NCBI GenBank assembly: GCA_030141605.1
Contig: JAQGDQ010000870.1
Span: forward strand, 1-64,000
Direction of reading: 5' to 3'
Source: Tubiluchus corallicola
Lineage: Eukaryota; Priapulida; Priapulimorpha; Priapulimorphida; Tubiluchidae
Length of the DNA: 64,000 bases
The position numbers were made by a program, and so were the translations under genes. The notes under the pieces were generated by a model, which was not told the DNA's origin, ran no database searches, and saw only the letters and a program-made list of their open reading frames with translations. Within the stretch, counting starts at the first letter, position 1. Each line of letters starts with the position of its first letter. This document shows positions 1 to 64,000 of this stretch, in pieces.

Positions 1-762
1 TTACTTTCTTTCTTTATTCAATGACTGATTGTTAAATGGCTACGCCTAACTGTCAACACGGGAGTTTGAGTTTACCAGTTTTATTCAGTGTTATTGCTAA
101 TGTAAGCTATGTGTGCAGAAAGACAACAAATTGGTGATGCAAAATTTCAAAACGATTTTTTAGCTTTATGTAAAAATTGCAAAATAAATTGGTTATTAAA
201 TGATATAAATCGTTAATTAATTATTTGTGATGTGCTACCTAAAGAGTAGGAGTTTTTATTAGTGTCAGTACTTGCTTCCTTAATTAGTTAATTAATTAAT
301 TAATTAATTATAACCGAATCCTGGGAATATCAGACAGCGAATTAATAAACATAGTCCTATGAAAATGTTTTAGAATGTATTATAGCACATTGTTTTAGAA
401 TATATTGAAGTATTGTAGCACATTTACTATTGTTCCATATATCAACATCAATTTTTGTACTGTTGATGTTTTGGACGTTTTAACTTGCTAGGTTTACCGC
501 ATCAACCACAAAATTTCTTGACAAGCAGAAGTTCTTTGTGCAGAGAAAAAACATTTCGATGTACGTAATTTTTTGTGTACGTCAATACTATTTTTCCTTA
601 GCGTAGAGCAACTGCTTTGTTGGACATAACTAATAACACCCTCTACGTGCATCGTTAGTTAATGCTGCCAAACTTTACTATTATGTAATTATTATTATTA
701 TTATGTATTATTATGTAAAGTATTACTAATAATTATGTAAAGTATTACAATTTCATTTTGTA
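1..762. other. Upstream region of gene A, no gene seen
   Basis: This AT-rich stretch holds a TTAA tetranucleotide run at 281-310 and short ATT runs near 690-715. The sequence just before gene A ends in a pyrimidine-rich stretch plus TAG at 761-763. That looks like a 3' splice site, so a non-coding first exon of gene A may lie here or beyond the window edge. I could not place it: the only TATA-like string (203-209) has no convincing donor after it. Confidence 0.4.
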
Positions 763-769
763 GGCAACA

Positions 770-2004
770 ATGAAGTTGTTACTAGTACTGGGACTAATTT
801 TCACGGTAAGCAATAAACATACAGTTTATAGAATGTATATACCATATTTGTCGTGGCATTCTCTTTATCGCGTCATCATCATCATCACCACCACCACTAC
901 CGCCACCGCCACCACCATCACCACCTACACCACCACCACCACAACCACACAATTTTGCAAGTTACCACACAAGTATTTTAAAAAATATACAATAAATAAG
1001 CTTGGCGCCTTCCTTTCATGAAACAGAAGCTCCGAATTTCGTTTTGCAAGGAAAAATTTTCTGGCAAAACTCATGACATCTATTTTGCAACTACACTTGA
1101 GACTAATAATGATCTAAAACTCTCTGTTGAGCTTCGAACCGTAAACCTCTCAACTAATAATGGTGCTGAAAAATTAGCAATGTTTAAATAGCTAGAAGTA
1201 ATAAATACATTTTTTGCTTTGCAGTTGAGTAGAGTAGACTCCAGTGGTGTAAGTTTTGGTACTGGTGCTGGCTACGGAGGCGGTGTAGGCTATGGTGGCG
1301 GTCTTGGATATGGCGGTGGTGCAGGCTACAGTGGTGCGAATTATGGTGGTCAACCGTACGATGTTACATACGACAAGGGTTCCTACGGCGCTCATCTGAA
1401 AGCGGCTTCTGGAGAAAAAGCTGTTGCTGCTGCCGCGAAATCCGCTGGACGTCTGGTGGATGCCAATTATGCCTTGAAGGACAAAACCCATGCGGACTCC
1501 AAAACCAAGGTCCACGCTTACCAACATGCTTACAGGAAGGGCTATCAATGGGCTGAGCCAAAGGAGCACTACAGATACAGCAAACGCAGACCCATTTATG
1601 GTGGATACGGAGGATATGGAGGTGGATATGGATTAGGTGGCTATGGTGGGCACGGTGGATTTGGAGGATATGGAAGTGGCCTTGGTGGTTACGGTGGATT
1701 TGGAGGTGGTTATGGTGGCTATGGTGGATTTGGTGGTTACGGTGGTTATGGGGGTGGCTATGGAGGTTATGGCGGTTACGGTGGCGGCCGCGGTGGTTAC
1801 GGCGGGTTTGGTGGCGGCTATGGTGGTTATGGTGGCTATGGTGGATTTGGTGGTTACGGTGGTTATGGGGGTGGCTATGGAGGTTATGGCGGTTACGGTG
1901 GCGGCCGCGGTGGTTACGGCGGGTTTGGTGGAGGCTATGGTGGATATGGTGGAGGTTACGGTGGATTCGGCGGAGGATATGGAGGTTATGGACGTGGATG
2001 GTAA
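770..2004 (+). CDS. Gene A: secreted Gly/Tyr-rich structural protein (2 coding exons)
   Basis: The coding sequence is join(770..805,1225..2004), 271 aa. The first exon encodes only the front of a signal peptide (MKLLLVLGLIFT). A phase-0 intron with GTAAGC donor and TTTGCAG acceptor follows, and the leader continues as LSRV in exon 2. The mature protein has a short GYGGG region (about residues 27-55), then an Ala/Lys-rich, probably helical region (68-116) ending in HAYRKGYQWAEP. A dibasic SKRRP comes next, and the rest is GGYGG / GGFGG repeats to the C-terminus. Such repeats occur in shell-matrix, cuticle, eggshell and other extracellular structural proteins, and I cannot choose among them. 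The 50-residue region before Pro124 aligns without gaps with gene C. A 117-bp segment of the repeat region is tandemly duplicated. Overlapping frames on both strands are low-complexity shadows. Confidence 0.85.
870..945 (+). repeat. ATC/ACC trinucleotide repeat in gene A intron 1
   Basis: An imperfect CATCATC to CCACCACC run lies inside the intron. It creates a spurious poly-Thr frame continuing from exon 1, which is not considered coding. Confidence 0.75.
1720..1960 (+). repeat. 117-bp in-frame tandem duplication inside gene A
   Basis: Two nearly identical 117-bp units (39 codons) follow one another. Each carries a GCGGCCGC site, at 1784-1791 and 1901-1908. The period is a multiple of three, so the GGY/GGF reading frame is kept. 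Near identity at silent positions suggests a recent duplication or gene conversion. Confidence 0.8.
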
Positions 2005-2595
2005 ATAATTTCCAAATTAGTAGATTCACCAAATCGAAACTAGCCAAAGTTGTTTATTGTTTGTTAAATATTGTTGTTAACTAATAATATTAATTATTAT
2101 AATAACCATGATAACCATTTTTATGTTAGCAAACTGTGATAACAATTACACCTGTACTAATGACTGGTTGTGGGCGAAGCTGAATTATAAAAAGGAGCTC
2201 TTATTTATAATATTGAGGCCTATGTCGATGAGTGATGACGCTGTCTGTGATAGTAAGTTTTCTTTCAAAGGTATACATTCATGATCAATCATTGTTACTC
2301 ATTCTGTCAATGTTAACAGTTTGTATTATTAAGTGACCTGCAGACTGTGTAACTGTGACAAGCTGCTTATAAATAGATATTTTTGCAAAAAATACTTCTT
2401 GTTTTTTTTCGTCTTTTGACTTATAAGCTTGTGATATTACAAATGAATGTCATAACCATAGTAATAAGTAGCAATTGTTTTCAATCAATTTTAAAATTAA
2501 AAATCATTTCAAAATTCAGCACTATAGTTGAGACGTTGAACGAATTTGAAAACATTTACTGGCAAAAGTAAAGCATGTCCCATGATTGCTATTTC

Positions 2596-2601
2596 AATAA
2601 A
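2596..2601 (+). terminator. AATAAA poly(A) signal, probably gene A
   Basis: This is a canonical AATAAA about 590 nt after the gene A stop codon. The 3'UTR in between is AT-rich with no other obvious canonical signal. Confidence 0.45.
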
Positions 2602-2777
2602 CCTTTGCATTCAGTGTTTACGAATCTCCTCAGTAAACCATCAATAACTAACTGCAGTGTGGCTGCTCTACTAAAGCATGACAAATAAATAAATGAAACG
2701 TAGATCAGCAATCAAACAAGCAAACTGACAGACAAACAAAAAATTACTGCATACTTGTGAAACAAAAGTTAAATATA

Positions 2778-2846
2778 TACATACACACGCACACGCACAC
2801 GCACACGCACGCACATACACACACACATACACACACACACACACAC

Positions 2847-2897
<51 letters not shown>

Positions 2898-2914
2898 CAT
2901 ATATATATATATAA
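2778..2914 (+). repeat. (AC)n / (TA)n microsatellite
   Basis: A dinucleotide AC run with interspersed GCACAC units grades into ATATAT. The His-Thr and Val-Cys frames over it are artefacts. Confidence 0.9.
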
Positions 2915-2919
2915 TAAAA

Positions 2920-5095
2920 CAAAATCAATTTTCCCGTCAAAGGTGGTACTTTGACGAGAAAATTTATTTGAGTTTATTTTGTTTATTTTTCTTATTTTGA
3001 TGCACTTAAGTCTAATATATATTAGAGGTTGAAGAATAATTGAAAAAACAGAAATGGGGATGATTAGCTATACATATGCCTATCGTAGATTAAACGTTTA
3101 TTAAAATTTACAAGTTTTAATCTATAATTGAAAAGTTCTTGTTGTGAATATATGTTCATCGTCTATAGACATGCTCACTATTTTCATGGTCAAGCTTAAA
3201 CATAATTATGTATACTAGATGGCGCCTGTTTTCAAAGGCGGATACGTTTGTTACAATATAACTTATGTATCGAATCTCACCCTCATTATCCCGAAAAAAC
3301 ACAATTTTTCTGATTTTATCGTTCGTTGTATCAAACATATATTAAATGTCGAAGAATAAAATAATGAAAAACACTGTGGGTGATTTGTAGGCTAAATATC
3401 TAAATGTGCCTTAGATAAATGTCATAGGTTCGCATTAAAAATTAACATTAACGTTACAAACAATTAAAAAATGTTTGTAATATATACTGCTGAAAATTTA
3501 TTAGTGTCACTATACGGTTTAAACTTTTAAAAACTTGATGTAAACTTTGCCACACTGGAGAAGATTAGTTTTTTAAAGTGTTAAAACTCTTTCCATGAAT
3601 AATAATAGTTTCGGTCTGCACTGTCATGAAGTAGCAACTAGGTAATATCATTTCGAAAAATGATTTCGAAAAAACAACATTATCAGAGGTCATCCTTTAC
3701 TTCATTTTATTAAGCCACTGCTCCAAGTTGATGAGAGAGAGAGAACATTATTAATCATCTGAGACTGTTTGCATTAAAAAACAAATAAAAGTGTTATATT
3801 TAAAACAAATTGACAGTTTGTTTAAGTGATTGTCTAGTAATATTTTTAGTACTTAGATCTATATACGGCTCGGGAATGGGATTCAATAGTTACCGCCCCT
3901 CTTCAGTAATTACTTTTGCCGCAATTATTATAATAATTATAATGCGCGTAACAGATTAGATTTTTTTATATTCAATGCAAAATAGACTTACGGAAATTCT
4001 CTATATAATATATCGTGGTTCGTATGTATGAAACACAATTTCTGATCATTTGAGAAATGTAAATTCGCTGTCCATTTAAAAAAACTGTACGAAAACATTT
4101 ATGTTTTATGTGTATGATCGATCATATAATTTATATATTGTATCACCAGTCTGATTTCGATATGTAGCTGATGTCACCGTAAACAAATTTTCACATGCAT
4201 AATCATTTTGATGCCTGCATGATCTTTTGAGTCTTGTTTGATTCACATAATTGAGTTACTTTGCTTTTTTATTTTGTTTTACACTCTTTGAAAATCTTCG
4301 GTGACGGTCGGTAAAATTTTCTCGATAATATGTGTCTTATGGGATCTGCCATCGTAATAGTGATTATCATGATGTAGCCTATTGTCAGTGAAAGAAGTGT
4401 TATAACATTCTTATAACCTTGTTATGTTATAACTTGACAACGCTGAATTCTGATAAGCTACCCAATGCCAATTTGAAATCATTATGGAGAAATGCGTTTT
4501 TGGTTTGTTATAATGAGTATAATCAATAAAATGAATGAATAAAAGTTATATAAGAATGACAAAAAAATATGAAACTTAAGCCTTGCGAACCTGCCGACTG
4601 CTCACGTTGGGTAATGAAGTTCAATTCTCGAAATAATATTCTTACTAGTTGCCTAACGTACCTAGGACACCGTATGTTACAGTATTATTCGCAGTACTTT
4701 AGTATCACCATTAAAGGTAGGTTACTACCGTGCTACAGCAGCAGTTTTCTACTTCTAAACTGGCAAAATATAAACAATGAAAGTGAACGTAATTAGTTTA
4801 ACCTATTTAGCTCAAAAACAGACTAAAATGGAAAGCCACTACAAACCCGGTCACAAATATTCAGATTAGAAAGCACTTAATTGCCACTTTTAGCTAATTA
4901 CTGACTGGCCCGCCGACAGTTTAAGACTTGTAGGTGACATATCTTAGCAAAAACCATGTCACTTCGGTCAGAGAATCAAACCCAGTGAAAGTTGTCACAC
5001 ATTATGACATTACTGTGTTAGCAAATAACATCACTGTGCTTCTGCTTTAAAACTCATAGTATATCTTAAGCACTTTTCTAAGACTTAACAACAAT
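2920..5095. other. Intergenic A-B, no gene seen
   Basis: AT-rich sequence without a credible exon. A TACTAGATGGCGCC string lies near 3212-3225 (see the CTCF-like finding). The small open frames here have no signal peptide, domain or splice context that I recognise. Confidence 0.5.
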
Positions 5096-5116
5096 ATATA
5101 GATTAATCGAAACAAA

Positions 5117-5852
5117 ATGGAAATAATACATTTCCTATTGTTGCTAACAGTAAGTAATTGCATTTTATTTTCTTGTTATTGCAAAATTAGTGCGTCAAAA
5201 TAGAGCAGCAATAATAAGTGACTAAGCTGTAGCTGCTTTGCAAGTGTTTAGATAAGATAAATTGTAAAGATTTTTAGAGCTCAGCTTTGCTCGTGGTTAT
5301 TCGATTCGGTCACATGTATTACAGTTGAGCTGTCTTTTTCTAATCAGTTGTGTCCAATCATTTTGATTTTTATCCCATATGTAGTACCAAATGCTGTTTG
5401 AAGGATTAATCCTTGATTTTTTCACAACTTTTCAGTTGAGTTTGGGATCCGGTTTCAAGGTTCCTCTAAACAACGTCTACTACCACACAACCGGACCACA
5501 CCCGGATAAGTACCTTGGACCAGGATATGTAGGACATGGAGGCCTATCTAGAGCTGCGTATCTACCTATCTTAGGACAACAGGTGGATGGTGTCACCAAC
5601 GTACGACCTCTTTCAGGGCATACCGATCTGAGAACTCAACGAGGCTGGACGAATACGGTTCCTGGTTATGTGTTGGGTTTTGGTGGCAGAGTGGCATACA
5701 GCGATGAGGACCCGGTCAATAAGGTCATATCACACCATCAGGGTGGGTGGGTCCGCGGCGGGAAGGCAAATAATTTTCATTTAGCGAGTTTCAGTCCGTT
5801 TATGAACATCCGAATGGGGTCATACAGGCAGAAATTCCCGGATTTTGGCTAA
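5117..5852 (+). CDS. Gene B: small secreted protein, unknown family (2 exons)
   Basis: The coding sequence is join(5117..5149,5436..5852), 149 aa. Exon 1 encodes MEIIHFLLLLT and ends in phase 0 at a GTAAGT donor. The intron ends in ACTTTTCAG and exon 2 opens with LSLGSG, completing a signal peptide cut about where gene A's is. The mature part is about 130 residues, rich in Gly, Tyr, His and Pro, without Cys. Visible segments include VYYHTTGPHPDKYLGPGYVG, GWTNTVPGYVLGFGG and a C-terminal MGSYRQKFPDFG. I recognise no domain. Its place between A and C and its split leader suggest the same secreted structural group. The first ATG is chosen because it gives the only hydrophobic leader that splices in frame. 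Confidence 0.75.
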
Positions 5853-6149
5853 TTTCGCCATTTTCAGTGATTTCTGCTTTCAGTGTTTTGTTATCTAGAC
5901 TTTTAAATTATACGTGATTCGCTAAGATCGTAATTTGAACTATTCCTGATTGCTATTTAATTTGCTTTTATGTTTTATAAATTGTAACAAGCAGATAACC
6001 GATTTTTTTATTTCGCAATATATTCTGTTAATTTCTTTCATTATTAGTGCAATTGTTTGTTTGTACGAAAATTACATTGTGTATACTGATGTTCGTAAGT
6101 TGCAAATTAATTATTAATTAATGTTATATGATTTGCGTTATATATGATT

Positions 6150-6155
6150 AATAAA
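6150..6155 (+). terminator. AATAAA poly(A) signal of gene B
   Basis: A canonical signal about 300 nt after the gene B stop codon, inside an AT-rich 3' end. Confidence 0.55.
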
Positions 6156-6159
6156 TGAA

Positions 6160-7465
6160 CAAAAAATAACCTGCCTTTATTTTGTCTTCTTAAGTTTTAC
6201 AAACAAATGCGTTGTTCCTTTAGATCAGATTCTTTATTTTGACAGCTAAGTCATAAATTACATAAAAATATACACATTGTTACAATTGTTATTACATTTA
6301 CAATTATAATTATAAAAAATATCTAAAACTACAATCATCAAAAATATAAAAACACTACAATTTTAACCGTCATTTTAACCCTGAGGCATATTTTCAGTTA
6401 AACGCTAACTAGCTAAATGCCTAAATGATATCAAATATATAGTTGTTTTCGTTTACTTTTGAAAATTTTAGATTGAAAATAGGGGGACCGAAATCAAAAT
6501 ACATTTCACATAAAAGTTCTGTAAATGTTGTAGTCTAACAAATAGAGAATAGAGAGTAAGCTGAGCAAAGTAAGAGATGCCGTAATTTAAATACATTTGT
6601 CTAGCACTGCAGTCGCACTGAAGTAAGAATAGATTTCTAATACATTTAAGTAATTTTAAAGTCTCTCCATAAATTAAAAAAATTTCTCCACAAATGGCCA
6701 TTCCACAAATAGAAGAGCAATAGGTTTTGAAAAGTAAAGTTTTAATTTCTCTAGAGCTTTTCCAAAATTAGGAACACATATTTGCTCTTCCGGCTAATAA
6801 ACATTTTGCCGCTAGATGGCCTCATCATCATCGGAAGAATCTGTGATGTGTCCTAAATACTTCTCATTGGTTACCGGATTTAACTGAATTTCATTATAAC
6901 CGATTTTTCCAAATTGTATATATTTATAGTTTTTGGTTTTACAGTAATTAACTTAGAATTTTCACAGTTAACTATAATATCAAACTCAATTTAGTCAGCA
7001 GACCATCAAGGACAAATGGCAAAAACGGGTAAAATGCTCATCTAGCTTTTTATAATTCATACAAGAATCTCATTTAGTATCATCAAAGGTGTTTAACTAA
7101 AGTTACAAACCGCCAGCAAAAGCGCAAAAAACACGTAATCTAAATCATCAAACAAAAACGCTAACTCATTGTGACAAAAATACGAAATCGTAAAAAGAGA
7201 AAAACGTAGTGCTTACCTTTCTGTAAATTACAAGATAACATTTAAATTGCGTGATTCAGTTTCCACCTTTATTGTTAAAAAATTACTGCCTCGGTAATTC
7301 CTAGTTTATGCAAGAGCCTAGTCTAAATGACAGTCTTACAGTTTTGTTTCTGAAACAGCCTGAGTCCAATCATAGGTATCTTTTTAAGTATGGGCGTGAT
7401 TCAAACAATTTTTTTCTTAACATTGACTTTGACAAAAAGAAAACCGTAACGGGATAAAGACAACT
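6160..7465. other. Intergenic B-C, no gene seen
   Basis: AT-rich sequence. A CCGCTAGATGGCCTC string lies near 6809-6823 (CTCF-like finding). No exon is supportable. Confidence 0.5.
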
Positions 7466-7468
7466 AGC

Positions 7469-7533
7469 TATAAATAGGCGTCTTCTCCACTTTTATAAAT
7501 TAAGCTGTGGGTAAATGCGTTCGTGTTCAGTGG
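7469..7533 (+). promoter_or_regulatory. TATA promoter, probably of gene C
   Basis: Two TATA-type boxes, TATAAATA at 7469-7476 and TATAAAT at 7494-7500, precede a TCAGTGG initiator-like string at 7527-7533. The second box is 33 nt from the initiator, an ideal spacing. A GTAAGC splice donor follows at 7549. Assignment to gene C is inferred from strand, order and the acceptor just before the gene C start codon. Confidence 0.6.
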
Positions 7534-7548
7534 CTTAGTGGACGAAAG
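7527..7548 (+). other. Gene C non-coding first exon (start approximate)
   Basis: This short exon runs from the initiator TCAGTGG to the donor GACGAAAG|GTAAGC. The matching acceptor is probably CTGCTTCAG at 9251-9259, seven bases before the gene C ATG, giving a 1.7-kb 5'UTR intron. If the upstream TATA box is used, the start would lie near 7499. Confidence 0.5.
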
Positions 7549-8296
7549 GTAAGCTATATTAAAAAGTGTTTTTCATTTTGTAAATGAAAGTATGAGTGCG
7601 AGATTCTCGCTTACCGTGTAGGCAATTTTTACATTCAAACTAGTTTTTTTGTTAGTTTTATTCCAAATCGTGGATGGTAATTATATGGCTACACACAGAT
7701 GTAGTCTTTAAGATGTTGTTCTTATGATAAAAAAAATCGTATATTGTTTTCTTTTTAATTTAAAGACCAGTGTCCCTATCAACCCCGCATGTTAGGGTGA
7801 ATAGAGACAGCTCTATTTTTAGTTCTTGTACTCATCTTGCATTACATGAGGTGAAACAGGACACAACTTAGGTTTTAAAAAGCGGGTTTTAAAATCAGTT
7901 ACTTTCATATGTAGGATAAATTTACAAAGCTTGGCTATAATAGCGCAGATAATTGATCTCATATCTTAGAAAGAAACCCAACATTTTAGGATGGGTTTCC
8001 GCTAACACAATTTGCTCTTGTATTGTATTGTTTTTATGTTGTTTTCTTGTATTGTGGTCCAGCTGGGAGTCGTTTATACCTGCTTTATAACTGCTCAAAA
8101 ATTCACAAAAAAATAAAGAATGATTCAAAACTGAAAAAATCTATTTAGATATTACTGAAGATAAGTCTCAAATGCCAGCTACTGTTCAACTGATTAGGCC
8201 TTTAAAATAAAAATTTAGACTACCATTATTTGAAAAAATTTAATTTGAAGCGACTTTGAAAACAATTTTATTGAAAGAGCGCTTTGCAAATAAATA

Positions 8297-8297
<1 letters not shown>

Positions 8298-8366
<69 letters not shown>

Positions 8367-8368
8367 TA
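8298..8368 (+). repeat. (TTA)n microsatellite
   Basis: An uninterrupted TTA run of about 70 bp inside the proposed 5'UTR intron of gene C. Confidence 0.9.
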
Positions 8369-9265
8369 TTATATAATGACATTAATTTATTTACTTACTA
8401 CTTCGTTGTCCACAAAGAACAATATTTTAACTTAAATTTAGACTAACCGCCTAACAGTCGTCCCACTTGTTTTGCTAATGCCTTAAATGCCTTACAGAAA
8501 TGTTTCCAGCACTGTTGTTACTTTCCACAAAAAGTTGATGTAATTAATGTGATAATCTGATCATGACATCTACAACATGACTTACCGAATACACGAAAAA
8601 CTTGCAAGAAAAAGCAATCCGTTTCGTTATCGTTTTATTGCGTACACCTGTTGCTTTTTTATATTGTGGTTCAGAGCATTGATTCAAAACAGCGAAAACT
8701 TTGCGCTAATAATTTGTTCTTTATTGTTGATAGACCTAGTAACAGACTACATTTGGACTGTTGCAGTACGATTTACCTGTAGTCACATATTTTCTCTTTT
8801 CCTCATGATTATTCAGTTGCTTAACTAATAAACTAATTAACTGATCACGAAAAACTTCCAAACGAAAATTATAATTTAGTACTTCCGCCTCGTTCAAGAT
8901 TTTATCAAGTACAGAAATATTTTTGTTGACAAACAATAGATGGTAAAATTGTACTCAAAAATATTATACAGTAAAAACTGGTACACGTATATACGGGAAA
9001 AACTATAATAAAATGGAAAGGGGGAGCTGTGGTTAGATTGACCATGGTGCGAATGTACAGTAGTGGTGTAAACTAAAAGTTCCTAATAAAATACTTTGGC
9101 GCTGATCATAAACCATGTTTGGCGGATTCCTGCCGGTGGGATATGTACCGAGTTAGACTTGAGAATTACTCACGTCTCATTGAAATACAAAAATGGTGTT
9201 TTACATGGTACCAGTATTTCTGCATCTGCTACCTTTTAAAAGACACACAACTGCTTCAGATCAAA

Positions 9266-10576
9266 ATGGATTTCGTCTTCCTCCTCTTCGCCGTGTCCGT
9301 GTTCACTTCTGTTGTCGATGCGGAAGGCTACACAAAAGGGCCGGATTACTTTACAACCGTGATAGCTGGACCTTACACGCACGCTCGTGTTGTAGGAAAT
9401 GGTCAGAAGAGCGCTGTGAGCACTTATATCCGAGAAGGCCATGCGGCCGGCGCTGATTATGCCAGAGACCAGGCCCAAGCGGCGAAAACGTCGGCCCAAG
9501 CAAGAGGATACGACTATGCGCACAGGTATCAAAACTGGATATATATATATATATATATTTTACTCTTACTTAGACTATTAATTATCTAATTATAAATTGT
9601 GCCTAGGCTGCTTTTGAACTTTGATGATAAAATCCTAGACTGGTTCGGTCCAAAAATGAAAAATGAAAAGATTGTGGTTGAGCCTGAATTTGAACCAAAG
9701 ACTTTAGGCAAAGTGATTACCTTGTACGCATTTCACCTGAAGATTCCATCATGGATATTCCAATAATACGTTCTTATAAACAGATGGCACTACAATAACT
9801 GCGCGTTTTATCGCATCAATATGTTTACAGCATTTGTATCGCCAACTACTAAAACTGAGTATTAAACTAATAGAAGTTTATAGACGTTGAATTAAAGATT
9901 TAAAACATATTCGATTGCCACAATTGTAGCTGGCCATGTACCTGCTTATCATTGCAAGTATTACCAATGTAGCCATGCACAAAAACGGTAGAGAATAATA
10001 CAGTGAGTGGATGAGGCTTGCGTGATGTCAACTCAGAAAGTCATCAGTTTTTACTCTCTACATTTAGGTCCTCAGAACTAATGAGAAAACTGACATTGGT
10101 GCAATATTTTCATTTTCAGATCAGGAGCATCATACTATCAACCAAAGTTGTTGTACAGTTACGTCTATGATCAGCCTTTGTTGGGCTACAGAGATGTTAA
10201 TCCCAGCATTCCACACATTGATACAAACATTCAAAAATTGGATTTGCCAATGGTGCCATTTCCGTACCAGCATTTAAATGTACCAGTTAATCATGGACGC
10301 GAATCTACCTACGGTGATGGCACATCTGCTGGTTATCATGGCAAGGAAGATAATGAGTACTTTGACTCCAGATACAGAGCACCCTATGAAAACAATGGGT
10401 ACAGGGTGGAAGAAGGTTACGATGCGCCGTATTATGATCGGTACAATCATTATGGTGTTGACAGTCCTTATGGCGACGAATACAATTCTAAAAAATATAG
10501 AGATGATGGATATGATTACCCTAAAGATTTTCGTGCTCATAGTTATGGCCGACAAAACAATAATCCTTATTACTAA
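9266..10576 (+). CDS. Gene C: secreted Tyr-rich protein (2 coding exons)
   Basis: The coding sequence is join(9266..9525,10120..10576), 238 aa. The leader MDFVFLLFAVSVFTSVVDA is cleaved about after Ala19. Exon 1 continues through an Ala-rich region (about 46-83) and ends in phase 2 at CACAG|GTATCA. Exon 2 begins after CATTTTCAG and completes an Arg codon, then SGASYYQP. The 50 residues ending at that Pro align ungapped with gene A residues 75-124, with about a dozen identities including the paired Gly, Tyr and Pro. The remainder is rich in Tyr, Asp, Asn and Gly (YDAPYYDRYNHYGVDSPYG; C-terminal NNNPYY), a composition seen in sclerotised or DOPA-containing matrix proteins. That role is inference. 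No Cys-rich or enzymatic domain is visible. The ATG at 9266 is preferred over upstream in-frame sequence because it alone opens a signal peptide. Confidence 0.82.
9630..9725 (-). repeat. SINE-like fragment in gene C intron
   Basis: The segment contains GAATTTGAACCAAAGACTTTAG. It resembles the SINE-like copies near 21.6, 41.1 and 59.3 kb, whose reverse strand carries a pol III B-box (GGTTCAAATC). Confidence 0.4.
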
Positions 10577-10867
10577 ATTGATATTACAAAGTGCTCTGGT
10601 AACGTTTCAGAATTGTGAAATGTCTAGATACTTTTTGAACAGATTGTCGTATTTTGTCTAAAAGTTTTGGCCTGAAAATACCACACTTGCTTGATAACTT
10701 TAGCGTTTTTTATGATGTTGTGAAGTACTTATTATGCATAATATAAGAAAAACAATAATTCAACATTGGAATGATATCTTTTTGTGTATGTATAAGATTG
10801 GGGCTATGTTGAACAAATGTTTACAGTTGATAAGAAGAGCTACAAAAACTAAGACAGCCAGTCATTA

Positions 10868-10879
10868 AATAAATTTATT
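10868..10879. terminator. Palindromic AATAAATTTATT, poly(A) signal on both strands
   Basis: The palindrome AATAAATTTATT reads AATAAA on both strands. It lies 292 nt after the gene C stop codon and about 1.1 kb beyond the stop of the converging gene D. It is the natural gene C signal and could also serve gene D. Confidence 0.55.
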
Positions 10880-11369
10880 TCAAAGTTTGAGCTATTTACA
10901 TAATACATGTACAATTTAAATTCTGATAAAATAATTGATTGTTCCATCCGTATAGCCTTTATTATTATAGACTGGTTCAATCAAAAACAGACTAGTTTAC
11001 TAAAGACATGATAATAACTGGAATAAGAAACTTGTTTACTCTTGTTAATACGTAATAACAGAGTAATAAAGTAACAACAGCGTCAAAAGTGAGCTGCAAA
11101 AAGGTAAACACGTCAAATATGGGATTTCCAAAGTCTAATTTTAAAATTTTAATAGTTCCAAGATAGATATAACTATTCCTTTAAGATAGTTACGCACATA
11201 TATTCAGTGTAATAATACAAAAAACACTGTTCTATTGTATTCCTTGCGATATTTGGTAGAATTTTCTGCATACAATAAAATAGCGATAAACAGTGAAAAA
11301 ACTTGCAATGTGGTAGATTTTTTTTAAACCCACTGTGTCCACAATTATTGTATCGTTGCTTATCATAAT

Positions 11370-11380
11370 TTTATTTTATT
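11370..11380 (-). terminator. Candidate poly(A) signals of gene D
   Basis: Two overlapping TTTATT strings on the + strand read AATAAA on the minus strand, about 600 nt after the gene D stop. Usage is unknown. Confidence 0.35.
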
Positions 11381-11979
11381 GCAATTAGAGCAGCTGATAT
11401 ATAAATAATTAGTTGATTTATCAAATGATGCACAATAAAACATCAGATGATGTTTATACATTAATTGATGTATAATTAATACTGTTTAAGCCAATTATTA
11501 CTGTAAGCCGCCTTTTTAAATAAGCATTGTCAGTTTTCTAATTCCTTTGATAAACAAAAACCAATGCAAAATTTTACAAGCTATTTATAAAAAACAGCTA
11601 TTACACTTCTCATCTTATTTTATACAAACGCTTTCTTTTACAGTTGTCTATTACAGTATTGGTTTAGATCAGGCTATACTTATCACAAAATACTAGAAAA
11701 GAATAGGCGCTTTCTTTAATTAAGCCGTGCTTTCGTTCTTTGGGAATCACTATAAGCTCTTTCTTGAAAGTAAAACTAATTATCGACTGAAATTTAGCAT
11801 GGATTTGACTTTTTAATGTGTTACACTAATTTCATACTTTTACTCTAAACTGAAGAGACTGGAGAAACGCTGCAAACACTCATCTTCTAGATCAACTCCA
11901 TAGTTATTTTGACTACAGCATTCTTTCAATAAATACTACATGTATTTACAAGTCAGAGAGGTGATGGTCGTCTGAGTGT

Positions 11980-13972
11980 TTACTCTGAGTTTAGATAACC
12001 TGCGTGTTTATTGCTGTCTGCAGTGAAAGCCAAATAGTTCAGTTCATCTAGCCTAATCCGTCCTTGCCGTGAGGATTCTGGTATGTTCTTTGTATCTTCC
12101 TCCTGTAAGACGGCAGCAGCAGGCGAAACGATTTCTGGAAGCTGCTGTGGCGGCGGCGCTGGTTCTTCCGGCAACTCGGGAACAGGCGGAGTGTCCGGTA
12201 CACGGTCTGGAGGAATAATTGGTGGTGGAGGAATGATGGGTCTACCGCCATCAGTGTCTAGGTAACCTTGGTGTTTGAAACTAGGCTGCTGCCAGGCTAG
12301 CCAGTTCAACTGATCTAGAACAAGAGGCGGTTGAGCAGGCTCTGGAACTTTTTGCAAATCTTCTTCAGTTATCGCAGGTAAAGCAGGTGGAATAACCTCG
12401 ATTGGTTCTTCGTCCACAGGTGGTGGAACCTCAACAGGCGGTTGTATTTCGGGCCTGGGTGGCGGCACTATTGGTTGAATTTCTTCTACTGGTGGTCGTA
12501 TGATTGGTTGTATTGGTCGCACTGGCGGAAGAGTCTGCAACGGGCGTGTCGGTTGAACTGGTTGTTCTTGATTATAACCCTGATGTTTGTTACTTGGTTG
12601 TTGCAGAGCAAGCCAGTTTAAGAGATCCAACCTTAGTGGTGGCCGAACTGGTGGAATGTCCATTTCAATCTCATCAGTTATTACAGGTAAAGCGGGCGGT
12701 ACATCCGGTTGTGGCTCAGGAACAACAGGTCGGGTAGGCATGGGTAATGGGGGCAATACATTCGGCTGTGGCTCGGATGGTAGCGGTCGAGGTATCACAT
12801 CGGGTTCTGGTTCTTTGGGTGAAATATCAGGTACACGATTCGGTGGAATGACAGGAGGTTCTGGCCTGATTGGAGGTCTGGGGCGCACAGGCCTTTCTTC
12901 ATCAACATCTTGATAACCTTGATGTTTGAAGCTAGGCTGTTGCCATGCCAACCAGTTCAACTGGTCAAGAACAAGACGAGGCCTAGCCTCTGGAACATTT
13001 CTCAGATCTTCGTCAGTTATCACAGGCAAAGCTGGAGGAATGATCTCTACGGGAGGCTCCTCTTCATCTGGTTCCTCTCCTAGAGTAGGGAGTTCTTCTG
13101 GCGGTGGTGGTTGCTCCCTTCTTGGGGGTGGCGGTTCCTCTCTTCCTGGTGGCGGTCTTCTCCTTGGAGGTAGAGTATCAACATCTTGATAACCATGATG
13201 CTTGTAGCTAAAGTCCTCCTTTCCTAGGTAGTTTAGCTCAAGCTGGGCTGATGCTACACAGATCAACTAAACAATAAAAAACATCTATCTAAAAGTAACT
13301 GCCTTTCAGGCTTACTTGCCATTTTACTTTATTATTAGTTTGTACAGTAATTATATTCCAGTGCATAACACGACACATTCCAAATTAATTAAGCAGTTAA
13401 TCAGTTAACTAAACAGATCAACTAAACACTTAATCAGGCTTTTGCGCATTATTTTTTCTAATCAGCACTAATCATCAATGAATAGCAGCAAAACATAAAA
13501 ATATAGAAATGTTTTTTCTGTATTAAACATTCAAAATTTAATGCAGTAAAGGACAGCTATACTATGCCGTTGTCCTTATATTTCAGCTTTCTTTAATAAA
13601 AATATTAGTTCTTATTGCCGGGTAGTTTTGATTAAAAATCTTGCTATTACCAGTTTTACAGTAAATATTAACTTTGCGACGTTTCGGCCACTAGAGAGAT
13701 TAGTTTTACATTTTATAAGCAGCATTATAGAATTTAAACATCACGCACATTTAAAATGACAATAGCCCATAGAATCTCCTCTGTATGTTCAGCTTCAGAT
13801 TTTTTATAGCCAGAGCCTCATCTAACAAGCATTCGAATTTGTATTTAAGCGTTATTCTAATAATAAAGAGGAGCATATTGTGATTTTTGCACCTATAAAT
13901 CAAAATCTTAATGTTAAAAATGAGAAATCGAATAAGACTTGCCAGCAAGCATAAACCAGTTGATTTCTTCAT
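11980..13972 (-). CDS. Gene D: secreted modular Pro-rich protein with five KHxGY modules
   Basis: The coding sequence is complement(join(11980..13266,13943..13972)), 438 aa. A 35-bp micro-exon (13943-13977) carries 5 nt of 5'UTR and MKKSTGLCLL. The large exon continues LICVASA|QLELNYL, giving a perfect signal peptide. The frames join in phase 0 only if the intron starts at GCAAGT (GC-AG intron). The mature protein has five modules, each with LxLLNWLAWQQPSFKHQGY or a variant; KHxGY falls at about residues 32, 124, 237, 341 and 430. A short element of the type PPALPVITDEDLRNVPE precedes each module from the second on. Spacers are rich in Pro, Glu and Arg. Cys is absent from the mature chain. 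I know no named family with this repeat. An extracellular structural or adhesive role fits the composition but is inference. Gly/Ser-rich frames on the + strand here are shadows. Confidence 0.85.
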
Positions 13973-14138
13973 CTTTCCTAAAGCAACAAAAACAATTGTT
14001 TAGATGAAGTTTTTAATCATGGACACTTTAATCATGCAAAACACGCATTAAAATAATTCTGAAAGTTTGCTGGATCTTATTTTTTATTTTAACAACTATT
14101 TATTAATTGAGTTTATTGATTACAATAAAGAATCCTAC

Positions 14139-14190
14139 CTGATTCTCTTGTTTGCACACTTCTCTGGGATTACCAAACTCACTACAGTGC
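14139..14190 (-). other. Gene D non-coding first exon (start approximate)
   Basis: On the minus strand a short exon follows the TATA box and ends at GAATCAG|GTAGGA (donor 14138). The next exon starts at 13977 after TTGCTTTAG. The transcription start is placed about 30 nt from the TATA box by rule, not observed. Confidence 0.55.
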
Positions 14191-14211
14191 CGTAGTTTTT
14201 AATCATCTTCT

Positions 14212-14220
14212 CTTTTTATA
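14212..14220 (-). promoter_or_regulatory. TATA box of gene D
   Basis: TATAAAAAG on the minus strand, 81 nt before the first splice donor. This spacing resembles that at gene E. Confidence 0.65.
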
Positions 14221-14258
14221 CTCGTCACCCCGTCCCTCTCGTCCTTCACAATCGTCAG

Positions 14259-14266
14259 CCACGTGG
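14259..14266. promoter_or_regulatory. Palindromic E-box upstream of gene D TATA
   Basis: CCACGTGG lies about 40 bp upstream of the gene D TATA box, in a locally GC-richer stretch. CACGTG is the core site of bHLH factors of the Myc/USF type. A CACGTG also lies upstream of gene E. Confidence 0.4.
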
Positions 14267-16585
14267 GAGAGGCTGTTGGCTGCTGAATATACATCCCTCC
14301 ACGGTCATCGTATTCAGGCGTAATTAAGATGAGACGAAAAAATCCACGATGTACTACCGAGTGAACAAGGCCAAGCTGGTTGTACCTCTACGCACAGAGG
14401 AGGCGTCTCCACAATACCCCACCATTAACTATGCCTTTCCTTTTAGACCTCATGCATAACTTCCGTCTACATTATTGCCGTCTCTACCCTGGCTGATCTG
14501 ACAAACCCGAGAAACAATTTGAAATTTTTTTACTAACGTTTTGATATATGCACGAATTCAGTAAAACGAATTGGGGGTTACCTGGATTCGAACTGCGCTG
14601 TGTTGCAAACAGCCGCGGGAGGCGATTTCGACAGTAATCGGAAAAAAGGCCAATACCTACGGATTACAAGTTGTGGATTAGCGATTAATGAAATTCAATT
14701 ACTACAAGATAAACAGACGATTAAATAGAATAGGTGTCGCTAAGGTCGCGCATGAGTTTAATTTCAAGCGTTTAATTGCTACTAACTCAAACGTCTGAAA
14801 ATTGCTTCATTCAGAAAAACGAAAGCTGGGTCCAGATCATACGAGTCACGGTCGTTTGCTTTGACAAGAATCGTCTGCAAATTTTGCAAAAAACTGCATA
14901 GGCATGCGAATGGAATGCTTGCCATGTTAATAAGACGCTAATTAAACTTTGACGGCATTAAAGTTTTTGAAACTTCGCGTTAATTACCATGTTATTATTA
15001 TCATCCCAATTTTACTACGACCAAATATCTGACCAAAGAAAACAGATAAATCCCGCGAGCGATTTGGACAATCCCAGTTTTAAATGCGTGCATTATGATC
15101 CATTAAGTACCAACACGTTACAACTTAGACCTCGCACGCCTGTTAATGATGTTTTGATTTTAAGGAACACTCTAATTTACCATTAGCAAATGACGATTAG
15201 TGAACGCTAATTTTCGCAGCGACTAATCACTCAGTAAACAGGTAGTGCCTCTCCTTTCCAAAATATATTCATTCTTCAGATTCCTGTAACAAGTCTTGTC
15301 TGGAAAATAAGCCGAAGACTTGCAACAGTAGAGCTTGTGAAAACTTTGCCAGGTAGAAGAGAACAAAAATGTATTTCTCTGCCGTCCACTTGACACAGTG
15401 TACCTTAATTTTGGCCATGAGTTTGTGCTTTTACTTTTCAATCTACTCTACTGTTCTGTGCCTGCAAAAGTAACACTTCTGCAATTCAGGCGATAATCCT
15501 ATTTATCCTATCTGACGACCGTGAGCTTATTTTAGTTTAATTGTGGAATGGAGGCACAAAACTCATTTCTTCGTTGCATGGTTTGTAAGAAGTTACGCAT
15601 ATCCTTCTCACAATAATTTGATATGAATAATCGTTTCCAATGCTCGCCAAAGTGCACTGCGATTTTCAGGGTGGATTATGAGACCTGGCACTTCGCCTTG
15701 TTTTTTAAATACTTTATAAATTATATAAAATTAAATAATTTTAAACAATTAACTAAGATTAAGTAATCGCACTACGTTGCGTATGTGTACATACTTTTGC
15801 ACACACGTCTCTAGTCTCAGTATTTCCAGTTGTATGCCAATATGTCAGTTTAGAGAAAGTGACAGTTATTGACGTCTTTCCAGGCATGTAGCGTGGTACT
15901 ACATAATTTACTCAACATAATAAAACAGTCTTTTTAGGACGATGTATCACTATCTACTAACATTACTGTTGAAATTTATAAGAACCTCATGCACTTTTAA
16001 TGACAAGAAAATAGCTCTTGAGCTGGAATTTGTTTGGCAACAGACTAGGCTAAAAAAAAGATGTATAGGGTTTTAGGCGTCCAGACGGACTGACAATTCT
16101 TCTTTGAAATCTAGGTCTCCCAGTCACTCACCAGAATTAACAACGCTCAACTTTTGTTTGCCAACTAAATAGTGTAAATTTGCATTTCTTTTTATTTTCA
16201 ATTACTTTTAAAAAGCCTCAAGAATGTGGACAACTTTAAACTGCAGCGTTTGATCTGAAACGTGCCACAACAAACAAAAATAAACAGTGACCTGTGGTTA
16301 CACAACATCTTGTCTTCTTTAGCTAATCTGTTGCTGCTAAAACATTGTTGAAAACTGGACATGTTTTTTTGGCGATACAGTTTTACAAACCGCGGTCAAA
16401 GAAGTCAGGGCTGTGTCAAAAGTGCCTTTCCGAGTTGTAAAGATACGAGATTACGCGCAATAACGCCAAGGTCAGTATTAATTTTTAAGTTTTTGAAGCA
16501 ACAACATTTTAGCCGTGATAATTGTTATCATGTTTTTGCCTTCGTAATTATATGCTCCATTACTTCAAGATATCAATATATTTCG

Positions 16586-16589
<4 letters not shown>

Positions 16590-16631
<42 letters not shown>

Positions 16632-16690
16632 CGTACGTGCGTGCGTGTGCGTGCGCGTGCGCGTGCGCGTGCGCGTGTGCGTGTGTGACG
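16590..16690 (+). repeat. (GT)n / (GCGTGC)n microsatellite
   Basis: A pure GT run passes into GC-containing variants (GCGTGC, GCGCGT). Such alternating purine-pyrimidine tracts can adopt Z-DNA. Confidence 0.9.
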
Positions 16691-16769
16691 ATGAAAATAT
16701 ATCTCTCCGTCCCTTACGCAGTACCCCTAATTGTGTTAGACCATATGGTCCAGTACAATCTCGGGAACG

Positions 16770-17275
16770 TTTTAGGGTATGTCGATTTAGGTTGTGTCGC
16801 TTCACCCCCACCTCCATATGGCTGTCAAATTTGAGCCAGAAATAGTCATTTTAGGACATTTGCAAATATAACGGCAAAGATGGCATCCAATGCACTACTC
16901 TTTAGGACATTTAACTAAAGCGATCCGTAGTGTAACATAAGAACCAGCATGACCCAAACAAGGTTTTAGACTAATGTCAATTTATATCGTCCCCTCCACA
17001 ATATAGCTGCCAAAATAGTGGTTTTAGGACATGAAACTGCATATAGCCATCTAATGTGACTATGTGGCAGTTTTAAGGGTGCATAGTTCGAATATTGATG
17101 TCCCCACTCTATCAGAATACAACACTCGCTGCCCCTTCTAATATGGCTGCCAAAATAGCATCCAAAATGGGACTTTTTGGTGAGATTCTGTTGTATATAG
17201 TCGTACGTAGTGTGCCATAAGCCCATAAAAACTGCTATAACATGACCCTGGGTATATTTGAGACCCCGGGGCGTA
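16770..17275 (+). repeat. Dispersed repeat with ATGGCTGCC and TTTTAGGACAT strings
   Basis: Within 500 bp the strings (A)TATGGCTG(C/T)CAAA and TTTTAGGACAT(T) recur, with CCCC-rich stretches before several of them. A related copy (AATATGGCGGCCAAATG after GGTTTTAGGCTAAG) lies in aminopeptidase intron 8 near 38640-38755. This marks a dispersed repeat family of unknown class. I see no inverted ends or coding sequence. Confidence 0.5.
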
Positions 17276-18244
17276 ATTTTGCAACTTTTAGTAAAACTAG
17301 AAACTTCTTATGTTTATAAATTATTTTAATGCACTGAAATGAATTTTAAATGAATGAAAATAAAATAATTAAATCCATTTCCGCAAAATCAAGTGGGCAA
17401 CATTATACTGGAATGGTCGGTGGAAAAAGTTTAGAAAACAATTATTGTCTACAACTAGTAATCGCTGCCACTACACAGCCAACTTACACCCACTTTTATG
17501 TATCACAAATGGAGCGAATATACTAGTTCTTGCTTCACAGTTCTCAATAGTGAGTGTTATTGATTGTAACATCGGAAATAGAATTGTCAATGCTAATCCA
17601 CTCACGAGCTTTATATTCCTTTACAGTAATTCTTTATAATGACATATTTTAGTGTTCCATGGTTATAGAAGAGGTATTCATATTAATTATAATAAATTAC
17701 ATTACTTTCATCTGCCATTGATAAAGCGCAGGTGTCATTGTGAAATTGATCCGTTTTGTGATAGTTACCCAACTTACGGTCTTAAACCTCCACGCGCTAC
17801 CTGGTCAATTTATAGCGACCGGAGGTCGCTACATTCAGCTATCTGTTCAATGCCGTTTCATTCTGTTCCTAGAAAGTGAGTCCATGGAGCATTACGGTCT
17901 TAAACTTTTAAGTTTAATCAGCGTTCAAGTCTAGCCACCGTAATAATTTTAACTTCAAATCTGTGTTTCATATGAAATCACTATTTAAGTTTTCAGCTTA
18001 ATTTTGTTATCACATTTTCATTTATTTTATTGTTTATTTTTTTTAGCTTATTTATAGTTATTTAAAGTCATTTGTTAGTTTCAGATAAACTATTTTGCTA
18101 TACGCAAGCGTAAAGTAAACAAAATCAAAAACCTTACATGTGAACGAAATTACCGTAACATTAGTTCAAAATTGGTGAATTGTATTATGGATTTCAAGTG
18201 CTATGCTTACTTTAAAGTAGCTACGGAAATACTTGAGGAAAACT

Positions 18245-18720
18245 TTTCATAATTTGTTTGTCTGCTTGCCTACTTGTTGGCTTGCTTGCTTCATCATTCG
18301 TTCGCTTATTCGTCTACCTGTATTCCTAACAATGTATCTTGTCCATGTCGGTCTATTTGTTTCCTTGTGTGTGTGTCCCCCTGTCTGTTTTCCTGTGTGC
18401 CTATCTGTCTGTCAGCTGGCCTGGCTGCGCTTTGTCTGTCTGTTTGTCTGTACATTAGTTTGTTTATTTTTCTGTTTTGTTTGTCGATTCGCTCGCCTGC
18501 CTGTCTACTTGTTCATGTCTCTGCTTGGCAGCTTAACCCCAAGCTGCATGACTGATTAGTTAGTTAGACCCACTATACTGGCTGTCTAGCTCGTTGAGTT
18601 GTTAGTTGGTCAGTTTGTTAGTTGATTAGTTTCGTGGGTGGTTGGGTGATTGGCTGGTTATTTAGTTGGTAAATTGGTAAGTTGGTAAGTTGGTTGATTG
18701 TATAATTGGTTGGATATACG
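18245..18720 (+). repeat. Degenerate tetranucleotide tract (TGCC/TGTC, then TTGG)
   Basis: A decayed TGYC-type array to about 18500 is followed by GTTAGTTGGT-type units to about 18710. The Cys/Leu-rich frames over it are repeat artefacts. Confidence 0.6.
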
Positions 18721-20593
18721 TCATTTTGCCTGGATATACATCATTTTGACTATAAAAACAAAGTTCAATTTGGGTTTTGACGAAAAACTGCAAAATGACT
18801 CTAATATACAACAGTTGTACTTACCAAGTATGGAAGTTTTGCTGACTGAAATCTTATCCAAGCAAATAGGGTTTCTGATGTAATTTTGTCCATTAGATAC
18901 CACGGACGTGCAAAGGTCAAACCAATCAAAAACCGTCGCTCGTTATAATTAATTTAAACTATTTCTGAAGTCGCAGCGAATAAACGCATCAGTCTGCAGC
19001 CTGCAAGGCAACTATTTCCAGTTCCAGTTCCAGTTCTATTTTAGCCATCCACCTAGTGTACGTATTTGAGATCCATTTTCCAGTGGCAAGTTTTTTTATA
19101 CACCAAATGCTCAAAGTTTTAAAATCTGGATTGGGTTTATTTTTTTCTCTATTAAAAGAGTTTTATTATTGTTTAACTAAACTGTCACTTAAGTTATTAT
19201 CATTTAGCTATAGTTCAGTGAGGAACATTACATTCTATATGTGCCCCACTGCACACTAATAGTGGAATGCACTGTTGTGTTTTCCGTTTGCTTTTTGTAT
19301 TCTCCAAGACATACTTTGCGGAGCCCTATACCAGAGTTAAAATACCCATGAAAGCTGTAATGTATAAACAGTTAAAAAAACCTTTGTTCATCCGCTGGTT
19401 GTTTACTAAGACGCATTTTCAATCTAGCCAACAAACTATATTTTATGACTTTTTCCTAGATACATTTCCTTTTCTGTGTGTGCTAATCCGTTCACGTTTT
19501 TTAAAACCTTAAAAGGGTTACGTGGAGTAGTACAGAACCATGTAAACGAATTCTACCTTGAAGTCTTTGGGATTACGCGTTTGCAAGCACAAAAATTACA
19601 CTATAATACCCAAAACGGTCTTAGGACGCAGTACTTTACATATTATACCACTGCAACATGACAACAACAGCTTCTAGAGAAATACGTACACTAGTTTCCA
19701 ACAGAGAGATTTCGTTTATAAAACAAGGCACCACATCATAACCTGCAAAACAGTGGAATCCCTAAATGCATGTTACCTATATTATTTGAATTCAATCAAT
19801 GAATCAAACGCTGTTTTAGGATTAAAAGAACCTAACAATAAACAGTATACTCGTTAAACTAGATGACATTTTGACAAACAAGTCGTACAAGTAGCACAAT
19901 TTTTTGTTGGGCGTTTAGAATATTTATTAAAAAACAATTTACAAAATACATATAATAATCTCAGTGTATAAAAATCATTTAAGTTTAATAACAGTGCACT
20001 TTGCATATTAACCATGATGTAGAAATCATTTTTATCCCACCGATTGTGTCTATTGAAATGGTAATATTTTTCATAGAGAAAATCGTTTTCATGTTGTACT
20101 ATAACGTCAATTTCCTTCAATTTCTCGACATAAAGTATTTTCCACTACATCATTTTATCTGTATACAATGGAAGAGAGATTTGTAAAGGAAGATAAAATC
20201 GCAAACTTTATACAATTCGGCGACAGACCTTCAAATTCGGCAAGACTGACCTCAAACTTTACAAACGAAAAGCGAAAGTGAACACTGTTTCCTAATATCA
20301 CAGAAAAACCAACCACTGGGCGTGTTAAGTCGGGTTATCCTTCGGTTTAACAACACTGACACACAGCATGGCACAAGTAGCACAAAACCAAGTAGCTCCT
20401 GACTTTTGTTCTGCGAAAAAGACCTCGGGTTCGCAACGTTCAAAGTGACAAAAGTTCTATTGGAAACTGTATCACAACGTGCAACACATACAAAACTAGC
20501 ATAGTAATTATGAGCTGTATATAGGTGCAGGTAGATTTGTTGCGGAACAAATATAACGCATTTTTTTCTTTCATTTATGGATTGGGTATTTCG

Positions 20594-20686
20594 TATATAA
20601 ATAACGACGAACTAGATAGGTGCTTGCCTGGTGCATCTGTCACACATCATGGCAGTGCAAAGTGTTTAGAGTACGTTTGCATACAG
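20594..20686 (+). promoter_or_regulatory. Orphan TATA promoter with possible first exon
   Basis: A strong TATATAAATA box at 20594-20603 is followed 82 nt later by GCATACA|GTAAAG, a plausible splice donor at 20686. Box-to-donor spacing resembles genes D and E. No signal-peptide or coding exon on the + strand downstream was recognised, so the downstream gene is unseen, lost or non-coding. Confidence 0.3.
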
Positions 20687-21489
20687 TAAAGTAATTTCTT
20701 TTGTCAAAGGTTTTTTCTGTCAAACAAGAAAAAGTTGTTACAATTATAATACGTTACCAAGACGAGCAATTTTCGTGTCTCTTACATGAATTTACACACA
20801 TTCTTACATTTAAGCAATTGAAAATTTATTGTACAAATTGTCTTTTGTTTTTGAAAAGCAAGGTGTCTTTATGATTGTGTCAGAATTAGCGTCTGAATTA
20901 TTAATGCTTATCATCCTTCATCTAGCTGACCCACTCTGTCAGGTTATCTTATGTTTTGTAGTTTTATACATTGTATGACTATATAGTCTATATGACTAAA
21001 TTTTGCACACAAATGAAAGGCAATTTCAGTACACTGATACGCCTTCAAATTGCTCTAGTATGAACAGGATGAGACTGGGTGCTTGTAAAAAGTAAATTAG
21101 TTTTCCAGTATAATGTAATTGACGTTTGCAGAACTTATTTACGTGCATATGTTTAGAGCCACCGAACTCTTAAGACTAGTTTAATGTGCGCCCAACTAAT
21201 GTTCAATATCTCCCAGTACCACGATGCACAGGATGCATAAGAAGAACGTCATCTGTGCCAAAAAATCCGTGAACCCTATTGTCTTTTCTCCCGCTGCATT
21301 AGTGACCGTCGCTTGACGAAAGCACGTCGACTGACTTTCTGAAAAAAGCGCAGGCTTAATAACGCCATTTCAAAAATGCTAAGCTAGTTAGCATACTAAT
21401 CTGGAGACAAGCCTCTGATTACCCTGTATAATTATAACCTGTTCGGCACATTGTATGTTTTACTAAATGTTTTGAAATTAACTGTCAAA

Positions 21490-21700
21490 GAAAAATTAAA
21501 GAAAGACCGAATTATGGTGGTACGAATCCAATAACAGTAGGAAATGCGAAAAAGTTGGCACACAGCCTGAATTTGAATTACACACCTTCTGTTTACAAAG
21601 CAGATGACATTACAATAAGACTGTCAAATTCCCTAGTGATTATGACAGTCCAAAGTTCATCCCTAGCTGTCTAGTCATTTCAGCATTTCAAGTGTTTGAT
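21490..21700 (-). repeat. SINE-like copy, minus orientation
   Basis: It contains CAGCCTGAATTTGAATTACA then CTTCTGTTTACAAAGCAGATG, matching the copies near 59.0 and 59.3 kb. An AATCTTAATATCAAGATTA palindrome with TTAATGAT follows downstream at about 21749, as at the 41 and 59 kb copies. Confidence 0.5.
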
Positions 21701-21959
21701 TAATTTTTGCGTCTGAAATTCCAGTGGATTATTAATTAATTATTTGTAATCTTAATATCAAGATTACCATTAATGATTGTATAAGCCCAAAGTTCCGGTT
21801 CAAATCCATGGTCAACTAAGTAACTATTAGCTTATAGAAACAAATTAATGATCGGCGAGAGCAGCCAGCGAAGTAGCGATGAAATGACAATTTGGGCACA
21901 ATTGGGAGAGAAACTTCGCTTTCTATTTTTGATGCTTCCTATATATAAGAAATGGGAAA

Positions 21960-22128
21960 GAATTTACGTTTCCCCACACAATTTAAATACCCTATTCCTA
22001 GCCCTAACCCTAACATTAACCCTAACCCAACCGCAACCTTAACCGTAACCTAAACCATAACCCAGCCCTAACCCTAACCCTAATCCGCCTCACGAATTGA
22101 TATCTTGTGTGTGGGGAATTGTAAACTC
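21960..22128. mobile_element. Telomere-like CCCTAA array between inverted repeats
   Basis: A degenerate CCCTAA / CCGTAA / CCCAAC array occupies 21991-22087. It is bracketed by inverted copies of about 18 bp: TTTACGTTTCCCCACACA at 21963-21980 and TGTGTGGGGAATTGTAAA at 22108-22125. Bracketing by inverted repeats suggests a small transposable unit carrying telomere-like repeats rather than a relic of chromosome fusion. Target duplication was not identified. Confidence 0.5.
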
Positions 22129-22807
22129 TAGCCAGAAAATGTTTCTTGCATTATAAATACAATTTAAGAATCTACATATCTGTATTAAATTCCCTTTTCT
22201 GAGCTACAAACGCCTAAATCTACAGAAAATGTCCAGAGTCCAAAGCCTCGTCGTACGATAAGTCCCATAATTCTGGTACTATTTTGGTAGAACATTCTTC
22301 TGAATGTCACTTTTTCTAAGCATCCTTACTTTTTTGAAAAGACAAACTATGCTACAAACCTGTAAGCTTCAGTGTTTTATTGGCATGTGCGAATTATTCC
22401 AATGGGATAGTAAATTGGATAAAATTAATTTTGATTTTCTTTCTTCCTATTTTGACTCCTTCTGCTTTTTATACTGAATTATCAGAACAGCTCAAATGGT
22501 TTTAGTACCACAAACAGCTAACAAAAAATTCAATATTGCAAACCATATTGACGGGACCTTTTATCTCACACTGAAAGCCGCAAAGCAGAGCAATAGAAGA
22601 GGCAATGAAACGAAAAGCAGTTACAAGTTGCCAAGCTTGGTTTCATACAACGTCGTAACATTATATTGCTTAGCAACATCAGTTACTAAATTGCACAAAA
22701 CGATGAGCGTTGCATAAAGGGAATGAATGGGAATAGATATTTCTTGATGGGGATTAAAATCCCTACTTCACGAAACACTACTAATAAGACTACAACCGAG
22801 GCATAAA

Positions 22808-22887
22808 ATCTCTCTCATCCCCCTCTCCCTCCCTCTCCCTCCCTCGCTCTCTCTTCTCTTCTCTCTCTCTCTCTCTCTCTCTCTTCT

Positions 22888-22927
<40 letters not shown>

Positions 22928-22950
22928 CCCCCCCTCTCTCTCTTTCTCGC
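22808..22950 (+). repeat. (TC)n microsatellite
   Basis: A polypyrimidine CT run with interruptions and a C-tract. The Arg/Glu frame on the other strand is an artefact. Confidence 0.9.
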
Positions 22951-24255
22951 TTCTCAAGTGATCTAATCTACCTGAATTTAGAGAGTTACTGTTGACAATT
23001 GCGCACAGACCAGTAAAGCACACACAAGCACAATAAATTTCTTAACCAACGAAAAATGTCAGTTCTAAAACACTCGTTGTCAAACGATAGTTTTATCTGA
23101 TTATTGTTAACCTAGGCATTATTAGTAGTTTAAATATGTATTAAAGATTTTTTCCTTATTAATGAAGGTACTAGGCAGAAACGAGTGAATTATAGTCACT
23201 TTCTTCTACAGGTGCATTTGTAACAAAGTGTTTTATCATTCAGAGCACACCAGCAAGCTGTCCTGAGATGAAAATTAAAATGTAGTTTAGTTTTACACGC
23301 CTAGAATCAATGCTTTTTAAGTTGAAAATCATAACTAGATGGCACCACCAATCAACTTTACAGAAAAATCGATATTTCAAACAAATTTCAGACACCCGCG
23401 CGAATGTTTTAGCCAAGTTCACAATCAACCCGTTAACTCTAAACGATATTGACTTACCCATCTGGGTCTTCTTTGTCAGTAGTGCAATAACCTTGTTCTG
23501 TAACAAAAAAAACATTTAATTCTAGTTACACTCGCAGATAAAAATCTCCTTATATTACCGAGTTATCAGCACTGGACTTAAATAATAAAAGCATGGGTGA
23601 CCGCCGGGGAACGCTTCTGGACGACTTAATCTGCCATAATGTATCTAATTATGTGCCTCGTCGGGGGAGGATGTATAGTGTATACGCATCCGATATTTTT
23701 GTATGATACGTCTCTTTGTTCTATGACTCATCTACAGCGTTATTTCCTATGTTCCAATCCTGCCACAATTAGCTACACATGCTTTGTCGCTGAGTGTTGT
23801 ATCTCAGCTCGCACAGTGGTGAACTAATTGTAGAGAAATGAGACGCAAAGAAAAATTGCATGCTTATGATACTTGAAAACACATTGACATGACAGTTTTC
23901 GCAAGAGGATATCATGATGTCTCAGAAATCACTGTCTATACATACAATTTACGTTTTCCTAATTTTTTGGCAAACAAAGGACAACTTTTGAAAATTGTAC
24001 AAATTAACTAAAACCCTGGGCAATTCTTTGGGTGAAGTTAGACAAAATGGCCATGTGGAGATAGACAAGTCTAACGATAACGAGCTTTCACTAGCCTAGA
24101 AGACGTTTAACATTTTGCACCTTCACTGTTATGGTTGTTTAGAATAACAATAATGTTCAAAATAATTAATAATGTTGTTGCTAATGTGTTGCTCTATTAA
24201 GTCATTTGATGTCAATAATTAATAATCTATTAAATGCCTGTTTACTTTCTATATA

Positions 24256-24261
24256 TTTATT
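24256..24261 (-). terminator. Candidate poly(A) signal of the carboxylesterase
   Basis: TTTATT on the + strand (AATAAA on minus), about 410 nt after the stop codon in an AT-rich tract. Confidence 0.4.
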
Positions 24262-24670
24262 ATATATATACTGTAGTTGTAGATGTGCAAAAAATGTACG
24301 GGGTTTTCAAAAGTCCCTCATTGTTTTCTAAAAATATAGAAATGACAGTCGCATGACGAACCAGATAAAGACTAATGAGAATCTTGGTGGCATCGAACTT
24401 GGCTTCATAAGCCTTCTGTAGCGATTTTGCACATTATACGGCTATGACAGGCTTTTTCTGTCATATGTACAGCGATGCAGCAATTTTATATCTATACAAA
24501 CGTGGTAGCAGAGGGAAAGGACGCAAAACTTCAAATGTACAACCCTAAAATATTCAACTACCTAGTAAAAGTTTGCCACTAGACGAACTTGTTGGTCGAT
24601 GCTTTAACGAAAATTGAAAATCAAATTAGAGGGACTTTCAAAACACCGTATAGCATTGTATTGATTTTCA

Positions 24671-24980
24671 TTAATGCAAAACTATTTGAGGTATATTACC
24701 TTCTGAACATTGAAGTAGAAGAGGTACAAGTGTTCGCCAATATTCACAATTTCTTGCTGATGGCCCTTGGCGACTGCCAGATATATTCACATCAAGTGTT
24801 TGATAATGTCGACCTTCCGTTGTCCAATGAGGCCATCTTTCTAAATTCGCAGAACTCTCTTCTAACTCTTCAAAGTTTTGATTAGGATTGCTGAAATGCA
24901 ATAATTTATGTAATAATGCGATTATAATTTATGTAATAATTTCATAATGATTTTGTTCATTCATGTTGTCATGACACAAT

Positions 24981-25047
<67 letters not shown>

Positions 25048-28000
25048 GCGTGTGCGTGTGCGTGTGTCACTGCAGTGGCGTAACAACTAGGCTGGGGGCC
25101 CTTGGACAAATTGAATGAAAGGCCCCATATCGACCCCATTTTTAATTTTGTAAAAAAGTGTTGAAGTAATGAAATTATTATAAAACACAAAAAAATGATT
25201 AAATGAAAAGCGAAATCGAACTTTATTATTATAGCAAATAGATTACAAAATTACTACAAAATTAGATACACCAAAATAGAAATAAGGCAACAAGTAACGC
25301 ATACACAGTGTATGTCAAGTAGAAATCCTGGAATGAAATTGATCTACATAAATTTTGCTGATCGAGCCTTAGTGTTGGCAAACTTGTCTGTAATATTGTC
25401 GACGTCTAGATCTAGGGGAAAACCCTTAAGAGTGGCAACCGGCAATCCTTCGGCATGGAAGTCAGTTCCCCGTTGGTTGCCAAAATTAGTAGCCAATTTA
25501 ATACCAAATAAATACGCATTTTCCTGTCTGTAAATTTGCATGTTTTTAGGGTCAGGCTTAGGGGCCCTAGCATTTGTCTAGCCTTGTCCAATGGGCGTTA
25601 CGCCACTGCGTGTGTGTGTGTGTGTGTGCGTGTGCGTGTGCGTGTGCGTGTGTGTGTGTGTGTGTCTTAACCATCATTATCATCATCGATGCTATTGTTT
25701 TGCTCATTTCTGAAATGGCCATTAGCATACAGACTCTATTTTTGCACTTTAGTCAACTGCTACTAGCATGGTAATTATGATGGGTATGATGGTAATTTAT
25801 CTTCCACTACACATGTCATTATTTGATTAATGTGGAGCTATAAAATTACATTGTATTTGCTTAGAATCACTACAGGTGTAACTAAACCTTATGGTGCCAA
25901 TAAAATCGTTTAGGCTTCATTATGCATGTAATTGAGTGCGTTTGAAAGCTAAACAGTCAAAAGTAATTTATCCACAAATTTTTTTTCTTATATGCATATA
26001 TCACCGGAGCACCGGAACTGTTATGAAGTGTAAATATGAAAAATTAACTTTTCACGTTTTTCTTCTTACGGAAAAATCAGTCTGCCACACGTAGCGCATA
26101 CAGCATATGAATCCTGCACTGAATGTCGCAGACTTAATTTGTAACTGTGCCACTGTCTACGGGGCATAAATATCAACGCAAATATTATTCTTCATTAATA
26201 ATATAATTTAATAGAATTTATTATTGTATTCAACACATAATCTTCATTAAATTTTGGTACATTTTAGAATGCGTTTCAGCTTGCACAGACGTAAGCGGTA
26301 TTAATTTTGTGTTGAAATAGCAGAGGGTGACACGGTTTTGAAGTGCGCTACATACACAACCTGAAGCGCATCCATGTTTAAGGACAAGGACCTCTGTAAC
26401 CAAAATAGATGATGATGATGATGATGATAAGTCTTTATTAGCCTCTTTTTGCAGGCAAAAATTTCTGTACAAACATTATACAATTTTACATAGACACTAG
26501 AGTGAATTCTACAATATTGCATGTTTCGCATTCTGTAATTAGCTTTTCTAATTTGTGCATATAACATTATTTATAGTGATGTTAAACAAGAAGTAGTGAA
26601 GTGAGTGCTAAAATTAAGGTTATTAATGAAAAACATAAATAACGTTTATTTAACAAATATTATTTTTTAAAAAAAATCTGAAATGTCAAACATATCTTTT
26701 TCTAGCAAAAAAGTGTACGAAGGGATAGCTGTGCCATCCATGTTTTTTCACGGCTTAGGATTTAATGTTGCGTTAACTGCTAAGTAGCCTAAATTAAATT
26801 TTTATTTGCCCAAAGTTTCAAACGGAAAGGAAACGAAACGTTGACAGCTCCCAACAATTGAAAAAAGGCCATTTGCTGGTTTTACATTCTGTCAAAACCC
26901 ATACTTTGCAAAAAACAATAAGTCGCTCATTTCACGTTTTGTAACTTATAGGAGAAGGTTAATGCAGTAGTAGAAAAAATTATTATTCAATCGACAAAAC
27001 TAGTGGTACTTTAAATTCACTTTACCCAAACTTTGCAAAGTTGCTCCAATATTGCATTATCTTCTTTGAGAGAATTTTCTCAACGGCAGTATACTGGTCG
27101 CTTAGCAACGGCGTACCGAGTACGTACACTCTCTCAGCCGTATGTGTAACACCCATCCACTTAGGACTCTTCAAATACTCTGTCCTATGCGTGAATAAGT
27201 ACATAAAAACTGGAATGTCACGCCTTGCAAAATGAAAGGCCTGAATGTCTTGCTGACATAAAAAATTCCAGTCACCAATCATGCCAATAATGCCTTTTAT
27301 GTTAGTGTCATTTAGATACGGCCAATCATTGTATTCAAATCCCGTTGCGCTTGCGACAACTGCTGTCCAATGCCTGGGGAATATTTGTGCAACAGCCTGG
27401 TCATAATCTCCTTTGCTTATGTTTAAATATTCAGTCATCGGAAACAACTGCGGGAAGCCATTAGCCGCGTACGTGGCGCCCTCATCCTTGCAGCTCCCTA
27501 GTAAAATTTCGGTCCGTTCTTTAAAATGACCACGCTGCAGCGAAATCATTGGCGCTTCCTTAAGAAAAAAGCCATCAATGGTAGGCACAAACGGATTATC
27601 AAAAATTCCTTTTTCTTGTTCCTGTTGCCACTGTTTATCACAGATTTCTTCGAAGCTAACATTTCGCAGACATTTAATGATTAGCGCAGCATCAGGAAAA
27701 TGGCAATCAGTAAGCTTAGCGAGATGAACTGATCGTTTTAGGGCAAGCTCTCTTGGTGAGAATGCCCAAGGCATGATCGCGGCACCACTTTCCATAATTG
27801 CTCGCTGAAATAAGTCCCTACTGAACGGTGATAAAAGATGATAGCTGACGCTAGCAGAACCGGCACTACCACCAAATAGGCTGATCCTCTCACTGTCACC
27901 TCCAAATCTCTCTGCGTTCTCCCTTATCCACTTCAGGGCCAGGCGCTGGTCCAACAGGCCCACATTTCCGGGAGATTCTGGGCTATTAAGATACAGAAAC

Positions 28001-28527
28001 CCTAAAGCACCCAACCGATAGGCAACAGAGAAAACTATGACGTCGCCGGTAACGACGAAGGCGTCAGGAATGATGGCGGCAGTTCCGGTCATGAACCCAC
28101 CACCATGAATGTAAACCAACACGGGCTTCTTAATGTTGCCACTGGGAACCCAGACATTTAGGTATAAACAGTCTTCGCGCATATCTTCACTCCAAGTTTC
28201 ATATTCACTGACCTGATGTATGAGCTTGTCTAGCATCTCATTATTAACTAGGGAAATCCTTTCTTTTTGCGCACAAAATGGAGCCAGCGAAGTGGCGTTG
28301 ATGACATCAGACCAAGGTCGGATTGGTATTGGCGGCATGAACCTGAGTGTACCAATTGGTGGTTCTGCATATGGTATGCCGAAGAAGTAAGAGAGATCTT
28401 TATTCAAAACTGTTTTCACTGCCCCTTGAATTTTGCCAGTTGTGGTGGATACCACGGGGTCACTCAGCTGATCAGAGTGAGTTACTGGTGTTAAAAGGAA
28501 CAGTAAAAGCCACATTGCAGTCATCAT
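24671..28527 (-). CDS. Secreted type-B carboxylesterase (2 exons, complete)
   Basis: The coding sequence is complement(join(24671..24890,27026..28527)), 573 aa, the usual length for the family. It is an alpha/beta-hydrolase cleaving carboxylic esters. A signal peptide (MMTAMWLLLFLLTPVTHS) opens it. Family motifs appear in order: FFGIPYAEPPIGTLRF, EDCLYLNVWVP, the oxyanion-hole segment HGGGFMTG, the nucleophile FGGSAGSAS (GxSxG), the acidic-residue motif CKDEG and the His motif MGVTHTAE. The triad Ser-Glu-His is therefore present. Exon 1 ends YWSNFAKFG at a GTAAAG donor. The C-terminal exon (NPNQNF, ERWPHWTTEG, ARNCEYWRTLVP) lies 2.1 kb away after TGCATTTCAG, in matching phase 2. No ER-retention signal or membrane anchor is visible, so secretion is likely. 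The substrate cannot be inferred. Confidence 0.92.
24984..25070 (+). repeat. (GT)n microsatellite, left of hAT-like element
   Basis: A GT run grades into GCGTGT units directly abutting the element at 25073. Confidence 0.9.
25073..25608. mobile_element. hAT-like miniature element in carboxylesterase intron
   Basis: The ends are inverted: CAGTGGCGTAAC at 25073-25084 and GTTACGCCACTG at 25597-25608. Subterminal GGGGGCCC-type stretches and TTGGACAA are also mirrored. CAGTGGCG-type ends are typical of hAT transposons. At 536 bp it cannot encode a transposase; a 65-codon minus-strand frame (25344-25541) may be a remnant or chance. It sits between two GT microsatellites, so the 8-bp target duplication expected for hAT elements cannot be read unambiguously. 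Confidence 0.6.
25609..25665 (+). repeat. (GT)n microsatellite, right of hAT-like element
   Basis: A GT/GCGTGT tract like the one on the left flank. The element may have inserted into one pre-existing microsatellite. Confidence 0.85.
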
Positions 28528-29699
28528 GCTAATATATCAGGGCAGCTCATTCGATATCCTTGAAATGGATTCAGACTATATGTCTGTGCTGATTCATTAT
28601 TTTGGTTTTCTGAACCTACAAAGGGAAATAACAGTCTTTATTAAACAGTAAAGGCTGCAAACAGTAAACACAAGATTCTGAGTTACTGGTGTCCAAACAG
28701 TGCGGGAGAACTCGTATAATCGTATTATGAAACGTCAACTCAAATTAAAAAAAACTTGCTATAGAAAGCTCTGAGAATGTGATTTGAGTATATATGTTTA
28801 GACCGATACCTTTATGCGTAGTCCTACCGAAATGTGTGCAGTATTAGTCACTTTGAGTACTTTAGTGACCCAGACTAAATAGCGCAATTTAATCAAATTT
28901 GGTTACGTCGGAGCATTGATTTAAAGTTAACTGCATATCTTATTGCATTTGTTATTAACCCAAGTTAGAACTGATAATGGCAGAAACCAAAGTTTTTGAT
29001 ATAAATGAGGTCCCACATAGTTGAGCGGTAATGGTGTGTGCTTAGTGACTGAAGTTACGTAACGCCCAGTTTTGCCAGCAAATGGAAAGATGATTGCCAG
29101 AGAAACTGCTCCTAGGCAGATTCATCTGCCACAGTGCCCCCAGCTGTTTATCTCGCTCGGGTTAAATTTATAAGATTTAAGCTTCAACGATTACCCTTGA
29201 TAAAAATTCAGGTTCCGGTCTCGCAACAAATATCAAGATAAAGTAAAACCTCGTCATTGAGTGATGGACCATGGCATGTAGAGTGTGGAAGCCTATAAAG
29301 AAATTTTCGTAATTAGATTGGAAAAGGCCTGTTTGTGAAGCCATAGCCTAATATTCCTATTATTGTAAAATATAGTGCAGCATTCTTGAACATTCTAACG
29401 GAAATAGATTTAGATATATATCTTTCTCTCTACAGGTTTGTTTCGCTACATCTCTGGCTTTTATATAAAACAGTAACGAAATTTGTATTGTCATTATTAT
29501 TAACGCTGTTAATGTTTTAAAGGATGCAAGAAAGGATTTTGTGGATTTTGAAATTAGAAAGCTTGCCATGGGTTTTTCTGAGGAAGATTTTTCAACCTAT
29601 TTAAGAACCTAAATTAACGCTATCAAAAGCGAAAATGTTATCATCAAAATAGTCCAGTAGATATGAATTATGAATCAGTGTTTAGTCAGCAATACAGTA

Positions 29700-29862
29700 A
29701 TAACAGCAGCAACAGCAACAGCAGCAGTAGTAGTAGTTGTAGTGGTGGTGGTGGTCGTGGTGGTCGTTGCGCTTGTGATAGTGATGGTGACGGTGACGGT
29801 GTCGGCGGTGGCAGCAACAGCAGCAGCAGTTTTAGTAGTAGTAGTAGTAATATTACGCCTAG
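29700..29862 (+). repeat. Compound AGC/AGT/GGT/GGC trinucleotide repeat
   Basis: An imperfect trinucleotide array giving Ser/Asn, Val or Thr homopolymer frames according to phase. It is not considered coding. Confidence 0.8.
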
Positions 29863-30939
29863 GTGACACAAACCGTTTGCAAGTACGGTTTACAATTACA
29901 CAGTTAGAAAATTGTAAGCTCCGTTCTGCAAAAGAATGATTAAAAATATTATAAAACACTTTGCAGCCTTAAACGAAAATCGCTTAGGGAAATTATGTTA
30001 GGGAAATTATAACATGGAATTTAGAATTTATTTTTAGCATATACATTATACTACAATTACATACATACAATAAAACAACAACAAAATACAAAAATAGAAA
30101 ACAGAGCTATTACATTATAGCTATGGAACCAAAAAACATACATAATAAATAACAATAAAAGCTGCTCAGCTGTTTTTAAGATTTTGCCTTAGAAAAGTCA
30201 GCTTAACTAATCAAAAAAACTGCGAAAATAGCAAACTCACCGTGTCTCTGACATTTAAATGAATCCACGTTCCGCTAGTGAAAACTGAATGAGACAAATG
30301 GACAGATTCATATAAAACACTAAATACATTGTTATCACCAAAGATGCTGTTGCAGCAACTGATACACTAAACCCGCATGTTAAAGAATAGCAATAATTCT
30401 GTTCTCTCTACTGAGGATGCAGAACGCATGCGGCTTGCGCAGCATGCAAAAATAGCGTTGATAATTATTCACGTGGCATTACTAAATTTTTATCCAGGGC
30501 CTGCAGCAAAGACGGAAATGTTTGAAAGAACAGCTCAGAATGAAAAACAAGAAGCGCGTAATGCGGAGAGACAAACGCATTTTTTTATTTCAAAATTGTT
30601 AGCTCTAAGTACTATAAGAGATTGACGAAAAAACAATCTAACGGTAAAGGAAGAAAACAAAATAAAGAAGTAGGAAGAGAGAAGAATGAAAAAAGAAAAT
30701 GAAGGAAAGTCGGATAGAAGGCAGACAAGAATAAAAGTAGACAGAGTAGTAAAGCAATGAAGGCTCCGGCAGTGTTAAAGCTTCCTACAGTTTTGTGAAA
30801 GTTTCAGTTAAATTAATCTACAAAATAAAACTTTTTAGAAATAAGGTGTTTATAAAACAGTGTTAATTAAACCTTAAATTCGATACGAAGAATTCTTATT
30901 TTTTTAATTTTTGAAGTACTTTGTTTTACTTGATGGCTT

Positions 30940-31245
30940 TGTTTTACTAGATTTGACTTTACTTGACTTTATTTTACTTTACTTGACTTGATGTGACTTT
31001 ACTTTACTTTACTTTGCTTTGCTCTGCTCTGCTCTGCTCTGCTCTGCTCTACTCTACTGTACTGTACTGTACTGTACTCTGCTCTGCTCTGCTCTGCTCT
31101 GCTCTGCTCTGCTCTACTCTACTCTACTCTAATCTACTCTACTCTAATCTATCTACTCTACTCTGATCTAATCTTACCTAATCTAATCTGATCTAACCTA
31201 ACCTGTAATCTAATCTAATCTACTTTACTTCACTTCGCGTAATTT
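30940..31245 (+). repeat. Pentanucleotide tract (CTCTG / CTCTA / CTGTA / CTAAT)
   Basis: About 300 bp of five-base units whose sequence shifts in blocks: TTTAC, then CTCTG, CTGTA, CTCTG again, CTCTA, then CTAAT. Each variant is locally homogenised. Confidence 0.8.
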
Positions 31246-31793
31246 ACACGTAATTTCATTTCATTTACCTTTTTTAGAAACAAAATGTAGCACAAACAAA
31301 AGGTTACGGTAAAAACTGGCAGCTACAGGACATCCATGTTGACCATGCATCTGTAATTACAGGCAGTAATAAAATATCGTCTTGGTGTTTCTATCCTCCT
31401 GCATTCTCCCTCGTCAATCATTTTTTGAATATTCATAAAATATATGATCCACTAATATTCATAAATCATTTTTAAACATTAATAAATCAATTTTGAATGC
31501 TCATGAATCATTTTTCAATAATCACATAAGATTTATTTTTATTAATAAGTGCGTCATTTGTCAGTTAGTCAATTTTGAACATACATGTTTTTAAATATTT
31601 AAAAATAATGATTAATTTCTACTTTGATGTCCCATACTATGTATGTTCTCATCATTCGTCCATAGGCGAAGTGCTCGGGTTTGAAGTTCACTTTATAGAT
31701 TACTTTCCAAAGTTACACTAATCAGAAACAAATTATTAGTTTGTGATTTGCTGTATCATAGCAAACCATTCGCATGTAGGGCTATAGAGTATA

Positions 31794-31816
31794 CTACTAC
31801 TACTACTACAACTACT

Positions 31817-31855
<39 letters not shown>

Positions 31856-31880
31856 ACCACCACCACCACCACTACTACTG
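31794..31880 (+). repeat. (CTA)n(GCC)n(ACC)n trinucleotide repeat
   Basis: About ten GCC units sit between CTA and ACC runs. This is the most GC-rich short stretch of the gap. Confidence 0.85.
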
Positions 31881-32123
31881 TTATGAGTTGGAATTGGTTA
31901 CACAAAACATGGTGAATAAACGGAGAAGCATTTGCGACATTACTTCATTTTTATTGCCAGTAAACACAAATTAACAAAAACAAAACATCAGGGCTGTCAT
32001 CCTGAGCAGCCGACATTACTTCCACCTCAATAACAACTCTCACCAACTAGGTCAAAAGCAAGTACAGAACACAGGTGAGAAGCCAACCTGGCGCTTAAAC
32101 TAAAATCGGCAGGCGGGTCATAA

Positions 32124-32370
<247 letters not shown>

Positions 32371-33303
32371 CTAGCTTAATTTCAATCTAAAGCAAGCGTA
32401 ACAAATTCAAGAGAACAACAGACTTGTAAATTTATCCTAAGCGTTTTGCCTAAGAGCTTACACTTAAATTCACGCCCGAGCTCACACGTGCCCGCAGCTG
32501 TGCAGAGAGAGATGTGTTGTGTTTCCAATACCCATATAATGCAAAATATTTCGTTTTAGTGGTGAATATAAACGGTATAGCAGGGATTGCATTGTCATCT
32601 CATATTTAGAAAATACCTAAAGCGGACGTACGTCACATATTTACGTGACGTGAGTGTCGTATTGAATTATAGCAAGACTATCATACGCGTATTCTATTAT
32701 TGTAAGCAAAGCATCACGAAAACATTCATTAGAGCAGTATAATGATGTAGTGAATATAGATAACGTAAGCAGTTTGACATTTTTGTATTATCATCTTGCA
32801 GGTGTTTCTGGTGATTATGCTTAATAGTGGTAATACTATAATGATTGGGCTAGCGTTTTAGTGCTGAATTCGAGCTAAAACGCACGCGTGTGAAGGTCTG
32901 TGACCTACATTTTGATAATCTTAGCATCTTGCCTTAACTGCTACTGCTGTTACAAGATTGTGATAGCATAATTCCCTGACCCAAACCGGTAGAATTAGAA
33001 TTCTTAATATTGGCTCGATGGATTTGATCTTCGAAAGAACAGCTAGCGTCACCTATGAACGGAATTGTTTATAATTTTGGATATTTTTTCTGATTGCCTA
33101 AGTCATGTCGGACATAATACAGCTCAAGTACCACTAACGCAACAACGCATTATTTTAGCAACACTAGTATTTACCAAGCAGTATTCGTACATTTTCAATT
33201 AGTCAAACATATAACCTCTTTGGCCGTGCACTTAATCACGTTGTTTCTTTGGGAGTTAATAATGTTGTTTACTTGTGTTCTCACGTGTGTTATCTCAACT
33301 TAC

Positions 33304-33515
33304 CTGTGGTATTAAGCAAACAAAGGTAGTCCTCTGCAACGACGTGTCACAAATCCTGTAAAACCTTTACAATCTACAGGAAATGCTAATGAAGTAACAG
33401 CTAAAAATCCACTTCTAGCTTCTAAATTTGAAATCAAAACGTCCCCAAACGGGAAATCACCTGCAATTTCACCTGTGCCAAGCAGCTGTTGTGCAGCTTT
33501 TACTACCACTGCCCT
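33304..33515 (-). CDS. Possible C-terminal exon of an unidentified gene
   Basis: A minus-strand reading frame of 67 codons ends at a stop at 33312-33314. It has exon-like borders: acceptor CTGTTAACAG before 33515 and a consensus donor CACAG|GTAAGT at 33303. The peptide looks protein-like rather than random (VVVKAAQQLLGTGEIAG, GDVLISNLEARSGFLAVTSL, final RRCRGLPLFA). I do not recognise the family. The stop lies 8 nt before the donor, so the last intron would be in the 3'UTR, or this is an orphan exon of a decayed gene. No partner exon was found nearby. Confidence 0.3.
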
Positions 33516-33709
33516 CTGTTAACAGAAAATGCCTTAGTACATGCACCTGCATGTTTACATAAAGAGGTTAGCTTATAAATAATATTTTCAATGTAAATAG
33601 TAGCCTGTACTATCTTTCACCACAAATATGACTAATATATTCATCGGGCAAGCAGCAATTCTATTTACCGTGCAAATGTCTACATGTGAACGTGTTTGAT
33701 TAGGCCACC

Positions 33710-36700
33710 ATGCAGTACTTCATCTCCAGAAACATGGCCATTATTGGCGCTTGTGGACTGGCAATTGGTGTCGCTGTCGTCGGCGTCGTAGTCGGCAAGA
33801 TTTCTAGAAAATGTGAAGCCGCTGATGCTGTTCCTTCAAAACAACCGCCAACTGTAACCACAGCAACAACAACTGACAACGCAACTGCCAGTGTGACTAC
33901 ACAAACTCTTAATCCTACAAACGAAAGTGTGACAGCAAGCCCAATGCCTACAGAACGACCAGACCTGCGCCTGCCAGGTAATATTACACCTGTCCGCTAC
34001 AAACTCTACTTATGGCCAGATATAGATAATTTCACAGCTACAGGTTCTGTGATTCTAGAATTCAAATGTCTTCAAACTACAAGACAGATCACTGTACATG
34101 TTAGCAAAAAACATTTATTTATTGACGCTCTCAAGACCCAGTTGATTCACGAGAGAAAACATGTAAATATCGAAAGCCAGTATTACGAAGAGGAAAAGGA
34201 ATTTTATCATGTTTTTGTCAGCAAAGCATTGTCAGAACTGGAAGATTATGAGCTGCATTTAACGTGGAATGGTATTTTTTCGGGCGATCTAAAAGGGCTT
34301 TATGGCAGTTTTTACACAGATGGGAGCGGGAAAACGAAGTAAGTTAGTCATAATTATGTTTTGTTGTTATACCCTTTCTGCTTCTTGAATAGCGGTTTGG
34401 TACATGTAACAATGATTGAATCTTTCTATGCTATGGTCGTCTCATCTACGGTCATTTCAAGCATGCACTTAAAATAGAACAGAAAGTGTACCAAATGTAT
34501 GGGCAAAGCTAACTAGAGTGATTCAGGCCCTTACAATAACTATAGAGTCAGAGGAAACCAATTCTACTTACAGCCATATTATCGATTTTTTTCGAAGGTG
34601 GATGGCTTCTACGCAAATGCAGGGTCCATATGCCAGACGGGTATTACCTTGCCTGGACGAACCGTATTACAAGGCAACGTTCAGTTGCACAGTAGTAAGA
34701 AAGAAGCATATGGTGGCTCTTTCAAACACAGACATCCAGTCTACTGAAACAGTGTGAGTTTGACATAAATAAATTAGATATATGCCAGAAAATATAGTAA
34801 CACACAATCCTGTGCTAATTTACAAACAAATCACTAACGATTATATTGCGTTTACTGTTTAAGATAAACGTCCTAAGAAAGATACTTATTTAACCTAAGC
34901 ACATACACTCAAAATTAAGCAATAGTGAAATTTTATCACAATTTTTTTCTCAAGTTTTCCTCCTTATGTCGAATGTCGATTGACGTTTCATCTACTAGCT
35001 ATGACTCATTGAATAGACTCATTTTCGTGCACGACAAAGCTGGAATATGGCATTCAACTTAACTTTGGCCACGGCTATTCCCCTGAATCCCTTAGCGTCT
35101 ATTCAAAAGCCGAAATAATTCGGCGACTCTATTCATACATGTTAACACAGCTGCACGAAATTTCAATAGAGAAAATATGATAAAAAAATTATCCCCCGGT
35201 ACCTAAAAAAGGATTGTTTAGCTATAAGCTTATGAAAAGTTTTTACTTCAGAGAACTTATTAACATAACTGAATCAGGATAATTCAAGATAATGATAGAT
35301 ATGGAGTGGCATGTCAAGTAAATTGCATATGGAGTGAGGCTCTAGGGACGTAACGGGTGGATACTTTTGTGTTTTAGCCCAGGACATCATGATTGGGTTG
35401 CTGATGTTTATGAAGAAACTCCAGTCATGTCAACCTACCTTCTTGCCTTTGTTATTTGCGAGTTTCAGCATTTGAACATTACAACTGACAATGGTGTTAA
35501 GGTAAGAAACCTTCCAAAAATGCGACCGTAGCTACCATGTCGTTCGTTAAATTAAGGAAGAACACTTATGATCTTTCACAAAAATTCATCTTCTATAATC
35601 AAAACCTAAATTACCAAGAACCTCTGCATTAAGGCTGTTGTCAGAAATTATTGTGCTTTTACCCGATTTCAGGATTAACTGTATCTGCTGTGGGTGAAGC
35701 TAGTTCGTTGTTCTGCGACAATGCCGTAACCAGTGGTAGCATAAGCTCTTCCAAAACTGACTTAGAAAATCCTTTCACGTGATGTACGCCAAAGGCCATT
35801 TGAAACAAACAGCAAAGGAGTCGAAGATATCCAAACGAGTCTGATTTGGATTAGCATGCTACCATTAGTTGGGTTGTGTCATTAGAGTAGCAGAGCTAAC
35901 TGGCACCTTGCGGAGGATCTAATTAAGCTGGTAAACCTAGTTAAGCATAATAACCGCTTGTTTTACCAAAGGAACTTTTGTAACGCATGTAGAGTTACTA
36001 AATTTCTAAAATCTTTCCACCGGTATTCTATCGCTGGCGTTTTCTTCAATTTAGATACGAGCTTGGGCAAGACCAGAGTTGATTCATCAAGCTGAGTATG
36101 CACTTTTTGCAACTGCACACATCATTGAACAGTTTGAGGCGTTGTTTAATGTAAAATACGCACTTAGTAAATCAGGTATGTTATATAACAAACAACGATT
36201 ATTTAAACAAAGTCTTAGGTAATTGTCAGTGATAATTACACATTTGAAATTTTGTTAGTGCACAGGTCAATTGTTGCATTAATTTTGAAAATGCAATGAT
36301 AACAGCAGTTGTGGAAGGTAATGAAATCTTGGAGAAACGAGGTACATGTAGTGGAATGCGAACGGGTGGTTGTAATGGCACCGGTAAGCATGTCATGATG
36401 ATGGGTAGTGATACTGGTAGCGGTAAAGGCGACAAGGATGATTCTGATGATAGTGATAACGTTAGTGATGATAATGATAATAATAGCAACCATGAATATG
36501 TTATTGGTATGATAATTATGATGATGTTGCTGATAGTGAGTGTGGTGGTGGTGATGATGGTGGTGGTGGTGGTGATGGTGGTGGTGGCGGTGATGATAAT
36601 GATGACAATGACAATAATAAAGACGTTAGTGTTAATGTTTATGAGGACAGTGTTCCTTATGATGATGATAACGATGCTGATGATAATGGTAATAACAAAG

Positions 36701-36732
36701 CATCATCATCATCATCATCATATTCACCATTG

Positions 36733-36774
<42 letters not shown>

Positions 36775-39700
36775 CCATCATCATCATTAATATTATTACA
36801 TCTTCCAGATCTCATTGCGATTCCTGATTTTGCATATGGAGCAATGGAAAATTGGGGACTAGTAACTTACAGGGAAGAATACATGCTTTACGATCCAAAG
36901 ATTTCCACTGTTGCTGACAAGAAATTGATGTGCAGAGTAATTGGACACGAGTTGGCACACATGGTAGCCTGGAAACTACAAACTTTCTTTAGGCTTATTC
37001 TTTACATGAGGACAGTTTTACAGAGGGGGTATTCTTTAAACTGGGAACAGTTTCATAGACTTGTCGCTTAGTTTCACAGTTTACTTAACAAGCGTGGTTC
37101 AACGCTTAATCTAAGTAACTGTGATTGGATTAACAACTATTATCGAATAACAATCGTTATCGATCAGATGTTATTATTAAAGTTTATTGAATTTTTCATA
37201 TAAAAATCATCCGAAATAATCCGAGAAAATACTGAAAATTATTATTGAAAGAAAATGAAGCGAGGTTTTTGGAAGCAGAAAAAGGGAAAGACTACAAAAA
37301 GAAATGACAGCGGGCCAGGGAGTAGAGAGAAAAGAGTGAGTGACTGAGAGAGGGAAAGAGAGAGGGTGGGAGAGGGGAGTGAAACAGTGCTACAACAAGT
37401 CTGTGAAGTGTATTTTGTTTAAAATAATCTGTTTTTAATTGTGAAATGTTTTGTTGCTACACCGCAGTCAACCATTTATGTAATAAATAAAAAACAATAC
37501 AAATCAAGAACCGTCTGATAACGTTAACGCCTTTCCTTGTTTCAGTGGTTTGGTAACCTGGTAACTTGTGACTGGTGGGACCATATCTGGTTAAATGAAG
37601 GCACCGCAAGATTTTTCGAGTTCATCGGCTGTGACTTCACTGACCCAACGTGGATGCTGGTAATTTCGTAATACTGTACAATCGTATTTATGATAAAATA
37701 CTTAAATGTTAGTGTATATTATACTAACCATCTGTGACTTAAATGTGACTTTAAGTGCGAGTGTAATGTGTCATATTTGCTACTATTTGTTAAAATTGTC
37801 TATTGTTACACATTGTCTCAAATTTGGCCATCAATAAAAATACCATCATCGTCAGCTGTACACTGTGTGGTTCATTTTCTACGAGTTATTCTGAGCGTTC
37901 CCTTCTTTTAGAGGTCAGTGTTCATTTGTATTTGATAAAACGTTTCCAGGAGGAGCAACATTTCGTCCTGGATAATTTCCCACCTGCGCTAGAACTCGAT
38001 GCACTGGCCTCCTCACATCCAACTGTGATGGATATCATGACAAATGCGGAGATTGAGAGCACGGGGGATGCAATCACCTCCTCAAGAGTAAGAATGCTTC
38101 TTTTAATTGCATCTTTCAAGTGTGAAGTCTCACTTAGCACTATCAATAAATCTTGTCTTTTTGTGACTCTCTAACTCCATTCTTACTAGGTTAAAGAGTG
38201 TTCTTAGCTACTTTCGAAAAAGCTTGCTCGCTTGTTTCAGTGCACTTCTTCATTTTTATGTAAGATGACATTTCAGTAAATTTAAAACAACTATGTAGTG
38301 TAATTATTACCAGTTCATAAATTATATAGTCTCATAAAGTGATTATAAATTTACTAATACGAAAAAATAGTTAATCAAAATTTCTTCTTAAATTTAATTT
38401 AGAAGATTTTGATGCGACTATTAACGAAAAGAAAGATAGAAGTTTCCTTGTATTCATGTCACATCCGACATAAAAGTAAATTTTCATTTTTGTGTTTTAG
38501 GGGTCGTGTCTTTGCTTAATGATGGAAAGCATGATTGGAAAGGAAGCTTGGTACCATGGAGTAGAAGTATATATTTTATAATTAAAAGATAAAAGCCTGT
38601 CCTTGTGTTTTTTATGCCCACTCACACACTACAGTGAACCCCAAAGTGGCATACCAAGAGAACCAACAAAAGGTTTTAGGCCTCGGAAAGGTTTTAGGCT
38701 AAGTCATAGCCCACTCCCAAATATGGCGGCCAAATGACGTCTAAAAGAACATCTGCACCGCGGGCGAATTCAGCTAGTAATCTATTAAACATTAGTTTTG
38801 TGCAGTTCCGTGTATGTCCTGCTTAAGTTTCAACAACGAGAAAAATTGCTATAATATTTAAGAAAAGGGCTTCCTAATAGCAATAACTTTTTTGTTCATT
38901 CGTTTATTTTTTGCATTCGTTTAGCATCATTTAAACCGATTGGCTTTTGCTACCTCAACAACTGATGATCTTTGGGAATCACTACAATGGGTAAATATCA
39001 GCTTCTTATGCTAGGGATCACAAGGAATCAAAATAGCATTTGAAAATATGAACGTTTGTGGAACTGAATTGTTTAGTTTCGCGAGTTTTTTGTTGCTATA
39101 GTTTTGTCATCAAGCTCCACGGTGAACCCCTCTACCATCTTTATTGACTTATTGACTTATTTAATGCAAATCTAAGATGATGTTATAGATCTTTTGTCAT
39201 CCGCGTTTTTTATAAATATGTTTATTTTCCCATCACCTTTTGTATACAGAACAAAACTCATTAACATACCTTAAGTACTCTAATACAAAGCTGAGACATT
39301 TATAATTACATATCTATAGTTTTACAGTGCGTTAAGTGCAATCTAATGGTGCAAAATGTTAAATTAACGTCTACTGAATCGGCTTAAAGCTCTAATAAAT
39401 CTCTGCGTTATATTAAAGGTAGCTTTGAATTCGTCAAGATTGAAAAGTAAATTACAGTGTAATAATGTATGGATTTTGGTTTCGATATTTAATTCATTAA
39501 TATTAACTGGGAGAAAGTTTGAATTATCTTCCGTGTTTAATTAATTATTAAAATTTCGTTCTAGGCAGTTGAAGATTTAAAAGTGGAGTTAGAAGGAAGA
39601 ACCGTGAAGGAAATAATGGACACGTGGACGTTGCAGATGGGATATCCGCTTTTAATTGTAACAAGAGATTACGGCAACGGCAGAGTCACCGTTGCACAAA

Positions 39701-42700
39701 CTCATTTTCTACGTCAACCAGAGACACAAATTCCACCCAGTATATACAAGTATTAATTGTTGCCTTTGCATTTTTCTTTATATCTTTCTTAATTTTTATC
39801 TTTATCTTTATCTTTATCTTTTTCTTTTTCTTGTTCTTGATCTTGATCTTGATCTTGATCTTGATCTTGATCTTGATCTTGATCTTGATCTTGATCTTGA
39901 TCTTGATCTTGATCTTGATCTTCATCTTCATCTTGATCTTCATCTTCATTTTCATCTTCATCCCTACCTTCAACTTTTGCCTTTGCCTTTGCCTTTACCT
40001 TTATCTTTTTATTTATCCTTGTCCTTATCCTTATCCTGTATTTCAGTCTCTCTTACCTCTGTCTCTATCTTCATTCCATTTGTATCTGCATCTTTACTGT
40101 ATCTGTATCTGTATCTGTATCTGTATCCGTATCCGTATCCGTATCCGTATCCGTATCTGTTTAAGTATCACTGTCTCTGTCTCTGTTTTTACATCTACCA
40201 CATTCAACCTGTTCCATTTACTAAAAAAATGCTGCTTTTAATTTTCAGTTATACGTGGGAAGTGCCTGTTTTTTATACGACTTCCGACCAAAGAAACTTT
40301 ACCAATCCAAGTATTGACTGGATGCACAAAGAAAACTGTAAGCATTGTCAACCAAAATTGACTACTGAGCTGTTTCATGTTTTACAGTTTTTAGATGTCA
40401 GATTACTTTTTTTAATTTCTCTACAGTTATTACTCTCAAGCAATCTGTGCCAAAAGACTCTTGGATCTTGCTCAACGCTGGCGTGAGGGGATTCTACAGG
40501 ATCCTTTATGATGAACGGAACATGGATCTTATTAATGAGCAGCTACAACTGTCTCATCAAGTATGGGTTCACACAACTTGCGTTACATCAGGCATATGAA
40601 TGTTTTATTTAAATGAAACAATACCTATGCTCAATTGATTGCGTTTCCATGACTTAATAGCCAGTATATCCTCGGCAATTAAATGTCTCTTTAACTGGAT
40701 CCACCATTTCGACTTTTTATAACTTTTCGTCGCCAATTACAGGTAATTGGAAGATAATTTCTCAGATCAGCTCTGATCAAAGGCAAGAAATCCTATTTAA
40801 TCTAGACTTTTCACTTCAAGCGTATTCATCCTAATTTAATGTAATAAATTTTTACTTTGCTGTAGAGTATAGATGTGAGAAATCGAGCGCAACTGTTCGA
40901 AGATGTGTTTGAGTTAGCAAGGTTTGCCTTTAATGTTCATTGAACTAATAATTAGACGTAGTATATTTATTTTAATTAATGGTTCACAATCTTAATTTTA
41001 AGATTATCATTAATGACAGTACGAACACACAATTAGCAAATTTTGAAACTGAACTTGTCCGAAAGAAATGAAACATGAATAAGTCGGGGGCATAATCTGG
41101 ATTTGAACCAGGGATCTAAAAGAAAAGATAGGTGAAAAAGCTGGGAAAAAAGCTAGTATAATTGTCACAAATAGAAAGCCTTTGGTTGCTTGTTGCTAAA
41201 ATGTTTTGTAATTGAGCCCACTCTTGCTGGCTAGGAGCGCGCATAAAACATTGAATTTTGTGAACTTTTGCAGGGCCTTGGTTTTGGATCAAGTCAGCGC
41301 ATTGAAAATGCTTGAGTACTTAGATAGAGAAGAAGATTATTTACCTTGGCATGCAGCACTAACTAAGCTCAAATACTTGGATCTGATGCTCATAAAAAGT
41401 GGTTCATACGGTCTTTTCAAGGTATAACTGCCAGAGAAACAAAAAAATGCAAAGAAGCAATTTATTTAAACGTTATCCCACATCCACGCTTAACTGAATA
41501 TGTGATCTTGTTATAGATGCAAGACATTTTGACTTGTGACCGCCACATATATGATTAATTTCCATCAGCAAGCGTCTGAGAAAATATTTAATATTGAAAT
41601 GCCACATTTAGGGTTGCTTAATGCAATTGTTTTTATTTTAGGAGTTTCTAGTAAATCAGATTAAGCCTGTTTACACGATGCTTGGCTGGGATGATCACGA
41701 AGACAAGTTCCAAACGTAAGATGCTCTAAAATTAATTTGTTTCTTCCAAGGTGACTGAAAATTATTTTTGCCATGCTTTTAAATTGATAAATAAATTATA
41801 GGAAAGAAGATCCTAAACAGTGTACCCAAATGGGAGTCCCACTCGGAGAAATACTCGTCTTTTGTAATGTCCAATTCACTTCTCCTTGTTTTTTATAATT
41901 TCTATACAGACTAGAACTAATCATTATTACATGCTTGCCCTAGGGCGTTCGACTTCTTAAGCAAAACAATATTTTAGCGCCTCGAGTCGCCTGGGCAAAA
42001 TTGACAAAAATTAGACAGCTGTTTTATTTTGGCTTAACAATGATCGACCAGGCATCTGAAAGAAAACGTCACTTTTTAATGGGACTAAAATACGTCACTC
42101 GCCACCATTGGCATAAAGTCGACACATAGCCATAAGTGTTAATAATTTAACTTTTCAATAGCCACGCATTTGTCTTTGCAGATATTTAAGAACTTTTAAA
42201 GAAAAAACATGAGAGTGTAAGAAAGAATCGAAGAAAAAATCCAATTACAGGCCTGAAGCGTTTTCATTAGTGCAAAAGAAGAATTAGAAATTACAATCAC
42301 AAGATATTTTTGCACTAAGAATAGAGCAAGCATCTTGCTAACAAAAGACGCATTCATTGCAGGTTATTGCAGATTGACGCCTTGACAACAGCCTGTTACT
42401 ATGGCAACGAGGAGTGCATCAAGATGGCGAAAGAGCTCTATCGAGAATGGATGAACACGGGAGTAAACGAGTATGGTTACCTACCTTTGCCACTTTTTTA
42501 ATAATGCAGTCTTAACTCTTTATATTATGTGGCACAACTTAATTTTCCACCTTTTCACTGTATGGTGATTTTTGTCACATAGACATTATAGCCTTAATGC
42601 AAAATAGTTAGGTGGTCACACTTAATTAAATTTTGGCATTGATGTTTCATAAAGTCGAATAATTGAATGCGATGATTAGTGTGCAAATTCGGTGTGGCAA

Positions 42701-45700
42701 ATCAGGGTTTTTAGTTAGTCAATGTTTTTAAACGAAGTTGAGTTGGCCTAACAAAATTATTAGATGAAGTAAAGTCACTTATAAAAAGTTGCTGAAAAGA
42801 GTGTAGGAAAGTGAGAGGAAGGTTTATTGGATAAATAGAAATAACTGACAGCGAATCACTGAGAGGAGTGAAGATGCAAAAAGTACAATCAAATAAGGAA
42901 GAAAAATTTTGATGAATAAGGTAACAAGAGGAAATCTACATTATTTACAACAGAGAGAAAATGACGAGGAGACAATAAAAGCGTTCGTTGCAGCAGGTGT
43001 GGGTGAAATTTCGTTTTCTTGGGAAACAAACAAGCTAATGTGTTCAAACGCAACAAAGAATTTATAATAATTGCGCAATATGTCGCTAGTATTTTTATAA
43101 TAAATGAACGAAATGCTACGTTTGAAAGCGCCAAAAATAGTTTTTAGATATAAGTAATACTGTTGATTTTGTTACTAATTGCAGAATCTCCCCTGATATC
43201 CAGGGAATTGTGTACTGCACTGCCATAGCGAATGGGGGCGAAGAGGAGTGGTACTGGGCGTGGGATCACTACATCACTAGCCAAACACCTTCCGAGACCA
43301 CAAAACTTCTTCAAGCCATGGCATGCTCTAAGCAAATATGGATTCTGCAAATGTAAGTTCACCAGTTAAGCCAGAAAGATAAACAATGCCCAGCGCAGTC
43401 CTATTTTAGATTTAGTAAGTATTGACAAGATATTGGTTCTTCACGGTGAAAGATATTAGGAGCCACTAATGCCGATTACATATGACATACTGATCACTGT
43501 CTTATTTGTTGGTTAAACATGTTTTTAGAATGCAATATTTTACTTGAAATTTGAGTTTATAAATTGCACCTCAAGGTGAAAATGAACGCTTCTATTAGTG
43601 TCTATAAGTTAGCTGTATAGAGCCCAAAACACTTTATTCTGGTTGTAAATAAAGTTTGTTAAACCATAAACCGGCAAAACGATAAAATTGACATCTGTTT
43701 AGGTTTTTAAAAGTACTGTTTAGGTTTTTAAAAGTACAATTTAAAAATATTCTTTTTTTAAACTGTAGTTTGGTGATAAGAAGCTATGAGATCCCGGCGT
43801 TAGATGGGGTGACCTCGTGCGTGACACCCCTGAAAGTATTAATTATAACCAACTCTGAACTGTATTCCGTCAATGCATCTCGGTGTCTTCCTCCACTACT
43901 TCCGCTGTCTGATTACACTGTTTGATTTGAGCCGCCTTTGGTTGAAGAAGACTGCATAAATAATCACGACCTTTCATCTCAGATGTTATAACTCTCCGAT
44001 AGAAGCATTTGCCTTCTTCTGTTACTGTGGAATCTATATAATAATTTCCGCTGTAGTATAGATATCCCTAATTAGGGAACTAATTAGCCTTTACAATAGT
44101 TTGCGCGAGCCCTGTTTACGCGGATTCTAAAATTAGAAAAAAGTGCAAGTGGTAAGGTGTATTTCATTCAGTTTTTTCTACTTTCACTTCGGAAGTTTCT
44201 TAAATCATTCGCGCTAAGAAAGCAGTTTTTACTAAAGCAATTTTAAAAGGGCTTCCAGTTTGTCGACACTAACGGTTTAATTATGTTTCAGTTGATTAAA
44301 CAACTAACAAAGGTTAGGGAATACGTGGTTTTGCAATACGTAGAAAGATGTGTTCGAACGTATCAACCGAAGTAAAGTAACTTCGAATCTGTTAAGTGTA
44401 TGGGCGGGTATTTACCAGGAAACCTGCTTCACAGTAGCTTCGTCTGCCATATATAATGCCCCGTTCGAGAGAGCATATTTTTACCTTTGCCGGTTCAGTG
44501 TCTTGACTATTATCCTACATATATATATATATATATGTAGTATATATATATATATATATACATATACAGTATACATATGTGAGCTTCATGCCTTCTCTTG
44601 TTTAAGGCTTTTTATTTTTAATATCAGTGGAAACTTCACTTGTATGTAGTTTTCCATTTAAGCGCTCAACTTTTCAAAAAGCGTCTTAGCAATGTGAATA
44701 ATCCGTGTTTACTATTTGTGTGACGACAGAAATCAATAACGCCGAGCAGTAATAGATTCCTGACCACTGGATACAAGACTCATTCTGAACATTTCACTTG
44801 ACGTACTGTCCGTGTTTCTCCTTATAGCCCGTGTAATTAGGATGCATTTATTTTCGAACAGCTAAGAAAACTCCCCCGCTCCAGTGTCACACCATAAAAT
44901 AATAGCCCTTGATAACGAACCTTCGTAATGAATCAGATTTCGATCCCCGCTACATCCATCTGCATTAAGTATTCCCTGTTCCTGCCTGCTACATCCCAGT
45001 TTTCAGAGTGCTGAACTATATAAACGGCTTTTACATATTATAGCGTGTGTAGAATTTAATTTTATAGGTATTTGGAGAAAGTTCTGAATTTAGATGGGGT
45101 TAGGCAGCAGCATGGCGACCGGGTTATACAATATGTAGCCGAAAATGTACTAGGAAGTTACCTCGCCTGGAATTTTCTTAGACAAAATTGGTTTGTACTG
45201 TACAACAGATACACGTACTCGTCATTGAACCGAATGGTTACAACCGTGACCAGTTGGCTCAACACTGAATGGGAACTGGCAGAAGTGAGTTACGTTTTCT
45301 ATTAGTAAATTGGAATTAAATTAAACGCAAATATTTGAAAATAAATAGGGGCCTGCTATAAATGGTTTGACCTTGATTAATCACTCAGAAACATACTTCA
45401 TTCTTACACATACGTACTTAAATCATTATGACGCATAATTATTGCGACATACATAATTAAAATACAAAATGCATGCGGCAAAAATTAGTGCTTATCGCAG
45501 CATAAATTATCATGTAATTATGTGTTTTCACTGCTGGCGCTACTGCTTTCAAGCCCATTTTCGCTTGTCGACCCATATTTTTAAATTCTCACGGTAATTT
45601 AGGTACGTCAGTTTGTCAAGACAATTACAGGACATGGCGATAATGAAGCTTACTGGTCTACGGCGATGGAGAACATTGCAGCTAACATAAAGTGGGTCGA

Positions 45701-45752
45701 GAAAAACGAAAAGTCCATTCATGAGTGGCTAGAATCGTTGCAGGATAATTAA
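33710..45752 (+). CDS. M1 zinc aminopeptidase (aminopeptidase N-like), 19 coding exons
   Basis: Exons: 33710-34338, 34598-34753, 35378-35501, 36055-36175, 36809-36963, 37546-37659, 37950-38087, 38501-38566, 38925-38990, 39565-39749, 40249-40337, 40427-40560, 40866-40921, 41274-41421, 41642-41715, 42363-42470, 43185-43352, 45068-45284, 45603-45752. All have GT-AG borders and agreeing phases, giving 965 aa, the usual family length. The start sits in GCCACCATG. Residues 9-29 form a membrane anchor (type II), then a Ser/Thr-rich stalk to about 83. GAMEN (354-358) binds the peptide amino end. HELAH (390-394) and Glu413 bind zinc, with the exact 18-residue gap. The C-terminal ERAP1-like helical domain follows ([18 protein letters not shown]). 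The family would trim N-terminal residues from peptides at the cell surface. Oddity: the position of the conserved catalytic Tyr (family ISYSKG) reads ITSSRG, giving Ser477. Confidence 0.95.
36535..36790 (+). repeat. GGT/GAT then CAT trinucleotide tract in aminopeptidase intron 4
   Basis: Purine-rich GATGATGGTGGTG units are followed by (CAT)n / (TCA)n, ending about 18 nt before the exon 5 acceptor. Upstream GAT and downstream ATC units are complementary. Confidence 0.85.
38640..38760 (+). repeat. Copy of the ATGGC(G/T)GCC dispersed repeat in intron 8
   Basis: GGTTTTAGGC occurs twice, followed by CCCACTCCCAAATATGGCGGCC. This resembles units at 16.8-17.2 kb. Confidence 0.45.
39785..40175 (+). 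repeat. Hexanucleotide tracts (CTTTAT, CTTGAT, CTGTAT) in intron 10
   Basis: Blocks of six-base units follow one another. CTTGAT is repeated about 14 times at 39836-39921, flanked by CTTTAT and CTTCAT variants and later by CTGTAT / CCGTAT. The Asp-Leu and Lys-Ile frames are artefacts. Confidence 0.85.
40975..41130 (-). repeat. SINE-like copy in aminopeptidase intron 13
   Basis: AATCTTAATTTTAAGATTATCATTAATGA is the repeat's terminal palindrome type. GGATTTGAACCAGGGA near 41098 is the B-box on the minus strand. Both match the 59.2-kb copy. Confidence 0.5.
44516..44580 (+). repeat. (AT)n palindromic microsatellite in intron 17
   Basis: Self-complementary TATATA runs are separated by GTAG and followed by CATATACAGTATACATATG. 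Confidence 0.85.
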
Positions 45753-45862
45753 AAATTACTGCGTACGTCCAATTTTGTTTATTTCATTGTAAATTTTGGT
45801 GTTTATATTTTTGTCTCCCTATGGTTATATAATTATAATTTTTGCTGTAACATTAAATTTTG

Positions 45863-45868
45863 AATAAA
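45863..45868 (+). terminator. AATAAA poly(A) signal of the aminopeptidase
   Basis: A canonical signal 110 nt after the stop codon. Confidence 0.75.
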
Positions 45869-46484
45869 GAAATGTGACATTAATGATCGAAAATTCGGAG
45901 TCGAGTCTATGGCCCTATCAAACATTAACGCGATTTATTCAAGTTTTTGGTAATTTTATAATGTGATTATATAACGTCATATTGTTTAATGTTTAATTAT
46001 AATGGCAAATAGATCATGGATTTATAGGTTTGTCTCAAACACTGCGTTAAATAATTCCTAACATATACTTTAAACAATTTAACCTGAACTTAAACAGTAA
46101 ATTTGGTTTTTATACTATTTCTTGTATGTCTTTTATGTAAGTCTTTTTTCTGCTATGGCTAATTAATAATAAGTGAATAATAAAAATGGATTATCATCAT
46201 ATCAGTACTTGTCATGTTTCAATTAATCGGTTCAATCTGCACAGCGGGTTAATATCACATTTGTGAAAACTTAATTTTCATGTCATTATTAAAAGTTAGA
46301 TCAAAAGAAACTAATCAATATTCTAAAGATGTTCACACAAGAACTCAAGGTCCCCGTTGAATATTAATATCACGAAATTATGATAATATTTATATCAGAA
46401 GGGGGCCAAGATATTATATTGGCCACTAGAACAATATAAGCATATATTAGAAACAAACAAAAAACATATTATTAACAAGTTAAC

Positions 46485-46490
46485 TTTATT
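46485..46490 (-). terminator. Candidate poly(A) signal of gene E
   Basis: TTTATT on the + strand (AATAAA on minus), about 380 nt after the gene E stop codon. Confidence 0.45.
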
Positions 46491-46870
46491 ATTAGAGAAA
46501 CATATATATTTAATATGTAACGTAGGATTAGTAATACAAACAAGCTGGCCTTCTATGTTGTCACAATTGCTTAACATTTCCGACTGAGTTAATGGCCAGT
46601 ACTAGCAAAAGGAGAAATGTTTTTTAACGTAAAATGGTAAAGAGATATAGTATAAGTTTAACTATTATCCAGTTAGATCAATAGTCGTTGTTACCGTTTT
46701 TCTTTTGCCGTTGTTGTTTTCGATTGTCGGTGTCACAGTAGCGACGTTGCTACTGTTGTTGCTGTTATTGCTGTTGCTGTTACTGCTGTCATTATTTTGA
46801 GCATCCGGCTACACGTTTTGTCCTAACACAGCTGACATGACGTTGACACGATTACTGAAATAAAGTATCT

Positions 46871-48187
46871 TTAATATCCTCCGCGTCTAATGTCGACAGG
46901 TAACCTACTCTTTGGCCCGGAATGTACAGGCAGTGATTCAACGTGAACTGGTTGGAAGCGCACTCCACCAGGTGTCTCAAATGCATACGCAGCACCCTCT
47001 TCTACAGCTCCCTCGCCAGAAGCAGTCTGCTGGTATTGCTGGGTGGCATCTTGAGCAGCTTGCCTGGTAGCATCCAGTTGTATTCCAGCTTCGCCAGCTC
47101 CGACTCCAACTCTTTCAGCAGAACTGGATTCCGTCTGCCGAGCGTTCCCAGAACTGTATCGTGTTCCAATAACAACTTGCTGTTGTCGTCCATTTATTGC
47201 TGGACGTGGAGCTGCCGCAGCCGCTTCTGCTCGGGCTCCATTGAAGTCGAATCCTTCGATGTTGACGTATCTGTCTCCAAATCGTTCAATTCCGAAAGCT
47301 TCAGAGTCGATATTTCCAAAATTATTGGGGTTGATGTCGCCGCGGCCAAAACCCTGGATTCCGACTGACCTTATGTTGGAAGTGACGGCAGGAAAGCGCC
47401 TTACGGGTGCTGCATCTACTGCAATGCGTCTCGCTTGTACTGTGGTAACAGCTGGGGCGGCGCCAACAGTTCTGGTAACTCCAACATTTCCAACAAGACC
47501 ACTGCCAATAGTGCCACCAACACCTCTGTAGCCATTAAGGCCCCCATAGCCTCCACCATACCCATTGTAACCTCCACGGTTGCGGATTCCTTGGAATCCT
47601 CTTCCACCAAATCCGCCATATCCACCCCCCAATCCGCCAAAGCCTCCACCATAACCTCCCCTTAATCCCCCGTAACCACCACCAAGTCCACCATAACCAC
47701 CATAGCCACCTCCTAGCCCACCATATCCACTTCCAATCCCACCATAACCACCTCTGAATCCACCACCAATCCCTCCAAATCCTCCATAGCCGCCCCCTAA
47801 TCCACCATATCCTCCACCTATTCCACTATACCCACCTCTATACCCACCACCAATTCCCCCAAAATAGCCACCCCCTGTTCCACCATAGCCACCCCCTATT
47901 CCACCATAGCCACCCCCTATTCCACCATAGCCACCCCCTATTCCACCATAGCCACCCCCTATTCCACCATAGCCACCCCTTATTCCACCATAACCTCCAC
48001 CAATTCCCCCATATCCTCCACCAGTTCTTCCAATTCCACCATATCCTCCACTAATTCCACCATATCCTCCGCCAATACCACCATATCCGCCTCCAATTCC
48101 ACCATATCCGCCTCCACCTAGTAAGAATGACCCTAGAGTACAAGCTAGGGAGCAAGACATCACACTCGTTAGGTACAGCGTCTTCAT
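46871..48187 (-). CDS. Gene E: secreted Gly-rich protein, single coding exon
   Basis: The reading frame encodes 438 aa. A hydrophobic leader (MKTLYLTSVMSCSLACTLGS) opens it. Residues of about 24-235 are GGYGGIG / GGYGGLG heptapeptide repeats, several copied as identical 21-bp units (47881-47985). The C-terminal half is non-repetitive: Ala/Val/Arg-rich, then QARQTESSS-like Gln/Ser/Ala-rich sequence, then a terminal segment containing AAYAFETPGGVRFQP. That segment loosely resembles the Gly-x-x-aromatic-x-x-Pro motif of genes A, C and F. An acceptor (TTTTCTTTTAG) sits one base before the ATG, so the upstream exon is non-coding. A matrix protein of a Gly-rich extracellular material is likely from composition. 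The precise material is unknown. Frames on the + strand here are shadows. Confidence 0.85.
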   Translation of the reverse strand: MKTLYLTSVMSCSLACTLGSFLLGGGGYGGIGGGYGGIGGGYGGISGGYGGIGRTGGGYGGIGGGYGGIRGGYGGIGGGYGGIGGGYGGIGGGYGGIGGGYGGTGGGYFGGIGGGYRGGYSGIGGGYGGLGGGYGGFGGIGGGFRGGYGGIGSGYGGLGGGYGGYGGLGGGYGGLRGGYGGGFGGLGGGYGGFGGRGFQGIRNRGGYNGYGGGYGGLNGYRGVGGTIGSGLVGNVGVTRTVGAAPAVTTVQARRIAVDAAPVRRFPAVTSNIRSVGIQGFGRGDINPNNFGNIDSEAFGIERFGDRYVNIEGFDFNGARAEAAAAAPRPAINGRQQQVVIGTRYSSGNARQTESSSAERVGVGAGEAGIQLDATRQAAQDATQQYQQTASGEGAVEEGAAYAFETPGGVRFQPVHVESLPVHSGPKSRLPVDIRRGGY

Positions 48188-48245
48188 CCTAAAAGAAAAA
48201 ACTATTTGGAAACAATGTCACAGCATTAGTAATTATTGAATAAAT

Positions 48246-48372
<127 letters not shown>

Positions 48373-48385
48373 GTAATTATAATAC

Positions 48386-48451
48386 ATATTCTATTTATGT
48401 AATTTAAGTCATATCAAGATTATTATTACTATAATTACATAAATAGAATAT
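48386..48451. repeat. Perfect 19-bp inverted repeat with 28-nt loop
   Basis: ATATTCTATTTATGTAATT at 48386-48404 is mirrored exactly by AATTACATAAATAGAATAT at 48433-48451. It lies just beyond the AAT array inside the gene E 5'UTR intron. Its ends and size suit a hairpin or a very small MITE remnant. Confidence 0.8.
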
Positions 48452-49171
48452 CCGATTCATTCTTGGGGAGTTTCAATAACAGCAGAAATTGAAAAGCCAG
48501 ACCAACATGTTTAGTAGCATAATGAATTTATTATGGTTGCCATTTTTGTCATGTACACATACTGTACACATCCTAAGTGATGTTACTGAGTAATGTATAG
48601 TATGTATACGTTTTAAGTCAATTATTGTTGTCGACAGAATGGCAGTAATTACTTTTTTGATCTTCTGAACTGGGAAGTGAGGAAGGATGAAGAAAAGGAG
48701 AGAAATGAAAAACTTGAATCAAAACTTCGCGTTTACGAGACATTTTTACGAGGCAAGCTACAAGAGAGCATCATCTAAATTTAAGGTTATTTTGAAAGTT
48801 TTAAACGTTAAGCTAGCTTCATGATAGTTATTTGCTGTGTAAGCGGCTCAATGTTTTGCGAAGGAGTAGTGGAACGAATTTAAAAGGCAATTAGTAGTTC
48901 TGCAATTTGGAATAACAAGTTCTAAGTTTTCGGCAAGTTCGAGGAGAAAGGAAAAAGAATAGATAAAAACAAACAAAGCCGTGAACAAGGGCATTTAATT
49001 TTGAGTAACGAACATCATTTCCGCTTTTTCGATATTTACCACGTAGCTGTTTAATTTAGACGCTGGTCAATGTAGTGTTGAATTAAATAAAGAAGAAGGC
49101 AAGCAAGAAGGTCAGTAAGTATGTAAATAAGTAAGTAAGTAAGACACACGCCTATTAACGCGTGTTTATGT

Positions 49172-49343
49172 TTATGTATGTATGTATGTATGTATGTATG
49201 TATGTATGTATGTATGTATGTATGTATGTATGTATGTATGTATGTATGTATGTATGTATGTATGTATGTATGTATGTATGTATGTATGTATGTATGTATG
49301 TATGTATGTATGTGTGTTATGTATGTATGTATGTATGTATGTA
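49172..49343 (+). repeat. (TATG)n microsatellite
   Basis: About 170 bp of TATG units with one TGTG interruption. It produces Tyr-Val-Cys-Met and Tyr-Ile-His-Thr frames that are not genes. Confidence 0.95.
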
Positions 49344-49505
49344 AGTAAATCAGAAATTTCTTTATCACCTTCTACAAAATAACAAGACTAAACTAGTAAC
49401 AAAATTTATCACTAAGCGCAAAGATCTTCAGTTTCATTAAGCCGAAAGTAATTAAACCTGACAGTAATCTACGGCGTCAAATTATTTAAAAAATTCTTAT
49501 CTTAC

Positions 49506-49562
49506 CTGTTACAAGTATGGCACAAGCTTTCTTAGTACTCAAATCGTAGTGTTAAGCAAATG
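49506..49562 (-). other. Gene E non-coding first exon (start approximate)
   Basis: The minus-strand exon runs from about 30 nt after the TATA box to CTTGTAACAG|GTAAGA (donor 49505). It joins the acceptor at 48189-48190 across a 1.3-kb intron containing the AAT array. A TCATTTG string near the expected start resembles an initiator. Confidence 0.6.
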
Positions 49563-49588
49563 AGCGAGGAGGCTTTGCCATCTTCTTT

Positions 49589-49596
49589 CTTTTATA
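49589..49596 (-). promoter_or_regulatory. TATA box of gene E
   Basis: TATAAAAG on the minus strand, 90 nt before the first donor. Confidence 0.65.
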
Positions 49597-49746
49597 TGAC
49601 GCATCTCTCATGTTTGGCCTAGATAACCACTGTGACAATTTTGTTGATTCCCGTACTTATCACAGAGAAAATCACACACAAAATTGACAATGCTAAATGA
49701 TGACACCAAACATGTTGTCAAGTATCATTAGAGTGTCGCCATTTAT

Positions 49747-49763
49747 CACGTGACCTGACGTAA
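49747..49763. promoter_or_regulatory. E-box and CRE-like pair upstream of gene E
   Basis: CACGTG (49747-49752) and TGACGTAA (49756-49763) lie about 150-165 bp upstream of the TATA box. They resemble bHLH and CREB/ATF sites. Function is inferred only from sequence. Confidence 0.35.
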
Positions 49764-50229
49764 CACGCACTATTGTACCTAATCTCTCGTGGTTCGTGTG
49801 ATTTGTGGTTGCTGGCTATCGTAAAAATTTTCGTCTCATTTTTTTCTGAGCTTTTTCGTCCTAGTTTAAAAAGCGAATATGCTTCTGTTTTCATTAGTAA
49901 TGTATTGAGGCCAACAATATAGCTATTAGCAGGCAAGGCTTATCATTCAAACAACAATAGCCGACCCTATCATTATAATGGCTGCTACACTAATTCACTA
50001 AATCTACATTCTCATTCACTTTTAAAAATTGTGTTTATTCGTAGTTATCGTTGACAACGTTCAGTGTTTTTAAATCTTTGTAATTATTGAAGAAAATTTT
50101 GTTATTTCAGACATTTGCTCATCGTTGTGCATAAAACCGTGTAAAAATTCTACTTTGCCAGTCAGTCAGACAGTTAGTCATTCAGTCATTAGTCAGAAAT
50201 TCAGAAAGTTCGTCAGCTAGTTTACCTGG

Positions 50230-51960
50230 CTGGAATGACTTCGTTGCTCATAGTCATAAATATTCTCGCCAGTGTTTCCTTCTATGGCCTTTGAATGGTA
50301 AGACACGTAATGATTACTTAGATGACGAAATGCGCCGTTCTCGTGCACTGTTTAAACGCGCATTGCGTGAGTGCAAACTTATTGAGAAACCTACTGAGTA
50401 TTATTGCTGATAAGCTGGCTTATAAACTTATGCATTGTAACCCTTACGAGTTTTGGACATCTATAAAAAAAGAAACCAATTCATAACTTCTTCTTTCTTC
50501 ACACGTTGGTGAGGTAAATTCAGTTGACAATATAGCTCTTAACGCGCGCAAAAAACATGTTCTGAGCCATAGCAGAACGCCTATTAATGCATTTAGTTTT
50601 TGAAGTACGAGAGGCAATTGTTAAGCTTTCCTTACATAAATCAGCTGGCTCAGATGGACTTTTCCGTAATGCATCCCATTTGCTGCCAATCATGTTCACG
50701 TCCTTCATGTAACACACGGTTACTTGCCGCGTTCATTAATGTTATCTGTACTAGTACCCCTCGATAAAGATAAAAATGGGGATATTACAGACAAAAACAA
50801 CTATAGGCCTATCGCTCTTTCATCTGTAGGAAGCAAAGTTATAGAAATACTGCTTCTAAATCGTTACAGGTCTTGTTTGAGTACCATGCAAAACCAGTTT
50901 GGTTGTTTTTGAAAATTTAGGCACAGAGATGTGCAGCCAAACTTTAAAAGAGGTGCTTGACTATTACATTAGTTGACAAAGCACTGTACACATTCTGTTT
51001 ATTGACACATCAGCAGAGTAAACTATCTCAAACTTTTTCCAACCCTTATCAGTACTAACCTACCAAATGCAGTAATTAGATTTTTGCTTTTTTATTACAA
51101 GGAATTATGTTGGTTAGATGGGGCAAATTTAACTCTGACAGTTTTACGTTTTACAGTAGGTAACGGAATTCGTTAATGTGGAAAAATGTCTCCACTGTTA
51201 TTCAACTCCTATTTTAAAAATCTTAATGCTGAACTTACACGTGTGGGTTGTCATATTACTGAAACCTGCATTAATCACTTCATATACGCTGATGACATAT
51301 GTTTTTTAGCAACAATCAGAACAGTTTTACAGAGGCTGCTAGGCATTTTTAATAAATTTGGTAACGAATATGATATTCTTCTAAATATGAATAACACTAA
51401 GCTTGTCACATTTCGCTCTGCCCATATACAGCAGGTTACTTTTGGGTCTGTTGTTTTGCAGCGTCAACATTTTGTACCTAGTAAAAAAGAAAAATATCTG
51501 GGTCATATTTTATCGAAAGACAATAGAGAAGATTTAGATTTATTATGACAATGCTCAATTTACTATGGCGGAGTCAGTAAATTACTCATGTAATTTACTC
51601 ATTAATAATGTGAAGAGACAATTGTTTAATGCTTACTGCACTACTTTTTATTGTATGTCCACTTGGAGACATTTTTACTCTTACAATCTTAGGAAACTCA
51701 AGGTTGCGTATAATGTCTGTCAGTCAGTCAGCCAGTCAATCTGTCTCAGTCTGTCTGTCTGACTGACTGACAGTCTGTCTGTCTGTCTGTCAATTAGTCA
51801 GTCAATCAGCTAGTCAGTCTGTCAGTTAGACAGATATTCGTATTTTTAGAAATAATTCTCCTAAATTTAAACGACAAAATTATAAAAATATCACCAGGCA
51901 ACTCCGTTTATTTTGTCGCTGGGTCAAGAACTATATTGTATTAAAAGTGTAGGGTAATCG
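50230..51960 (+). pseudogene. Decayed non-LTR (LINE) retrotransposon
   Basis: Fragments of reverse transcriptase appear in order, broken by stops and frameshifts. They are: a basic linker (MRRSRALFKRALRE, then AYKLMHCNPYEFWTSIKKE), EVREAIVKLSLHKSAGSDGL, then NYRPIALSSVGSKVIE with NQFG, then MSPLLFN and the catalytic FIYADDICFL, then KKEKYLGHILSKD, and finally a distal segment INNVKRQLFNAYC. The order matches LINE ORF2 proteins whose distal domain ends near the 3' end. The YADD box survives but the element cannot be active. No endonuclease domain was recognised upstream, so this is a 5'-truncated copy. A tetranucleotide repeat has expanded inside it at 51718-51830. Confidence 0.8.
51718..51830 (+). 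repeat. (CAGT/CTGT)n tetranucleotide repeat within LINE remnant
   Basis: GTCAGTCAGTCAG passes into CTGTCTGTC and back, creating partial self-complementarity. Confidence 0.8.
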
Positions 51961-51964
51961 CGAC

Positions 51965-53808
51965 AGCAGTGCAACCTGGGTGTTCAATAAAGGAAGTCGA
52001 CATTTGCTCCTTTAATTTGTGCTGGAGACCATAACTGGCTTCGCTGTATTAAAAAGCTTATCGATTATTTTTCTACTCCTGGACTCGCTACCTATAACAA
52101 TTGTTATTTAATGTAGAGAGTTGTAGTTGTGGTGGCAATGGCGTCAAATCATTAAAATGGACAATCCTCAAGCAGGAAATAGTGAAAAAAACGAAGTCTA
52201 TCTATACCCAGTTTACGTGGCTGTTCAAAACACTGATATTCAACATAATATGCATTGTGTTATGTCCATATCGTCAGTTACCACTGATATATTTAGCGAA
52301 ATTCTTTTAATTTCTACAACAGTGTCAAAATAATTCACATTTGTTCAACTTTCGTCAACGACACCTAACTACGTAAACTGCCTTCATTTTTTATTGAAAT
52401 TGTAATGAGCTTTGTAAACCTTGCGTGGGACTAATAAATTATGAAGTAGTCTGTAAAAATGATCTTTGTACAAAAATAGCTTTTATAGACAGAAAATAAG
52501 AACAAACGAGGTAATAAATCATTCGGAAAGAAAGGACAGCATGCATAAGAATCTCCAAGTCAAGAAACACACAGCAATGGTTAGCGGCAATGAATTTAAT
52601 ATATATAGACATGCATAACATGCTGGTAAAAACGGAAATGTCTTGCAATTGAATTGAATACAAGCAAAAGTAAAAGGAAGGCGACAAACTCAAAAGACAG
52701 TTTAAGAACGATTTAAACTTATTCCACCAGTTTTTTCCATTGTTATTATTAAGTGCAAATACGTTGGTGTGCAGTCGTAATATTCTTCAAGCAGTCAGAA
52801 AATGGATTTTTGCAAATTGTCTATAAGCGTCATGCAGGAAAGAGAAGTAGAATAATGTGTAAGATGAAGCCCTGTCAAGCCTAACTGATGGGATATGAGC
52901 CGCACTGAAGATTGTGAAACGCGTGTGGTTGACAGTTTTTCACGCGTTATAGCAAATATTTATTAAATTTTGATGCGTGCTATATAAACACATTAATACT
53001 ACTGTCTGTAAGAGCGTATTTTGATGTTTTCAGCTCTTGATTTAGTTAGTCTTTATGCACGAGCATCAGGAGTTGCTACAAAATAATCGTGAAATGTACC
53101 AATACAGTGAAAAGGTACGGCCTGGGTGAACGAAAATAAATACGTAAACAGAGAAAATGGGTGAGCGTAGGCATGACGGGTAGGTCCGTAAACCAGTAAG
53201 TACATAAGGATCGAGACACCAATCTGAAACTGACAAAATAAGCAGACGTCACTACGAGTGTTGTGATAATTCGGCTTCGTTCCCAGATTTATGTCAGTGA
53301 GATATTTTAAGACAACAATCTATTTCTAAGCAAATCAGCAGAGTAGAAAAACTATACCAATGTAATTGTGCTCCTTTTTATTGCGTACTATGGGATGTGT
53401 AACATATAATAAATGTATAATTATAATAGCTACTTTTTGTGTTTGCTGATTTTAATTATGACGCAAATTCCTTATTGCCACTTTCTCCAAATTGGTTCTG
53501 GTTATAGTCACAATAATATTTTATCACAAAAAGGAAACATGAAGGAATTTAGCATGATGTGTTGACAGCTTGCGCCATCTATTGTCGACGCACTTCACAA
53601 ATACAGATTCATCGTATCTGTTGTTAACTGCATATCCACAAATGTTTTCAAAAACACAAAAATAGTTGATAAACGTTGTATCACTGAAATTAATAGCGAA
53701 ATCGATAACAAATTACTGCTGCTGAGTTTTAATTGTGGTTGTAGGCCGTAAGAGTTACCATTTATTGCTAAGCTATTTACTGCTTGCTTCCAAAAGCAAA
53801 CCCATTTC

Positions 53809-53875
<67 letters not shown>

Positions 53876-53876
53876 G

Positions 53877-53915
<39 letters not shown>

Positions 53916-55830
53916 GCTCTTTCTGATACTTTTTTCCGTGGGCATCTCAAAACCCGATTCGATCAAGCTTTACCATCGTATCTGTTACTTCAGTAGAGAT
54001 TTTAGTAAATAACATCATGGCGACACCAGTGATATAACGTGCTAGTAATAAAATACCACTAACAATTTTTTTTTGAATGAAGCCTTCGATTGCAATTGTA
54101 TGTCAGCAGCTATCCTCCTCGAGGTTTTATTTTCTTTCTTCAGAGGTTCTTTAAAATATAGTCTTAGCGAACTAATGTCTGGAAGTCTTACGGTATCGTC
54201 CTATATGTTTATCTCGGTATTGTTTTGATCTTGTTTGTTCATTCCTCTGTTGGGAGTCACCCCTATGACTTTATTACATGGATATTGATTTGATATGTAG
54301 TCCTTAGTTCTAGGCTGTTCCCGAAATGAATCTATTTCGGATTATTGATGAGCTTTGTTAGTCAAGAATTCTGAGCTGCAGACTTGCAACGAGTCAGTTT
54401 CCACCTATACAGTAAAAATTCTTAATTTTGCTTTTAAATTGATCCTGTCATTTAAGTAAATTTGAAAACTAAGTTTTTTCTTCTCTATAGATTTTCTAAT
54501 GTCGCTAGAAGGCTGCTTGGATCCGAAGTATTTCCTCAAACTTTTTCGCCGTATTTATACCATAATAATATTATGGCTATGCGTCCTATTACTTGCAACT
54601 CTCATGTATTGGAGATTTGCCATTGCATCAGAACATGTATGCCTACGATTTCGAAAAATTGTGTGTTAATTTGGGACAGTGACTTTGCGAGTTTTACACA
54701 GAGAACAAGCAATATACAAAATCTTTAGCAAAATGCACCAAAGTGGCCAGAAGCGTGATTCGTCAGCGAGAAACTTACGCGAAGAAAAGATTAAGTTGAA
54801 AAGCTTCTTTGAATGGACAAAAAATTGTCATTCAAGTGTGAATAAAAAACTGATTCGCCGATCTGATAAATTATTAAGTAGCGTGTCCGGTTGTTGATGT
54901 ACCCAGGTACTCAGCATTTAAGAAAATAACAAGTTTTCTACATACTTGTACATAACCTTTTATATTTACCGATACATACAGTGTCTTCCTGATGGATTCT
55001 TTGTTAACTCGTTAACCTCTATAAAACTACTGTCCACTCATAGTCTCTCATTTTCCTGCAAAGTTTTGTAAAGGTTTGATTCTCAGTTTTGGAACCATTC
55101 AAGTTATTTACCATACTTTGAATCAGGCGTAGTCGAAAGTAGCCCGCTTTACCAAATTTGCTTAATTTGACCTAGTACTACAAATTAGTATAAGTTTGGT
55201 CTCCCGCAGCGTGCTTTACAGTTTTCGAGTTACTGTGTTTGATCATGATGGTCATGAAAGAAATATTTGACTTTGAGCATTTTGACTTTGATCTTGGGCA
55301 ACCTAAAAAGTAGAGCACCAATCGAATTTGTTTCAATGATATAATAACGCAAACTGAGTAGATTTGTCTTCTCAGTCCTCGTAAGTTGTTGAGTTACTCA
55401 GATGGATTACCTGGTCCTGGTAATAATAATAATGAAGAAAATAAATGCCAAACCGTTGAATATAAGCTATTTTTAAACAGAATGTAGCCAAGCTATTTTC
55501 CAAAAGCAGCTTTATATTATACAATAGTTATAATAATATATAGACCTATAAAAAAAATCAGGCTTTTGAAAATGCCTAAAGGCCATTAATTTCTTTTAAG
55601 TTTGTGCTCAAAGTCTGCAAAATAAATTAAACCAACAACAACATGTGATCGTTTTAAAAATTAATGATTATTTTGAGAGAAGTTCTATATAATAATTATT
55701 GCCTGTAAAAATAAAATGTGGACTCTCATAATCATGACAACTGTATATCCAGTTTTCAGTTAATCATGTTTCGCAAAAGAGGAAATGAAAATAATTTACA
55801 CGACATGCTCTGTTATCACAGTAAAGTCAG
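51965..55830. other. Region between LINE and gene F, no gene seen
   Basis: No supportable gene. At 52030-52120 a short frame (NWLRCIKKLIDYFSTPGL) looks protein-like and may be another decayed element. A TAGATGGCGCA string on the minus strand lies near 53572-53585. Frames at 54.46-54.90 kb have no recognised similarity. Confidence 0.45.
53811..53923 (+). repeat. (TC)n microsatellite
   Basis: A CT run with a few TTTC and GCTC interruptions. Confidence 0.92.
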
Positions 55831-55870
55831 TATTTACAACATTTAATCTATTAAGGATTTGCGCACTTGG

Positions 55871-58800
55871 TCATTTCGTGTATTTTGGGACGTATTTAGT
55901 CTCTGTTGGAGGTACTGTTACTGTGTAAGCGGTTTTAGCTCCGTTGGCGCCCTCTTGTAAAGCGGAATCGTGTTTCTGCTCTCGGAGCACGTGATCACCC
56001 TTGCCGCGGTCGTAACCGTAGCCGGCTCCGCCAAATACCGCACCACCTTCGCCGAACGGGTGTCCGTAATTACCGACCTTCCTGCCGCCTAGCTGGGCGG
56101 GAACTGGATTAAAGAAAATATGACCGTATTGGTAGCCGTATCTGAAACCTCTAGAAATGTCGTATCCGGCTTTCTCTACCCTATACGCGGATGCGTTTCT
56201 AGCTATTGTGTAGTTTTTAAACTTTCCACGCTCGTGCTGCTCTGCACTACTTTTTGTCTCATATTCTTCGCCTGATCCTTTTCCTCCTTTTTCGAAATTA
56301 TCACTCTGAATGATTTTGAGAGGCTTCGGTTTATAACTCGGATCATCGGCAGGACCAGCATGTGTTACTCCGTAATCTGGAATGGCGACCCTTTTTTGTG
56401 ATACTTGGACAGAAACTCCGTCATTCGGATCGTGGTAGATCTCCTGAGGTGCTGGGTCGGCTGGAACAGGTTGTTGCTCCGGCACATCTCGGCTGATGAA
56501 CGATGGTGGTGCTCCAATTGAGTAACCAAACGGGGTATTGTAGACCTTCATACTGGATAATGTGCCTGGGTCACCCAGGAATACCTGTTGTTGAACAGCT
56601 TGTTTAGCTGGTTGCAGAGAATCTTGAGTCACTTGAAAAGCTTGTTCTTCTTGAAGTACAGCTTGCTGAACTGGTTGGAAAACCCTTTCCTGCTGTAAAG
56701 TTGGATCTGCTGCTTGAAGAGTCTTTAGCTGCGGGTCCTGGAAAGCCTGCTTCATGATTTGGTATCCTCGGACTGGTTGCAGAAGGTCTACTTGGGCAAC
56801 TACCGGAACTCGTGCACGTGTGATTTTTGTCCCGGAGCTGAAAACTGGTGACGAGAAACTAGGTTGGCTACTCAGAACTGGAAGCCTGTCGACTATGTTG
56901 GTGCTGGCTTGGCCTTCATCGCCAAAATTCACATTTGTATAATCATTGGTTATGGTGACCGCATAACCATCGTCGCGAGGTAGTGAAGGTGCAGAGTTTG
57001 GCTGCTCTCTTGCAATGGCACTGGTCATCACTGTCAACCATGATGGGTAGCTGTGTTGCGCCGCCGGATAATTTGGATATGGCTGCACCACAGAGTAACT
57101 TGGTATTGCTGCTGCTGTTTGAATATTTCCTGTATCAAGCACTCCTGGTCTGGCGTATGTGGGTGGGTTGACTGGTGTAGCAGATCGTGGCACAAAATCA
57201 CTAATGGCTGATCCTTGACTAAGTGTCACCTATAACAATTAAATAGAATTACTATTAGATAGAGATTGTATTTTGCATACAAAAATGTACCATTATATAA
57301 TGTGAATCCATCATTATGACCTATGAACTAGACTTTTATCTCAGCAGATCTGGTGAAAAAATCTATTACGTATTAGCATCCCTTTCAGAATCAGAGTTTT
57401 TGTTAAAGTCATACAGTCAGTTGCACGACGTCTCCATCCGATGTTGGCGTGTCACCTTTAATGCAGAAATGTCAAAGTCAAAACTCACAGTCAATATAGT
57501 CAACTCTCGTTCATGCTACCCAAGAAATCTCTAGTGGACATACGTCAGAAGCACTTGCGCAAGTGACGCTAATGTTTTAGGATAAGCTGATGTACAGGGT
57601 GTTACATAAACTTTTTGCTAGTAGGCGTACAGTAACTACGAGTAATATTTACATCATTATAAAGTTTTGCTGAATCAATAGAGAATCTATCAAGACCTCA
57701 GTATTTAGCGTAGAAGACCGCTGCGTCTCGCGCTATCTGCAATACGTACATTGACAGGTATCGAAAGGACATCTACAAGATGTATTGGACGATCTTGTGC
57801 TTCGAGTTTCCGATCACATCTCACAAGACTGCAGGCTGTGCGAGCTGCGTGACACCTTTACATCAAAAAATTTTGAGGACGCGATAGATTCTCTATTAAT
57901 TCAACTCAGTTTGATATTATAAATTGTTCTGTGCTATCAGAGTATAACACGTAACCTAGCAAAAGTTATGTTATACTCTATATAATCTAAAGTTTAGGAT
58001 ATACGCGTGGAACGGGAGCAGGCATCATCAGGAAAATTCAGTCAACTTATTTATTGCAGTAATCTATACTACAAAAGTGCAAAGTGTTCACATAGTCTTC
58101 TTGCACAAGTAGGTTTTATGACAAGTAGGCTATATCAATTCTACACCCACAAACTATATTAAATTATTACGTATCCAACGCTATTTCGGCATTTCTGCAA
58201 TAATAAACTTGATTTAAAGTCAGATTTAAATCCAGCAAACAAGACAAAGCAAAGCCGACTGTAATTAACAAACTATACTTATATAATGGATATTGTTATT
58301 ATTATTACTGTGCTTTACCTTAAATACCACGCGCCAGGTAGGGCAGAGAGCAGGTACCATTTTTTAAATTATTGGTACGACCCGCCTGTGGTATCGAACT
58401 TCACGATCTCCCAGACGGAAAACAGACGCGTAATTTATTACACTATAACGTCTGGTTGGAGAAGTGTGAATATTGTGATTAAATCCTGTAACTTTCGACA
58501 ATTTCATTAAAATCGATTTTGGCATGACCACTACAGTTATTATTCAACATGCCAAATCATTTAGGTTTAGGTCTTCAATCAACACAACTGCAAATTAAAC
58601 AGAAGCTTTAGAAAGTTAAGTGAAATATAAAATTTCTTTAATTTAGGTAACTAATTGAATCGATAACTGTTTTTTTTTGTTCTAGCTCTACATTTTAGCC
58701 ACTCATACATTCAACTTAATATGTTCGGTGACAAAATACTCAAAAATGTTATACATGACACACAATGAGTTCGCCACCTCATTAAACATTTGACAGAAAA

Positions 58801-60465
58801 CTGAGCGTCTGTTGTGCGGCCCAGGTAATACAAGTCAACCGTTAATGCTTTGGTCGTGCAGAGAACACATGTATATATTAATGAGATACAAATGTTAATT
58901 ACAGGTGTTTTGGTGATGGTTCAAATCCACAGTTCATTAAATTTTGGTATTAAAGTTGAAAGACAGGAAATGTGAAAATGTGGTATACAGCCTTAATTCG
59001 AGCTATAGGGGCCTTCTGCTTACAAGGCGTGCCATAGACCAATAGGCCACAATATCACCACGTTATAATTTATGTCCAACCGAATTCAGCATTTCCAGTG
59101 TTAGATCGCTCAAGCTAAATTGATTCTAACTAATAGTTATTATTTTTGAATCATTTTGAACCAAAAGATTTTAGTAGGAAATTAATTATTATAATCTTAA
59201 TATCAAGATCACAATTAATGATGGTACAAAACCAAAATTAACTAAATTTTGGTAGAAAAGTCAACTGAAAGACAACGAATGTGAAAAATTTTTAATACCT
59301 CCTCTTCGATTTGAACCAGGGACTTTTTGTTTAAAAAGCAGATGCCTTCGACAGCTAGGCCACCGTATTCTAGTGATCAAGGCAGCACAAAGTTCATCTC
59401 TTATAGCTGACCAACTATTGTTGTGAACAATCTAACAATCTAACATTGGAAATGTCGAATTCAGTTGCCGAATCTATAAGGGATGAAATTTGGATGAGCT
59501 GTTTTGAGATGGTTGTTCACTGGTGGAAACTGCGTTTACTCAGTACCTTTGAAACAGGGTTGCTCCGGTTAGTAACGTTTTCAACTCGGGTTCGAAGCTG
59601 GGTACTAAACCCAAATCGCTAGTCTTCTGGACGTTGTTGTGGTTGTCCTCGTTGTCATTGTCGCTGTTGTTGTTTGGGATAATCTGTTGAAAAAAGCCTA
59701 AGGCTCCGTGAACTCGCAATAGATTGTCATGAAACTTTACAGGACTATACAAGAACGAATTCTGCATCGATCGGCAAAGCCAGATTTTCGATCAGTCATT
59801 TTGAATTCAAAGCTAAAAGACATCATGGACATCAAAACAATTACATCAAGTTTAGTGACCTTGGCATTAAGATTTTCTCCGGGAGTTTTCTAACGACATG
59901 GAAAAACCGCACAGTGATCCTGTAGTCCTTTCTTTCATCTTCCTAATCATATGAAGCAGCACAAACTTGCCCGTTAAGTGACACTGACATTAATAAGTTG
60001 TCACAAGCATTATCACAGCATTTTGATCTTGACTTTTTTGTCAAAAACACTACCGCACCGGAGCGCAAAGTAACTCAACTAAGTCCGATCACTCCGGTGA
60101 CGGAGATTATTTTAAAAATTTTGAAATGGACACCGGCATTTTTTCTCTGGCTTTTTTCTCTTCATCATCCCAAACACCGCTACACTTTGAATTTCAGCTT
60201 TGGCTTTTCATTTTCTCATCATCCCAAACACTGTGAGTGTAATCTCTTCATCGTCAGACAGATATGACAACAGGGAGAACAAAACAAAATGAATTTTAAT
60301 GCGGGCAGGCGAGTCACAAACGTATCGCAAATAAACCTCGTTACTGTATTCCCAGAGTTTGGAAATGAAAATTGAAATACTGATCCATCTGTTGACCGTT
60401 TCTCGAATATTTCCTAAGGATAGTAATACTTACGATAGTGAAATAAGCAGGGTAAATAGACTCAT
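55871..60465 (-). CDS. Gene F: secreted Q/P-rich protein with Tyr/Gly-rich C-terminus
   Basis: The preferred model is complement(join(55871..57218,60434..60465)), 459 aa. The distal exon encodes MSLFTLLISLS and ends in phase 2 at CACTATC|GTAAGT. The main exon, entered after ACACTTAG, continues QGSAISDF, giving a good signal peptide. The alternative acceptor TTATAG at 57230 would open with VTLSQGSA in phase 0 and would need another, unseen first exon. The main exon is sure, the leader exon less so. Residues of about 15-150 are Pro/Ser/Tyr-rich, 150-220 Gln-rich (LQPAKQAVQQQVF) and 230-320 Pro/Asp-rich. A charged Ala/Lys/Tyr region then ends in YGYQYGHIFFNP (371-382), matching the motif of A and C. 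The tail is Gly-rich (GGAVFGGAGYGYDRGKG) with Lys/Ala/Tyr. Two N-glycosylation sequons (NYT, NAS) are visible. Confidence 0.65.
57597..57985. mobile_element. Foldback/MITE-like element in gene F intron
   Basis: Imperfect long inverted arms of roughly 90 bp surround a centre of about 210 bp. The inner arms match best: TGAATCAATAGAGAATCTATC near 57671 against GATAGATTCTCTATTAATTCA near 57881. The outer arms share TTACATAAACTTTTTGCTAG against CTAGCAAAAGTTATGTTATA. No coding capacity is seen. Target duplication was not resolved. Confidence 0.55.
58935..59075 (-). repeat. SINE-like copy 1, minus orientation
   Basis: Reading the minus strand, GTGGCCTATTGGTCTATGGC resembles a pol III A-box region. 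GCAGAAGGCCCC, a degenerate B-box region (CTCGAATTAAGG) and then the shared tail CACATTTCCTGTCTTTCAAC follow. Confidence 0.55.
59180..59430 (-). repeat. SINE-like copy 2, tRNA-derived head, minus orientation
   Basis: On the minus strand the A-box-like GGTGGCCTAGCTGTCGAAGG (59345-59364) lies about 30-40 nt before the B-box GGTTCAAATC (59308-59317), as in tRNA-derived SINEs. The tail holds CATTCGTTGTCTTTCAGTTG and ends near the palindrome ATCTTAATATCAAGAT. It is the best-preserved copy in the window. Confidence 0.6.
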
Positions 60466-60479
60466 TTCTCCAACTCATT

Positions 60480-63270
60480 AAGTCAAATGTTTTCGTCTTT
60501 TCTTAGCGCAGTGTTACATAATTTCTAAAGACAACTCGAGGAATAAAGAGACCAAAAATAATTATATTTGCTCTTGAACAAGATGACTCATCCTTTAGTA
60601 TTCCACATTTTACGCAGTGTTACAAAGACAGGTGAGAAATGGTCTCGTACCCGTCCTCACAACATCCTAGGCATCAACTCCCTACAGTCCAAAGTCTTAG
60701 ACCAATAGGTCAGCAAAGAAAGTGACAGGCTAAGAATTTAACCTTTTCGCATCATCATTCGTAATTAAAACGCTGTTAAACGGTCGTTTGGTCTTGCATA
60801 AAAGCCAGGAGAAAGTAAACCGATTGACCCAAATAAATAATACGTTTCATTCCTTAACCACACATTTCATTCATGCACAATGTTGAACAACAACTGCGTG
60901 AACATTTCAACCCATATTGAAAGTTTGTACAGTAAGTGTGATTCCAGATACATTTGCCTTAGGCCAGTAACTGTTGTACTGCAATTTCACCTGTAGTAAA
61001 ATTCGTCTGCTATATATACAATGTATTTCGCGTTAATAATGGACCTGCTGATCTACTTACAAATCTTTATACTAAGTACTGATTTCACTTTATGTAGGAA
61101 TCGTAATTGAGGTGCTACCTGAATTGTGATATATATAAAGCCAGAAAGTTCAAATTCCTATAGATGAGTAAGATTGGTCAATTCACAGTAACTAAGTAAT
61201 ACTATTATTAATAAGCAACTTAAATTTCTATTTTAATGCCCCTTGAAATGAAAAAAGGCTTTATTAACACTAATTTTTTGTATTATATTACCTGAAGAAA
61301 GATTTAGTTTCACTAACAAGTAAAACTAACTGCAGCCAAATAAAAATATCAACTAATAAATAATCTGTAAACCAATGATTATTTATCCATTTCACAAACT
61401 TACGTTAAACAAGTATATTAAATAATCCTGTAGTAGTACGAAAAACTGATGTTGTCATTTAACAACTAAAATTATAAATGCATTTTTATAATGTGAGTTT
61501 GAATAAACAAATTTAACCTTTTCAAGGTCTTAAATTCTTCGATCTGGAACTTCTTAAGGAAACTTATTTGAAAGGATGTGTTTCAAGGAAACAAAGGAAA
61601 TGTTTTGTAACGATTTTCTGAATCAAATTTGTATCTAGATTTTTAAGACTACATTTTATTTTTGACACTTACCAAAGACAAAAGGAAAAACGCACCCCCC
61701 GCTTCCAACATTCTTCAATCTTTAGCTAAAAATGACAAAAAATTAGACAGCGATCACACCACTAAAACAACACAAGCATCCGAAACAATAGAAGTCCTAA
61801 TAATAACGATAATGCACTGATAAATGTTCGCGCATTAACCTTAGATTATAATGGCATCTTGTATTTTTCTGTTGTTCGAAGTTTCAACTCAGGAAGGTTC
61901 CTATCCACATTTCAGCAACGCGTTACAGTGTTAAATTGTTTCATTTTCATTTTGTTGAAAAAAAAAATCAGGTAAGCTTACCATGCATAACATTCAAACG
62001 ATGAAAACTATTGTGCACTGCACGTTCACAGCAAGAGAACTGTGGTGAAATCGAGGCGTGACAGCGTGACATACATTTCAGAAAATCATGCTTAGCCCGC
62101 CTTGAGTCAGCCGCCATAATACCAACAAACCTCCATAATTACGAAAAATGCCCGCGACAAATAGACAATGGTCGTTAATTAGCGTCACCTACTGCTGATA
62201 AGAAAATAATGGTTGTTGTTGAGGATGAGCTTACAAGTTTGAAAAAGAAAGACAATGTCAAAGACAAGCAAACTAAACCGAAACTATGAAGTTATGAGTT
62301 TGAAATCGCAAAAACTTTTGAGAGGAACGCCAATAAAATTGATTAATGTTTGTTCTATATTCTTTTCGGCTGGGAATTTTTATTGTCTGTCTGTGATTCA
62401 AGGCCATGTAAGAAGAACAAACAAGCATAGTTTTACCTTACCTCTTTTTGATGGCAATTTCCATTGTCTTTGCCGCTAATTTTTGCTCTGCAATTTATTT
62501 GAAATAAAAGAGCAAGATTCTAGAAATACGAGGTGTAGTTAGAGTATGTTAAAGATGCTCCATAACTTCTCATAGTTGAATAATAAATTATTATTATTCG
62601 TGCGTGCGTGCGTGTGCGTGTGTGTGTATAGGGGATACGTGCGTGGGTGGTGCTTATTTGCTTGTTTTTCAAGTTGCAAACAGTCATGTTTTTATAGACT
62701 ACTGTGTAGTTTTTACAAACCTGACTGAAATGGGCATTCATAATGTCAGTCTCCTTGATTGCACTCATAATTTCTGTGTGACTTGTTTTCCTAAGGCTTG
62801 AGGGTGTCCTAGTGAAAGTTTATTCATATAAGGGCACGAACGTTGCTGTCGAATAATTTGAATACTGCATGGATAATAAATCATTAATGCTAAGCAGATG
62901 TCGGTTTACGATAATTGAGTAAGCATTTTACGTTGTACTTGTGTAATAAATTAATGTTATAATAATTTTGCGTGTTTGAAAGCAATTGCCCTGCGCCCCC
63001 ACTAAGCTTTAAAATTAATTTGAACTGTGTATGATTTAAACAAATTTGAAAATGTCACACTTTGACAGCCACTCGAATGGGTTTCTGTGTGTTAATCAGT
63101 GTGTCGCCGTAAGTATAATACCGCGCAGCCACCAAAACACGGGTGTTTTTACATGGATTCACGATCACTAATCGATTGCTAATCTAAAAGTACCGCGATT
63201 TTATAATTCAGCAAAGAAACCATAGTGTTAAACTCAACCGATGCAATACCTTCGACAAAAACGAGACTTA
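60480..63270. other. Upstream of gene F, no gene seen
   Basis: AT-rich sequence with no supportable exon. A + strand TATATAAAG lies at 61131-61139 without a recognised gene. A short TG/GCGT microsatellite lies at 62599-62630. I could not find the gene F TATA box with confidence. Confidence 0.45.
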
Positions 63271-63276
63271 AACAAG

Positions 63277-63358
63277 TATAAAAACAAAAAATCTATCGCC
63301 GATCACTAGTCAGTGGTTTGTTACTAAACTTTTGGAAGGGGAATGGTTCGTACGAAGG
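63277..63358 (+). promoter_or_regulatory. Possible promoter and first exon at right edge
   Basis: TATAAAAA at 63277-63284 is followed 33 nt later by TCAGTGGTTTG, the same initiator-like string as at gene C. A possible donor ACGAAGG|GTAGAG lies at 63359. By analogy with genes C, D and E this may be the non-coding first exon of a further gene continuing beyond the window. Confidence 0.3.
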
Positions 63359-63379
63359 GTAGAGCTGGATGGCTCTAGT

Positions 63380-64000
63380 CGCTATCGTCTCGACAGAGTG
63401 AGGATATTAAGATGCTTGGCCGCCTGTCTTATACCTCGACCAAGTACTAAGGCTGGGTAGGCTTAGCAAGGGCAACCAGAAAGTCCTGTTCCAGAAGTAA
63501 ATTGCTGGAAAAAACCAACATGAATGAGATTCGAACCCAGAACTTTTGGATTGGCGGTGAAGTGGCGTAAACTCGGTTGCGAACCTGGCTTGTTATTAGT
63601 TTCCGGGTTAAAAATAACTGATAATCTGAACACAGAAAAAACCAGTCTAGACATATAATGAAAGAAAATTTCACTCTCCTACTAATTATTCAAGCTGTGA
63701 CCTCACATCGAGATGATTTGCCGGAATCTTGGTAGCAAACTATCCATCATCCTGCTTTGCTCGTCCAGTTTGCCAAAAATCATGTTCATGCTGAGAAGGT
63801 TTACTCAGATAATTTACTCACGATTCATTTACGTTAACATAACATCTCCAAGCGGTTTATTTAGACCACCTGCACACTGAAACTGTTTATTCGGGCGTCC
63901 CTTTATATTCAGCATAATAACTGATCGATTAAAATGATCAATTATAATTATTCCATTTGAAAGGGATTTTTATTTAAAACATTTCAGTATATTCAAGACA
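63380..64000. other. Right end of window, no exon seen
   Basis: A tRNA-like string GAGATTCGAACCCAGAAC near 63527-63544 (B-box on the minus strand) suggests another SINE-type fragment. Nothing coding is supported. Confidence 0.35.

Follow-up and report, generated by a model that had tools for sequence, protein, structure and literature searches.

In the pearl oyster Pinctada fucata the shematrin genes lie in tandem (PMC4759782), and in Hydractinia a cluster of shematrin-like/Prisilkin-like genes is expressed in a stolon cell type with chitin synthesis genes (PMC11876637). For the snail periostracum, Tyr standing between Gly residues has been argued to suit peroxidase well as a substrate (PMC6007483), low-complexity domains of the Nautilus shell have been treated (PMC8257504), and the CPR cuticular genes of insects show a short coding exon 1 and an intron within the signal peptide; in mosquitoes, CPR exon 1 measures 3–36 nt (median 12) and the signal peptide is interrupted in 86% of the intron-bearing genes (PMC2259329). 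The locus reported here, six genes (A–F) in a 64-kb window, as we call the whole stretch of DNA that was analysed, adds another to the published clusters of this general kind (PMC4759782, PMC11876637). We found no publication naming the A–F proteins, which is no proof of their absence from print.

Like the pearl oyster shematrin clusters (PMC4759782), the locus contains genes in tandem whose secreted products are Gly-rich, repetitive and of the extracellular-material type, with XGnX units in A (25) and E (35); unlike them, its members are mostly mutually unrelated, and such units number 0 in B, 2 in C, 0 in D and 3 in F. The shematrin combination of a signal peptide with XGnX repeats is found in A and, with a weak signal peptide, in E, and is missing from B, C, D and F. 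The Hydractinia cluster also groups genes with a signal peptide and Gly repeats; however, it is described as having one repeat type, put down to tandem origin (PMC11876637), whereas the compositions here differ widely. A and E can be likened, by description, to Lymnaea sfc-6 to -8, which are secreted, Gly/Tyr-rich proteins with Gly-flanked Tyr proposed as peroxidase substrates (PMC6007483), as 31 of the 43 Tyr of A and 22 of the 33 of E stand between two Gly. The insect CPR genes share with this locus the clustering, the short exon 1, the split signal peptide and the near absence of Cys from the mature chain (PMC2259329; PMC1626468); they differ in the median length of exon 1, 12 nt against 30–39 nt here, the 39 nt of F being just outside the 3–36 nt range (PMC2259329). 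Moreover, no Pfam match to the chitin-binding R&R Consensus domain was found in A–F at E up to 1.

All six genes named in the preliminary description are borne out as in-frame models without internal stops, A–D lying at 0.8–14 kb and E–F at 47–62 kb of the window. The approximately 33 kb between the two groups hold two ordinary enzyme genes outside the set: a cholinesterase-like gene (27025–28527, minus strand; PF00135, E = 1e-127), which also matches cholinesterases in the PDB, and part of an M1 aminopeptidase gene (33710–37071, plus strand), which runs on to an unplaced end. In the latter, PF17900 lies at 33710–34342, Pfam found PF01433 in one and ERAP1_C in three of 33 plus-strand pieces, and the frame 36496–37071 (plus strand) contains GAMENWG and HELAH, which we take to be M1 aminopeptidase motifs. 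The recognisable genes of the window are these two and A–F; Rfam and tRNA searches gave no match. For A–F, Pfam gave no match over the cut-off, and for A none at E up to 1.

We consider it rather probable that A–F encode Cys-free secreted scleroproteins of one invertebrate, which would be set into a Tyr-cross-linked extracellular composite; proteins of this type go into the shells, tubes, threads or cuticles of animals. A locus for an extracellular material fits because six of the eight recognisable genes look secreted, are Cys-free and belong to no Pfam family, and the signal-exon layout shared by A, B, D and F, together with a domain common to A and C, adds support. The earlier wording of a dedicated locus is too strong in its 'dedicated', because A–D and E–F are parted by two enzyme genes. 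This split of A–D from E–F by unrelated enzymes counts against the reading as a scleroprotein locus; so does the result that no tyrosinase, peroxidase or chitin-binding family was found in the Pfam-scanned parts of the window.

Secretion-type N-termini are present in the set, that of E being weak. By a crude rule of our own, five of the six qualify as signal peptides, while E scores 1.89, slightly short of the cut of 2.0; 10 of 64 control ORFs also pass, from a control set that still contained the A–F genes. The near absence of Cys was confirmed, with 0 in 1,889 mature residues of A–F together at the cut sites that we chose. The low-complexity character described earlier is found in A and E, which are Gly/Tyr-rich, in the Tyr/Asp-rich C, in the Pro-rich D and, mildly, in the Pro/Gln-rich F; in B, with 15.7% Gly and 6.0% Tyr in a mature chain of 134 aa, neither low complexity nor richness in Tyr is evident. 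If A–F are scleroproteins of one composite, the chains would enter the ER via the signal peptide and be exported by an epithelium or gland, setting into the composite outside the cell. A tyrosinase or peroxidase would cross-link the chains at the Gly-Tyr repeats in A and E and at C's Tyr-rich tail, and the Pro-rich linkers of D, with its Lys-His-x-Gly-Tyr modules, and the Pro/Gln-rich chain of F may act as extended linkers or fillers.

In A, B, D and F a phase-0 intron splits the signal peptide after 10–13 codons, leaving coding exons 1 of 36, 33, 30 and 39 nt, respectively; C and E have no such exon. The joins are GT-AG in A, B, C and F and GC-AG in D, all in frame. When 3′ splice sites were ranked over 2,335 ATGs, strong sites were found 1–14 nt upstream of the ATG in A, D, E and F. 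Pattern scans also returned a possible promoter with a 5′UTR exon for C (7469–7548, plus strand; a TATA box, then an AAG|GTAAG donor), for D (14139–14220, minus strand; TATAAAAA, then CAG|GTAGG) and for E (49506–49596, minus strand; TATAAAAG, then CAG|GTAAG). Similar TATA and donor-like pairs lie upstream of B and F, with a second one for C, and none was seen for A within its 769 upstream bases; chance pairs are expected, given a TATAAAR frequency of about 0.5 per kb and strand. A common D/E promoter motif, TATAAAA(R)AGAAGATG, was dropped, since the D–E score was reached by 19 of 500 shuffles; allowing up to three mismatches, the window has 13 copies of the motif where 3.9 would be expected, and most of them are not near the A–F starts. 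The D–C and E–C promoter comparisons gave nothing (score reached by 443 and 302 of 500 shuffles, respectively).

Gene A begins with coding exon 1 (MKLLLVLGLIFT; 770–805, plus strand), whose donor CACG|GTAAGC allows an in-frame join to 1225 across a phase-0 GT-AG intron within the signal peptide; a 3′ splice site lies 6 nt upstream of its ATG (top 0.8% of all ATGs). Exon 2 (1225–2004, plus strand) completes a precursor of 271 aa with a Gly/Tyr-rich stretch, the A/C domain and a Gly/Tyr-rich tail, and a tandem 117-bp repeat at 1705–1952 has copies 98% alike. By coordinates derived from the exon frame, the domain occupies 1348–1593 (plus strand) in A, 82 aa from GQPYDV to SKRRP. In gene C, exon 1 (9266–9525, plus strand) encodes the signal peptide and the first part of the domain, and exon 2 (10120–10576, plus strand) its end, followed by the Tyr/Asp-rich tail of a 238-aa precursor; the HMM matches in the frames 9077–9586 and 10094–10573, the model having been built from two sequences of which C is one. 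A and C are homologous here: the alignment is ungapped over 82 residues, 21 of them identical, with a score of 84 reached by none of 5000 shuffles of either kind. As defined here by sequence, the domain is common to A and C only. A region shared by A, C and F had been proposed; F is ruled out by pairwise z values of 0.0 to 0.3 and by an HMM score under that of many shuffled sequences. With the Gly-rich flank of A kept, F against A gave z 1.5 (53 of 500 shuffles). Structure prediction of the domain yielded no usable model (mean pLDDT 37). A protein search of 5.8 billion sequences gave no homologue of C (110 candidates) or of A and C together (1,144) at E up to 1; this counts against the scleroprotein reading, as does the failure of structure prediction to give a fold.

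Gene B joins coding exon 1 (MEIIHFLLLLT; 5117–5149, plus strand; donor GTAAGT), in phase 0 and in frame, to exon 2 at 5436–5852 (plus strand), giving a precursor of 149 aa with no Pfam match over the cut-off and no match in the PDB. Its ATG has no strong 3′ splice site upstream (44% of ATGs score as well). B belongs to the set by position, secretion and exon layout only; it is not a typical structural chain, which counts against the preferred explanation. On the minus strand, coding exon 1 of D (MKKSTGLCLL; 13943–13972) has a 3′ splice site 5 nt upstream of its ATG (top 0.8%) and joins in frame to 13266, across a GC-AG phase-0 intron, to yield the signal peptide MKKSTGLCLLLICVASAQ; exon 2 (11980–13266) encodes a partial module and four complete ones (...LDxLN[WY]LA...S.KHxGY...) with Pro-rich linkers between them, in a precursor of 438 aa. 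Gene E is a single coding exon (46871–48187, minus strand; 438 aa) in which GGYGGI-type repeats, 21 bp long in the DNA, are followed by a less repetitive tail, and a 3′ splice site stands 1 nt upstream of the ATG (top 0.3%).

For gene F, the preliminary description had placed the whole gene within 770–60465. Its coding exon 1 is most likely an exon outside that interval (MLEAGGAFFLLSL; 61673–61711, minus strand), as indicated by its splice site and by P0001, a relative's protein encoded on a 1,663-base contig. P0001 begins MLEAGGALFLLSL and matches this exon at 12 of 13 residues; the ATG has a 3′ splice site 14 nt upstream, in the top 1.8% of the 2,335 ATGs. The exon first read at 60433–60465 (minus strand) is also in frame; with it the score against P0001 is 1940, against 2004 with exon 61673–61711, and the ATG at 60465 has no 3′ splice site (54% rank). 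The start at 60465 is thus probably wrong and exon 60433–60465 unused, as judged from the sequence, although an alternative promoter may serve it. The Pro/Gln-rich main exon (55871–57229, minus strand) then completes a precursor of 465 aa. F is conserved in the relative, with 82% identity to P0001 over 99%, most strongly at residues 331–390 (57 of 60 identical), and its counterpart is apparently transcribed there. The protein search with F, in which the query had the 60465 start, gave this one match among the best 7,994 candidates; no relatives were found in GTDB genomes or IMG/VR and no match in the PDB, and structure prediction gave no usable model (mean pLDDT 29).

It is possible, at a rather low probability, that A–F are independent secreted orphans brought together by chance, A, C, D and E being structural, B and F serving separate functions (for example as reproductive or mucus proteins), with no common material. 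The two enzyme genes that intervene, the ordinary composition of B and the restriction of clear sequence kinship to A and C (z 9.2) all agree with this. Among 36 pairs of segments compared, all remaining ones without overlap stayed at or below z 3.6, the value of B against the N-terminus of F (4 of 300 shuffles), a short Pro/Gly match; F_M/F_C (z 6.2) and C_N/C_C (z 3.7) were overlapping segments cut by ourselves and were dropped. Against chance stand the six secreted, Cys-free genes without Pfam family among eight in 64 kb, and the recurrence in four genes of a split signal peptide and in four of a splice site before the ATG.

We think it doubtful that the locus encodes a molluscan shell matrix of the shematrin type; this would be one form of the scleroprotein reading, and the odds of the two overlap. 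In its favour are the XGnX repeats, present in A and E, and the tandem shematrin genes of Pinctada fucata (PMC4759782), set against so few units in the other four genes and the occurrence of similar genes in a cnidarian (PMC11876637). The C-termini also speak against it: A closes with YGGYGRGW and E with VDIRRGGY. Shematrins end in a basic C-terminus of the RKKKY type, which is absent from both.

Lower again we would place the idea that the locus is what an invertebrate has in place of the SCPP locus of vertebrates, a cluster encoding secreted, disordered matrix proteins rich in Pro/Gln or Tyr, with a 5′UTR exon and phase-0 introns. Improbable as we hold it, one ancestral secreted gene with a 5′UTR exon and a split signal peptide would have been duplicated locally, keeping promoter and signal exon but exchanging the mature exon for another or remaking it out of repeats. 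By these features the two loci are alike in their clustered, secreted, matrix-type genes and phase-0 introns; the SCPP genes are, however, a vertebrate family, and a sequence relation to A–F is not expected. Finally, that some models are merely low-complexity frames open through GC-rich repeats is very improbable: the A and E regions are indeed open at length in other frames and on the opposite strand, but F is conserved in a relative, the splice joins of A–D are in frame and complete a signal peptide or domain, the D module repeats at the protein level with no reported DNA tandem array, and stop-to-stop frames of at least 140 aa number 20 in the window (a count including opposite-strand shadows and the cholinesterase frame) against a mean of 0.8 in 60 Markov shuffles, in which the longest was at most 234 aa and none was as long as D, E or F.

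New here are the split signal-exon layout of A, B, D and F, the 3′ splice sites before the ATGs, the revised start of F and the A/C domain; the last two are handles for searching other genomes. The shared layout would make it possible to test whether unlike clustered matrix proteins have a common descent and, if the SCPP-like descent were true, chemically different components of one composite would come from one locus. If the scleroprotein genes are co-expressed, they would give a compact parts list for such a material, with A and E as its Gly-Tyr chains, C as the Tyr-Asp chain, D as the modular Pro-rich chain and F as the Pro/Gln chain.

The six genes of the preliminary description (A–F), for secreted, mostly repetitive proteins, were rebuilt from the DNA, with every join in frame and no internal stop in any of the six. 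Genes A (770–805 and 1225–2004, 271 aa), B (5117–5149 and 5436–5852, 149 aa) and C (9266–9525 and 10120–10576, 238 aa) lie on the plus strand; D (13943–13972 and 11980–13266, 438 aa), with a GC-AG intron at 13267–13942, E (46871–48187, 438 aa, a single coding exon) and F (main exon 55871–57229) lie on the minus strand. The window contains 20 stop-to-stop frames that reach 140 aa, opposite-strand shadows and a cholinesterase frame included. Sixty Markov-shuffled sequences averaged 0.8 such frames, the longest being 234 aa; frame lengths of this size are not due to chance. In gene A, the Gly/Tyr tail has recently been duplicated internally, as a 117-bp tandem repeat at 1705–1952 (copies 98% alike).

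The near-absence of Cys was confirmed (0 in 1,889 mature residues, at cut sites of our own choosing); D and E have two Cys apiece, all within the removed N-terminal part. By a crude signal-peptide rule of our own, which looks for a hydrophobic 8-mer and for small residues ahead of the cleavage point, A, B, C, D and F passed and E was just under (1.89 vs. 2.0); 10 of 64 control ORFs passed, in a control set from which A–F had not been removed. Composition singles out B (Gly 15.7%) as the odd one of the six, next to A (Gly 45.6%, Tyr 17.1%), E (Gly 37.8%), C (Tyr 15.1%, Asp 8.7%), D (Pro 24.7%) and F (Pro 9.7%, Gln 8.5%). Pfam cut-offs were reached by none of the six proteins: with E values up to 1 allowed, nothing matched A, C or E, and the matches of B, D and F were far under the cut-offs.

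The start of F was reset using a relative. Searching 5.8 billion sequences with the F protein, with the best 7,994 candidates scored, returned a single match, P0001 (461 aa, 82% identity over 99%), best conserved at residues 331–390 (57/60 identical). Its source is a single 1,663-base contig with the tag 'lgn', which we take to denote an assembly of public reads. Its N-terminus, MLEAGGALFLLSLVTLCQGSAISD, shares 12 of 13 residues with MLEAGGAFFLLSL, encoded at 61711–61673 on the minus strand, and disagrees with the exon first assigned, 60465–60433 (MSLFTLLISLS); the alignment scores were 2004 and 1940, respectively. Moreover, a good 3′ splice site lies 14 nt upstream of the ATG at 61711, and none precedes that at 60465. 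A short intron in the relative, or a processed copy in a genome, could also produce such a contig; most simply, however, it is a spliced transcript, since the F intron after this exon measures 4,443 bases, yet the 1,663-base contig reads through the join.

With exon 61673–61711 counted for F, genes A, B, D and F all have a first coding exon of 10 to 13 codons (36, 33, 30 and 39 nt) and a phase-0 intron within the signal peptide. According to PMC2259329, 86% of the intron-containing mosquito CPR cuticle genes are likewise interrupted in the signal-peptide region, whereas their first exons are of 3–36 nt (median 12) vs. 30–39 nt here. Strong 3′ splice sites, scored with our own approximation of the animal consensus and ranked among 2,335 window ATGs, precede the ATG of A (6 nt, top 0.8%), D (5 nt, 0.8%), E (1 nt, 0.3%) and F (14 nt, 1.8%), and are absent in C (14%) and B (44%), which suggests a 5′UTR exon, or trans-splicing, for the former four. 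A pattern scan upstream of C, D and E found a TATA box followed, 77 to 88 bases on, by a donor-like site; these pairs are pattern evidence only, since TATAAAR occurs ~0.5 times per kb and strand, B and F are preceded by similar pairs, and the D–E promoter likeness is weak, being reached by 19 of 500 shuffles.

The single six-gene cluster first described is better read as two groups, A–D and E–F, because of the genes found between them. A six-frame Pfam scan of 14300–46701 and 48200–55401 (33 pieces per strand, E up to 0.001) recovered only a cholinesterase-like gene, an M1 aminopeptidase and one reverse transcriptase; in 1–14.3 kb and 55.4–64 kb, the comparison covered the gene models themselves. 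The cholinesterase-like gene (27025–28527, minus strand; two more alpha/beta-hydrolase models matched on that strand) possibly encodes a working esterase, judging from its FGGSAG, DEG and late TH..E motifs; cholinesterases typically carry FGESAG, unlike this gene. The reverse transcriptase frame (~51177–51548, plus strand; PF00078 in 1 of 33 plus-strand pieces) is probably a LINE fragment. An interstitial telomere-like (ACCCTA)n array occupies 21989–22083, and sequences at ~59.3 kb and 14.6 kb (minus strand) resemble tRNA-derived SINEs when inspected by eye for a B-box motif; searches for Rfam matches and tRNAs found none. From the introns and enzyme families we infer an animal origin of the window.

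A and C align ungapped over 82 residues (21 identical), a domain split by the intron in C and uninterrupted in A. The score of 84, vs. means of 31 in full shuffles and 37 in shuffles within blocks of 10, was reached by 0 of 5000 of either kind (Gumbel p 3e-6 and 1e-4); set against 36 pair tests, the block-shuffle value is moderate evidence. An HMM of the two sequences matched A and both C exons among 2,017 window frames and found no third member (next-best match E 0.31), and F, first thought to share the region, scored under many shuffled sequences. Protein searches with C, and with A and C together, returned no relatives. D contains four copies of a 48–50 aa module ending in LDxLN[WY]LA...S.KHxGY, plus a partial first copy directly behind the signal peptide, alternating with Pro-rich linkers; 12 to 23 of the last 28 residues agree between copies. 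Two features of the set, the A/C domain (Pfam and the protein searches) and the D module (Pfam), are unmatched to named families by the searches run.

In a snail, Gly-flanked Tyr is described as a context favourable for peroxidase cross-links (PMC6007483), and the same context surrounds 31 of 43 Tyr in A and 22 of 33 in E. A–F are most likely matrix proteins of an extracellular material, which is probably Tyr-cross-linked. Gene clusters of a comparable sort appear in accounts of pearl oyster (PMC4759782) and Hydractinia (PMC11876637), so that the set belongs to a known kind.
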